A stretch of 64,000 bases of DNA from Ulva prolifera (lineage: Eukaryota; Chlorophyta; Ulvophyceae; Ulvales; Ulvaceae): NCBI GenBank assembly GCA_023078555.1, contig CM041196.1:4154001-4218000 (forward strand). Reading direction: 5' to 3'. The notes under the pieces were generated by a model, which was given only the letters and a program-made list of their open reading frames with translations, was not told where the DNA came from and ran no database searches. The number at the start of each line of letters is the position of its first letter. The first letter of the stretch is position 1. The position numbers were made by a program, and so were the translations under genes. Shown one piece after another: positions 1 to 64,000 of this stretch.

Positions 1-1903
1 GATTGCTGGAGGGTGCACATGGCTGCAGCGTATGGCAATCAGTCTGGCAATCAGTCGAGACACATATCATACATGCCTCATGCTGGGCAGGTGCACTGTA
101 ATGCTCACTAGGTTTGTAGGCATGCCCGCATGTGTTTCATGCTATTCAGCATGTGCGTATGTGAGCTCACCTCCCTTGCCAGTAGATCTCCAGCCTGCTT
201 CGTCACAGTCAAACTGTCTACAAAACCCTGGAATGAACATGAGCACCAGAACATATATACAGAGCCCACATACACAGCCCATGTAACGGCGTGGGGTTGG
301 GATCATATGATTCAAACACAGCAACCCTCCAACGCCGCCAGGACACAGCAAGTACATGTGTACTCCTGGTATTTTCAGTGATGTGCACCAGAGCAGAGCT
401 AAGAGAGGGGGCAGCAAGTGAGAGGAGCTGCGAAGAAGCTCCATGGTGACTGTGAGCTTGGGGGCAAGGCAGGAGCAATGCACCTCCACAAGCTCCTCCG
501 ATCAAGCTGACCCAACCTGCCAGGGTCAGATTTCTGCAGTTGGACAGTTCCCCTCACCTTCTTCACGCGTGGCGCTGCAGCATGCTGCCAACTGCCTGCC
601 CCCGCCGCCTCTGTCCTTGTAACACACAAGGCCCCACACATCAGCCTCTTCGCATCTAGCCCAGACCCCCTCACAGGCACAACTGTGTTCCACAGTACCA
701 TGCATGCAGACGATGCCCGGCCTCTGTCCTTTGTAACTACATGCAGACAGCCACAGAAGCTACTTCTGCACCTTCTGCGGTGCTCCCTGCCTAGGCATGC
801 CTCTCCAAAGTCCGGCCTTGTAACACCAGGACAGCCAGAGAGGTGAGCTGAGTCGTGTGCCACGCGCTGGCAGCAGCTCCCACATCCGCCAGACAGAAAC
901 AATGAAGTACAGCACAGCTGATGTAAAGTATAGCAGTGCGCAATGCACATATTAGCAGACATGTATCAGCATCTCTTGGCATGATCAGTCACAAACAGCA
1001 GCTTCAAGTATGCGCCAGCCCCACACTGTGCGCATTCACAGCAGCACAAACAGCAGCCTGTGCCACCAGCTGGCGCCCATGCACCTCATGTACCTCGCAG
1101 CGGAGCAGCACCCACCCCAGCTGCCACCACCCAGAAAGCCAGCAGCTGCGAGCGAAGCTGAGAACGCTGGCTCGCTGCTACTACCTGCACTGGCCTCCCA
1201 CCACAACTGTCCATGCCCTTCAATTATCATGGGCTGCAAGCATGGGCAACATGCATCCTGAGGATCATGCATGGTCTACACAGTACAGCCAGCCAGGCAG
1301 CTGCGATCGCATGATCTCCACATGCATGGGGCGGCTCGGCGTGCGGCACAGCGCCCACCCGTCTCCTGATGCACCAGCGCAAGAAATACCGCACTTTACC
1401 AGCCCAGCAGCTGCTAGGGCAAGTGGTGTCTGAGGGGGCGCATAGAAGAAAGGGACATGGATCCTCAGCACGCATGCAGTCCCGCGACAACCCGCCGGGC
1501 GCCCTGCAGCCCGCCAGCTCCCGTGTAGCCAGCAAAGGCAGGGCACCGGCGGTGCTGTAGCGAGCGGCTGTGACATTGATCGTGGGCGGCAGGTCCCCTG
1601 CGGGGTTCGGGAAGTCGCCGGCAGCTGTGGCAACCGCACACAGGGCTCGACCTGCTGGTGGCATTCAGGTGGACGCGCGGGAAATGCTGCGCACGCAGCG
1701 GGGCGATCACAAACGCACAGTGTGGTGGCCGCAGAGGTTGGCAACCCTGCACGAGCCCCGCAGCAGCTGCAGGGCGCCTGCCAGGTAGGCGCCTGCCGGG
1801 GTGCATGTGTGCCTGCGCAGCTGCAACAAGTCTTGGGAGGGGAGGGCGTGTGCCTGGCGAAGGCCCCACCCTCTGCAGCCGTGCAGGCAACGGCACGCAG
1901 CAG
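1..1903. other. no gene recognised
   Basis: Open frames occur on both strands but none shows a protein family, consistent splice signals or conserved residues. A fragment of the dispersed repeat described at 5304-5575 lies near 702-745 in the opposite orientation, and a related CTCTGTCCTTGTAACAC motif lies near 610-627. The tract is probably intergenic or 3' flank of the minus-strand gene that ends at 1904. Confidence 0.5.
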
Positions 1904-4900
1904 CTACGCAAACCCCTTGAGCAGGGCGTCATGATCCCGCTCATGCGCAGCGCTGCGGCAGAGCTGCAGCCAGTCCACGATCGGTGTGCCGTAGCGCAGC
2001 GCAACCGGCAGCTGTGCCACGAGCGCCTGTGTCGAGAGCAGCGCCCCCGGCACGCACAGCGCGCGCGTCATGTCGGCGAGCATCGTGCAGTCCGCAGCGT
2101 GCACGCCGCGCAGCAGCGTGGTCGCGGCCGCGGCCGCCGCCGTCGCGGCGCCGCCGGCGCCGAGCAGCCGCTGCTGCCACGGCGCGCGCGCCGCGCCGCA
2201 GGGGCACGGCTGCGCGCCGGCGTCCGGCCCCGCATCGCCCCCGCACGCGGCTGCGGGCTGCGGCGGCTGCGAGAGGCACAGCTCGGCTGGGCCGCAGGCG
2301 TGCGGCGCGTGGCGCAGCGCCTGCAGCTCGGCGAGCGGCACGTCGGCGGTGCTGACGAGGCGCGCGAGGTGCGCGGTGGCGTCGCGGAAGCGCGCCGAGA
2401 GCTCGCGGCGACGGCGTAGCCACGTGTGCCATGCCGCTGCAGCCACCCGGAGGTGGCCGGGGGACTGGCGGACGGTCTTGTAGAGCTCCAGGCACATCAT
2501 GTCTGCCTGCAGGGACCACACTCCGCTGTTGCGTGTGTCCTTAAAAAGGAGAGGCGCTGCGCATTCCGTGAGCCAGCTCAACCACGGTCGCACCATGCAT
2601 TGGCGGTGAGCCGGGTGCACCCTGCCACAACAGCCCGACCAGCTGAGCCTGTGACTGTATGCACACATTCTTCACGGCTCGCACACACCGCACAGTGGGT
2701 GCATGTTGACAGAGCTACATCTGCTGCCACATTTGCAACTGCGGCCGTGAGCCCTGATCTCACAATAGTCATGCTTCTATGCCCACCGCATTCACCAGCA
2801 TGCGTCGTTCAAACGCAGCCTTTCATCGGTCAGAGCTGTGACATCACATGGGTATGGGCTGCCTTGTCATATGTGCAGGTCGCTCAGCAATCAGCACAGC
2901 AACCGGTGCGGTCGCACATGGCGGGCCCGGCCTGCACCTCGGGCGGCAGCAGGCTCGAGGCGGTGAGAGCATGTAGCTCACAACAACAACAACAACAACA
3001 ACAATGCATGTAACTCACAACACACGGAGGCCACAAACAGTGTGTGTGTCGGGACGTGTTCATGGCTGGGTCCGCACCTCAGACTGCAGCAGGCTCGAGG
3101 CGGAGGAGAGCAGGCGCAGGTGGCGCATGAGGTGGGGCGCGTCCACGAAGCACTGCGACAGGAGTAGCGAAAACGACGAGTAGAGGTCGTCAGCTCGCGC
3201 GAGCAGCGCCCGCCGCTCCACGGCCACGTCGGCCGGCCACGCGGCCTCCTGTGCAGCCTCCTGCACAGCACAGCACAGCACGCATCACAGAACAGCACAC
3301 ATCACGACGGCGAGAGCCTGCCCCTGTGCATCTGCTGGACCTGGGACATACAGAGGGCATGCATGAGAGGGCCCGCGGTGGCCCGGCCGCCCGAGGCATG
3401 CGGACTTCGGCCCCGACCCCTGAATGCGTTGCTTGGAGCAGCTGGGGCCTGGCCAGACCGCCCGTGTGGGTGCGGTGGGGCAGCAGCCGCAGGTGGCCTG
3501 CCGGAGCACACCCAGGTGCGGGGAAGGTTCACACTGATAGACTCTGGGAAGATTCCAACTGGAATACTCCAATCTCGCTCGGAATGGCAAGGCAATGCCG
3601 GTGTCAGTAGACCGCCGGTGTGGATGTGGGTATGGGTGTGGATCATTGCATCAGGGCACCATGTCTCGAAACAACCACACTTTAGGATCTTTGTCACCAT
3701 GCGGGCAGGTGCCAGCAGCTGACACCTGTCAATGACACTGATTAGAAAAACATTGCAATTGAAGTGCATGAAGCCTGCAAAACATGTCGGTCATGCACAA
3801 AAACGTGACATTCACTGACACAGTTGTTTCAGCCCATGCAGTCAGTCTTTCATGCACCAAAACGTGACAGTTCCTGACGCAGGTTTTGCAGCCCATCGGG
3901 GAGCCGCAGGTGGCAGCAACAGGTAGTACATCAAAATAAAAAGCATATGCATACATGCTGATGGGAGTTTTTGCTGGGGGGCATTTGCTGTTATAGCAGA
4001 TGCACTACTTTGACGTGACAGCATGAAGTAGATGCATGTGCAGATGCATAGTACACCCTGGCCGCCATATCCATGACCATCATACCTGTGGCCATAGTGC
4101 AGCGGGTTTGTGTCACAAAGACAAGTTTGGGGAGGCAGGCAGCACACCATGGAAGAATGGGAGACGAACGAGAGACGAGACATACGCCACCCAGCGTGGA
4201 GTCGCAGCAGGCCACCACAGCCACACACCCCCATCCACAAGCAAACACCCTTTCCACCATGCGCCCGGGCAGCACAAGGGCCCACATGCACTCACCACTC
4301 ACATACTGATACCCACACGTGCACACAGCACACATGCGCTCACGTGCAAGGCCGCGGCTCAGGTGTATTGAGCTGAGCAAGAGACCCTGTTGTTGTTGCC
4401 TTGCTGCCTGCCTCTCCGACAGCACAGCACGCCGACGTTGTGAGAGCCCCCGCTGCGGTGACTACGCCCCGGAATGAGACCAGTCACTGTGAGTGCGTCG
4501 GAGGGTCGGCCCGAGGCTGCCGCCCTTTCTTTCTACGCGTCAGGTCTTCCGGCTGTCACTCCGCAATCAAACGGAAAAGTTGGAGTGACAGCCCAACAGA
4601 AACGAAGAGCAATACGCGAGCATGCACACATGCCCGGCATCGCAGCAGTGGCACCTACAGCCACCTGTCGATGCCAGAGGCACAGTGCCGTGGCACAGGA
4701 AACACACCTTCTTGTCGAGGCTACTCCGCAGCGCCCGGACGAGCATCGCCACGACGGAGCACTTTGGACACCCGTCCCCTGTGCAGCCGTCGGGGAGCTG
4801 CCCCGGCCCCGCCCTCACCTTGCCGTGTGCCGCGGCGCCCTTGCCACCCGGCCCTGGGTCCTCCGGTTCAAACAACCCAGACACAGGACATGCGCGCTGC

Positions 4901-5150
4901 GCACCCTCTGCTGGCTGCTTCGCGACCACAAAGTCAACAAAGTCGCTGCAGACGGCGGCCCACACGGTGGCCGGGAGACAGCAGCGGTAGCGCGCGGCGA
5001 TGCTGGAGACGATGGCGGGGATGCCGGTTGACACCGGGAAGCGGCCCCTCGTGCCACAGCGGCCTTGCATGCTGACGGGGTTGGGCGTGCGGCCGATGAC
5101 TGCGTCAAGCTTTGCAATTATGTCCCCGATCTTGCCTGCTGTCGTGGCGT
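1904..5150 (-). CDS. unrecognised multi-exon protein, 5' end missing
   Basis: Four exons on the minus strand keep the frame throughout: 5150-4905, 4778-4708, 3260-3078 and 2506-1904, giving about 367 residues. Donors read GTGCGC, GTGTGT and GTGCGG; acceptors end in GTAG or CAG. The first visible exon begins in phase 1, so at least one upstream exon is missing. The protein is leucine- and alanine-rich and looks helical, with a CPKC pair near the second exon and a His/Cys/Ala-rich low-complexity stretch in the last exon before a helical C-terminus ending LLKGFA. There is no signal peptide or membrane segment in the part I can see. I do not recognise the family. Phase agreement at all three junctions is the main support. 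Confidence 0.6.
2981..3004. repeat. (CAA)8 microsatellite
   Basis: Eight perfect CAA units inside the last intron of the minus-strand gene at 1904-5150, where they read (TTG)8 in the transcript. Confidence 0.95.
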
Positions 5151-5845
5151 CTACATAGCACAGCGGCTGTTGGTGCGGGGACCGGCTATCCGCCGCGCAG
5201 GGCCACATGCATGGCGAGGTGAATACGAGATGGGCGGATCCTCAAGGTGTGGAGCATGGGCAGCTTGCCGTGATTTGATGGCCACATGTGGACAAGAGGT
5301 CTGATGCGTGTATGTATGAGGTTACAAAGGACAGAGGCCGGGCATCGGGCCGTTGCCAGGAATCCATTCGGATATCCACTCACTCATTCATGGCAATAGG
5401 CCGGGCGGGTGTTGGTATGTAGTTACAAAGGACAGAGGCCGGGCAGCGAGCCGTTGCCAGGAATACACACGCAAATCCACTCACGCAGTCATGGCACTAG
5501 GCCGGGCACGAGCACGTACCACAGCTCGGCCGGTGATGCCAGCCAAAGAGCCGGGCGGGTGTTGGTATGTATGAATGCATGTAACCATGGCCACAGGGAC
5601 ATTGTACTGGCGTTCTCATAGGTACTTGAGGGCATTGTATCAGCACTTAAGACTGCATCAATTCGCATGGTGACGGTCACTTCAGTTTACTCTCTATAAC
5701 TTGAGCTCATAAGCTTGTGTTGCCTAGGCCACTCACATGCTTAGCTGCCTTGGAACCATCCTAGTTCAGGACCTTTGTAAGATCATGAAAACAGCAAGCA
5801 ACGGCGCTGCACCAGGACACCGTTGCGTGGCAGTGAAGATGTCGC
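5151..5845. other. gene-free stretch carrying a dispersed repeat
   Basis: Between the 5' side of one minus-strand gene and the 3' end of the bZIP gene. It holds two tandem repeat copies (separate entry). Missing 5' exons of the 1904-5150 gene could lie in the first part, but I see no convincing one. Confidence 0.5.
5304..5575 (+). repeat. dispersed ~150-bp repeat, two tandem copies
   Basis: Copy A starts near 5304 and copy B near 5405. Both contain GTTACAAAGGACAGAGGCC followed by a CCGTTGCCAGGAAT block and a CACTCA block. Copy B continues into GGGCACGAGCACGTACCACA and ends GCCGGGCGGGTGTTGGTATG, the same words that end copy A. Diverged copies lie on the opposite strand at about 702-745, 39560-39830 and 41935-42100. 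It has no protein-coding capacity. A SINE or small non-autonomous element is the likely class, but I see no clear tRNA-type A/B box or terminal inverted repeat. Confidence 0.8.
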
Positions 5846-7664
5846 TCACATTTGACCATTGCGGTGGCTCTGTGCAAAGCTGTGGCTACAGATGCAGGGT
5901 TGACACGGGGGCGCACGTGGCTCTTGTGGCGGCCATGAGCTGCGGTCCAGCGCCGCCGCGACACATGCGCCCTCGAACCGGCTGCACACGAAGAACGCGA
6001 ACAGCGACACCATGCATGCCGCCGAGGCGACGGCGGTGCTGCACGACATCGCTGCCGTGCCGGCCGCCCCGCTCTGCGGCACATCGTACGGGATCTGCAC
6101 CACCCACCGCACGTCGGCCTCCGGCACGCGCGCCGCTGCGGCGACGACACGGCGGCGCGCGCTGATGCGCTCCGCCGCATCGGCGACGACCGCCTCGACC
6201 ATCCGAATGTCCGGCTCGATTGCCGCTGAGTCAGCAGCGGCGGTTTCGCCTCCGCCCGCCGGGAAGTCGAAGCGGTTGGTAGCGGACGCAGCGGATGCGT
6301 CTGGCCAGGTATCCCAGTTTGAGCGTGCGGTGGCCCCCCCAGCCACGGTGTCCAGGGTCGGGAAGGGGTCCGCGAAGACTTCCGACGCGGAGAGAGGCGC
6401 GCAGTGCGCGGTGGGCGGGAATGGGTCCTGCTTTGGGAGGGCGAGCGTGAGTGGGGCGTTGACGGTGGGGGGTGGCGCGGGGGCCATCTCGAACGGTGCC
6501 GGCCGCATGGACACCTCGCCTCCACTGCAGTCTGTGCCGGCACCAGAGAGCGCACGCGAGGCCTCTGTACCGCCAGACGGAGTATGTACGGGCGGAGGGG
6601 AGGGGCTGGCGGAGGCGCGGGGGGCCGAGGCAGCAGGCTGTGTCGCTGTGGGCGTTTCAGTGGCTGCCAGGGCGCCGGTGGCGCATCGATTCGCGGTGGT
6701 GGTGGAGGAGGTGGATACGTGGCGAGAGGGTGGCTGCTGCGAGGGTGTGGGGGAGGGAGCGATGACCGAGACGAGCGCGAGTGCGGCCTCTGCGGCGCGG
6801 CGCACGAGCTGCTCGTTTGCATCTCTGTGGCCCTGCAGGCGGGCCTTGGCGGCGGCGAGGCTATCCTGGGCGGCCGACACGTGGGATTGCGCATCGGCAA
6901 GCTCTTGCTGCACGGCAGGTCCACGCTGGTGACGCTGATTTCATGGATAGCTGAGGACCGTGATCCTTTTGGTGCACCAAGCATGGAGATTGTTCTGTGG
7001 TGGAGGGCCATTCTGAGCTTCTGACAAGGCAGAGGTATGGTATGCGGCCGCATTGCTTGATGATCATTGTGATTGTGGTGCATGGGTGGATGTTGCGGAT
7101 CGTGGTAGATGTGGTGTATGGCCATATTGTATGCAGCATGCTGTTCTGTCGCATATGCCCTGCTCTCGCGAGAGTGAGACCGGTGGAGTTGAATGGCAGA
7201 GGACCAACAGACTCCGTCACAATAAGCGAGTTTGCAATTGCATGTCCAATTTCATTGCCCGTGGTTCTTGGCCCTTTGCTAGGTCGCAGGCGTGCCGCTG
7301 ACGCAGATGCACCTTGCAATCAAATGACCTTCGAATTGAACCACACCTTCTGGCGCTCTCTATACCGAGCCTGCGCCAGCCGATTCTTTTCTCGTGTGCG
7401 GTCTAGTCTGGTACTCATCTTTGTACTTTTTGCTTGCTTGTCACAGCCTGGCCGAGCGACTCTCGGCTCTAGGGCTCCAGAGAAAGTAGTAAAGGTAGGG
7501 CACTCGAGAGCGGGCAGCGGTATGTCAGGCCCAGAAGGAAGTACTGCTGAAAGCAGGGGATCGTCGAAGATGTTCGCATCGAAGTCCATGGACAGCTGGG
7601 CCAGGTCGAAGTCCAGAACGTCATCCCCCATGCCGTCTTCAGGCAGCGCCCCGTACGAAGACAT
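5846..7664 (-). CDS. bZIP transcription factor, possibly membrane-anchored
   Basis: Two exons, 7664-7347 and 6907-5846, join in phase 0 across a GTGTGG donor and a GTGCAG acceptor, giving 459 residues. Residues 1-60 are acidic with scattered Phe and Leu, like an activation domain. Residues 89-106 are a bZIP basic region with the invariant Asn94 and Arg102 of N-x7-R. Leu109, Val116, Leu123 and Leu130 follow at seven-residue spacing and form the zipper. A long Ser/Thr/Pro/Ala-rich linker comes next. Residues about 387-414 are a strongly hydrophobic stretch followed by about 45 residues. Known membrane-tethered bZIPs (plant bZIP17/28, animal ATF6 and CREB3) share this order, but the hydrophobic end could also come from reading through an unspliced intron. 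The gene diverges from GTP cyclohydrolase II. The DNA-binding role is secure; the anchor is inference. Confidence 0.85.
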
Positions 7665-8641
7665 CGTAGCAGCTAGCTCTGTACCTTACAATTTACGATG
7701 GCCCTGCTGTATGTATAGCGTCGGCCATGTGTCACACCTACGCTAGCACCATGGCGTTGTCGAGCGTGAGAGGCATGGGCAGCAGACTGACGATGTCTGT
7801 CTGGCCTCTGGGCAGATGGTGGAGCTGTTGCAGTGCCTGTGGTCGCGCTGGGTGGCATCCGAACTGACTGACGCATATTCCAACGCTGTAAGCGGTGTTG
7901 ATTGGGATGACGTTGCAGACGTGTGATCATGCGTTAACATGGCGACAGGTGTTGCCGAGCGTCTCCGCTCTTGTCGCTACGGTTAAGCAGCACTGGATGT
8001 TTCTCGTTGTGGGGGCGACAGGCACGCAATTCCTCAGCACCACACTGTACAACAATGTGCTTTGTGTGGAGTTTTCAAAAGGTGACATCGCTTCAAGCAT
8101 TCAGCAGTTCGAAACAGGTAGTGCGGTTCAAACCGCTGGCTGTGCAAGCTCTGCGACCACTATTCTCAGCGAGGCTGCCAGCACCAACAATAGAACAAAG
8201 ACCTTCAAGTTTTGTGACTAAATCAAGTGGTCGAAAGTGGCAGTTGCTTTATCGTGAGGTGACCTTCTCCTGGATGTCCACTCCGGCTAGGCTGGCGCTG
8301 GCGAGACAGCCAGCGTCCTTTAGCAGCGGAATTCAAAGACACGGAAAGTCTATATCACACCCTATAGCACGACGAGCGGCACCAGCCGGCGAAAATGGAT
8401 ATGTATCGCCGACCGTAGATAGCCGGACTGAGTACGTCGCGGAGACACGGCTGCCAACACGGAACGGGCGGTACCGATTACGCGGGTACAGGCACACGGT
8501 ACGCCTCTGACTGGCATGCCTCCATTTCCAGGCAAGGGTTCCAGGAGGCGAATGTGTAGATGCGTCAGCTTATGGTATTCCGGGGGGCCCACATGCCCAG
8601 GCCTGGGGTGTGTAGCGATCACAGAAGTGTGCACAACACAG
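7665..8641. other. intergenic region or unresolved 5' exons of GTP cyclohydrolase II
   Basis: Between the divergent bZIP and GTP cyclohydrolase II genes. N-terminal exons of the latter must lie here because its first recognised exon starts mid-domain. An open stretch at 7895-8221 on the plus strand has no motif I can assign. I see nothing resembling the DHBP synthase half found in plant RIBA fusions. Confidence 0.4.
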
Positions 8642-9907
8642 GTTGACAATGGCATAACATGGACCGAGCCCACTGCGATGATATATGGTAGTCCAGATGG
8701 CGGGGACGAGGTGCGACCATTACACGCCCTCGTGCCAGCGCTCCTTGACAGCGTGCCGTTTACTGCTCGCATGGACTCAATAGTGAAACGTGCAGCCATA
8801 TGGAACAAACACATCTCTGTCTTATACCTCTGCGTTGTGGCGCGCTTTGTGAAGCTCAGGTTCTCTCCGCGCCCAAGAAACGCAGACCACACGACTGAGC
8901 TGCAGGTGCCCGTACGAGTGCATGATGCTTGCTTCACTTCAGGTACGGACCTCGTGACGATGCACACCTGGTGAGTCTACGGTGTAAATCTGCAAGCGAT
9001 TTCCCTGGTTGTTGCTCGCGGTGCTACCTGCGTTGCTTGCTTTGTCCTTGTAACACCTGGTGAGTCTACGGTGTAAATCTGCAATCAGCTCCGCACCTAT
9101 CACAGGTTCGTGTGCTGACGGCCTGTGATTACAGCAACTCAAGAGCACCCCATGTCGCGCAAGCTGCCATGTCGAGTCAGTGGCACCACAAACTGCGCTC
9201 AACATCTGCCTTTCAATGCGTTGCAGAAGTGTTGGGCTCCTTGAAGTGTGACTGCGCCGAGCAGCTGCAGCTTGCCTTGGACTACATTAGAGACAACTCT
9301 CCTGGGCTGGTCATTTACCTGCAACAGGAGGGTCGAGGGATCGGCCTAGCGAATAAGATTGCAGCCTACTCACTGCAGGCATGCTTCTCCTGCTCAACCG
9401 TCTGCACAAGGCCAATGTCGAACTACTGTAAGCCTGCCTACCATACAGCAGCTCAGACATGCCTGGCGCCACGAGGCCCTGCAGCCCCCCGATGAGTACA
9501 GCCCCCTGGCGAGTGCTGCACAGCTGTTTTGAGGCCATCACGTCCCAAACATGTCACAAATGAATCTCCAAGGGCCGCTGTGAGCTAGAATACGCCGCAT
9601 GCACATCGCAGCAGCCCCACTACTTCTCTGGACAGCATTTCACGGACCAGCGCCGCACGAAACCGCGTCACCACGTCCTCCGTTGAAACCGTTGCGCAAG
9701 CATAGTAGCGGCGCTGTGCAACTGCCATGCTGTAAGCATTACTACTGTGGATGTGGGGTGAGAGGTGTGGCGCGCGGTGCAGGAGAAGGGCTTTGACACG
9801 GTGGACGCGAACCGCCAGCTCGGGCTGCCGGACGATGCGAGGGAGTACACCTCGGTGAAGAACATCCTCGCCGACCTCAACATCTCAAGTATCAAGCTCA
9901 TCGTGCG

Positions 9908-9939
<32 letters not shown>

Positions 9940-10495
9940 AAACCCTCCCACGCGGCGCACTGCAGCGTCTGCCCCACTCCTTGCCGCCGTGACGTGGGGC
10001 CGTCCGCTTCGCGACCACTGGCGCGCGCCGCCGGCCTCGTTCACATGTCACTGCCGCATGCGTTCCCATGACAGACAGCACACTCCGCACTGGTGTGATG
10101 TGCGTCAGCCCGCCACGGTCCCTTCCCTGCATGCGTGTGCTTTCTCTGTGCTCTCGCGGCTTGTTCCGGCGGCCACCCCTCGCACAAGTGCGTGCAGACA
10201 AACACACGCGCGCGCGCATGTGCAGCCGTACGCATGCAGGTTCGATGCGACTCTGGGCGTGTGTGTGCAGACGAACAACCCTCGAAAGATCCGGCTGCTC
10301 GAGGCGCTCGGCGTCGTCGTCACCGGCCGCATCCCCTGCCTCGTCAAGCCGGGGGAATTCAGCTCGGACTACCTCCAGGCGAAGGGCCGCCGCATGGAGC
10401 ACCTCGATCTCGATGGGGACTGGTGCTACTGGGACCACAGCGGCGAGAAGGACCCCGCGCACCCGCCGCGCCCGATCGACGAGCAGACGTTCTAG
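8642..10495 (+). CDS. ribA: GTP cyclohydrolase II, 5' end unresolved
   Basis: Opens the imidazole ring of GTP to give the pyrimidine precursor of riboflavin. Exons 8642-8710, 8906-8942, 9227-9378, 9783-9902 and 10271-10495 join in frame. The zinc site reads [17 protein letters not shown], with Cys-x10-Cys-x-Cys spacing. It is followed by [17 protein letters not shown] with the active-site Tyr, a D-x-R pair in PDDAREYT that matches the catalytic Asp/Arg of bacterial RibA, and TNNPRK near the end. The TSEV and DACF variants differ from the bacterial/plant TGDV and SECL and recall fungal-type or Urc1-type enzymes, so a role in uracil breakdown is possible. The tail after the core is acidic and ends at Phe. 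The intron after the SLQ codons must start GC rather than GT. The start codon is not identified. Confidence 0.92.
8964..9084. repeat. 32-bp direct repeat flanking a 57-bp insert
   Basis: The 32 bases at 8964-8995 recur exactly at 9053-9084, inside the second intron of the GTP cyclohydrolase II gene. The 57 bases between them (8996-9052) match, in reverse orientation, a stretch at about 24509-24551. The arrangement looks like an insertion with a long target duplication, or a duplication that captured a repeat. Confidence 0.85.
9908..9938. repeat. C31 tract just after a splice donor
   Basis: Thirty-one consecutive C directly follow the donor GTGCG at 9903 in the last intron of GTP cyclohydrolase II. 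Confidence 0.95.
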
Positions 10496-12844
10496 GCCCC
10501 CTCCCTGTGCGGCTGCGCGGCATCGCCCTACAGCCGGCCCCCCGCCCTTTGCGGGTGGTCGCGCGGCCGTCCATGGTTCGGACGCGGTTGGAGTATCAGC
10601 GTGGTGTGTGCACGACTGGCTGCGTGTCGTGCGCATCCGGGCGATTGTCAACAGCGCGTGTCCACCAGCGGTCTGTTCAGCGAGGGCGGGGTGTGCCCGG
10701 CCTGGAGGCAGCTCGTGCGGCGGTGCCAGAGCGTGCCGCTGGGAGTGGGGGCGCATGCCATCGTTCCAACGTGCCGCCTGCAGCACCGGCGAGGGCTGCG
10801 GTTGTGGTGCGGCGGCGGCGGCGGCGGAATGCAGCGCGAGGCGGCGGCAGGCAGCCGCTGAAGTGGCCATCAGCTGGGGCAACGTGTGCGGCTGGTGCAC
10901 AGATGGAGGTGAGGGCGGTGGCAATGCGGCAGAGGACAGGGCGCCGTGGGGGGGGTGGCTGGCGGCGCGGGGGCGCATGCATCAGGGAGTGCATCAGGGG
11001 CGGCCGTGGTTGAGCACCCCGGCGTTGATGCCGGGTGATTTGCATGCACAGGCAGCTGTCCTGTTTGGACGAAGTTTTGGTGAAGGCAGGCAGTGATGGA
11101 GTGATTTGAGTCCACTAGCGGCACTCTTGCGTGGTGATTGTGGCTGTGGTGGCCTGCCGCGCCGGCACAGTGCATGCGGCGGCCGTGCAGGCTTCCGCGC
11201 GGCGGTCCATCCACGTGTTCCAGGTGTAAAGCATTGTGTTGCCGAATGACAGATAAACGATAGACGAGTCAGCTGGGAGTCAACTGGATCTGCTTTCGTT
11301 CGTGGTTTGTGGCTGGATGCATGCGGCGGTGTAGGCCACGGCGGTGCCATCGGAGCATGGGCACCAGCGCGGCAGGTTCTGGCCCCCTGCTGCCACACCC
11401 GCAGTCTCTGCTTGCTTCAGCGTGGACGACACAGCCGCCAAGGCGACCGCGCAGCCGGCGTGGTCACCGCGGCCCGTGGCTGCAGCAGCGGTCCGCAGCT
11501 GCCGAGTGCAGCGCGCGCGCTCACAAACTCCCCCCGAAACAGGCGACGCGGCGACGTGGCCGCGGCGGTCGGTCATGCCGTGGACGTGCTGTGCTGCGTG
11601 CTGTGCGGCGTGCAGCAGTGCGCAGCATGGACGCAGCGCGTGTGTGCAGGTCGGTGCCGCCGGGGGCGCTGGTACTGCAGCTGTCTGTGTGTCGGAGGTC
11701 CAGTGAATGGTATGGTGCACGTGCGGGATGCGATGTGTGAGTCTAGGCGGCGGTGCCGCTGGTTCGAGTGCGTCGCGGTGATGCAGTGGCGGCCCTCAGC
11801 TACAGCACCGCAAGGCCGCTGCTGCTGCCGGGATATGTATCCGGTGGACATGAAGCGGGTTCCGGCAACGAGGCAGCTTGCGTAGCGGACGGCCGCACCG
11901 TCTTGGCGGCCTGGTGGGTACTGCTTGTGAGGGAACACCGATGCATTCAGGCTAGTGTTGCTTGTGCGTGTGCTGCATGTGGTGAAATGTCCCGAGATGC
12001 TGTTACGCCTGCTTTCCTGTGCGGTCTGGCATACAAGTCCTCTGCAGGGCAGAGAGGATTGTGTGACAGATGAACGATGTGCAAGATGTGTTGTACGTGC
12101 CAACTGCTCTTCAGGTTGCGGTGTGTGCCACTGGCGCTGTCATGATGCAAAGAATCATACGCTTTTCGCACATGACTGTGTAGTTTTGTTGATGACATTG
12201 ACCACTCCAGGAAACGAGAACCAGTTGACCTGGGCCTGAGCGTGCTGCGTGCTGCGTGCTGCGTGCTGCGTGCTTGCACATCCTCCATGCACAGTGCACT
12301 GCAATAGCCATATCTCCAGATAAAATGTGAAGTAGGTTGGTCTAGGCGTTGCTGATGCTAGTTGACCGTGTGGCACCCTGCCACGTGATGTCAACGATCT
12401 TGAGGCACAAGTGCTGTACGTATGGATGATGTTGGTAGCAAGATGAGTGTGTGGGTGTGTGTGGCTGATCGTATAGCTGCTGTACTCTCTGCACGGACGG
12501 AGCACGCTCCGATGGGTGTGAGAATAGAGTTGTGGAAGCCCGCTGAAGGCAACGTGACAGTTGTTTACGCAGACACCCTTGCATGCGCATTGGCTGTGGC
12601 ATCTTTATGCAGTAGACTGGAAGGCTGTGCAGGTGGCCTGCCTGCAAACAACATCGATTCGTGGATGCGTAGCCACTTGCGACGTCACAAAAGCTGCTGT
12701 TGAAGCTTTGAAGAGCGGCAGGAATGCCTGTTGCCAGGGTGCTGGGGCAACGCTTGTTTCGGAATGTCGTTCAAAGGACAGCCGTCGCGGCGCTCTCAGG
12801 GCCTGGGTTGTGGCCACACGTTGAGCGTGGGGCCCACGTGTGAG
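10496..12844. other. no gene recognised
   Basis: A 2.3-kb GC-rich tract. Overlapping long frames on both strands are low in complexity (Arg, Ala, Cys) and look like shadows of base composition. Upstream exons of the gene ending at 13258 may be here, for example around 12500-12640, but none has clear splice support. Confidence 0.4.
12241..12275. repeat. 7-bp tandem repeat, five units
   Basis: CGTGCTG repeated five times, the last unit imperfect. Confidence 0.95.
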
Positions 12845-13258
12845 GAGTCCGCGTGGCTCAGCTCAAGGGTTTCCCGCACCCGGCCTGTTCCTGGTATGCG
12901 ACGAACGGGTATGTATATCGCATATTTGGAGCAGTGTCCACGCAAGTCTAACAAATCCACAGCTATCCTTCCTCCCGTTGCCGCCTCGTCACAGGAGCCA
13001 TCTGGACCACGTTTTGTCGCAAAGATCTTGCCGCTCTTTGATTTGCAGAAGGAAACAGTAAAATGCAGAGTATCCGGACCGGTACGCTTACAAAGAAAAT
13101 GATGTTGCACTGTTATGCGCTGCACGCTGCAGGCCATCGACGCTCGAGAGTCCTTGGTTCGGCGTTGTCGAGCACACTTGCGCCTGGAGTGGCTGTCCAC
13201 GGCGAGAGACCCTAGTCGAGTAACTGTGGCAGTCCATGTGTTCAATGATTCAACGTGA
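12845..13258 (+). CDS. 3' end of an unrecognised gene
   Basis: Three exons, about 12845-12945, 12995-13081 and 13133-13258, join in phase 0. The first intron is only 49 nt and pyrimidine-rich; the second starts GTACGC and ends CTGCAG. The encoded C-terminus contains NGYVYRIFGAVSTQ, then GPRFVAKILPLFDLQKETVK, then an Arg-rich helix and a beta-like end at NDST-stop. Codon choice and phase support coding, but I do not recognise the family and cannot trace the 5' part. It lies about 300 bp upstream of PSB28 on the same strand. Confidence 0.42.
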
Positions 13259-13562
13259 TCGCCTAGGCACACCATTGTGCAACTTAGTGCGACCGTGTCG
13301 CTTGTCACTGCCCGCTCTAGCTGCTCGTGAACTGCTGAGCATCTCAACACCAGGAGCGTAAAAAGTCTTTATACTGTTCAACAGCTTCGAGGCTCTGTTT
13401 TGACAGTGCTTTCTCGGTTTGACTGCATGCCTCCGTCGCACCGCGCTGGTGTCGCAGCTTGACGGATTGTCTAGATGTCCGCCAAGCTCAAGGGATACGC
13501 AAGAGGCAGGGCAGACCCGTAGACAGCAGCATGCACACGAAGTCATTGACTGGAGGACTTTT

Positions 13563-14301
13563 ATGGATTGTACAGGTTCGAGGGCTTTCCAGCCCGCCCT
13601 CGCAAGACGTCAAGCGCCAGCAGCCAGGCGCTGTGATTGTGAAGCCGAGATGCAATTCATCAAGGGCCTTCCCGAACCTTGTGTCCCGGACATTGGCCTG
13701 ACACGCTCAAAGGACGGATCCAACGGAGTGGGTGCGCTCCAGATAGTGACAGGGTGTACATCCATGTGCTACGGACTACACCTGCCTGTGCACGCTCGAG
13801 CCTGCTATGAGCTCTCGCAACGCATGCCATCTGTCAGCTGTAAACATGCTTCCATATCAAATGATGTGCCCGTCTGACTGGTGCCGCAAACGCGTGCAGC
13901 TTCCTTCGTCTTCGAAGGACCATCCGTTTTCGAGGCGGACAACGCTCTAGGAGAGATTACAGGACTCTACATGGTCGACGAGGAGGGCGAACTGGCGTCG
14001 GTGGATGTTAACGCAGTGTTTGTGAACGGGAAGCCCTCAAAGATCGAGTGCAAGTATGTCTCTCTGTACACGTCCCTGGGTTGCGGTCAGTCTCCGTGAT
14101 TGACATGAGAAGTTCTCTAGCGGCAGGTTCACTACATTTACTGAAAACTCTTCATTCTGCAGGTATGTCATGCGCTCCAGCATGGAATGGGACCGTTTCA
14201 TGCGGTTCATGGAGAGGTACGCAGAGGAGAACCAGCTCGGCTTCGAAGGGTGCGCCTCCTACTGCATACACCACCACGCAAAAAGCCGAGTCTGCCCGTG
14301 A
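13563..14301 (+). CDS. PSB28: photosystem II assembly factor Psb28
   Basis: Psb28 binds photosystem II intermediates (near CP47) during assembly in the thylakoid. Exons 13563-13731, 13900-14053 and 14163-14301 join in phases 1 and 2. The mature region starts [20 protein letters not shown] and continues through [38 protein letters not shown] and [20 protein letters not shown], the diagnostic order of the family. About 28 residues rich in Ala, Arg and Ser precede it and would be a plastid transit peptide. The start at 13563 is the nearest ATG, though an acceptor ending TACAG just downstream (near 13575) would place the start in an earlier exon. After the conserved GFE, the frame continues into a His/Cys-rich tail of about 19 residues, unless a donor GTGCGC at 14250 is used. 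Confidence 0.94.
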
Positions 14302-15023
14302 GAATATCCACGTCAATAAATAGAATTTGTACGCTATACAAATCGAACAGGTGTCAGCGGCTGCACTGCCACTGCTGCTTCGCTGTCCTACCCAATGTCC
14401 TGGTAGAACGTGATCTGCACTATCGTCGTCCGCTCTAGCCAAGGAGATCGTTGACCGTACAACATCTATATGGTGCAGTGACACACTGTCAAGCTCAATG
14501 CCCATCCCGCCGTTGACACTCCAATGGTGCTCGCATTGACACACGAACAGTGCCCCCCAGAAGCTGTACTCGAACCTACAGTGCTGTGCAGGAAGTAAGC
14601 AACTGACCAGTTGCAGTCCGGAGACCTGCACAGCATCTTCTCCCACATGCTGGCGCACCATCTGGACTACGGACATGCTCACTGGCCCACCATCATTTGT
14701 AGCGGGCCAGCAACAGCACACTGCTGATTTGGATCGCACCGATCCGTAATCACATGGCACACGAAGCGCATCATTGAGGATGGTTTCGGATAATCTCGCA
14801 TGTTGGCAGTCTCTGCTGCTGCGGTGTGGCGCAGGCTGCGCTGGTCCTATCAGATGCTGTATCCCGGGCCCATCAGCAACAATGCACAGCAACACAGCGG
14901 CAGCTGCTGCGAGCGCCTGTGGAGCTCTAGGAGAACCTGTCAATGAACCCGTGATTCTGGAGTGGGCGTAGATGTATCATTCTGATATACAGATAGCACT
15001 CAGTTTGGAGTTAGTAAAGCATG
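14302..15023. other. intergenic, no gene recognised
   Basis: 3' flank of PSB28 up to the retrotransposon target site. An AATAAA word at 14315-14320, 13 nt past the stop codon, could be a polyadenylation signal. Confidence 0.5.
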
Positions 15024-15028
15024 CAACG

Positions 15029-15231
15029 TGATGCCATTTCGCTGCAGCTGCACTGTACCTCGTTATCTCGAGTACTGCAGCGCTGCGGGCCGCTGCCAGG
15101 GTGGCACAGCTGACACTGTTCTGAACACAATAGGTACATAAGGCAAGACGCCACGGTTTACCTGCGGATTTTGACTCAGTATTCTAATCGTTATCTCGTG
15201 TAAACATTACTATCTATCCTCAACGGCTTCA
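15029..15231 (+). repeat. 5' LTR
   Basis: 203 bp, TG...CA, read as identical to 20673-20875. Preceded by the CAACG target duplication. Confidence 0.97.
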
Positions 15232-16090
15232 GTTGGTATCGGTGAAGTTTCACTTTGATCGCGTGCACTATGCCCCACGGGGTTAAAGGTTTGAACCCGA
15301 TGCTTCACATGCACGCGTATCATGATAGTTTTGTTGCTACTATCGACAACATTTCTGAGTCAATTTACGATCCCCAATCGGAGTGTCTCGGGTTGCTTGT
15401 GTTGGGCTCCCGTGACGCCGCCCGTATAGTGTTGCTATGTGCACGAGTGTTAGTTTTTGTGGACGAATTCTCGAATTGCCGTGATTTTTCGTCTGCGATT
15501 AACTTCTGTCGACACGTAAGTTATACGTTAGGAAGGCGCAAAGTCTTGAATGTCGGCGCCGGATTGCTCCGGGCCTTTGTTCACGTGTGGGCGAGTGCTC
15601 CGCACCCCACATAGAGCACGCTCGTCACATACAAATGCTGATTTTCTGAGCAGCCCCGCACACACGGGCTTGTTCCATACTGGCTCATCGCTAGTATCAT
15701 GAATTTTGGTCGTTTGGAAGCTATTTTCGATTGTCTACTCGCTAGAGCCGTACGTTGGGCGCTAGCTACGCCCCCTCGGCACGCCTCATCTAGCTTTTCC
15801 TATTTGTCGGCGGCCACCGACAATTCTAGGACCGTAGTAGGTCCTTTGGTAGCCCTTTAGGGTCCCACAGGGGTCCTTCGAATATTCCGCGTCGCGAGTT
15901 TTCGCGATTGCGATCTTGAATGCATGTGCACAAGCACTACCCCAAGCACGCATGCGCCCCATTTCAAAAGCGCGTGCTCGAGGCAACATGCAATATGACG
16001 GTCTCTTTGATCTTCGAATTCGGTCGTGCTACTCGTGCTGGTAGCCATCGTCCACCTCGTGTTCATTTATACGTCGACCCGGAACTAGAT
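15232..16090 (+). other. retrotransposon leader
   Basis: About 860 nt between the 5' LTR and the gag ATG. The PBS at 15234-15249 starts TGGTATC, as expected for priming by initiator-Met tRNA (the plant PBS is TGGTATCAGAG), but this tRNA's 3' end is not known here. An open frame at 15255-15614 has no recognisable domain and is probably not a gene. Confidence 0.7.
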
Positions 16091-16930
16091 ATGTCCCAAA
16101 ACCAACCCACCGGTTCCGGATCTCAAGGACAAGGTAATCCACCATCATCCCACAATGTTCCTTCTACTAGTACGACGACAGGTGCAACTTTGAACCAGTT
16201 ATTGCCAAAAGGTACTCTCTCTTTGCCCGAGTTTACTGGTACGCCTGAAACTCGTGTGCATGCATCGCACTTCTTGGCACGCGTCGAACGAGTTTTCGCA
16301 TTGGAACGTTCACTTCCCGAGTATGCCAAGCTAGTTGCTGTGCAAAGTTGCTTTCCGCTGAGTTCGCCAGCATCCACGTGGTATCAGCTCAAATTTCATG
16401 AGTTCTCGACGCTAGATGATTTTGTCGAAGCTTTTAAGAAGCGTTTCGGTGCCTCGGACATTGACACATCGTATTTGCGTCGCCAGTTTCGCCGCTTCCG
16501 TCAACATGACGGAGATACAGTGAACAAGTATTATACAGCGTTATTACAGTTGTCGTCGCAAATTGCGTTGAACGGTACTGGTCTGTCCGACAGCGACATC
16601 GTGGACCAATTTGTCCACGGTCTCAAACCGGCATTGTCCGACTTGGTTTTTCACGAGCAGATCCGTGCTGGTCGCGCATACACGCTTGATGAAATTGTTA
16701 AAATTGCTGAAGACATTGAGCGCAGCGAACGTCTGAAGAATCGAAAGATTCCTGCCGGTGCTCCCGGTAAGAACGTGGCCCCGCAAGCCAATGCATTGCA
16801 AAAAACTGGCAAGTACTGTGCATACCACAAGAGCACATCGCATAACACTGACGATTGCAAGCGAGTGATTCAGTTGAAGAAAGAGGGTAAGTGGCGTGGG
16901 AAGCCAGTTGAAAAAGCCCAAGCGAATTAA
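16091..16930 (+). CDS. gag: Gag polyprotein of the gypsy element
   Basis: 279 residues from the ATG at 16091. The frame is open further upstream, but the N-terminal part there lacks Gag features. A Ser/Thr/Gln-rich start precedes a retrotransposon Gag core containing FTGTPETRVHASHFLARVER, a Trp-Tyr step (TWYQLKFHEF) and a QFVHGLKPAL region. The end carries a zinc-knuckle variant, CAYHKSTSHNTDDC (C-x2-H-x4-H-x4-C), in which His replaces the second Cys, as in many plant gypsy elements. It forms the particle that packages element RNA. The stop lies 8 nt before the pol ATG and one reading frame away. Confidence 0.95.
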   Translation: MSQNQPTGSGSQGQGNPPSSHNVPSTSTTTGATLNQLLPKGTLSLPEFTGTPETRVHASHFLARVERVFALERSLPEYAKLVAVQSCFPLSSPASTWYQLKFHEFSTLDDFVEAFKKRFGASDIDTSYLRRQFRRFRQHDGDTVNKYYTALLQLSSQIALNGTGLSDSDIVDQFVHGLKPALSDLVFHEQIRAGRAYTLDEIVKIAEDIERSERLKNRKIPAGAPGKNVAPQANALQKTGKYCAYHKSTSHNTDDCKRVIQLKKEGKWRGKPVEKAQAN

Positions 16931-16938
16931 CTTTCGCT

Positions 16939-19900
16939 ATGCCCGGGCGAGTTGTTTTCGAGGCTCGGAAACAACCGTCCCCCGAACTCGAACACGAGTT
17001 CGCGCCCCTTGAGGGTGCCTACGGTGATGATGATCTCGTCTATGACGTGTCTGAATTGCCCTCGAGTGATGCTAAGCACACTCCAGCCCGTCTCTCTAGA
17101 GACTGTGGCTCGAAGCCTCCCGTTTGGGACGCGAAGCCTTCGGGCGCTCATGGCCGCAAGGCTATGCTCAGCAGAAAGGAGAAATCCACTGCTTCAGAGC
17201 TTGGTGATATCACCATTTGCTCTTTGCCTTTAGGCAAGAGGTCTATGACCTTCGAAGGGCAAGCACTCCATGAGTATTGCCTCTTCCTGGCCGACACCGG
17301 CGCGTCACACTCTTTCATTTCGAAAGAATTCTGTGACACAAGAGGAATTCGCTTTCGCGAATATGCCTCTTCGGCCAAGCTGGCCAATGGCTCGTCCACG
17401 CCGATTATCGGACAGGTTCACTCCATGTGGGTGCAGCTTGGGCCGTTTCGAGCGAAACACCATTTCTTGGTTGTGGACATGCCACAGTTTCATGCCATAC
17501 TCGGCATGGATTTCATGGATGCGCACCATGCGGTGCTAGCTCCACACGCACGTACTATGCGCCTTAATTACAATGGCAGCACTGTCGTGCTTCACGCACA
17601 CTCTGAGGATTCTGTCCCAGAATTCGAGTCCGATTTCATTGAACTCTGTACGTTTCAACAGTTTGCGGCAGACGTGAAACATCTGCCAGCTGAGCAAGTG
17701 CAGCATGCGTTCATGGCCTGTGTAACGCCTGAACTGCGCGCTGTCACAGCGGATCAAGCTCCTGGAGCTGACGATCCGGAGATGCGCAAACTACTTGACG
17801 AGTTCAAGGACGTCTTGGTGCCTCAGATTCCAGGCGGTCTGCCACCTGTGCGGACCGCTGCAGATGGGTCCATAATCGAACACACGATTGAAACCGCGCC
17901 GGACGTTACGCCTTCGTCGCGTCCTCCATTGCCGTTTACGGCTGAGGAACATGCGATAATTAAGCAGTACATTGCTGATTTCATCGCGAAAGGCTGGATC
18001 AAGCCATCCCTGTCACCATGGGCTGCGCCCGTGCTGTTTGTGCCTAAGAAGCCTGATCCAGTTACAGGCAAACGTTCCTGGCGTATGGTCATTTCGTACG
18101 TCAAATTGAATTCGAAAACACTCAACAGGATTGCGTACCGGTTGCCGCGTACTGCAGACCTGCTCACACGCATGTCTGGTGCATGTTACTTCAGCAAGCT
18201 GGACTTGCTCGACGGGTACTATCAAATCCGAATGAAAAAGGAGGATATACCTAAGACTGCGTTCACCACGCCGTATGGGAACTTCGAGTTCCTTGTCATG
18301 CCTATGGGCTTGTGCGGTGCAGCGTCAACGTTCCAGTTTCTGATGGACGATGCGTTCAGGTATAATGTACGGCTGCCTTCGGGCCAGTATTTGTCCTTCT
18401 TGCATTTCATCGCAATCTATCTTGACGATGTTTGCATATTCAGTCGCTCTCGTGAAGAGCATCTGATGCACATTCGCGCTGTTTTACAACGGCTGCGTGA
18501 ACGGCAACTGTACGTTAAGCCGTCCAAGTGCATGTGGCTGCAGACTACGATCGATTTTCTCGGTCACGTTGTCAGCGCCGATGGCGTGGCCATCGACCCT
18601 CTCCGGGGGGAGGCACTACAGCGTTGGCCTGAGCCAAACAATGTGTCTGAAGTGCGCTCTCTGCTCGGGACCTTCGGGTTCTGGCGAGCGTACATCAAGA
18701 ACTACGCAGATGTTGCTGCTCCTCTCACAGAGCTCACTAGTAAGAGCACTCCATGGCGTTGGGGCGACCGCGAGCAAGCTGCCTTGTGCAAGCTCAAGCA
18801 AGCAGTCCTCGACGCACCAGTGCTAATGCACCCAGACACATCGAAACCTTTCTTTGTTGTCACAGATGCATCTAATTATGCAGTTGGTGCATCCCTCGAA
18901 CAGGAGCCTGTTCCAGAGCAAAGACGTCCCATAACGTTCTTCTCACACAGCCTCAACCACGCTGCACGAAATTATCCTGTGCACGAGCGAGAGCTCCTCG
19001 CTATCGTGTTGGCACTACGTGTCTGGCGACACTTTCTATACGGATCTGAGTTCAAAGTCATTTGTCAGACTGATCACAGGCCGCTGCAACATTTCATGAC
19101 ACAGGCGTCGCTTTCAGCGCGTCAGGTCCGTTGGCAGCAGTTCCTGTCCGAGTTCAACCTCACTGTCAAGTACATTCCGGGTGACTCGAATGACTTCGCT
19201 GACGGTCTGTCACGTCGACCAGATCTTAAGCTAATGATTATCGGTGCAGTCGCGCCATACGACAACTGGCTCAGTCGCATTCAGACTGCAGTCAAGCAGA
19301 ACAGAGAGTCCTACAGGCTCTATAAACGAGTGCTGCAAGGCCCAGTGCACGTCTCGAAGACCTCGCATTACGCGCTACACAACGGTGTATTGTACTACGT
19401 CCGTGACAAGGTGCATGCGGTGTACGTGCCTGACCAAGGCCTGCTGCGTCGTGCGTTGCTGTCGGAGTATCACGACTCCCCATTGGCCGGACATTTCGGT
19501 TGGGAGAAGTGTTATCATGCTATTTCGCAGCATTATTATTGGCAGTCTATGCGCCAAGACATGAAAGACTACGTCTTGCGGTGCACGAAATGTCAATTGA
19601 ACAAGCCTACAGTTCAGCCGAAGCCTCCGCTTCATCCGCTGGAGGTACCGAAAGGACCTTTCCATACAATCACACTCGATTGGTTGAAAGGACTTCCTAC
19701 GACTGCTGAAGGTTACGATTCTGTACTGAATATCGTCGACAAATTCAGTAAATGGGCTATCATTGTCCCGATTGCTACGCATTCGACCACTAAAGACACA
19801 ATCCGCATCCTGTGGGAGCGAGTCTTTAGCTGGGTTGGCCTACCTGAAGTGATCATTGGTGATCGCGACACCAGACTGACTGCGTCGATGATGCAAGCTC

Positions 19901-20283
19901 TCAAGAGCTTCCTTCGAGTCGAATTACGACTCTCCTCTGGGTACCACCCTCAGACCGATGGTCAAACGGAACAATTCCATCGCGTGTTTCTCACGTCATT
20001 GCGTTCATACGTGAACCAGTATCAGACTGATTGGGAACGCAGAGTCCCAGCATTTCTGTTCGCATATCACAACACTGTACATTCTGCTACAGGATATACG
20101 CCTCACAGACTACTGTTTGGCTGGTGTCCTCGTGATTTGCGTGCACCTCTCACTGGTTTGACGCAATCGCCTCACATTGATGTCGAAGTGTGGCTACACG
20201 AGCGCGTTGACGAATTCGCCAAAGTACACCTCACACTCGAGGATGCACGACAAGATCCTAGATCGCAAACGAGCTGCTGGTAG
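16939..20283 (+). CDS. pol: Pol polyprotein (PR-RT-RNase H-IN) of the gypsy element
   Basis: 1114 residues. The aspartic protease motif DTGASHSF lies near residue 119. Reverse transcriptase runs from about residue 330, with KLDLLDGYYQI holding the first catalytic Asp and YLDD at about 494-497. RNase H carries TDASNYAVGASLEQE. The integrase has a His/Cys zinc region ending RCTKCQ and a DDE core whose parts I read in TLDWLKGLP, GDRDTRLTA and TDGQTEQ. All catalytic residues I looked for are present. The frame stops abruptly at 20283, after DARQ, where gypsy integrases normally continue into a DRKR block and a C-terminal DNA-binding region. That block resumes in the +1 frame (next entry). No introns. 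Confidence 0.95.
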   Translation: MPGRVVFEARKQPSPELEHEFAPLEGAYGDDDLVYDVSELPSSDAKHTPARLSRDCGSKPPVWDAKPSGAHGRKAMLSRKEKSTASELGDITICSLPLGKRSMTFEGQALHEYCLFLADTGASHSFISKEFCDTRGIRFREYASSAKLANGSSTPIIGQVHSMWVQLGPFRAKHHFLVVDMPQFHAILGMDFMDAHHAVLAPHARTMRLNYNGSTVVLHAHSEDSVPEFESDFIELCTFQQFAADVKHLPAEQVQHAFMACVTPELRAVTADQAPGADDPEMRKLLDEFKDVLVPQIPGGLPPVRTAADGSIIEHTIETAPDVTPSSRPPLPFTAEEHAIIKQYIADFIAKGWIKPSLSPWAAPVLFVPKKPDPVTGKRSWRMVISYVKLNSKTLNRIAYRLPRTADLLTRMSGACYFSKLDLLDGYYQIRMKKEDIPKTAFTTPYGNFEFLVMPMGLCGAASTFQFLMDDAFRYNVRLPSGQYLSFLHFIAIYLDDVCIFSRSREEHLMHIRAVLQRLRERQLYVKPSKCMWLQTTIDFLGHVVSADGVAIDPLRGEALQRWPEPNNVSEVRSLLGTFGFWRAYIKNYADVAAPLTELTSKSTPWRWGDREQAALCKLKQAVLDAPVLMHPDTSKPFFVVTDASNYAVGASLEQEPVPEQRRPITFFSHSLNHAARNYPVHERELLAIVLALRVWRHFLYGSEFKVICQTDHRPLQHFMTQASLSARQVRWQQFLSEFNLTVKYIPGDSNDFADGLSRRPDLKLMIIGAVAPYDNWLSRIQTAVKQNRESYRLYKRVLQGPVHVSKTSHYALHNGVLYYVRDKVHAVYVPDQGLLRRALLSEYHDSPLAGHFGWEKCYHAISQHYYWQSMRQDMKDYVLRCTKCQLNKPTVQPKPPLHPLEVPKGPFHTITLDWLKGLPTTAEGYDSVLNIVDKFSKWAIIVPIATHSTTKDTIRILWERVFSWVGLPEVIIGDRDTRLTASMMQALKSFLRVELRLSSGYHPQTDGQTEQFHRVFLTSLRSYVNQYQTDWERRVPAFLFAYHNTVHSATGYTPHRLLFGWCPRDLRAPLTGLTQSPHIDVEVWLHERVDEFAKVHLTLEDARQDPRSQTSCW

Positions 20284-20593
20284 AGCTCCATCACGTCTAT
20301 CATCCTTACTGGACATCCCTGCGGAGTACTTCGTGGTGAGGCATGATGGCGGAGTTGAGTGGCTTCATCAGAGCAAGCTGCAAGAGCCAGAAGAAAGGAA
20401 GTTGTTGAAGTTGTTTGAGAGGAAATTCAAGCGCACAGAGAAGTTGAAGTGTGCGTCAGTCAAGAGCTACGGCTCATCAATAATCGAAGAAGTTGAAGTC
20501 GATGAAGACTACGGAAGTGACGATGAGGTGGATGTAGTTTGGGAAAACGCCCTGCATGATTATTTCGGCCCTGATCGAGAAGGCCTGAGCTGA
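20243..20593 (+). pseudogene. displaced integrase C-terminal segment of the gypsy element
   Basis: The +1 frame overlapping the end of pol carries KILDRKRAA, the usual sequel to the integrase core, then about 100 charged residues ending at 20593. The usual region between DRKR and the tail (a VGD-type motif and the GPF segment) is not visible, so this part looks deleted as well as frameshifted. A programmed frameshift is less likely, since I see no slippery heptamer, but it is not excluded. Confidence 0.6.
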
Positions 20594-20660
20594 GCTTTGT
20601 CTGCTCTGCTGTTGTTTTGATTTTGATTGTGTGCTATCTTCTCCTGTGCAGCATACAGCT

Positions 20661-20671
20661 AGAGGGGAGGA
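20661..20671 (+). other. polypurine tract
   Basis: AGAGGGGAGGA, one base before the 3' LTR; plus-strand priming site of the element. Confidence 0.85.
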
Positions 20672-20672
20672 C

Positions 20673-20875
20673 TGATGCCATTTCGCTGCAGCTGCACTGT
20701 ACCTCGTTATCTCGAGTACTGCAGCGCTGCGGGCCGCTGCCAGGGTGGCACAGCTGACACTGTTCTGAACACAATAGGTACATAAGGCAAGACGCCACGG
20801 TTTACCTGCGGATTTTGACTCAGTATTCTAATCGTTATCTCGTGTAAACATTACTATCTATCCTCAACGGCTTCA
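20673..20875 (+). repeat. 3' LTR
   Basis: 203 bp, same sequence as 15029-15231, followed by the CAACG duplication at 20876-20880. Confidence 0.97.
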
Positions 20876-20880
20876 CAACG

Positions 20881-21463
20881 CCTGCCTCGGATCCACATGC
20901 ACTGTTCAGGTTGCTTGATTCTGTCGGTTCGGCGAGATGCTATGCTGTCATCTATGCATAGGTGTCGAGTCTCGAGCACTTTCAGACCATTGATGACAGT
21001 AAAATATGTTCAGTGTGTCAGTTGTTGTAGAACAACTCAGGGCATACTGCGTTTGAAGCATGATGTACTCACACGATGCACGCGAGAGTGATATGTGCAC
21101 CTGGGAATGATGAAAGCTGCATGCAATGCGCACACATGATTGCCAGTATGATGTCATCCTGCTGAAAACTGTCTCTTGTCGTATGGTGTGCAGACACGGA
21201 GGTTGCTCCAGCAACACAGTCGAATATTTCATCAGCATAATGCTCTGCAGCTACGTGGGGCGATTGATAAATGCTGTGCATGGCAGCCTTTCAGGGAAAC
21301 TGCATCATCTTTACACCCAAAACAAAAAAAAACGCTTCCGAATCCCGTAATTCTTTACTACGCGACATTAGCCTTGCCACGGTCACAGGGTGGCCATGCA
21401 CAATGACGCCCTGAACATCAAGCACCATGCCCAGGCGGAACACCCGAGGAGCAAGCGCATTGG
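20881..21463. other. intergenic, no gene recognised
   Basis: Between the retrotransposon and the stop codon of YLMG. Short unsupported frames only; the AAAACAAAAAAAAACG run near 21321 may belong to the YLMG 3' region. Confidence 0.5.
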
Positions 21464-21898
21464 TTACAAGCCTCCTTGCCTCTCTATGAGGACTAGAATC
21501 CCCTGTGGACCCAGAAGAATCTCGTTCATAAGGCTCAGCACAAACGTCCAGACGATGGGGGAGATGTCCACGCCCCCAATGGGTTGGATCAGCTTCCGAG
21601 TGGGGCCTAGCACTGGCTCAGTGGGCTTGTAGAAGATAGCCCATGGAAGCTTCTTGTCTGTGTTGTAGGCTGGGTCCCAGCTCATGATGATGCGCATGAT
21701 AAAGAAAAATTCCAGTACCGCAAGAGTTGGTTTGAGGATCCCCGCAATCAGGCTAGCCTGTTGGCCGTCCAGACACAGACTCACCACCTCCGCGACTGCG
21801 TTGACGCGAACAGGACGATGTAATCGCCTGCTGCGGCCTGGGGCTACCGCTTGTCGAAGCGACGCCAAGCAAGGGCGCATTCTAGTTGTGGCTGACAT
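21464..21898 (-). CDS. YLMG: plastid YLMG/YggT family membrane protein
   Basis: 144 residues, no intron. The first ~35 residues (start MSATTRMRPCLASLRQAV) are rich in Arg, Ala and Ser and lack acidic residues, fitting a plastid transit peptide, which decides the start at 21898 over the longer upstream frame. The rest is a YggT domain: a hydrophobic helix with FFFIMRIIMSWDPAY, then TEPVLGPTRKLIQPIGGVD, then a second hydrophobic segment with LMNEILLGPQGILVLIERQG. In Arabidopsis YLMG1 is linked to nucleoid and thylakoid organisation, and its relative CCB3 to cytochrome b6 assembly; the GPQG ending fits the YLMG1/CCB3 branch. Which of the two it serves cannot be told. It diverges from NSE1. Confidence 0.93.
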   Translation of the reverse strand: MSATTRMRPCLASLRQAVAPGRSRRLHRPVRVNAVAEVVSLCLDGQQASLIAGILKPTLAVLEFFFIMRIIMSWDPAYNTDKKLPWAIFYKPTEPVLGPTRKLIQPIGGVDISPIVWTFVLSLMNEILLGPQGILVLIERQGGL

Positions 21899-22381
21899 GG
21901 GACGAATTGTTATGCCGTAAAGTTGACTGACAAAACACACGAATTGCAAATCGACGTGCACGTAGACCCTTTACAAGTCACCTAAGGCTGCGGTGCTTGA
22001 TCACGGCTGTTTATACCAAGCATTTCGCTACAGTAGCGCGCCAGAAATCACTGGACGCGGCTGACACGGTGCACCACGCTCCATCACTGAATTATGAACG
22101 GATGGAGCCGTGGCCCAGCCTCCAGACGCGCTACTGTTCAGCAATTTGATCGCCATGCTCTAAAGTATCTGGTTCGTGGAATCCGGCGATGGTGTCACTG
22201 CTGAAATTACCTGCCTTGTGCATTCGTGCAGAATGATGACAACGGCGACGCAATCGGCACTAGCCGACTGGAAATTCCACATGTGCACTGGTAATTCTTA
22301 CAGTGCTACTTTCTGTACGTAGACTATCATTGCGACAGTTTCCGGCTCCCCTCCGGCCATCCGCACGGCCTGTGCATCAAA
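21899..22381. promoter_or_regulatory. divergent promoter region between YLMG and NSE1
   Basis: 483 bp between two divergent start codons. I see no clear TATA box or paired motif. Confidence 0.35.
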
Positions 22382-24082
22382 ATGCCCCCCTTCACCGCAC
22401 AAGATGTTGCTGATCAGTGCATGCTGCAGCTCATGTTCAAGCATAAATGTATGCTGGAGAGCACTGCCCAGGATGTATGTGCTCAGATCTACGGAGACAG
22501 TTCCGGTAAGTCTGTCATCGCAATCACTTTGAACCTGGACCTTGATCCCAGAGGCTCAGATAAGTATGGCTCATTGCAGAAGAAAATTATTTAGCGTCCC
22601 TCTCTCGTGTGGGTAAGTTGTTGGAAGATCTCAAGATGCAGATCAAGACTGTGAGACATTTCGTATGCTGCCCTTCCATGGCTCCCCGTAGCCTGTCAGA
22701 ACGTCGGGCTAGATGTGACGCACATTATGTAGCAATTTCAGTTCAGCAAGCAGCACGCAAATTCTGAAATTCTACTATCTCTCACAAGGTCACAATCCCT
22801 CTTTCACAGCTAATGTGCCTGCAGAACGACCAAAACAAGTACATAGCATTGATCAATCAGGTGTGGTCATCTTTGAAAGCATGTAATACATGATAGCATG
22901 TGCCACGTTCCATTGCCCAGCAAAGATGCCTGTGGCTGCTCGGACGGTTTTGTTCAATGCAGGCTGAAGATGAGCCTGCAAAGCTGTCGTCCAAGTACAC
23001 ATTTGCAGAAATGCAGTTCTTCTACATCCTAGTGCGATCCACATTCTGACCCTTGCCTTCTCCACTAGCGCGTCATTTGTAAGATCTGGCCTGTTCCAGC
23101 GCTGCAGCGGATTCAATGCCAGAATGCCGGACGCTGCACACCCGCTCACACTTATGCAGCGACATCCGCCGTTGCCTGCACACCCGCTCAAGCTCACCCC
23201 TCCATCCCGACACCCAGCAGCACTTGTGTTCCACGCATACAAGCACACGCACTTCGAGCTGGCTGGCGTGATGTGCAGATCGAGCAGATCGCGACACAGG
23301 AGGACGCGGAGGACGGCGCGTGCTGGCTGGGTGTTAACGACGCCCTGAACCTCAGCACAGCCACACCGCCACACATGACGCAGTTCACGCAGCCGCAGGG
23401 GGACGCCCCCGCGGAGTCGACGCGGCTGAGCATCTCCGCCAAGGAGGAGGCCCTCGAGCGCCTCATCGCCGACTGGTGGCTGCTGCAGGACGACTCTGGC
23501 CGCCTCTCGATCGGGGTGCGCCGCGCCTGCGTGCCCCCCTGCTGCTGCCCGCTCGCTGCTGACGCACCTGCGCTCTTCGCAACAGCATCTACCCCCTGCG
23601 CTGCCGACACCTGTGCTTGCGCCCACGGCCTGAATAGCTTCCGTGCTGCCGCGCCTCTGTCTTTGTTTCCGCAGTCTCTGCCAGCTGGTGTGCCTAGTGC
23701 ATGCTTGTGCTATCGTGGCATAGAGCAGCGTGCCTGTGTGTTCCTGCTGCTGGCGCAGGGCCGCTGTACTTTGACCCCTCCCTTACGGTGCGGCGATCCA
23801 GGTTTCAGGGTTCCTGAGTGACCTCGTCTGGAGCGTCGGTGCATCGTTCCCAGTTACATGCATTCAATCCAAGGAACGTTCATAGCCTGCTTGTGATGTG
23901 TGGAGCATCAGGTCAGGGCGCCGGCATGCGGTCGCATTGACACAGACCTGGTGGGGGGGGGGGGGGGGGAGTGAGCGCGCCTGCTGCTGCTGCAGCCCCG
24001 GACGTTCCTCGAGCTGCGGCAGTACCTCCTGGAGCTCAACCTCTCTGACGAGACGAAGCAGGTCTGGGAAGCCGCACTGTGA
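22382..24082 (+). CDS. NSE1: NSE1 subunit of the SMC5/6 complex, RING not visible
   Basis: Six exons join in frame: 22382-22505, 22580-22650, 22825-22860, 22963-23031, 23279-23515 and 23996-24082, giving 207 residues. The N-terminus has DQCMLQLMFKHKCMLES, then NYLASLSRVGKLLEDLKMQI, then KLSSKYTFAEMQFFYIL, and finally a winged helix with EEALERLIADWWLLQDDSG and RTFLELRQYL, in NSE1 order. NSE1 pairs with NSE3 in the SMC5/6 DNA-repair complex and usually ends in a variant RING. Here the frame stops ten residues after LNLSDE with no Cys/His array. A donor-like GTGAGC at 24079, just inside the stop, and a Cys-rich stretch at about 24225-24260 leave open an extra exon, but its cysteine spacing does not match a RING. 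A G17 run lies in the last intron. Confidence 0.85.
23953..23969. repeat. G17 tract near a splice acceptor
   Basis: Seventeen G in the last NSE1 intron, about 26 nt before the acceptor. Confidence 0.95.
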
Positions 24083-24508
24083 GCGACGAGGGACTCGGCT
24101 GCTGTGACAGCCACCATGCATCGCGGCTTTGCTCGGATGCCAATTCCCGGCACCCCTGCCCCCCGCCGTGTGCATCGTGCAGCGCTGGCTGGCACGGTTC
24201 GCTTCCCCTTCCTGGGCAGGCAGTGCACGCGCGAGATGTGCGGTGCTGCTGCCAGACGTGCCACGTTGTGGCAGACCTGGCGGGGCGACGAATCCATGCA
24301 ATGGCGTTTGAGCTGCTGCGGCGAGACCAGTTTGGTGGGCGTGGCTGGAGTGGGGTCAGGCTATTGGAGGCACCGGGGTGGCAGAACATTGTGCCACTCG
24401 GTGTATTTGTACCGTGTTCTTTCACTGCGATTCTTTTGCTTTGTTGGATTGGCTGCTTGCAAGGGGTTACCTGCATGGGTGTACTGTGATGCGTGTGGAT
24501 GCATGTGT

Positions 24509-24551
24509 GTTACAAGGACAAAGTAAGCAAGGCAGGTAGCACCGCGAGCAA
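24509..24551 (+). repeat. short dispersed repeat, second family
   Basis: Starts TTACAAGGACAAAG and continues through GGCAGGTAGCACCGCGAGCA; matches 8996-9052 in reverse. A related AGGCAGGTAGCACCGCG block lies at 44288-44306. Confidence 0.8.
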
Positions 24552-25182
24552 CCACCAGGGACGCATGCGTGTATGCATCATTGCGTTCCCATGTCCATAG
24601 GGTGCTGTGCATAGGCCATGCAATTGCACACAATGCGATGCCTGGTCGGCGTGTTGGGGGCTGCTGTTTTGTGCATATATTTTCCGGTGGACATGGGGCA
24701 TTCCTCGGATGATGACGAGGTTTGTGTCCATTTGGTGTTGCTGTTGCTGAGCAGGCACGCCCCTACAGTGGATCTTTGTTTTATTCTCGGGTCCTTGAGG
24801 CTGATGGTGCGTGGTGCATATGGACGCTACGGGATAGCTCTGGCCCTGTGAAAGCATTCAGGGACCTAGCGTGATGTGGGCGAAGGAAGTGATGCTGTAA
24901 TATCTGTGCTTGGTGAAATGTGTGTGGGTCGCCTGTGCCTTCTATGCACATCGCCTTACTGTCGAGAGTTCTTGACATCTCGATCTGATAGTGCCATACA
25001 GGCATTTGGAACTGCAGGCCACAAGGATGAAGCATGCCAGTCTCAATCGGATGAGCACCCTCTGTCAACACGCACATGACTTGTCAGTCTGAGTGATGAC
25101 CCGATCGAGGCCAATCAAGCGGACTTGGAGCTGTGCACAGCTGTGTGAGTACGATGTAATATGCATGCATGCGATCTGAATT

Positions 25183-25269
25183 CTACTGCCACCCGAACGG
25201 TTCGCCGAATCTAGGGCAAGGAAGTAGTTCGATCACTCGTATCAGGTCTTTGAGGAAACGGAACTCTAC
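25183..25269 (-). CDS. possible terminal exon of a small unrecognised gene
   Basis: After an AG acceptor at 25270, the frame reads VEFRFLKDLIRVIELLPCPR and stops at 25183. It looks coding by residue mix only. No partner exon was found with confidence, and it diverges from the gene starting at 25593. Confidence 0.2.
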   Translation of the reverse strand, partial: VEFRFLKDLIRVIELLPCPRFGEPFGWQ

Positions 25270-25592
25270 CTCCTGAGCCCGTTGCTGAGGCCTTGTTCCT
25301 TCCGCGTGCGCAAGCCCGTTCGACGCCTTGCGTCGGTGGAGTGGATCCATGCATGGAGCGTCATAGCACACCCATACCGACGGGATGTCGCGCCGTTGGC
25401 AATGGGCATTCAGAGCGTGCGAATACATGCGGAAACCTTCGCATTCAGAGGGAACGAGACGTCTCAGCTTTTGCCTTTTGATATCTTCCCGTCATCTTTG
25501 GCGTCTGCTGTACTCACGCTCACGGCCGCAGTCCAGAGTTCATCTCACATCCGGCACCCTCGAGCTAGATCTATAAAACTAACAGAGCGACC

Positions 25593-27973
25593 ATGTTGGA
25601 CACCTTCATGAACTTTGTGTCGGTACGCGCTATCGGCTCTCGCTCCGCTCTCGTTGCATGCTGGGCAGCTTGTCAAAGTCGGGATACTCCGCTTCAGTGA
25701 TGCGTCACACACGCCCATGCAGACTGAGCTGTGTGTCGGGAACCAAGCTGTGCATATGAACTTTCCCTTGTGGACGCACGCTGGCTGCAGGACCACGCCG
25801 ATCTCGTCGGGAGCGGTGAGTTTGCGAGCCTGCTTGGCGTTGCTACCGACGACCCGAATGGCTACATGAAGACCAAGGGGCTAGCAATGGGCCGTGAAAT
25901 TATGAGCAAGCTCATGCAATCAATATATGCTGATGATGGCATGCAACAGCCCGCGGATGCTGTCGGTGCGCCGTACGCTTGCTCCGTGAACTATTATTGG
26001 TCTGGATTGCATTTTGTCCCGGCAGCCTGCTGACAGGTTCCTCGAAGCACACAGGCCAGTTTCGGCACGCGCATATCCGAAGTTCAGGTTGAAGGTAGCT
26101 GCGTGACTGACACGAGCGCTCCGATGTAGTGGCAGTTGCAGGTGACTCAGATCTTTCATCTGGTTGCAAGTGCACAGTGGTCGCTCATATGTTTCGACAA
26201 GGCCGCATAGCAACAACAGCGTAGCACAGTCATCGTTATTCATCTTCAAGATGCGGTGCAGTTTCCCGGTCCATGACACCCGGCGACATGGTATCGAATG
26301 CCGGCCTTGGGCAAGGCAAGATGGGCTCCATGCTGGCGCCTCTAGTCGCAGGAATCGTGTCCTCCATTCAGGAGTGCGGTATCAAGGATGAGATCGTGCA
26401 GTTTGCGCAGAAGCGCGCCTTGAAATCCATCGAGGAGCACTCAGCAGTGATTTCCAGCCAAGGAGAAAAGTGTGTCCCCAGAAAGCCTTCGTGCCCTTGC
26501 CTTCACATGACAGAGCATCCAGCACAAGACATCTCTGAATACACAGGTTCGTGTGATGTAACGTATCCTGCCTATCTTCTGCTGACACAAAATGTCCTCG
26601 CCCACGAGCACGCTCTCTGAGACAACTCCTCTGTCTGCTGTGCCAGACACACCCGGACCTAGCCATGCTGAATGCAGTGCCTGTCCCGCAGGCTTGGGAA
26701 CATGGTTGTGGAGGGCATCACCAGCGCAGTCAAAGCCCGCGCAGACCCGACTGCTGCAGCTGTGGCGGCGACGACCTCCCGCGCTGCGCCGCTAGTCGAC
26801 GCCTCCGCCTTTGATGCTCCTGACCCTGCGTGCGCCCCCACCCCTTTCCTAACTCATTTGAATCTCCTACTTTGTATCTTCCCACACTCCGGCCTTGCCC
26901 ATCGATGACTTCCTGAGTCCGCCTCGGACTTCTTCAATCACACAACAATCAACCACATGCAGCAGCCTCGCGCTGGCCACACGCAGCTGTTACCGTTCGC
27001 GCTCGCGGGAGCACCACGTGGGGGTGCGGCCAGACCCTGTGCAGACCCACCACCTCCAAACCACCCTGCACCTGGGTCACATCGGCCGCCCTCAGGTTGT
27101 GACCGGCTGACGGCAGCGTTCGCTGCTCTGCAAGCAACACCACGCACCGCGCCGTCCCCACGCCCATGCACCAGCCACCCGCGCAGCCGGCAGCTTGCGG
27201 TCAGAACCGCGTGGCTTTCACCGCAGGCAGCATGGCCACAGCAGCACTCTCACACGCCCCCCCCTTTGCATGGGGCGTGGCCCACCCCTCTGCTTGTCGT
27301 TTTACTATTGATGGTGGCAGTGTGTTGTAGCTTGTGTTGGTGCGCTCTGCCATACAATGGCCCGAGATCTTATGCTTTCTCACCTGTCCACTCGGCCACT
27401 GAGCTGAACGCAACCGCCAGTGGGTCACGTCGGTGGGTGACACGCATACTCATGCACCGGCCCATTCTCAGCTTCACCTTTGCTTCACCAAGAAACAGGT
27501 GGCGTGGTCTCCCATGAATGCCAGTGCTCTCTCGTCAATTTGGGCGTGAACGAGGATGCGACACAGGCCGGCAGCATGCTAGCACACACTTGCATCGGGC
27601 TATTGCGGTCACAGGGGCTCCGGCTTGCTGCCACGAAAGCAGAGGCATCCGCCCCACGCTTACGCGCAGCCAGTGTCTGCAGCGCGCCTGTGGCACGCGG
27701 CGCGGGAGGGGGCGCCAATGCGGCGACAGGCGAGATGGCGGCGGCCTTCATGAAGCCGCTTGCGGCGGGCGTGAACGCCGTGCTCGGCGACACGGGCGCC
27801 GTGGACCGCGTCATCGACGTCGTGAGTGACTGGGTGCCGCTGGACAAGCTCAAGGCGGCCCTCAAGTCGACCCTGCACCCTCAGTATCAGCGCGCGTGCG
27901 TCGCCGCGGCGCCGCAGATCGAGACGTTCGGGGGCGTCGCCGGTGGCCATGTCATCGAGTTCATGAATGTGCG

Positions 27974-28010
<37 letters not shown>

Positions 28011-28809
28011 CTGCGCTGTACCACCCGCAGTGATTGCTTCGCCTTTCGGTTGGCGCGGAGGTTTGGCCCCGCCTTGGTGTGGCCACGCAGAGGAGCTGGA
28101 GCACGTGCATGCATGACCACCGGCAAGTGTGCCGGGCCACCTGCGGCGGAGGTGTACGAGCAACACTGTTTGGGATTGCAGCAGACTCCAGGCGCAGGGC
28201 GCTAGTTTGGTGCTTCATCTATGACGCTCCAACTCCCAACACCTGCGTCCATGCTTCCTACCTCGTTTGGCCAGTGCTCACGCCAAACTTGATTCTATGC
28301 CGTACCATATTTGGTAAAACACTGTAGTGTACCCAAGTGCAGTGACCCACTGAGAATCCCGCGCGGCCATCCATTGGCGTCAGAGTGTGCCCTATGTTTC
28401 GGTATGGTAGGTGGCCGAGCACGCGAAGCATCACTGCCCGTAGCACGCTGACCTCAACTACTCCTATCATACAGTTGTGCAGCTTCCAGACCTTTGATCG
28501 GCCTCAATGGTTATCGTACCTGCCTTTGAGTCGTGTTGTCAAAGAGCCCTTCATCAGGGCCGCGGAGGGTGTGGCGTGCAGGGCGCGGCAGGCGTGGCGT
28601 CGGAGCAGGCGCGGGACAACTGCGCACGCGCCATCGCGGAGGGTGACGGCGCGATCGAGCGCGAGCTCATGGCCCCGCTGCTCGCGCCCTTCATGCGCGG
28701 CATGCTCGGCCGCCTCGCCGACGGCGGCCTCGGCAGCGCCGCCGCCATCGGCCTCCTCTCCAAGCTCTTCACCTGCTTCAGCGGCAGCAAGGCCGCCGTC
28801 AAGTCGTGA
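25593..28809 (+). CDS. unrecognised helical protein, complete six-exon model
   Basis: Exons 25593-25622, 25791-25965, 26262-26469, 26692-26829, 27683-27968 and 28582-28809 join in phases 0, 1, 2, 2 and 0, giving 354 residues from the ATG at 25593 to the stop at 28809. Donors are GTACGC, GTGCGC, GTGTGT, GTGCGCCCCC and GTGCG followed by C36. The chain is almost all predicted helix with Gly/Ala breaks: an N-terminal half with MKTKGLAMGREIMSKLMQSI and LAPLVAGIVSSIQECGIKDE, an Ala/Pro/Thr-rich linker, then repeated amphipathic segments such as EMAAAFMKPLAAGVNAVLG and LMAPLLAPFMRGMLGRL. The repeated MxPLLAPxM/G pattern suggests a membrane-associating or self-assembling helical protein. No family is recognised, and there is no clear signal or transit peptide. 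Confidence 0.75.
27974..28009. repeat. C36 tract just after a splice donor
   Basis: Thirty-six C directly after the donor GTGCG (27969) of the 25593-28809 gene. Confidence 0.95.
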
Positions 28810-30420
28810 CGCGGCGGCGCTGCGTGCCGCGTGCCGCGGGGGAGGCAGCCTGTAGGCCACGTGCGAGATGCACGCGGCGTGAGGGGGGAGGTGAATTGAG
28901 TAGGCAGACGGTGGGCTCGAGGAGTGAGCGGTGTCTGCATTTTTTATGCAAGATGAAGATTCTGCTCGGTATTTCTATGCCGCAGCAGTTGCGGTACATG
29001 GGGTACGGCGAGGGTTGTCAGGGCGGCAGGGCGGGGGCGACGGCGCAGCTGCGCTCCCTAGGTAACCTGCCAGCAGCTGACCTAGCTGCGGAGTCCTTGT
29101 CTGTTCGAGAATGATGCCTAGGGCGGTGCTTGAAGTCAATGTGACACCCAGGCCCACCCATGCAGCGTGTGGGCAGGAGCAGCGTTTTTGGTGCCCGGCA
29201 GAGTGGGCCATGGCGATGAGGCATGATCGGCGCGGGCGCGGTGCGTGTTTTTGCATGTTTTCTCCCGTGAGTTTGTGACGAGGGTTGCCCGTGCTGCGGT
29301 AAAGTATGGGCTGCAGCATGCGCAGGGCGGCGGGGCGGTCCATGCTCTGGTGAGGTTGTGAGAGAGGGCTCTAGAGGATGCGCCAGGCGCCGGGCTGTCG
29401 TACTGTGCCGGACGTGCAACACAGCAGATGATATGCACTTTACAGAATGGAGTGCACCACCCGGAGGGGTGGCTGTGCTGTTGGGCCATGGAGGTCCGGT
29501 GCTGCAAGATGTGCATCTTGTGTAGCCAAGTACATTTATTTAGATGCCATACTACATGGTGCGCTGAGGCAGCTGCTGTGGATAGCGCTAGCTGATCAGC
29601 GGTGAAGGGTTTGATGGGCTGGAAGCAGTGGTGGGAAGGAAAGGAGGTGACAGGTAGTGGATGTACACCGACTTCCAACCGTGAGTTGGCGGGGTAGGGC
29701 ACTTGGGAATGAAGGGGAGTGTTGTATTTTGCATTGAGGCAATGAGATGGGAGCTGGCGTGAAGGAGAGGTGGGGAAGACATAACCCTGTGACTGTAAGC
29801 AGCTGCTGTTGTCAAGAATTAGAGTTGTGGTGGAGCGATGTACTCTGCTGGCTCACCTGAGCATGTCACATAATACGTAGCGAATTGGCCGGACAAGTAT
29901 GACCCAGGCCTTGGATCAGATCGCTGGGAGTTTTACCTTCAGCGCCCCCGTTATCGGTTGTCAGCATTGGCGCTGGTCATCAGCTGTTTGCCATCCTGCT
30001 GGCAGATTCTTCCGCAATGTGTTGGCCGTGGTGAGGATTCAGAGCGATCGTGCGCCGGGCTTCTCATGTTGAGACAATGGCAAGAGATGTTGCGGATGGG
30101 CTGGAGAATGTGGCGCACTTCAAGACGGGCGCGTTGAGGGCAGCTGACTTCGGAGCGGCATGCAGCAGCAGCACTGCGAATCTGCATGCAAGCGCTGTCA
30201 TCATTGCTGGCAATGCCCAGGTCGATCTGGTCTAAACAACACGTGATTACCGATCACTTGCGTGATTTTCCTGCAAACTGCTGCTGATGACCTCTGACTT
30301 GAGATCGCACGAGCAACAGGTCTCGGGACGCATGGTAAAGAACGCATTCAATATACCCTCGACACATCACCTTACTGCACAGACTCGTACATAGTTGATC
30401 ATCTGCTGCTTTCCTTATTG
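28810..30420. other. no gene recognised
   Basis: 1.6 kb between the helical-protein gene and the DUF72 gene. Frames are short and biased; the part from about 29570 to 29820 is purine-rich on the plus strand. Confidence 0.5.
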
Positions 30421-32992
30421 ATGGGATCTGAAAGGTGGGCTGGGTGTGTTTTGCATGGAACGTGTGGTTGGTCAGACGCATCTATCGTTTCGTGTGGCCG
30501 ATTTTATCCCCGCTCGGTCAAGACCTCAGCAGATAAGCTCAGCATTCATTCCAGAACATTTGGCTGCGTGGAGGTAAACGCTACTTTGCACCATAACAGC
30601 CTAGTATGTTGTTAACCGCTTGCTTTGATGCAGAGTTCAGCCTGTAGATCGACTGCCTGTAGGTGGATTCAAGCTGCTATTCTATACCATCGAAGGACAG
30701 TGTGGCCAAGTGGGTAGACAGTGTTCCAAAGGGATATGTGTTCCATTTCAAGGCTTTCGGACTTTTCTGCTCTCAGAGATGCGCATCAAACATGCTCCCG
30801 CGCTCAGTACGGTCACCGCATCATCAGACATCTGTGCGCCTGTCAGAAATGGCACCTGAGAGCGTTGACAGCCTCTGGCAAGCTTTCCACGGCTGCTTGC
30901 AGCCGGCGCAGGAGGTGCGCAGCCTCTGTCCATGCCCTCGCCTCCACTGTGCCGGACATGCCAGGCAGTTGACTTAGATTCAATGCGTTGCATTAGCCTT
31001 GAAGTGTCGACCTGGCACCTCAGCTTTGGCTGCCTTGCAGAGCGGCAAGCTTGGATGTGTTGTGTTTCAATTCCATTTGTCCTTTACTCCGTCCGAGGCC
31101 AATAAGCGGCACGTAGAGTGGTGTCGATCCCGACTGGACTCAAGCATCGACATGGCTGTAGAGTTCAGATCCAGAGCATGGTTTCATCCAGATGCAGCCG
31201 ATACAGTCGTACGCTTCAGTCTTCATGCTGATTTGTTGAATGTCTGCACCATACCATGCTGCTAGAGGTCTGAAGGCAAAGTGAAGTTCCAGGCCTGCCG
31301 CATCTGAGAAACATCCACCACGGCACGATGCAGTTTGACAACTCATCCTGCCACTGCATGTGACCCCCAAAACGAGCACTGCAGCGACCATCTGCCATGT
31401 TACATAATTGACCAAACACGTGCTCATTGTACTACATGGAGAGAATTCCCGATGAATCTCCACTGAAAACATCTCGGCGACACTGTGGCGCATCTCGCAT
31501 TTCATCACATCATCTGCACGGGCAGAAGGTCATGTGCAGCCAGACCCATGCAGCAGGCACTGTGACGATCGGCATCACAGCAATCCCAGTGACCGCGGTG
31601 AAGTTGAAAGCACAGATGTCTGCAGGCTTGGCTCACACAGCTAGGAGTCTCCATGGTCGCTGCAGATGAGCTGCGACATGAGACCTTCCAGCCGGACAGA
31701 GCTCAGACGGGCCTGCCTCCAGGCGAGGTTCAGGAACTGATGCCCATTGCGCTGCATGTCACCAATCCACGCTTCTTTTACGTAAGACTCCACCGGAGGT
31801 GTGCTCTGCATCCACCTGCGGTGTTTGCTGCCAGCTGTGTCAAGTCAAGCAGATGTGCATTTACTGAGTGTTTGCGACAAGGACTAAGTCGGTGTTTCAG
31901 TTGATCCTGCCACTCCGTGTTTGTCGGTGCATTTGCTCTCGTGGTTGCCTACTAAATCCGTGTCACAACCTCTTGAATTGGCCGAAGCAGCAGTGAACGC
32001 AGCTTTGCAAGGTCTCAGCTGCGGTGTTGATCAAACTCGACTCGAGCTCCAAGCAGCAGTATGCTCCAAGCAGCATGTAGGCCTCCATGCTGTAGACCTT
32101 CAATCCGGCCTAGTGCGTTTGCAGTGGCATGTGTGGTGTAGCTGTCAGGCCGCCCGCACAATGCGTGTCATGCTTGCGCTTGGACGATCTCCCATCTCTG
32201 CCTCACCATTAGAATGGCATGGGGCGCAGCATATTGTTCCTATTTGGATCCTCATCACATGTACCTGGACTACTGCAACGCGCCACGCTCTCTCCCCATG
32301 GGCAGACAGAAGTACCAGCATCTTGCAAGGATGGGCTGTCTGGGCTGGCATCCATTTGGGACCTGCACGGACTCGGGCCGGCACCGTGCTCCCATCGAAG
32401 AGTGAGGCCCTGACTATGCCACAAGCGGCAGTGGCCCCCCATGCATTTCAACCTGTGCATCAATCCCTGTTTCCCGACAGTGCCCTTTCGGTGCACTCTG
32501 TGCCGCATGCTGTGCACCTTAGTCAATACAAACAGAGCCGACACCCTGTGCCGCGGCACCAGCCGCGACTATCCCACCGACACCGCCACGCAGCAGAATT
32601 TCAAACCTCCCCTACGCAGCACACCTGCACACGTGCATGCATGCAGATTCGGCACAAAGGAGCGCCTCGTGGGCGACTCAGAGCATGCAGCGTGGGCACG
32701 CCGCCTGCTCGCCCTCCGGCCGCACCTGCAGGGACCGGTGTACTTTCTGTGGGGCACCGACTGGGAGGACGCGCCCGCCGTGAACGCCGGCCGCCTGCAG
32801 GCCGCCCTGCCGCAGGAGCTCGCCTTGGACTGGCCGGCGTTTGTGCGCTGTGCCTCTGGTGGCCGGCCGAGCATCGTGGAGCTCTTTGCGGCCTCCCCGG
32901 CGGCGGTCAAGGCCGGCACGGCAGCTGCCGCCTCTGGCCGCAGTGCGCCCTCCCTCTCCCCTCCACCATGCATGGACAGCGCCGTTGACTGA
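30421..32992 (+). CDS. DUF72 domain protein
   Basis: Recognised exons: 30421-30573, 30663-30914, 31041 to about 31208-31241, 31666-31798 and 32647-32992. The first gives GTCGWSD and GRFYPRS, then after splicing VEVDSSCYSIPS, the DUF72 VE(V/I)NSTFY-type block. Later exons give FHFKAFGLF, GCVVFQFHLSF, MAVEFRSRAWF, DELRHETFQPDR and FYVRLHRRFGTKERL; the last carries the GPVYFLWGTDWEDAP end of the domain and a low-complexity tail. Phases agree except between the third and fourth exons, where one short exon of roughly 8-15 codons is missing from my model. DUF72 is a TIM-barrel-like family of unknown biochemical role, found in bacteria, algae and plants. The start follows from the first ATG before the conserved GTCGWSD. 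Confidence 0.93.
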
Positions 32993-33371
32993 TTCTTCTT
33001 GTATGCACGTGTCCTGCGAATTGAGTTTTTTAGTGCTGCTGTCACAATGGTCACACGCAGTGGTCCAACTTGTGAGATGTCAGGCTTGTGTTCAATCAAT
33101 TGGGGACTTGCGGGGACTGCGTGCGGGCCTAGAGGTTCATGGATGGACCTTGCTTGCTGTGCGCGAGAAACGAAACACCGTGAGTCGATCATATCACTTG
33201 CACATCTGGCCGTGGCATGGAAGTGCTTGGCAGTGCTGCCGATGCAGTGGTGCGCAGCAGCCGCCGCGTGCGCTTGGGGACCCAGAGCTGGCGCGAGCTC
33301 GACCCACCTCGAATAATGCTGTTGGTGCCGTCGCAAGGTCTCGCCGCAACTGAGGTCGTTCGCCGCTGCAG
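32993..33371. other. short intergenic stretch
   Basis: Nothing supported; upstream exons of the weak gene at 33372-34256 may lie here. Confidence 0.4.
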
Positions 33372-34256
33372 CGCCCCCCTCTCGTTCCAGTGCGGCTGCC
33401 GACGCTGGAAGCGCAGAGGGCTGCTGCAGCGACGGCAAGCCCGCAGCCGCCGGCCGTGGGACTGCGGCGATCGCGACGCCTCCAGGCACGACATGGCTGC
33501 CGCCCGCAAAAGCGCTTGCGGCGGGCGGGGGCGGCCCCCGCGTGACGGGCGCGGCCAACATCGCCCGCACGTTTGCGGCCCGGGCGCAGGTCATCCCCGC
33601 CGCGATGCTGCCGATCCGTGGCGCACCCGAGCCGCAGCCGGCGCTGGTCTGCGGGGCGATGGACGCGTTCGTGACGCGGGCTGCGGAGCAAGCCGAGGCG
33701 GGTGGTGCAGGTGGCGCAGGTGTGCCGGGGCATCACGGCGGCCCTGGATGCGGCGAGGTGTGGCGCGGATGTCTCTTTTCTCTTGCTGCGGGTGGGTCGA
33801 GCCGGTGTATGATGGCGCTCAACATTCACAGGAGCACCTGGAGCGATTGTCTTGTGTCACCGAGTGAATACCTGTGGGGTCCTTGCTTACTTCCTGTACG
33901 CTGTGGGGGTACAGCTGTGCATGGGACATGCTGCATGGACTCTTGCACGGGCCCCGTGCCTCGCTCCGCCTTCTTCTGGTCTGCGTGTGTCTTGCGGACT
34001 TTTCGTTTGTGTTGCTGTAACATTGATTACACGCAGTGCTCGGGCCGTGAGTTTCCAGGCAACAGAGTATCATTTCAAATCATCTGTACAGGACAGACGA
34101 AAGGCAGCCACAAACGCCAGGCCTGCGAATGTGGGTAGCAAAACATGCCCCGAGATTGTCAGTAAGCGAAAGCGGCCACAGAGTGGGCCTTCTGGGGGCC
34201 AACACCACAGCAAAATGAAGCAGGCGGGGATACAAGGCTTCATGCGGAGCAGTTGA
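33372..34256 (+). CDS. possible gene with PIP-box-like C-terminus
   Basis: An exon from about 33372 to 33757 (acceptor GCTGCAG, donor GTGTGG) joins in phase 0 to a last exon 34059-34256 (acceptor TTCCAG). The first part is low in complexity (Ala, Gly, Pro, Ser), then reads GAANIARTFAARAQVIPAAM and GAMDAFVTRAAEQA. The last exon is basic, with KRKRPQSGPSGGQ, a likely nuclear localisation signal, and ends QAGIQGFMRSS, close to the PCNA-binding pattern Q-x-x-I-x-x-F-(F/Y). The 5' end is not found and the coding potential of the first exon is only moderate. It could be a replication or repair protein, but nothing proves that. Confidence 0.35.
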
Positions 34257-35147
34257 CAGCCTCGGTCGGCACGACTGCGCATGCCTCTAAAGCGGGATCT
34301 CGCTTGTCAAGGCCAGCCAGGGGGACGGTGCCTTGTTTGTTGCACTGATGGACCCTCTGATTAACACCTGCTCCCTGCTTGAGCATAAAGGCTAACACCA
34401 AACGCCGCAGCAGCATGGTGATATTCGGCCATCATCATCCGGCTCTCTGATGATGTGTCCTGACCAGGTATGCTTGCAGTTATTTACCACACGGTTCCGA
34501 ACGTCTTTGTGAGACGCTGGGCAGAGTTTGCTGTGCATGTGTAGCTTATCATCTGAACAGTAAGCCTTTTCCACGCGGATTCTGTGTGACGTTGGCGTTT
34601 CGCATCAGAGGAACAGGCAGTGACAGCCATGGTTTGACGCAATCAACTGTCATGCGCATGCAGGCAGACAAGGGGCACATGGCATGAATCCAGGGCCGTG
34701 AGAGTTGTGTACTGCCATTTGCACGGCTCTTTTTGTATTCACTTGCAACATGCGCTTTCTGTAGATACATGTGTAAAAAAAATGCTTCAGTTCATTCCGC
34801 CGAGAGTGCAAGCCGATGGTACTGCTGTAATGCACACCTGCACTGAGTGATGCCCCATTGAGGGGACACATTTCGGATGTCTCGCTGTGAAACGCTGCTG
34901 GGAGATTTTCGGATTTGCGCAATTCTCCCTCGCAGGGGCCCGCAGACACAGCAACGCAAACTGCATCCTCAGAAATTCCTGGAGGTTGAGCTGGCCTCCC
35001 CGAGGCAGATGGCAACGTCTGGTAGCTCAAAGCTGCAAATAGGCACTGCTGACGCAAGTTACAGTGTGCGCGCTGCTCGAGGGCGCTTATACACGAGCTC
35101 TTCGCCACAGCAGGCTGCTTGCAAGCAGCGACCATACCGATGTCTGC
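34257..35147. other. intergenic, no gene recognised
   Basis: 3' flank shared by the weak gene ending at 34256 and RPL27A ending at 35148. No coding signal on either strand. Confidence 0.5.
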
Positions 35148-35591
35148 CTACGCTGTGAGCACGCATGCGCCACCAACCTCACGGATCTTCGACTCAGCCA
35201 GCTTGGAGAAAAATTTGGCCTTCACGATGACCGGCTGCTTGGGCAGATCGCCCTTTCCGAGCACCTTGAAGATGCCGTACTTGGTCACGTCGATGACCGC
35301 TGCCTCCCCCTTCTTTTTGCCAGCTTCAACGCGAGATTCTTCCCCAACAAGAGTCCAGAGCTTGTCAAGGTTGACGATAGGACAGTGGTACTTGTTCTTG
35401 TTCAGATGGAAGTACCGCATGCCCACCTTACCGAAGTAACCCGGATGGTACTTATCCATGTTGATACGATGATGATGCTGACCACCTGCATTACCCCGAC
35501 CAGAAGGATGCTTGCGATGCTTGCCGATACGGCCGTGGCCGGCACTGACGTGCCCACGCTTTTTCCTATGGGCCCTGAACCGCGTTGTCAT
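35148..35591 (-). CDS. RPL27A: 60S ribosomal protein L27a (uL15)
   Basis: 147 residues, intronless. Starts [20 protein letters not shown] and continues with [34 protein letters not shown] and a C-terminal half with [18 protein letters not shown], all hallmarks of eukaryotic L27a. The start at 35591 is the first Met with the conserved TTR sequel; ten extra upstream residues in frame do not fit the family. It is a core 60S subunit component of cytosolic ribosomes. It diverges from RPL13, with 728 bp between the start codons. Confidence 0.98.
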
Positions 35592-36319
35592 CTTGAAGAA
35601 TACACCGAAAAAGAACGGCACAGGTACGTTGTTTTCTCTTTGTGGACTCGAGGCATGCAGAACAGGTCAACGACAGTGCATGTCCTACAGGTTTCACATG
35701 GGGGGCCTGATGCATTTGCAGCGGCGTGTCGCGTCAGTTGAAAATCGCGACACCTGGCCCGTAATATGAACTATCTTGAAGAGAGAAAGAATCGTGAGAA
35801 TCATGTGCAAAGCTTATTCAGACCGTTTCACTTTGGTGGGCGCATGGGTGTTGCGCCGCACACGTCAGTTGACGTTGCCGATTGATCGCGTCAGTGTTGC
35901 CGTGCGTGTGTCAGAACTCGGCTCACGGCCCTTGGAGAGCCCGACAGCCATCGCAGCAAGTAAGACGTTATATTCATGTCGAATCTTATTTTTAGACTTC
36001 CTCAATAAGCTGTGTGTTGCAGAATTCGCTACAAAGCCAAGCGTGGTGTATACGCCGGGAGACGAGGCTCGCGTTTCCTGCATGCATGCTGAAAACGTAG
36101 GCGGCCAGCCCCCCGCAACACGACCAGCTACAGCTCGCTTGCAACCTGCACGCAGTCCGCTTCCTTGTAATCAGTGCATTGCCACTTCGAACTCCCTCTT
36201 TCGGGTTCGTTGGTTCGGGAGGTACGGCTGCAGTACTGTTTATATCAGGTCCGCATCACAGCGTAGGCAGCTGGCTGTACTTTCGGTGAGTGTTTGCAGG
36301 TCTAGGAGGATTAGAAAAG
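35592..36319. promoter_or_regulatory. divergent ribosomal-protein promoter region
   Basis: 728 bp between the RPL27A and RPL13 start codons, the likely joint promoter and 5' UTR zone. A pyrimidine-containing TTATTTTTAGACTTCC run lies near 35990, and a TTTATA word near 36239. No element can be assigned with confidence. Confidence 0.4.
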
Positions 36320-38135
36320 ATGCCGAAGCATAACAACGAGATCCCACACCAGCATTTCAAGAAGAAATGGCAGTTTATGGTAAGGACATGGTTCAACCAG
36401 CCAGCACGCAAGGTTAGAAGGCGCCAAGGTAGGGATCAAGCCATGTTCGCGGCTTGAAATGGACCATGTTTCTTAATCATTCCTCTCAATCGATGTCGTT
36501 TGATGATCCCTGCGTTGCGGTGCAGCTCGCGCTACCAAGGCCGCTCGTATCTTCCCTCGGCCTGCAGCCGGTCCTCTTCGCCCAATTGTACATGCACAGA
36601 CTGTGAAGTACAACAGGAAAGAGCGTCTGGGGCGTGGATTCACTCTTGAGGAGCTCAAGGTAATGCCGATTGCCATTCCGCAGCTAGGCCCTTCGGGCAC
36701 ATCTTGATGCAGCACCGACAGCACATCATCTACCAATGCCTGCTCATCTGTGTTCTTTTGGCAGTACAGCATTCTGGTCGATTGCCTTCAGAAGGTCAGT
36801 TGGTCCATCCCCACGCGTCCTACTGTGCATCGTTGACATCTGACCACTGCTCGTTGGTCCAGGAAGCAGGCATTCCCGCGAAGGTTGCCCCCACAATTGG
36901 CATCTCCGTGGACCATCGCCGCCACAACCGCTGCCTGGAGAGCCTGCAGGCCAACGTGAACAGGCTGAAGGCTTACAAGGCCAACCTTGTTGTGTTCCCA
37001 CGCAAGGCTTCAGCACCCAAGGCTGGCGACTCACCTGCAGAGGAGCTTGCAGCTGTTCAGCAGGTCATGGGCCCAGTCATGCCCATTCAGACCACTGCTC
37101 CTACTGTGGAGTTCGGCAAGGTCACTTCAGACATGCTGGTGCGCCGTCAGTCTCATCTCCTGCCACCCGAACGCCACGAATGTTCCGCTCTCTGTGTAGA
37201 GGCGACGCCGCTCGAGTACTACGGCCACGAACACGACAGCCAGCATCAGCTCACATCAGCATCAGTACATACCAGGAAATTCAGCGTCAACACGTACACT
37301 GGACCTCACCCGCAGAGCACTGCTATGTCTGGCAGGGCTCTGACTCGTGAATGCCATCTATCTACGCCGCCCTGGGCCCAGTCAGGTTTCTGGGTCATGG
37401 TCAGGAGCTGCGTTCTTGCATGCTTGCCGCACTAGAGAACGGGGGCCTGCAGCGGACGCCGCTTGTGTGATGCCTGCAGCCCAAGCTCGATCTTGCGGCA
37501 CGTCGAGGCGCATCTCTCTGCTGTGAACACCCTTGTGGTGCAGTCTGCCCCTCTGCGTGCACCGCTGTCTCGATCACAGCGTGGATCGCAGCCGCTGCTG
37601 TCTGGCAACCCCCTCGGGATGCCCAAGGACCTGATGCTGCCCTGCCTGCTGCTGCTTATTTCGCGGGTGCAGCGCGCATGCACACAAGCAGCAAGGCGAG
37701 GGCTGCGCACCTGATGTGGCGAGCAGAGCTGCATACCATGCCAGCAAACGTTGCTGGCATGCACCCCCGCAGCTGAATCATTCGAGAGCCGTGAGATCGG
37801 CCGGCCTCACGTGTCACCCCTGTCAGGGACATCTTTCGTGGCCCCGTGCGTGCTCGGCACCAGCGCACTCACGACACCCAGGTCCTCAGTGAGCTCATTT
37901 CAGCGGATGTGCCGGCCAAATTCAGAACTCACCGATCGCACGTGCAAGCTCCCGGATCACGGGGGCTGCTGCGTGTCGACCGCTACCCACGGCGACGTCG
38001 TGTGCTCACGGGCTGCGTGCTGCGGTGCAGGGGCAGCGTGTGTACGAGAAGCTGCGTGTGGAGCGCATGAACGCGAAGCGCGAGGGCATGCGCAAGAAGC
38101 GTGCCGCCGACGCCGCCGCTGAGAAGGACAAGTAG
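36320..38135 (+). CDS. RPL13: 60S ribosomal protein L13 (eL13)
   Basis: Exons 36320-36428, 36526-36659, 36863-37138 and 38031-38135 join in phases 1, 0 and 0, giving 207 residues, the usual eukaryotic length. Starts [20 protein letters not shown], then [60 protein letters not shown] and a basic C-terminal helix ending AEKDK. Donors are GTAGGG, GTAATG and GTGCGC; acceptors GTGCAG, TCCAG and GTGCAG. A core component of the cytosolic 60S subunit. The third intron (892 nt) is the longest in the model. The gene provides a reliable standard for splice-site use in this genome. Confidence 0.98.
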
Positions 38136-40126
38136 GCGCCCACTGGCCGGTCCCGCAGCTGAGGCCATCGCCGCCGGGGGCTGCACTTGACAGCGGGTGG
38201 GCGCCTGCCCGGCATCTGTGTTGAATGCTACAGGGTAGTGCAGGGGCGAGGTCTGCTGGGTGTCTGGTAGTGACGGCGTGGCTGTGGCTGAGGAGGGTCT
38301 GTTTGCGCTGGCGCTGACGCGGTGCAGAGCCCACCTGTATGTAATCGTGCGGGTCCTGCTGTATGTAATCATGCGGGTCCCTGGCCTGGCTGTGCAATCC
38401 ATGCATGGCGACGCTGTGGCATGTTGCACCGTGTTCTGGTCAACGTGGCTCGGCTTGGGGTGCACATCCTGTACTGAGAGAGAACGGACGAGAGGCTGTA
38501 GCCGCGGGTTGGCATGCGCCATGCGAGCGGCTGCCGTGGTCTCGCAAGCAAAGGTTGTCACTCTCAGACCCCTGCCCCGCTTCCAGCCCGATCGCCAGAA
38601 ACGTGTTGTGCAGCAAGTACATGCGCAGCATCTCGTTGCACCTCAAACAAGAGCCTGCACAGCCGACGTTGCTGCACTCTCGCTCCTTGGGGCACCTGCA
38701 AAAAAGCCCTCGTGTGAGCCGGCGGGCATGCCATTGACCTCATGTGAGACATGCCTTTCTTCCTCGAGGTCTTGCCCGGCCCTGCAGCAGACGCTGTCAC
38801 TGTTCGTGGTGTGCTGCACATGTGTCCTGGAGAATGAGGAACCTGCTGACGTCTCCAGTTTAGGATGATCTGAGCTCTTTCTCACATCGATTCTGCATGA
38901 ACGCAGATCTATATATCAACAAAATGGCATGATCATGACACCCACCTCCCACGGCTCAGGGGAGGGGCTGTTGCAGCATGTTGGTCGGGCCATTACGAGC
39001 AGAACTGGTTGCAATATCACAGTTGGTTGCAATTCAATGTGGTTCGCCAAGATGCAGACTCAGCTTTGCAGAGCTGCCACCTACAGTGGCTGCAGTAGCT
39101 GTTGCTTGCACCCCCCCCCCCCCAACAGCAACAGCGTGTGAGTCCATGTGGCTGGCCGCCAGAAGTCACTGGTGGCTGACTGTGAACATCTCATCATCAA
39201 GCATTACACACACACTCACGCCTGGAGCAGTCTGTGCACACTTGCAAAGCTCATCAACAGGCAGCAACTGAAAATTGTCACACATGTGTGCATTAGATTT
39301 GCCTCCATGGCATGAAGCAGCTGCATGCCAGTGCCAGGGCCCTTGACTGTGTGAGGTTGGATGATCAGTATATTGTGTGTGCACATGTGTAGCTGGGGTG
39401 CATGATAAGATATGTAAACAAGCAGCTGGCTGCCAAGAGCAGTTGGGTGGCGGCAGCACAACATATTATTGATCTCATCGTACGTGGCTATGTCAGTATG
39501 CATACACGCCTTCATGCATTCCGAGAACCAGTAGAATGTGGGCCTCTGCCCGTTGCAACTACATACCTGTATGCATTCCATGGCAGGTATCGGCCCGGTA
39601 GGGCCATGGCGCGAGCTCGTGCCCGGCCAAGGGCCATCAATGAGTGAGTGGGTTCATGAGTATACTCTAGACCTACTACTATAGATTCCGAGAACCAGTG
39701 GAGCCGTGCCGGGCCTCTGTCCTGTGTTACAAGAATAAAGGGCCTCTGTCCTGTGTTACAAGAATAAAGGGCCTCTGTCCTGTGTTGCAAGGATAAAGGG
39801 CCTCTGTCCTGTGTAACTACATGCACACCATTCTAGCACTTGCGCCAGGTCAGACCTGCTCCTTGCAACTCCATATGACAGTTGTCACAGTAATGGAAGT
39901 GTTTATTTATGCACTGTTCATGTGTGTGGCTACCATGGCCTCCAGGGGCTGTGCTTCTGAGGCCGCAGCCGGCCTCTGCACCCACTCTCGCACCTGTAGT
40001 GCACATCCCGCAGAGCCTGAGGCGCACAGGAAAACGCTCCTGTCTATGTGTCCAGGCATTGTAACACACATACAGTGCACATGCATACGGTCAGCGGATC
40101 ACATGCGTGCACTGCACCGGCGGCAG
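38136..40126. other. gene-free stretch with repeats
   Basis: A 24-bp unit is duplicated at 38335-38358 and 38359-38382 (CTGTATGTAATC core). A C13 run lies at 39111-39123. The dispersed repeat and its tandem expansion are listed separately. No gene is supported. Confidence 0.5.
39560..39830 (-). repeat. dispersed repeat copy with an internal 29-bp tandem expansion
   Basis: Reverse-strand copy of the 5304-5575 family. At its end the 29-bp unit starting GGGCCTCTGTCCTGTGTTAC is repeated at 39711, 39740 and 39769, with a partial fourth at 39798-39816. The terminal GTAACTACATGCA matches the start of copies A and B read backwards. The other end shows GGGCCATGGCGCGAGCTCGTGCCCGG-type sequence like copy B. 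Confidence 0.8.
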
Positions 40127-40469
40127 GGGCGGCCTGGGGCCCCAGGGGGCAACAGAAGCATCCCTCAGCCACATCGCCGCCCGCCCCCCGCCTAGCGGCA
40201 CCCACCCCTGGATTGGCGCCGACCGTGTCACCCGCATCATCGCGGCCTCGGCGCTAGCCCGTGCAGATGCAACGTGTGTCAACGCCAAGTCCGTGTGTTG
40301 TGATTGTTCGGGACAGTGTGCTGCGCCTTCCCTTGCAGGATCGGCAGCCGGTGCCGAGGCCGGGTCGCGCGGCCCACATGTGGCGCCCCCCGCCACGCGC
40401 CGCCCGCCGCCCGCCCCCGGGCAGGATGGCGTGCGAACGCCCTCGATACCACAAAAAATAAAAATTTAA
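40127..40469 (+). CDS. weak coding candidate
   Basis: After a GGCAG acceptor-like site, a frame contains THPWIGADRVTRIIAASALA and runs on to a stop at 40469 through a Pro/Arg-rich end. Composition is coding-like only in the first 50 codons. No family, start or partner exon is visible. Confidence 0.2.
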
Positions 40470-41339
40470 GCGTGGGATGTCTGATCCGACAGAGCAGCTG
40501 AATCTGTCGCGCATACTTGGCTGATGAATTGTAGGATCCCGAAAGAGCGTATACATTTACACGAGCACGTTCGGGACAGTCTGTGAGCGGTCGCTGCGCT
40601 GTGAGCTGTCGCTACCAGCGCCCGTAGAACCACCATGCATGTGCGTGTTCAGAATCACCCTGTGCGTGTTTAGAACTGCGTCTCCTTCGGCGTGTTTGGT
40701 ACTCTGGCTGATCTGTCATTGCAGTGCGGGACGGCCTATCACAATTGTCTTAAGAGGTGTAGTGGATGCACCGCTGGCCCCCGGGCGCACACGCGCCAGC
40801 CGCCGCCCACAACCTTGCCAGAGATCTCGTCACAGATCTCGAGAGCGGCCGCAGGTGGCCACAGGTGGCCAGGCTGCCGTGTCCTGTAGTGTAAAGTCAA
40901 GTACAGTAAATCTGATTTTACTGAGCCGTATCCTGTTGGACATTGCAATCATGACAACTCCGGGTTAACGGGACCACACATGCCGAGTGTAGTCCTGCAG
41001 GCCCGCATGTCGCTGTGTGAAACCTGTTTGCCCAGATGGGCTCTCGGTGTTCTGTCGGTGTTAACACCCACTTGGGTGCAGATCGTGTTGCTTGTGTGGG
41101 TACGTGGTGGTGGCGGCGGCCCGGACGATGTATGGCTGCTACACCACTGAACTGCGCAACACGGAGCCGATGTCAGAACTGCACCCACATGCCATACATG
41201 GGGTATATACCCATACATACCGGACTCCAATCGACTGTATCAATGCGCCGTTCCAACGACACCAACTTGCCCGCACAGCCAGCCAGCGTGCCAGGTGTCT
41301 GGGTCTAGACTCTCGCAGGTGTACATGCCACAGGGCCGT

Positions 41340-41388
41340 GTCGCCCCTTGTGGCCATGTCGCCCCTTGTGGCCATGTCGCCCCTTGAA
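41340..41388. repeat. 18-bp tandem repeat, 2.7 units
   Basis: Units GTCGCCCCTTGTGGCCAT at 41340, 41358 and a partial one at 41376. Confidence 0.95.
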
Positions 41389-41934
41389 GGTGACTGGACG
41401 GTGGTATTGCGTTTGCCGGACGACCGATACACAAACATTGAAGGACAACTCTGGAGAGCTGCAGTACACCGCATAGCTATGCGTATAGCACACGCGCCCC
41501 TGGTCCAGCGCACGCCATGATCAGCTCAGGAGCACACCTGTATCCATGCATACACACGTACAGGACGGCTTGTGATCCCCCGTGCTGAAAGCTACGGCGG
41601 CCCGGCGGCTCGGGAGGGTGGGGGTACTGCCGTGGTGCGGGGCGTGCAGAAGTGCAAGGCATAGCGTGCGTACGCCCTTGTGCATGTGATTTTGTGCCGT
41701 TGTCGCATGAGGCGCATGGTCGGTTGGGGCGGCCTGCTATGGCACATTTGAATCGGCTGGCGGAGGTTGCGTCTCGGTGTGGCGTGGTGGTCCATGATGT
41801 GTTTGTGGCATATGTTACAAAAGAGTGAACGGGAGAAAACAAACACCGAAACCGAATGGTCCATGATGCGTTTGTGGCGCATGCGCTGCGCCGGTTGAGT
41901 GTGGCGTTGCGCAAAGGGCATGCTGACGTGCTCC

Positions 41935-42100
41935 GTGCAGGGCTTCAATTTGTTGGCTGGAATTACCGGCAGGGCTGTGGTACGTGCTCGTGCCCTGCGC
42001 AGTGCCATGGGTATTATGAGCGAGTGGCTTTGCGAGTGCATTCCGAGCACCGGCTTAATACCCGGCCTCTGCGCTTTGGAACTCCACGCACACACCTACT
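41935..42100 (-). repeat. dispersed ~150-bp repeat, diverged copy
   Basis: Read on the minus strand, it follows copy B (from about 5410) almost word for word: CAGAGGCCGGG, ACTCGC blocks, then GGGCACGAGCACGTACCACA and a GCCGGTAATTCCAGCC block. A full-length but diverged member. Confidence 0.8.
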
Positions 42101-43620
42101 TCCTGACTAGTTTGAAGTGATAGCCACAAGGCACAGCTAAGATCTTGGGTAGAGCATGCTGTGGGGTCACGCCTCCGTTGGGGGTGCCCTCCTTGTGGTT
42201 TGCCACACTCTCTGGAGCAGGATTGCTCGCGGTCAGACACAGGCGCCATCATGACGATGGTAACGGTGGTACTTTCTTGCTTTGTGTGCTGAAGCATCAA
42301 GAGGCCGTGGGGCACACCTGCTGCTGCAATGAAACTGAGTCTTTCTCTAGAGTATTGGGCGGTAGATATGAGGCAGGGCGCATGCATGCTCGGCAGCGGA
42401 GCTGGTGTGCCACTCAAAGCACTGCTCATGATTGGAACTGCTGGCTGACATCTGCATGTGTTGGGAATGATTGTGGTGAACAGGGCTTTTATACACACAA
42501 AAGGGAAACCTGGCTTGTCTTGATATCGTGGCAGTCTAGTGCCAGCAGGCCAACGCACTGGATCGCCGCAACGTCGCTTCTGTGTGGGAGTGGCTTAGCT
42601 GGCCCATGTGGTCCGGCTCAGCGACCACGTGTCGATGCTTTGGCATGGCGTGACAAACGAGACCGACTGAACCTGTGTCAGGCATCGCCACCACCAGGGT
42701 CACTTGGGTGCATATCCAGCGTGACTGCAGTACAGACAGCCGCATGCAGTGGCTGTGTGCCATGCCTGTGGACACTGGAGACCCCTTCGCAGCAGTGGCA
42801 GAGTCCAGAATGATGGACAGCAGAGATGGGCAGCAGGCGCACAGCTGTGAGGGCACTTGCAAGCGTATGCACAATTTTCAGTTTTCTAGTGTTTCTAGCC
42901 CCAACATGTTGTGCACATACTGTGCAGACATGTCGAGACAGCAACTTTGAGGTTCACTTGTGAGCTGCAGGTTCACCAAAGGCCCGGGTAGAGCCACCAG
43001 AGATTAACTTGAAAAAATGCAAGGATTCGAGCCTGACAACGTACGTGGGCAATGTTGGCCACCTGGACGGATCATTGATGCACCCAATGGCTTGCAATTC
43101 ATGGCCTTGTGGACTGACTGAAAAATCTGAAGCTATTAGTGCCTAGCAGAAGCATGGGTACCTATGGAAGACTCCAAACTCATTTGATGGATGGACGTTT
43201 ATTGACTTGTGGACTTGTCGACATGTGTTCGTGCAATTGTAAGCAGATCTACAATTGCAGGAAAGACGGTGCCCTGCCTGTTCGTCCTGACCTATTGGCG
43301 TTGTTTGTGCATATCATGTATGTAAATTGTTTCTTACACAAAGTCCAGAGCTTGCCCCTTTCACTGTTCTACCTAGCCTCAACTCTGGAGCTGCCCGCCT
43401 GGCCCTTCTCACTACCATGTGTAGTTGTACTGTATCGCTGTATAGGTATGCCAGTGTATGTGCTATCACTGCTGTACAAGACCGTGTGCAGTGTGTTGCA
43501 AGGACACAAGCAGACACAAGCACGCAAAGATGGTGCATACATGCATGCACTACCCGTCTGTTATTGAATCGGACTGGCTTCCTGTGAGCAGCAGACCAGA
43601 CAGATGTATTGAATCTGTAC

Positions 43621-43664
43621 GTATTGTTACAGCTGTGGCAGCTTGGCCACAGCTGTAACAATAC
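43621..43664. repeat. perfect 19-bp hairpin
   Basis: Arms 43621-43639 and 43646-43664 are exact reverse complements around a 6-nt loop. Confidence 0.95.
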
Positions 43665-45166
43665 TTTCCTTTTGGCCACAGGACTGTCGGTGGCCACCAG
43701 AGGTTGTGATGTGCTAGCAGCACCACTGACCAAGCTGCAGGTAGTGATCATCGCCAGGTGGCTCCTACATTGGGTAGGAGGTAGGTACTGAAGCTCTGGC
43801 ATGCCTGCAGAGTCATGTGGGAAGGGGGCTTGCAGCTGAGGAGCAGACAATCTTGACAACCAGAGCTTTGATGGCAAGCTTGAGCATAGTCACAGGGGAC
43901 TGTGCAAGCAGTGATCTTGGGGAGATCTATTTTCACGATCCTGCGTTGGCCACAGAACACAGGGGCATGTCAGGCCTGAGCTGCCACCATCAACTCGGTT
44001 CCAGTGCACATCTTTCCGGTGATGCATGCACAGGCATGTTCTACGCAGCTGCAGGGTCACAGCGGCATGCAGCTGCAGGATCACAGCAACATCCATCTTG
44101 GCACCAAGCTCAACTGCATGCACATTCAAGCTCTGAATTATGTGCTCAAAGTGCGTGTGCGTCCATGCAAGTGTGCAAGTAATCCGCCCCTCCACTTCAT
44201 GCGACTTCATTTTTGCAACTCACACCTGCTGGCAAACCTAGAGAGTAAACAGTATACATACATGTTTGTGGTAAGCTCAAGTCGGAGAGGCAGGTAGCAC
44301 CGCGGGATCCGCGCGCACGACACGAACCGGAATACGAGCACCAGCCACGCAAGCTAGGGCCGTCACAAACCACTCACATACATGTGTGTATGCAGCATGC
44401 ATACCTCTCGCCCCAGTGTGTTCGTGCATGCCACCTGCGTCAGCTACGAGCATGTTGGTGCAAGTATGTCTGGGGTCTGGGTTGCCTTGTTCAGAGCACC
44501 TGCACATGTAGGCATCTCTAGGATCAGGGCCACACAGCTGCTCTCTCTGAGGCAACACCCAAACTGCAACGTTGCACACAGCCCTGGCACCCATATTTGT
44601 GCAGATCACTTAGGAAGCTGGAAGTGAGGAGCAGCATGGAAGCTGTATACATGTACTGTGGAAGCTGTGCAGGCACAAGAGCTGCAGAAGTAGAGACTTT
44701 GTGGAGCTGAGAGAGAGCTGAGAGAGACAGTGGAAGCCAGGAGCAGCGTGGAAGCTGTGAAATTTTTGGAAGCTGTAGCCAGATTGTAGAGATGTTGGGG
44801 AGCTGTTGATGGTGAACTGAGAGCTGGAGGACACCTTGGATGTGATCATGATAGTTCAAGGCCAGTGACGATCGTGGTTAATTTTTATTTAGACAAGCAC
44901 ATTTCATGCCTTCCTGTGCCCTCACCCTCTGTTGTGTGTGCATGTGTACACCAGAATACCATCCCATGATGAGTGGGTTTTTTCTGCACTGGGAGGGTGC
45001 CGGATTGTCGCACAACAGCTGGAGCAGCCTTGCAATCGCTTGCCGTGCTGTCTAGGTCCACTCTGCTCAGTTGTTACCTGTGGAGGAGAACAGAGAGAAC
45101 ATTGGCCAGCTTGCATCAGCAGCTACACATGGCTGATGTGGATGATGCCCCATGCCAGTGGGCTGA

Positions 45167-45207
45167 GCATGGTCTACTGTGTCAAGCTCTGACACAGTAG
45201 ACCATGC
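45167..45207. repeat. perfect 18-bp hairpin
   Basis: Arms 45167-45184 and 45190-45207 around a 5-nt loop. Confidence 0.95.
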
Positions 45208-45604
45208 ACACCTGTTTAACATGACAAAATCGGCACAAACTTGTACCTGCCAAATAATCAACTTACAACAACTCAGGCCATTGTATCAATTCAAGACAAT
45301 CTTGGTGCTGTTTCCACTGTGTTGTGTGACAGCTATGCTAGATGGAACTTGGTCTTGTGGACTACCCACTACTGACAGATCATGCCCAGGTTCTGATGCA
45401 TAATATATGCATCCCATCATATGAGTTTATTACTGGTCAGCGGGTAAGAGCTGATGTGCAACCTGGGACCAACTGGGCCATAATGGAAGTCCACAGGTTG
45501 TCACAGTGTCGTCCTCAGCCAACCCATCCCCAGCCAGTGACTCCCAGAGGGTTGTCAATACAGGCTACCTCCATGCAGTCTGTCCTGCCGAATCAGGGTG
45601 ATGA

Positions 45605-45805
45605 GTGTATATTAGCATTGCAGGCACTACACAGGACAACATGGCAGAAATGATGAGTGTGTGCATGCTGCTGGCTGGAGCCGCTGGTTGTGGTAAAACG
45701 TGCTTCATGAGAGATTGTGGCGTCAGCGTGGGCTCTGGTTTATACCTGAGGATGATCACTACAGTGTTGCCCAGAATGCTGGCGTGGTGGTCTCCAACTC
45801 AATGA
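45605..45805 (+). pseudogene. possible P-loop ATPase/helicase remnant
   Basis: A 66-codon frame contains LLAGAAGCGKTCFM, a Walker A pattern (G-x4-GKT) after a hydrophobic strand, as in PIF1-type helicases of Helitrons. No Walker B or other helicase motif was found nearby. The short frame between hairpins suggests a decayed transposon gene, but chance is possible. Confidence 0.25.
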
Positions 45806-45820
45806 CAGCCTGAAGCAGTT

Positions 45821-45863
45821 GTGGCAATCCAGTGATATGGCCGCTATACCACTGGATTGCCAC
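45821..45863. repeat. 14-bp inverted repeat
   Basis: Arms 45821-45834 and 45850-45863 are exact reverse complements, with a partly pairing 15-nt centre. Confidence 0.9.
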
Positions 45864-48372
45864 AGCAGTGCCCAGTCCACTGTGATATTGAACAAAGCGC
45901 ACAGGTCAATTTCCCGGTGTCTGCCAAATGCAAGCAGCATCGTCGGACTCGGCGATCCTGTGTGATTTTCAGCAGAGAGCAGCCGAAGTGGTCGTGTCTA
46001 GTAGCCACACCGCTGGCAGCAGCCAGACCTGATTTGCATATCTCGTGCGTGCGACGAGTGGACAGCCTAATGATTCAACCGGACAGCGGAAGCGGCAAAG
46101 AAGGTTGCTTGAGAGTGTGCAACGAAGTGGTGTTACGGAGCAGAAAGTTCATCGTCCGAAACCGGATTATAAAAGAACACTGCACTCGGGTATGTTATCA
46201 TCGGACTGGATCAGAGAGAACAAATGACAGCATTTGTCGCTAGTTTGGTCGACTCCGGCACCTAATAATCACGTGCACCGAACGATCATGCCACGTCGCG
46301 CAGACGTGATGAGCGCCTGGCCGACGGTTGCACTTGCCTGGCCATGCCGGCCGTTGGCTTTCATTTTATATCGTATTCAGAATGTTGCAGCAGAATGCTG
46401 GTTTGTTCGAAGCGCCGGTCAACGTGTGCGTTGGAGCGAGAGTCTGTATACGTATACTGTTGTCCGCCTTCCCATCCATTCTTCCACGGACAGCGCGCAC
46501 AGTGGGTGCCAGCTGCGCGCCGTCCCAGTCACGCAACATCATCTGTGTGCATCAGGCTGGGGTGAGGCCGCATGAGCGCAGTTCCGGCTTGTTACTGTGC
46601 ATGCAACACCTACACTCGATGGCCGCCAGGTTAACTGCAGTCACCAGGACAATCATCCAATGTCACCCCGGCGACACCGATTGAAATGGAGTTTCATTGT
46701 CATGATGTGACTCTGGCCCACGCCGTGCTCACTCAGCCGTTCTGAGCAGATTGAGCAGCTGAGTTATTAGTGCAGCTCCGTACGGCTGTGTTTGGGCCGT
46801 TCTTATATAGAGTGGCCACGTGTGAGCATATGAGTCGGGCCGTTCAGTTGCCAATCCGTTGCGATGCCTGGGCACTGGCCGCTGGCTTCCCTTAGCTGCG
46901 AGAGCGAGCAGCGCCAGCGGCGTAGCCCTGAGCTCAGCTCACCTGGTCAAGGTCTGGAAGCTATGAACACTCCTCGCCAACACCGAGTGTAAACTTCACG
47001 CCAAATGCAATTTACCGCCAAGTGTGCTGCGTGTATATATCTCTGTGAGGCTAGAAGATCAGGAAGTACGGATACAGGCTGCCGTGGCAATCCCATTGAC
47101 AGCTTCAGCATGGAATGTGACGCAAGCTGTATCACCGTGACTGACATATCCATAAATGCCACATTTCTAGGGCTATTTGTTGGGTTCAACTTGGCCGGGG
47201 CGGGCTGCTTTTACCGTGTGAGCACGTGTAGCCAGGCTGCGATGTGTACGATCGAAAATACATGCACATCTGCGAAAGGACCTGTCACAGCCGATTTGGG
47301 ATGATTTGCGACTCGCTTGAAAGAGTCGCGCCAGTCGCCGATGGCATCACTCCTGCCTGCACAGCAAGGGCGATAATACCGTCATCTAACAACAAGCCAG
47401 CTTCAATATCGGCTGATAGCTACACATTCTGTGTGCTCGAGTCTTTGCTCCATCTCAAACGCCGCTGGAGCCTTACACCGCTCCGCCATCACGAAGTTGC
47501 AGTCAAGACTCGACATAGAATAGCTAGTAACGTTGGCATCACATAGGGAGGCCTCCGTTCGTTCAAGTCCACCAGAGCTCTCTGCAGAGCTTGCTTACAG
47601 GGAGCGGGCCGCAAGCACCGCTACCTCGCTGGTAGCCACGGCCTTTGCAAAACGCCCGTGGTACGCCAACTCTCGCTGAAAAATCATCGCTGACTCTGCT
47701 CTTCGTGAGCTGAGTCCTGTCGCGGGTGGCTGCAAGCTCCTTCCCGCGGCCGAGCTGGCTTCCGCTAGCGTTAAGTGGCTTCCAGCGAGGTCAGGCCCTG
47801 CCGTACAGAGCAGCTCCACCGGGATCTGTGTACAAACTCAGCCCGATACGTGCTCTCTGACCAGAGTATTGTAGCTGGCTCCCTGTATCCCCTCCCGGTC
47901 TGCTGCGTGCGCACCAAAGCAGCCTTTAGCCTCGTGCACGGTCGATGGCTTCTCATCGTTTCACAGGCCGCTCTTGCTGTGAACAAACCGCCCATGACGC
48001 ATGGAGGCGCGTCACCCTCGCCTTCGACGCTTCTATGAATATACCGCCCGTGCCCTTGCAATGACGCCACCTCCCTTCCGTGTCGCTGGAACTCTGTGTT
48101 TTCGCCGTCACCTACATTGGGATCGGTCCCTGGTTGGCCTTCCCCCGCCGAGCATCCGCTCGCGTGAGGCTCCTGCTGAGGTGATCTAGCGGAAGGCATG
48201 CAGTCGGCGCAGCTGCGATTGCAGCCGGGGTGCGTGACGGGCTTGCGCCTTTGCGCGCTGCGCCGCGTGCAAGCTTATCCCGCACGGACCATGTGCCCTC
48301 GCGAACGGAGCACCTGAACCGACTGGGCTGGTATTCCCTACCGGCCCCGTCAGCTCCCTACAGCTTCGCGCC

Positions 48373-50344
48373 ATGCCGCACGCGCCCTGCAGCGACATCT
48401 TTCGCAGCAACGTCTCTCACCGCACCGCATCACCTGCCGACATCGCGTCCCGACACCCGCTGAGCGCGCCCGCTGCTGTCCAGGTGGAGTATTCATACAG
48501 TGCACGATACACCATGACCACCCCCCAGCCCAGCAGCCAGAGAAAAGGGCACACCATGCCCCAAGGCGCCTCGATGCCCTTCTCCCTCCCAGAGCCCCCA
48601 TACCTTACCCACCTCCCCCTCCCCCAATCCCCCCAGATGTTCGCCTACGCCTTCCCCCATCACCTTGAGTCCCCGTCCTCCCTGACACACGGCAGCGGCC
48701 CCAGCCACCCCGAGCCCAGCAAGCCGGCACGCGCCTACGCCTCCCGGAACTACCCGGCGAGTGACATCGCGTCGTGCCGTATGCGCTCCTCCCAGCACCA
48801 TGCCCGCAGCGGCAGCTACGGCGGCCTTGCAGAGGACCTCCAGCTCCTCAGCCTGACTGCGACGGACGACGTGCAGTCGGTGTCGACCTCGCCGTCTCCC
48901 TCACCGCGGCCCCCCGCCTCCCCAACAGCGCCCAGCGCGCCTTACGCGCCGTTGCCGCAGTCGTGCATCACGCTGCCGTCCCTGCGCTCGAGCTGCTACG
49001 CGGCGTCGGGCGTGTTCTCGGACGCGAGCTCCGACTTTCCGACGTCGGCCGCGAACTTTGGGGCGGAGCTCTTGCCGGACCACGGCGGCGTACGGGCGCC
49101 GTCTGCGCATTGTGCTCCAGCCGGGCCGCCGTGGTCCGGGCTGAGCCCGCGCGCCGGCGCCACCGCGGCGCCGCAGGCGCTGTCCCCGCCGGCGACGATG
49201 CCCAAGGCGTGTGACATCCGCAGCCCGAGACCGTCGTGCCGCCGCCCGGCACGGCACCCGTTCTGCTCGCCCCCGCCTCGGCAGGTGAGCGCCCTGCTGT
49301 TCCTGCTGGCTGCAACCATCAGTGCACTTCCGGTGGTCTGTCTCGCAGTCCCGTGAATTGACCTCTACATCACTGGACCGCGAAATCGCCCCGTCTGCTG
49401 CAGCCCCTGCTTGCGCACTGCGCAGCGACATACGCCCGACGGTATGATCTGCCAGCGGGGAATGCGAGCGCACAGTCAGAGCTGGGGCCGAGCCGTGCAC
49501 CTGCTGGAAACCGTGCATTGGAATCTGGGATTGCTGCCAGCGGATTTCGGGGGTCTCAAGTGGCGCAGTGCCATTTGTGTGCAGGCAGCCTGTTTATACC
49601 GGCGTTGGTGAGTGTTCGTGCCGCTTGTGGTGTCCGAGATGAAGATGATATGAACTCATATGTGTGCTCCTGACGATGTCCAATAGGATATGGCTCAGTA
49701 GATTCAGATTTACTTGACAATGTGGGGCCTGACTATGGCTGTTCAAACAAAGTATGACGATGACTTGAGCAGACGCGGGATGAGGTCGTCCTGCATGCTG
49801 CTGTGGGTGTTGGACCGGGTGGAGCAGCAGACAAACTGCAGTAGATGATTCCAGTGGTTTGTTGCAGGTGCCACATTCAGCTCGCAGGCCAGATCGTGAC
49901 GTTGCAACCCAGAGTGTGCAGTCTAGCGCCACCTCAAATGCACACGAAGACGCGATGCTGCTGAAAAATCTGCAAGAATCTTTCACAGCATCCCTGGAGA
50001 GCAGTAAAGCGAAGCAGCAGCTGCGGCGGGCAAAGCCGCTGTCTGCCCGCAGAGCTGGAGAGTACAGCAGCACCCAGCGCTGCGCAGGGGGCACATGCTC
50101 TGCTCCAGCTTCAGCAACAGGCTCAGCCTATGTCTCGGGTGCTCCAGCGGCTGTTGCTTCACAAGATGCACTGGAAGCTGCTGTGGAGAAGCTCAAGTCG
50201 GAACAGCATCGCCGTTCAAGCATTGATGTCACCAGATCAGGCAGGAAGGTGCCCGATCGCAGCGAGACGCAATTGTTGGTGGAGCTTCAGCGTATGTTTG
50301 CGCAAGAGATCCGGAGGAAGAATAAGGAGAGGCGCTGTGTGTGA
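48373..50344 (+). CDS. disordered Ser/Pro-rich protein
   Basis: An exon from an ATG at 48373 (an alternative Met lies at 48514) to 49284, donor GTGAGC, joins in phase 0 to 49868-50344, acceptor TTGCAG, giving about 462 residues. Most of exon 1 is Pro/Ser/Ala-rich and disordered, with Tyr-rich patches. Exon 2 has a helical segment, EDAMLLKNLQESFTASLESS, and ends with a charged helix, ETQLLVELQRMFAQEIRRKN. No family is recognised; the charged coiled-coil-like C-terminus could mediate an interaction. The start is uncertain because an acceptor-like CTGTCCAG occurs inside the first frame near 48482. Confidence 0.6.
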
Positions 50345-50926
50345 CCGCACATGCCGGAGGGGCCCGAGTTCGCGGCGCCGACTAGGCTGAAATTACATCA
50401 GTCATGTCTTGATGATCGCATTCGTTGTCGAGCTTCCCACTCGAGCGGTCTCAGGTTGTGTCGGACTGTTCGAGGAGTTGGGTCGGACGACATGGTATTC
50501 TTAGTGTATGGCGCAGACTAGATAATGCGATGTATCGCTCAACGGGGCATGTTGACGCGAGTAACGATATGCTGATGGAGTGATGGCAGTCGGTGCATGC
50601 GTTTTGCGTCTGCCTGATCTGATTGCGTAGGCGTGAAACCTTGCAGCTGTCTTCCGATCCGCACCACGGCATGCCCACGACATGTGTGATTTTCTTGGGT
50701 ATCGTAAGCTGGGAAGGGCCCACTTCTGGCCCATAATTGCGAAGCATTTGTGCGACCCTGCACACGACATTCACATTGTGTCTCGTGAAGCTTGATGTGG
50801 TAAGTGGCCAAATCACAGCATCCGAAGTTACACGTAAAAAATTTTCTGCAGTGATCAAAAGGCGGCTGCACCTGCGACAGGCTACGTCTATCCTGTGTGC
50901 TGCCGTGTACAACCATACAGCATTTG
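50345..50926. other. intergenic, convergent genes
   Basis: 3' flanks of the disordered-protein gene (+) and the NUDIX gene (-). A weak minus-strand open frame covers most of it but shows no family. Confidence 0.5.
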
Positions 50927-51684
50927 CTAAGCTCTCCAATCACCGGCAAGGCTGTCAATACCTGCCTGGAGCGCCGCCTGAGTGGCTTTACCTTGCGCTT
51001 CTGGTAGGCTCAATGCCTTTTTCAGGCACTCTCGTACAACCAGCTTGTGATCAAATGCCAGAGCTGGAATACTCGACATCGAAAACCATTCAGCCTCTGC
51101 AGCGTCATCAGCTGCCTGTAGCACCCACGCCTGTCAACCGACAAATTCAGAGAGTACAGGTAGTGTTCACTGATGTTGTCAGCACTCAAGTGCATTTTCA
51201 GACTTAGGCCACAGCGGGTGAATGGTGCATTTTGCAGAACAGAATCGTGAGAGCTGCATACCTTGACATTGATTGTAGATGATGGTATTATGGCAACATA
51301 TGCCGCTGTAACCGTCCAGCCGCGAGGATCGCGACCTGGGTCTCCAAATGCGCCAACTTGCTCCAGCCGGATGTTCTCTGCGGAAGCGTCTACACCGGTC
51401 TCTTCCTGCAGTTCTCGGGCAGCAGCGCTATCGAGGGGTTCACCTTGATCCACAAACCCTCCGGGTAGCGCCCATTTGCCGGCGAATGGGTCGTACTTGC
51501 GCTGAATCAGCAGCATAGACGGTTCATCTCCGTCCTCCGGGCAGGCTATGATGCATGTATCAACCGTGAATCCAGGCCGCGGATACTTATATGAGTAGTT
51601 CTGTTGACCTGACGCCATTCCGAGCACTCGGCGCGTTATACCGAGAGCTGCTCGGTGCGTGAACCGAAAGGCGAATGCCTCCAT
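50927..51684 (-). CDS. NUDIX hydrolase, ADP-ribose pyrophosphatase-like
   Basis: Two exons, 51684-51262 and 51115-50927, join in phase 0 (donor GTATGC, acceptor CTACAG), giving 203 residues. The Nudix box lies at residues 76-98: Gly76-x5-Glu82-x7-Arg90-Glu-Leu-x-Glu94-Glu95-x-Gly97-Val98, complete with the metal-binding glutamates. GAFGDPGRDPRGWTVTAAYV follows, and the second exon carries DDAAEAEWF and LAFDHKLVV, a combination seen in ADP-ribose and NAD-related NUDIX enzymes. The first ~25 residues (MEAFAFRFTHRAALGITRRV) resemble an organelle transit peptide. Substrate is inferred from family only. The gene diverges from PEX12. Confidence 0.95.
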
Positions 51685-52075
51685 GAACTGCACCGCTCTC
51701 CGGTCAGTGCCCGCAGATTATCTCACTAAAATCTGTGTTGCAGATGGCGTGCATGTGTGCTTGCGCTGCCACGATTTGGCTCCATGGCGTCTTATCAGGT
51801 CAGGGACACCTATGCTGTGCGCAAATGTGATCGCGTTCAAATCACCGCTGCCCTGGTGGACACGTCAGCATCAACTGTACGCCACCTTCAGCGCGCTGCA
51901 GCGTACGATGGACCACGCTCAGGGGGCCCTGTGGACGATTTTTCGGTAATGAGCGGTGGAAATAAGTTTTTTGAACGAGTTCTGCTGTGATGTCCACCGC
52001 GCTGGCACTGTCACTCCAGTCCGAGCGTGACACAGCCCTAGATTGACACCAGATCCAACGATCGCAGTGGTCAAG
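51685..52075. promoter_or_regulatory. divergent promoter region, NUDIX/PEX12
   Basis: 391 bp between start codons. A plus-strand open frame (MASYQVRDTY..., from about 51785 to 51990) overlaps it and is probably not a gene. Confidence 0.4.
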
Positions 52076-54273
52076 ATGTCATTTGTGAGCATTGGTGATA
52101 ACAGCTCTACGCCCAGTTTTCTAGAATTGGTTGCAGCGCACAAACTCGATCGCAGCATTCGGGATGCTTTCTCTTACGTGCTTTCGGTACGGTCTGGTCA
52201 CATCTCCTAAACAAAACCAATTGAAAGTACTCCTCATGATCATGCCCTGCTATGCTCGGTATCGAATTCAGCACGCCGTGCTGGAGCCTTACCCGCACAG
52301 CCCTGGGACAGCAGCTCAATTCTTATGCACCATCGATCGTGTTTAATGCTTACAAACCTTCAGGTGGTTGCCGACAGAGTCCCTCATGGAGGCCTGCGAC
52401 TGCTTCAGATGGATGCTGAACTGTATTTGCTGTTCTCACTGCTGGTACAAGGCACATCAATTTTGACGAATGGTGCCTCCCTTGCTGAAAGCCTGTACGG
52501 CCTTCGACGTGCATCAGCTAGGCCGATGGGTCACACAGCAACGGCCAGTCCATCTTTGAGACAGTTGTGGCTCTCCATTTTCTTCCTGGTGTGCCTCTCC
52601 CAGTCGGCTAATTGCAGATTGCACCCATATGCCTGATTGCGGAGGTTGTACCCATCAGGGGATCTCACAGCCCATCTGACGGTACGAAAGGTTGCATGAT
52701 CTTCCATTGGGATTCCCGCACATGGCGACAGTCGACACATCCACTCGGAGGAACCAAATCTTACATGCCCAGAGGGACATGCCTCCAGCCACGTGCAGGC
52801 TGGAGCTCCATATGTGGCGAACCTTGTACTCGGCGAGCCATCAGCAGCTGCTCTACCTCCAGGCACAGGCAGCTCGGGCCCAGACAGCGCGCCTGCGCAG
52901 CTCACAGCACAGTCATCACTGAACGACCCTGCAGCAGACCACCCCGTTGACCCCGCTGAACAACTGCATAGCGCCACGCAATCACAGCCGGACCAGAGCA
53001 ACCGCATCTGTGCCCAGCGTACGGTGGTCCGCACATTACGGGAGGGGGCTCAACGGCGGCTAGTCCAGGCCAGAAGGTCACTGGCGGTCCTGCTCATGCA
53101 TCTGCGCCGGCACGGCCACATGGCAGCGGGGCTGCTGAACCTAGGCTACGAGGCGGCCTACCTGCTCAAGCGCACGCCGTTCTTTAGTCCGGCGCTGCAC
53201 TGCTCCGGGCTGACAATTGTGCGAGACGATGGGGCCAGTACGGTGCGAGCTGTCGCCCCGAACTGCCCCGATGTGCTGCTTGGCCCGGCGTAGCAAAGAT
53301 ATGCCGCACTGCCCCCGTGTATTGTCTCCTGTGCTGCTTTGTGTGGCGCAGCGAAGAGCCAACGGACTTCTCCCGTGCACCGTCTGCTATGCTGCTTGGC
53401 ACAGCGTATGCATGGGATACCACAGCACGGTGCCGATGCAGCGGGCGCGGCTGCAAGCTCAAGCGGCCACCCGGCAGCGGCTGTGGGACCACGGCATCAG
53501 CGCGCGCGCCCCGGCCGCGCTCGGCGCCGCCGTCGTGCTGCGCAGCATCCACGCCGTCGGCAACAACGCCAAGACGTCGCTGCTCATGACCCTCGTCCTC
53601 TTCAAGGTGCCCCCCCCACCACACCACATGCGGACGCCTGCTCCACGTCTACCAGGTCTACCCACACAGAGCCTGCGTTCCCCAGGAGAGCACTTGCCTG
53701 GACCTGCCAGAAGCGAAGCTGTGTGTTGCTGAGGGCACACAGGCCTGACACAGCGGCCAGGCCTCCTGGGGCGTCTGTGCCTCCGCACCACGTTGTCATG
53801 CATACACAAGTTCACCCGTATGGTTGCGTCGGCTTGGGACTCGCCATGCGTGTGGCATCCCGAGTCTGGACAGAGTACAAACCACAGTGGCAGAACACAG
53901 TAGTTAGCCATACCACATGGCCCACAAGCTGAAGGGACCTTGCAAACCCCGAATGATCGGGGCGACATGCCGAGTGCAGGTGCTGGAGTGGTGGTTCATG
54001 GCGGGCGAGGAGCGGGTGGAGGAGGCGCGCCGCGCGGTGCCGCCGCCGCCGCCACCGTACCCTCCCAACCCCGCCGGCGTGCCGCTGGTCGCCGATGCGA
54101 GCGTGTGCCCGGTGTGCCACCGCCACCGCGTCGCGCCGGCACAGATCGCGACGTCGGGCTACGTGTTCTGCTACAAGTGCGCGTACACCGCCGTCGCGGC
54201 GCACAGCCGCTGCCCCGTGACGCTCATCCGCTCCGGCCTCGACGACATCCGCCGCCTGTTCCCGTCCGCCTGA
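52076..54273 (+). CDS. PEX12: peroxin 12, RING E3 of the peroxisomal import complex
   Basis: Exons 52076-52186, 52364-52588, 52799-53218, 53442-53606 and 53980-54273 all join in phase 0, giving 404 residues. PEX12 forms the PEX2-PEX10-PEX12 ubiquitin-ligase channel that recycles PEX5. Seen in order: TPSFLELVAAHKLDRSIRDA, then NGASLAESLYGLRRASAR, then a hydrophobic PYV segment, a Pro/Ser/Gln-rich insert of about 50 residues (roughly 125-175), a membrane-helix region with LLNLGYEAAYLLKRTPFFSP, VLEWWFMAG, a PPPPPPY linker, and a RING with Cys350, Cys353, Cys371, Cys374 and Cys385 ending in CPVT. The incomplete cysteine set is normal for PEX12. One intron begins GTG followed by a C tract. A G-rich tract at 54376-54394 lies in the 3' flank. 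Confidence 0.96.
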
Positions 54274-55268
54274 TGTCGCGCCGCGCTGCATGCATGCGTT
54301 CGGCAGCAGCAGCAGTGCGGCCGCCTGCCCAAGCGCCGCTGGACACCGCTCTGTGTGGCCGGGCGTGGCAAAGCTGGGGGGGGGGTGGGGGGGGCTGTGG
54401 CCGGCTGGGAGCGCGGTGCATGGCTGGTGCGCATGCGTTTTGTGACCTGGCTGCTGTGCAGGACCTGGCTGGTGGTGACGGTGTGCGGTCAACCTGCAGG
54501 AATGTGGCTTCTCCTCGTGCGCTGAAGTTGATCTGATCCCGTGAAGCTGTGCCTCACAGGCGTGTGTACATCTGCAGACTGCGGCATGGCATGATGCTCA
54601 CTTTCCCATGTCTTCTGGATACCTTGGGTGTTGCGTAACAGTGCCAGATGCTGATGGGAGTTTGTGAATGGAGCTGAGCCGTTCAGCTTGCAGCACCCGG
54701 TGCTCTCAGATCTGACTCTGCTGTCGGGAAAACCGGGAAGATGCCTGGTTTTTGCCACTTGTGGCGTGCTACAGGTGCGTCCTGCACCTCGGCATCTGTA
54801 AACGACCTAGGCGATTCGTAACGTGCATGCAGGCGGTGCCGCTGCAGTGGCTGTGTACAATCATGAATGGCAATGCTTAGAGCTGTGTTGTGCTCCGAGT
54901 GGAGGCATCCCTGCATCTGCGGGAGCCGTGAAACGCTTGCGTGCCTTGCCTTTTCCGATGTTGCTTTGATGCTCAATCTTCGCTCACCGGCGTGGCATTG
55001 AATGTATTCTGTGTGCTTGATGCAAAGCTTTAGTGCGCAGAAATCATGACAGCCTACGTGCCATGGTGGGGATCATTTACATCATGATTTTGTTGCAGTA
55101 CTGAATTCAAAAGACAACTGGCACGTCTAACATCGAATTGCTGGACTGTGAGATGGTGCTGAAGCTAGGACACTCGATGGGATGCAGTGTGCCTGTGTGC
55201 AGCCTGTCTCGCCTAGATGGAACTCCGGCATCGTGTCAACTAATCTCAAGTCGAAGCACGAGGCCTTT
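54274..55268. other. intergenic, no gene recognised
   Basis: 3' flanks of PEX12 (+) and the small membrane protein (-). Contains the interrupted G tract at 54376-54394. Confidence 0.5.
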
Positions 55269-55693
55269 CTAGTTCTTGGGCGCCATTTTGATCAGGCTGA
55301 GCAAAGAAACTGCTACTGTCATTGCAAACAGTACATTTGCCAGCCACAGATCACCGAAGATGGCTAGTCTACCGATTGATGAAGCCCCAAGCTCGTAGAC
55401 AGCCTTGAGTAGGACTGATGCAGTCTCTCCCTGCATGAAGGCAGACGGCGTCAATGTTGTAAGCATGTAAATCAGAGGATGCGTTCGTGGCCAAGATGTG
55501 GGTGAGATCACACCGATGTTGCCACGACAGATCGGAGCCCTGCAACTGCAGCTCCGCTATCGCCCGACGACATTTCTAACTTATTGAAAATGTCTGGCGT
55601 AGCTTTGACCACAACGTGGTTTGTGCGACGCCAAGTCGGCTTCGGCCTGCCGGGCCCGGCATGGTGCAAACGTTCAAACATGCATTTGCTCAT
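55269..55693 (-). CDS. small one-TM protein, probably organelle-targeted
   Basis: Exons 55693-55514 and 55430-55269 join in phase 0 (donor GTGTGA, acceptor ATGCAG), giving 113 residues. The N-terminal half (MSKCMFERLHHAGPGRPKPT, with Arg/Trp and no acidic residues until about 35) could be a plastid or mitochondrial transit peptide. The second exon has a helix, ASVLLKAVYELGASSIGRLA, then one membrane segment, LWLANVLFAMTVAVSLLSLI, and a short KMAPKN tail. I do not recognise the family; a small thylakoid or inner-membrane subunit is a guess. The alternative Met at residue 5 would shorten the presequence slightly. Confidence 0.6.
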
Positions 55694-56168
55694 GCTCAAC
55701 TGTGATCATCACAGGGACCTGTAGCTATCCCTTAAGAATCAAGTGGATGCCATGTAACGGAACAGCCTCATCGCTTTCAAGTGTACGTCCACCGACTGGC
55801 ATGTGGCACGATCGCGTTGCATACTTCAGTGGCTTAGTGCTCCACGGCTGTTAGTATATCAATGTCGCTTAAACCCAGGCAACAGGTCACTGCTTCACCA
55901 CTGCCAGAGCTGTCGATTAGCTGGGCATATGCTGAATCCAGCGTAGGACGACTATGGCCTGCAATGAAGGTGTCCAGTGCGCATTTCCTCGCAGATCTGC
56001 CAAAGGCGCCACCATCGGAACTCATAATGCGGTAAAATTTTAATTCATCTGCGTGTCCGTCGGGGACAATGTCCACCATGAGCAAAAGCAGTCCCGGCGG
56101 ACTTGGGACAACAACAGCACCGTCCCTGATACCCCCGGCACTCCAAGATCTTACGGGATTTCTACACA
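55694..56168. promoter_or_regulatory. divergent promoter region
   Basis: 475 bp between divergent start codons of the small membrane protein (-) and the gene at 56169 (+). A long minus-strand open frame crosses it but has no family match. Confidence 0.35.
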
Positions 56169-56907
56169 ATGTGTCGTATCAAGTTCGGTCCCAAATCGTA
56201 TCTCTTCCTAGTGCACGAACTCAACGCTCTCCCACGGCCGTCGGTGCTGGTTTCGAGCTCAGTGCTGCTCCTGCAGATAGCAGCATTACAGCACGACATT
56301 GACCACATCAAGCTACAGACGGGCATCTCACTTCCAAGTTTTAACCGAGACGACTTTTTTGCTCAGACATTGGTGCGAACTGTAGCAAGCATCTGCCAAA
56401 ATGCAGAGAACTCGTATGCTCAGGTACATGGGCCAGACACATGAGCGGCATGTGACCTTGCAGTCCGCAGCAGTGGGAGAACGAGATACGCCCATAGACG
56501 CAGGCCGTTCAGAGCCAAGACAGGAACATCGCAGCTCCACAGAGAACTGCGCACCTGGCGATCTGTTGTCAGCTCAGTCAGCGGTGACAGGGCTGCTCAA
56601 TGGACCACCCACCGCAAGAGATAGTGACCGCCCAGCATTCCCCAGCGCCGATTTTGCTCTGCCCACACTGCCCGAACATAGCTCTGCGGTGCCATTTTCA
56701 ATCGGCCAAGCGAGTCGCCCTGTCTCTTCGACCTCAGTGCATCGCGCTGCACCTGGCGAATCACGGCCTTGTTCTCCGCCATTTTTCGCTTCAACTCCGC
56801 GGCCCTCAAGCACCAGGAACATCATCGTTGCCGCTGGTGATGACTCCCAGATCATCACCCTGTCACAGGTGCTTTCAGATTCGCTGACCAAAGCTGAAGG
56901 TGCCTGA
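56169..56907 (+). CDS. unrecognised 232-residue protein
   Basis: Exons 56169-56423 and 56464-56907 join in phase 0 across a 40-nt intron (donor GTACAT, acceptor TTGCAG). Exon 1 starts MCRIKFGPKSYLFLVHELNA and is a compact helical region with LLLQIAALQHDIDHIKLQTG and SFNRDDFFAQTLVRTVASIC. Exon 2 is mostly disordered (Ser, Pro, Arg), ending SQIITLSQVLSDSLTKAEGA. The ordered first part looks conserved, but I cannot name the family. The last codons contain a GTGCCT donor-like site, so a further exon is possible. A minus-strand frame over exon 2 also looks helical; the plus strand is preferred for its splice phase. Confidence 0.62.
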
Positions 56908-57489
56908 TTTACTGTGTCGATGCGGCAACTGCGTGCGCCCCCTGGACACCCTGCACTGGATGGATCTGCCATGCATACCTGGCTTTTATGAGGCATTCAT
57001 TTGCTATGTTCACAGATGCTGTGCACGTCTGGCGGACAACAGGCGACCCGCATGTCCCCTGACCCACGATGGTGGTGACAGCAGTCACCATCATGGCACA
57101 CATTTCCTCCAAAACATCGCTGCTGGTATGTATTTGCCGGGCTTCATTCATACCAGATGCCTACCCATGCTCTAAAGCATGACTTTGGAACCCGGAATGC
57201 GTCATGTGCCGGGACGTTTGCGGCTAAAACCAGGAACGCTAGACCCATTCCAGCAGCCCGGGCCGCGCAGCCCACCCCACCCCACCTCACCATCACCCAT
57301 GCAGCAACCATCACAAAGCTGGCAAGTAGCCCACATCAACTCACATCACAGCTTGGAGGGGGACCGGCGCTCTCACATGGGAGGTGAAAGCAACAGCAAC
57401 ACCGCGTTTGGCATGCCACCCACACCACATCGACCACACACATCGTTCACGCCCTGCTGGCTGCAGCACCAATGGCGGTGGGCCTGTAG
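56908..57489. other. unresolved stretch upstream of the coiled-coil gene
   Basis: Could hold the promoter and 5' exons of the 57490-63097 gene. A Pro/Gln/His-rich frame at 57179-57390 ends near a GTGAAAG donor-like site but does not join the next exon in frame. Confidence 0.35.
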
Positions 57490-60400
57490 ATGGTGGAACA
57501 GTTCGAGGAGCGTGTGGAGGCGTCGGTGGATGAACTGCGGCAGCAGCTCGCCGCGGCGGTCACGGAGGTGGGCGGGTGCCAGGAGCGGCTCGCGGCGGTG
57601 GAGGGCGCCGCGCTACCGCCGCTCGGCGCGGAGGAGCTGCTGGCGCTGCGGGAGCGCACGGAGGGCCTGGAGCGGCGCCTGGAGACGGCCCAGGCGGGCG
57701 CCTCCGGCACGAGCGCAGCTGCTGCGGTGCGGGCGCCTTGCTTCTGTGTGCTGTGTGCTGTGGCCACAGGGTGGAGGTGCTGGAGGGATGTGGACGTAGA
57801 GCCGCATCGATCAGCAGAACATGCCCACACTGGTGAAGGGAGCGCGGGCTGACAGGGTGATGCTTGAGGGGCCGCTGGTGAGGCGGCGCAGGCAGCTGCT
57901 GCATGCGTGCATGCAGTTTGCGGCTCCGCTCTCCGCGCGGCCACCACCCGGGGTGGCGTGCGCTCTCGGAGATGTACAGAGCCGCCGCAGGCGGCAACAG
58001 CATCGGCATGCTTTTGTCGATGTTACATTGGGTGATGTGCCGCACATGGCGACATGGGGGGCGGGCCCAGGGTGTGGAGGGCAGTGAGCGCGCTGTTGGT
58101 GGTGTGGTGTGACGCGGGATGCGCCCCTGGAATGCTGAGATCTAGTTGATGTGTGGAACAGCAGCCCGCGCTCACCATACACAGTGACAGACCATCTCAA
58201 AACTTGAATTCAAACATCGTGGTGGTGCTTGATGTAGCTGCTGCGCCTGATGACGCAGCACGGATCGGGGCAGGTACTCATGGAGACCAGGGGGATGGGG
58301 CATTGGCAATATGAAGCTGTGGACTACCAACTCCGGGATGAACATAGCAGCAGAGTGCCCATTGCAGCGGCCATGCGACTGAGCTGACTGGCAAGCGCGG
58401 GGGCTGTGTGCAGAGCGTGTGTGACACTCATCAGAGCGTGTGTGTCTCGTGAATGAGCCCGGTTGCAACAGCGCCGTGCCAGCTGGTGCAGGAGGCGGCA
58501 GCGCAGGCGGCGGCCGCGATGGAGGCGGCGCAGGCGGTGCGTGCTGAGGTGCACAGCGCCGTCGGCGTGCTGCAGCAGCAGCTCGACCCCGCCGAGACGC
58601 TGGCGGCGGCGAAGAAGGTGGCGTCCGTGAGCAGCAGCGTGGCGGACCTCAAGGCGGCGGCGGCGCTGACGAAGGCGTCGCTGCGGGCGCTGGAGGAGCA
58701 GGCACACGGGCTGCGCGCGTCCAACACCGAGGTGCAGCAGCGGCTGAGCGCGCTCAACCAGCGGAGCACGACCCTCGAGCAGTCGATCCAGGTCGGGCCT
58801 CCCGGGCTCCCCCTGCGCGGCCGCCTGCCCCTGTGTTGCTTCTGGGGCACGGCTTCAGCACGCTGAATGGGTATACTGCACTGTGTGGGTTCTCTATGGT
58901 ATCCTCCGCCAGGAGCAGCAACAAAGCGGCGTCAAGCGGTGACACTCAGGACAGGCCACGCAATTCGTGGAAATTTCTTGAAACTGTCTCTCAAACGGTT
59001 GGCTGATGCCGATGGTCTGGGCACGCATACAACAACCTGTTCAGGTCTAACAGCTGTATTAGTATGCTGACGAGTACGTGGCAATGCTATCAGCGGGCCG
59101 CCTAGGCGCTGATGAGAACTGTGACTCAGCGCACATGCTAGCTACGTGGGTGCAATCGTCCGCATCCAGGAGCACAGCTGGGGGTCAAAACGGGTCACAG
59201 GCGTGGACATGTGCACACCCACACGCACCACACAGCGCACAGGCTCCACGCGAGAGTTCACCTCAAGGTCCCCCGGCCTCAGGGTGGTCCGCGGTGCCGA
59301 CGATCCGCCTCCCAGCATGCATGCAATGCGCGTGGGGTGCGTTGCAGACGGCTTCAGCAGCGGCGAGTGCGGAGCTCGGGGACGCCACGGCCGCGCTGCA
59401 AGGGCGCTGCGCGGAGCTGCAGGCCGCACAGCAGGCGACGGCGGCGCGTGGTGAGGCCATCGGCGAGCGCACGGCCGCGCTGGAGACGCTGGTGGGTGTC
59501 GTGGAGGCGAACCACAACGAGGCCGTGCATGCTGTGGCGAGCGTGCGCACCGCCATCACCACGGTGCCCCCCCTCCCCCCCCCTCTTCCCCGCCACAACT
59601 GTAGTGTTATCATTCACGACATGACCGTTGACTCGGCACCACCATGTTGCTCATCGCAGGACCTGAGTCAAATGCGGGATTGGCGGGCGGGCCTCATGTC
59701 GCTCCATGCACACACACGCCCCCTGCTTGCATACCAGAAACCGACAGTATCGGGGCATGTGTGCAACAGGCTCTGCTCTGGGCGGCATGTGTTCTGCTGC
59801 AATTCGTGCCGATGCCGAGCTGTGCCATCAAGGTGCGTGCGGGGCCGTCACTCTCAGCGAAGAGGCTGCTCCTTCTTGGCTATCGTGTGCCAGCATCCTG
59901 TTGCCACAGTTCCCGCATTAAGTGGTTAGGGGGTGTGGCCAGAGGTACTGCCCTCGCGGAGGACTGTGTGCAATGAGTCAGGCTGGCTCAGTGAGCATGC
60001 AGCCACGGTCCAGCCAGCGCTAGCTGCGACACGTATGCTGCCAGCAGTAGCTGTCCTCCCTCACACCACACATTCCTTTGTACTCAAATCAGCTGGCTGC
60101 CACACGCGCTCCCGTGAAGCTATGTGCGAGGGATGCATTCCATTCACAAGCAATTGTTTGCAATTGTGTGCCGGCGATGGCATCGTGACGTGTGCATGAG
60201 GGGCTGCCGCAGGAGGCGTCGGCGCTGGCGGCGGGCATCTCCAAGGCCGAGCACGCCGCGGCTTCCCTCGGCTCCCGCCTCGCGCTTGCTGAGCAGCGCG
60301 TTAATGAGCTCCAGGCGAGCAAACAGGATGCAGTGACGGCGGTGACGATGGACATGGTGAACGCCCGCGTCGCGAACGTGCGCCCCCGCCCTCTGCTCGC

Positions 60401-63097
60401 AGCTGCCCCTCCCCACATGCACAACAAGTCATGGAGAGAACTGGGAAGATAGCAGCTCCGGCCACGATGTGTGCTGCTGGCACATTGTGCACACGTGCAC
60501 GTTCTCAAGCATGCAATTCCCTCTGCATGCTGTTTCCAGTGCTGCGGCGAATGGTGCATCGAGAAGCTGCTGCAGCGATAGATGCCCGGGTGATTTATGC
60601 ACCTGCTTGTGTGCGTGTGTGAAGCTGCATTGACAGCAGCACTACAGACCATGTGCTTCTGGTTGCATGTTCCATTCCAAACGACAGCAATGTTCCCCAC
60701 GCATACCCGGTACATGCACAGCTGGACGGCTCAGCTCGGTCTGCACCGCAGCCTGCGCCCGCGGCACGGCTCAGGATTATTGTCATCACAACAGCGCCGG
60801 CAAAAACGCCGCACCTCGGCGTTGCTGCGCGTGCCTGCTTGGGGCGCCGCAGCGGCAGCGTGGGCGGACGAAGCGGCCCCGGGTCGTGTGGCCGCCGCAG
60901 TCACCACCGCGCGTGGGTACAGGGTGTGGAGGAGTCGTCAATGAGGGCGGCGGAGGCGGCGCTGCGGGTGCAGGAGGTGCAGGGCGCCGTCGCCGACCTG
61001 CAGCGGCTGAAGGCCGACCGCGCGGACACTGTGACGACCACGCAGCTGCAGATGCGCACCCAGGACACCCTGGAGGACGCCAGCAAGGCTGTGCAGGCAC
61101 GCTCCACCCCCCCTCTCCACACATCCCTTCCATTCACTTGTGCCAAAGGCCGGCAGGTTGATGTGCGGTCGTGCAAGAGGGGCAAGTCAGGCCGCGAGGC
61201 CGGTGTGTCCTATGCACATGCCTGCTGTGTCCTATGCACATGCCTGCTGTGTGCTATGCACATGCCTGCTGTGCAGCAGGGTGCGGCATCGGTGCGGCGC
61301 GCAGGCCTTCCGGACCCAGCATGCCCGCCGCATGAGTGGCAGTGGGCGCCATCGGCCCCGGCACACATGGCCAGCGCGCTGCTGTTCATGCTTCACATTG
61401 CCCCCGCCTCGCAATGTCCTCTTCCGCGGGGAGCCCCCGGCTACAGCGTGGACACGGCCTCGCACACGGCAGCACGCTGGCGTGCACGGCAGATGAGTTT
61501 CCCGCTGCTTCTGCAAAGCCCTATGCTTCCGGAGCTCTGTGGTGCTTTGTCAGCGGCTGCGGTGCCGGCACGGGTTTTGAGGAGGGACCGTGCGGGTGGC
61601 GGTGCAGGCGGTGGCGGAGGATGTGCAGCGGCGGATTGAGAGGAAGGCGGAGGCGGCGGACGTGCACGGGCTTGAGGCGGAGGCCGCGAAGCGCTTTGCC
61701 GGCCTCGAGGCCGCGCTGCTCAAGGGCCTGCACGCCGTCAGCGCCAAGACGGCGGCCGGCCTCGACGTCAAAGTCGCCTGCGAGGTGCGCCCGCCGTGCT
61801 GCCCCCTGCTGCGGCGGTGGCTATGCGGTGCCACGGTGGCTATTGGGGATGCCGTGGCTGCCATGCCCATGCAGCTGCAGGCTAGCCATGCCCTCGTTTA
61901 GAGGAAGTGGGGGGGGAGGGGGGATTTGTTATGCGCAGAATATCTGCCACAGCACCTGACATTTCACCGTTGCAAGTGACCGCAAGAGGTAGGCTGTGCT
62001 GCTTCACAGATGCGCCCCACCTTCCGCATCTCACGGCCGTGAGGCGTGTGTTGTGCTCCACCAGCTGCTCGAGTGGGAAAGGCTCACTTGCGGCCACCGA
62101 GGGACTGCTTGGCCACTCCCATAGGGCGTGCACAGTGTCGCATTTGATCCTGCGCGCCTGCAGGAGTACGATCGCTTCCGGGGGTCGATCACGTCGCGCC
62201 TGAACGACGTTGCGCGGGCGCTCACCGAGCTGCTGCCGACGGCCCGCGCCGCCGACAGCTCCCGCGGCCGCGCTGCCACGACCTGCCTGTCGTGCGACCA
62301 GCGCGTGCGCTCCAGCTCCGGCGTGCTGCGTGCTCTGGCCGGCGCGGGGGCGACGCCGGACAGCATGCCGCTGCTGGAGCACCTGCAGCGCGCCGCCGCG
62401 CCGGTCATGCTGCCGGCGCCCCCGCCGGTGCCACACCGCAAGGCGATCTCCTCCGCTGACCCCATTGGTGCGCATCAGCACTGCATGCGCCAGGCCTGCT
62501 TTGCGGAAGTACACTCTTGGGGCTGCGGGATTGGTGTGTGTATGATGATGGAGACATGCTGGTGAAGGCTACAGCTGCCATCGTGCATGCCCAAGGGGAA
62601 ATGTTGGCTGGGTCGTGGCGGAGCTAGCGGTGTACAGACCACGACTGGGGCTCAGTGTACGTGTGGTGCTGGAAACGTGCATGTGGCAGACGTAAACGCA
62701 CGACTGCCTGCGTCCGCTGGCTCTTTGGTGACTGGTGTGCATGAATAAGTGTGTGGTGTGGCACGTGTGGTGTAAGGAAGCGATTTGCAGGAGCACACGC
62801 ACGATGTCACGCGCTTGTCAAGGTGTGCGTACACGACTCTGCCTGGGTTTGACAATCGATTGTATGGTCTGCTGCTGTTCTGGAGGGAAAGCGACGAGTT
62901 GCCATGCAGGTGCCTACCACAACGCAAGGCTGGCGCTGAAAAGCCGGCAGCATGCAAGTCTGCAGGTGCACCAGAAGCGCCAGGGCCCTCCAGTCCTGGC
63001 TGCGAGGCCCCACACTGTCGGAGTGCTTCGGCCGACTGGGGCGGGCTACAGAGATGACGAGACGCTTGCTGCCCGCACCTCACCAGCCGAAAGGTGA
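57490..63097 (+). CDS. DUF4795-like (QRICH2-type) coiled-coil protein
   Basis: Exons 57490-57726, 58492-58791, 59348-59563, 60213-60377, 60923-61096, 61608-61784, 62164-62467 and 62910-63097 join in frame, giving 586 residues. The first 420 are an almost unbroken coiled coil rich in Ala, Glu, Gln and Arg. Cys464 and Cys467 in TTCLSCDQRVRS, with the preceding long helices and a following Pro-rich, basic tail, match the order in DUF4795 proteins such as QRICH2, a sperm-flagellum protein. The AEDVQRRIERKAEAADVHGL segment parallels the DUF4795 KADKxxVExEI helix. A flagellar role is inferred. The ATG at 57490 directly follows TAG and could instead be internal to an exon. The fifth donor is ambiguous: GCACGC at 61097 or GTGCAG at 61091; both keep frame. 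Confidence 0.72.
61206..61271. repeat. 22-bp tandem repeat, three units
   Basis: Units TGTCCTATGCACATGCCTGCTG at 61206, 61228 and 61250 (third with one change), within the fifth intron of the coiled-coil gene. Confidence 0.95.
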
Positions 63098-63206
63098 CCA
63101 TGCGTACATCATAGCTTTTTGAGTCTGGTGGACGTATCTGGAGCAGGGCAGACAGGGAGGCAAGCGGCTGAAGCGGTGTCGTGGGCGGTGCTGTAGCTGC
63201 AGGGCT

Positions 63207-63893
63207 TTAGGTTACAGGCTGCTTGCTGATTCGCAGGACATACAGGAGCTCCTCGTCCGCTCTGGTGGTGAGCAGGATATCCCCATGCAAACCAGTCCTG
63301 GTGGACAGCTCTCGCAGGAGCTGCTCTGGTCTGTTATCATGCACTGCAATCATGTACAGCAGCCCGGAAGGGGACAGAAACTCATGCACAGTCTCTAGCA
63401 AACGATCTATAACGATCCTGCCGTCCTTGCCACCGGCCCAGGCTGCACTGATTCCGGTGGTAGACACCTCATCATCTGGAGTTACTACATATGGTGGGTT
63501 AAAGAACAGCAGATCGAGCTTCCCCAGGAGAGCCGGGCGGAGTGCGCTCAGCAAGTCGCACTGGACAACATCGACTCCATTCAAGCCGTGCGCATGAAGC
63601 GTAGCTGTCGTTGCCTTCACAGCTTCCTCCGTCACGTCAATGGCTAGACTATGCGGAGATATCCCTGATGCCTGCAGGGCGAGGAGCGCTGATGTGATCA
63701 CATACCCGCTCCCACTCCCAACCTCTACACAATTAGATACGCAGCGAGCCCTCCAGACAGCTTGATCCTGCAAAAATGCGTCAACTAAAGCAAAGGAGTC
63801 GTCAGATGGTTCATACACTGTCCGATTGTAAGTTGTTTTGCCAATCTTCGCAATGGGCAATTTCTGTTCGTTTGCCATCATCAGCGCACACAT
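63207..63893 (-). CDS. N6AMT1: eRF1 glutamine methyltransferase catalytic subunit (HemK2/MTQ2)
   Basis: 228 residues, intronless. TVYEPSDDSFALVDAF at residues 25-40 is the family N-terminal mark. VEVGSGSGY at 56-64 is SAM motif I, AIDVTEEAV the acidic strand 2 end, QCDLL motif III, and NPPY at 132-135 binds the target glutamine. With TRM112 as partner, the enzyme methylates the GGQ glutamine of release factor eRF1 in the cytosol. Three Met codons occur in the first six residues; the most upstream is used. The gene converges on the coiled-coil gene, with 109 bp between stops. Only 107 bp of upstream sequence is in the window, with no recognisable promoter. Confidence 0.96.
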   Translation of the reverse strand: MCALMMANEQKLPIAKIGKTTYNRTVYEPSDDSFALVDAFLQDQAVWRARCVSNCVEVGSGSGYVITSALLALQASGISPHSLAIDVTEEAVKATTATLHAHGLNGVDVVQCDLLSALRPALLGKLDLLFFNPPYVVTPDDEVSTTGISAAWAGGKDGRIVIDRLLETVHEFLSPSGLLYMIAVHDNRPEQLLRELSTRTGLHGDILLTTRADEELLYVLRISKQPVT

Positions 63894-64000
63894 GATCGCC
63901 GCAGTGGACGCGTGCTGGCATGCGACATGGGCAGCGCACTTGGCACATTTAGCCGGATGAATGTTTTGCGCATTTGCGAATCCGCGTCTGCTGTCAGAGT

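Follow-up and report, generated by a model that had tools for sequence, protein, structure and literature searches.

The window, that is, the whole 64,000-nucleotide stretch of Ulva prolifera DNA analysed here, contains seven sites in four predicted genes at which a predicted or homology-supported intron opens with GTG(C/G)C and runs into C-rich sequence, as the sequence-only reading had described. A direct sequence check found all seven at the reported coordinates on the plus strand. The first lies in a RibA-like gene (GTP cyclohydrolase II) at 9459, the product of which matches Pfam PF00925. Its intron (9903..10270, plus strand) has the donor GTGCG, a C31 run at 9908-9938, and the acceptor GTGTGTGCAG. 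Homology places this acceptor at 10270, compared with 10225 in the gene-finder model. Removal of the intron joins SSIKLI to TNNPRKI, and the spliced product aligns to PDB 2bz0 without a gap at the junction.

Two predicted introns of a second gene, at 26830..26962 (plus strand; donor GTGCGCCCCCACCCC, i.e. GTGCG followed by C5) and 27969..28581 (plus strand; donor GTGCG with a C36 run at 27974-28009), were taken from the gene-finder model only. The intron of a Pex12-like gene (53607..53979, plus strand) opens with GTGCCCCCCCC, i.e. GTG followed by C8, and was placed by the gene-finder model, with weak Pex12 homology. Weak matches to 7t9x and 7t92 were obtained, and a 9.7-bit 7t92 domain crosses the junction between FK and VLEWWF. 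Three further introns were predicted by the gene finder on the plus strand in a coiled-coil-like gene: 59564..60212 with the donor GTGC7TC9, 60378..60721 with the donor GTGCGCCCCCGCCC (GTGCG followed by C5), and 61785..62124 with the donor GTGCGCCCGCCG, which is C-rich without a tract. The predicted proteins of the second gene and of the coiled-coil-like gene gave no Pfam match, and an Rfam scan of the window returned nothing reaching the gathering threshold. Elsewhere in the window, a Ty3-type retrotransposon occupies 15920-20283 on the plus strand, with a gag-like ORF followed by a 1123-aa frame with protease, reverse transcriptase, RNase H, and integrase domains, and an exon of ribosomal protein L27a (uL15; Pfam PF00828) is located at 35148-35420 on the minus strand.

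Donor use judged by protein homology

Our gene finder was home-made, self-trained partly on the window, and given only GT and AG as starting signals. GCG already led the triplets at +3 to +5 during the five uninformed rounds, and the informed rounds converged on GTGCG as donor and TGCAG as acceptor. The informed donor model placed a donor at the tract in 24 of the 28 loci selected for their tracts, a count that is partly circular. Because donors called in this way can be circular, junctions were evaluated by protein homology, and donor use was judged by homology only.

Five C-tract or C-rich donors have junction-level protein homology, namely that of the RibA-like gene at 9903, three in an asparaginase gene (L027), and one in a plastid-type Cpn60 gene (L067). 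The asparaginase gene carries three successive introns at 3337, 3824, and 4210, opening with GTGCG-C7TC6, GTGCG-C4, and GTG-C11, respectively. The alignment to 2ocd covers all three; a gapped segment immediately precedes the second, and the third has a single-residue gap close by. The Cpn60 locus was chosen because of a chaperonin domain, independently of its C content. Here, VAVIK is followed by an intron that opens with GTGTG-C39 and ends with GTGCAG, and the frame continues with VGAATE; the paralogue L066 reads VAVLQVGAQTE uninterrupted in one exon at the same point. The closest match of a plastid-type Cpn60 exon is chaperonin 60B1 of PDB 5cdi, a Chlamydomonas entry, which points to an alga. 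Where they are testable, the C-tract donors are supported by these junctions as real splice donors, in line with their initial description as intron starts.

C runs at donor words and the C-rich patch

Pattern counts were obtained over the whole genome (88.9 Mb, 44 contigs), and about 361 kb of sequence was sampled in all. GTGCG followed by C12 occurs 126 times genome-wide versus 5 times for the reversed pattern. For GTRHG followed by C12, which includes GTGCG, the counts are 230 versus 25, the five words other than GTGCG adding 104 versus 20. The set of GTR followed by C12, which partly overlaps the former, gave 308 versus 139. C12 runs with a non-C base at -11 number 2795 in the genome. In the first 100 of these, GT stands 5 bases before the run in 15 cases and 3 bases before it in 8, with 1 to 7 cases at eight other offsets. 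Ten of the 100 start exactly after GTRHG, versus 0 to 3 for four control motifs. These 100 listed runs cover the first 2.9 Mb of contig 1, and about 21 of them are clustered in 140 kb (G000 C1:2210000-2350000). Counts of C12 near TGCAG acceptors were discarded, since overlapping matches inflate them.

A similar preference was seen in 317 kb of sequence including the window, where GTGCG is followed by at least 5 C in 12 of 1037 occurrences, compared with 0.11% overall. Among the 768 5-mers not ending in C, GTGCG ranks 2nd for at least 5 C, 8th for at least 4, and 13th for at least 6. For other donor words, runs of at least 5 C follow GTACG in 1 of 476, GTGTG in 1 of 2020, GTATG in 0 of 679, GTGAG in 0 of 688, and GTAAG in 0 of 235 cases. 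C and G homopolymers are the common kind in this genome, with 11 C, 7 G, and neither A nor T runs of at least 12 bases in the same 317 kb. On the reverse strand of locus L007, C13, C25, and G24 runs lie close by at bases 1506-1591, and a long hairpin is possible inside this C-tract intron. These counts confirm that the link of C runs to the donor position is real and beyond chance.

The base composition of introns was analysed in a set of 19 chaperonin introns, most of them positioned through the continuity of the protein, which remained from 28 junctions in 11 of the 12 listed chaperonin regions. Nine junctions were dropped, 5 without a candidate intron and 4 that were ambiguous. The C39 intron of L067 falls in one of the five junctions without a candidate; it was read by eye later and stands outside the 19. 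Where several candidates fitted, that with the best HMM continuity was chosen, except at the second junction of L058, at which the +4 candidate was taken over the -4 candidate with a homologue as a guide. The RibA-like and Pex12-like genes were excluded from the composition tests. The 19 donors comprise GTGCG (7), GTACG (5), GTATC (2), GTATG (2), and three others found once each, and C occupies +4 in 12 of 19 (L057-L064). That donors favour GTGCG, as had been noticed from the window, is supported, GTGCG being the leading donor word of the 19 chaperonin introns.

Within +6 to +20 of these introns the frequencies are 0.393 for C, 0.270 for T, and 0.144 for G, versus 0.274, 0.269, and 0.255 in the interior. 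C accounts for 112 of 285 bases versus 602 of 2196 (chi-square p=4e-5; per-intron Wilcoxon p=0.001) and G for 41 of 285 versus 559 of 2196, and pyrimidines together rise to 0.663 from 0.543. U-richness was not seen at +6 to +20 in the 19 introns, the T frequencies being practically those of the interior, and their pyrimidine content does not rise before the acceptor (0.547 at -20 to -6 versus 0.543). Since only C rises, and this at the 5'-end, the signal in the 19 introns is C rather than pyrimidine in general.

A further set of 98 predicted introns came from contigs 1 and 2, sampled outside the window at regular intervals in 20 stretches of 10 kb. The donor model ignored all positions from +6 onwards, and introns below 80 nt were excluded. 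The C frequency is 0.36 at +6 to +20 versus 0.274 in the interior, and this rise is over by about +36. The fall of G is weaker than in the chaperonin set (0.241 versus 0.272). C5 runs start at +4 to +9 in 5 of 98 introns, compared with 20 of 3817 six-base windows at other intron positions (p=0.0003); for C4 runs the counts are 9 of 98 and 53 of 3817. C6 and C8 runs were found at these positions in 1 of 98 introns each, which is not significant in this small sample. G5 runs are slightly raised too (2 of 98 versus 8 of 3817, p=0.024; G4 3 of 98, p=0.11). The corresponding C5 ratio obtained with the informed donor model (18 of 116 versus 52 of 6118) is partly circular and was not relied on. Hence C runs are not as common elsewhere in introns as at their start, which leaves the sequence-only reading standing on this point, and the C-rich patch from +6 to about +20 appears to be a general intron feature of the genome.

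Spliceosome class and origin of the C tracts

The introns are best read as ordinary U2-type introns, judging from the snRNA matches and splice-site words. All 5 U1 matches start with AUACUUACCUG, the best of them scoring 69.0 bits, just below Rfam's 69.5, and all 3 U6 matches contain ACAGAGA. Altered snRNAs were rejected as a cause, the U1 and U6 matches found being canonical. The start of the five U1 copies implies that C at +4 and at +6 to +8 adds no U1 pairing. TGCAG was the acceptor in 16 of 21 cases, with GT-AG ends imposed when placing introns, and a search for a branch-point motif gave no clear enrichment.

Donor C tracts at 30 loci range from 12 to 45 C with a median of 24.5, which does not differ from the length of other C runs of at least 12 bases (median 26, n=11, p=0.85). 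Because donor tract lengths match those of other runs and the flanks are unrelated between loci, we favour slippage as the origin of the long tracts. In our main reading, to which we assign a probability of roughly 0.6, these are U2-type introns with a C-rich donor patch that probably helps splice-site recognition and is sometimes stretched by slippage to a poly-C microsatellite. The donor, GTRYG and most often GTGCG, would be followed by the C-rich patch at +6 to about +20, which would aid recognition of the 5' splice site in place of the missing 3' pyrimidine tract and may be read by a poly-C-binding or TIA-like protein. Once the patch holds about 5 or more consecutive C, replication slippage may turn it into a poly-C microsatellite, the left edge of which would be held by donor selection while rightward growth would be tolerated by the intron. 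The role in splicing is favoured by where the patch sits, by its specificity for C, by the missing pyrimidine tract on the 3' side, and by the C-rich enhancer, hnRNP K, and TIA systems compared below, and a poly-C-binding splicing factor beside the 5' splice site, as proposed from the window alone, is plausible. More tentatively, and with less than even odds, the pyrimidine tract may have moved from the 3' to the 5' side of introns in this lineage, the C tract at +6 to +20 being read by a U1-recruiting poly-C-binding protein and seeding the microsatellites.

A purely mutational origin is possible though rather unlikely. C homopolymers would then grow from C seeds in tolerated non-coding DNA, the donor edge being favoured only through seeds supplied by the C-rich donor context, and C would have no role. 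The 2795 C12 runs testify to the wide distribution of poly-C, and the equal run lengths at donors and elsewhere would be expected of such growth. Neither is there a clear signal of compensation on the exon side. G at -1 and A at -2 are less frequent at tract loci than at chaperonin exon ends (12 of 30 versus 15 of 19, p=0.009, and 5 of 30 versus 11 of 19, p=0.005), and a comparison with other predicted donors gave 12 of 30 versus 44 of 89 (p=0.40) and 5 of 30 versus 27 of 89 (p=0.16). G at -1 is also flat across three C-run classes of predicted introns (0.45, 0.47, and 0.49; n=20, 32, and 89). However, the seeds are enriched as well, and the patch is seen in the 19 chaperonin introns, which lack long tracts. 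Slippage alone is therefore an insufficient explanation. One prediction of a role in splicing failed: a patch that keeps the donor unstructured was rejected, because replacing +6 to +25 by an interior segment resulted in higher predicted accessibility of the donor (0.336 versus 0.298 for the native sequence, n=104 introns of at least 80 nt, p=0.0008).

It is improbable that the tract acts on the DNA level by means of a template-strand quadruplex or R-loop that pauses the polymerase at the intron start. The template strand does present G31 at 9908 and G36 at 27974, and a template-strand quadruplex is possible. R-loops, however, usually form where the non-template strand is rich in G. Here that strand is rich in C, so by this rule the R-loop suggested in the sequence-only reading has the wrong orientation, and in ordinary introns the C-rich patch does not have the length needed for an effect of this kind.

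Mobile introns of the introner type sharing GTGCG and the C tract as 5'-end are highly improbable, and introner identity was rejected for the introns examined, among which the many alike introns that mark such a family were not found. The common opening word would fit this idea, as introners of Chrysochromulina are described as bringing their own 5' splice site (PMC9860276), and 39 intron pairs in a set of 194 predicted introns have sequence in common at E<1e-5, which indicates that repeats do occur in predicted introns. The 30 C-tract loci, however, have no common sequence adjoining the tract. When the 600 bases following the run were compared, a single pair gave a match better than E=1e-4, a 145-base repeat lying 87 and 451 bases beyond the run. 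The seven window introns match only themselves in 361 kb, and the introns at 27969, 59564, 60378, and 61785 gave only self-matches in a genome-wide search, which passes over very common words. The predicted introns sharing repeats start with varied words and, among the best pairs, have no C tract at the shared start. With unrelated flanks at 30 loci and no second genomic copies of four introns, the suggested intron-generating element with a common 5'-end found no support.

A dispersed repeat, with up to 98-100% identity between L020, L023, and L030, is the chief shared sequence in the best pairs listed. It is shared by predicted introns at 5151-5916 and 41670-42047 of the window and in L020, L023, L024, and L030. 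The window intron at 5151 opens with GTGCGCCCCCG, and the shared stretches begin at its base 368. This repeat is probably a transposable element, and perhaps some of the predicted introns carrying it are not true introns.

Comparison with known systems and significance

TIA1, TIAR, and Nam8 bind pyrimidine tracts that follow the 5' splice site, and pyrimidine enrichment just inside the intron has been reported in almost all of 22 organisms (PMC2766253). Our introns share this enrichment. In contrast to these tracts, C alone and not T is raised here, the patch begins at +6 rather than being centred at +15 to +25, some tracts become pure C12-C45, and there is no clear anti-correlation with splice-site strength. 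Human C-rich intronic splicing enhancers occupy positions -80 to -30 relative to the acceptor (PMC2481429), and the same paper cites hnRNP K on a C-rich motif close to the 5' splice site of a chicken intron. These C-rich elements help introns having a weak 3' pyrimidine tract, in which our introns resemble them, whereas our patch lies at the donor, seems to be general, and is known from sequence alone.

GTGCG donors have been described in Micromonas (AG/GTGCGT) and Ostreococcus (GTGCGTG) (PMC3879977, PMC2483917). The donor word with C at +4 is the same as in our data, but these donors continue with T or TG, and the accessible text of the two papers does not mention a C tract. Poly-C runs at intron starts were not found described in a literature search that reached few subscription papers. 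The accessible literature suggests that GTGCG donors were already known and that the donor C tract appears to be new.

In yeasts, switches between A and U at +4 have been linked to METTL16 and SNRNP27K without a compensating change of U1 or U6 (PMC10581693). In contrast to these switches, +4 is mainly C in the Ulva genome analysed here. This preference for C combined with canonical U1 and U6 makes the link of METTL16 and SNRNP27K to the choice at +4 testable outside yeasts. If the patch is a working signal, it would provide a natural test of intron recognition from the 5' side without a 3' pyrimidine tract, and C runs of up to 45 bases would constitute a built-in dose series. It would also represent a splicing signal able to seed simple repeats at a fixed position in genes.
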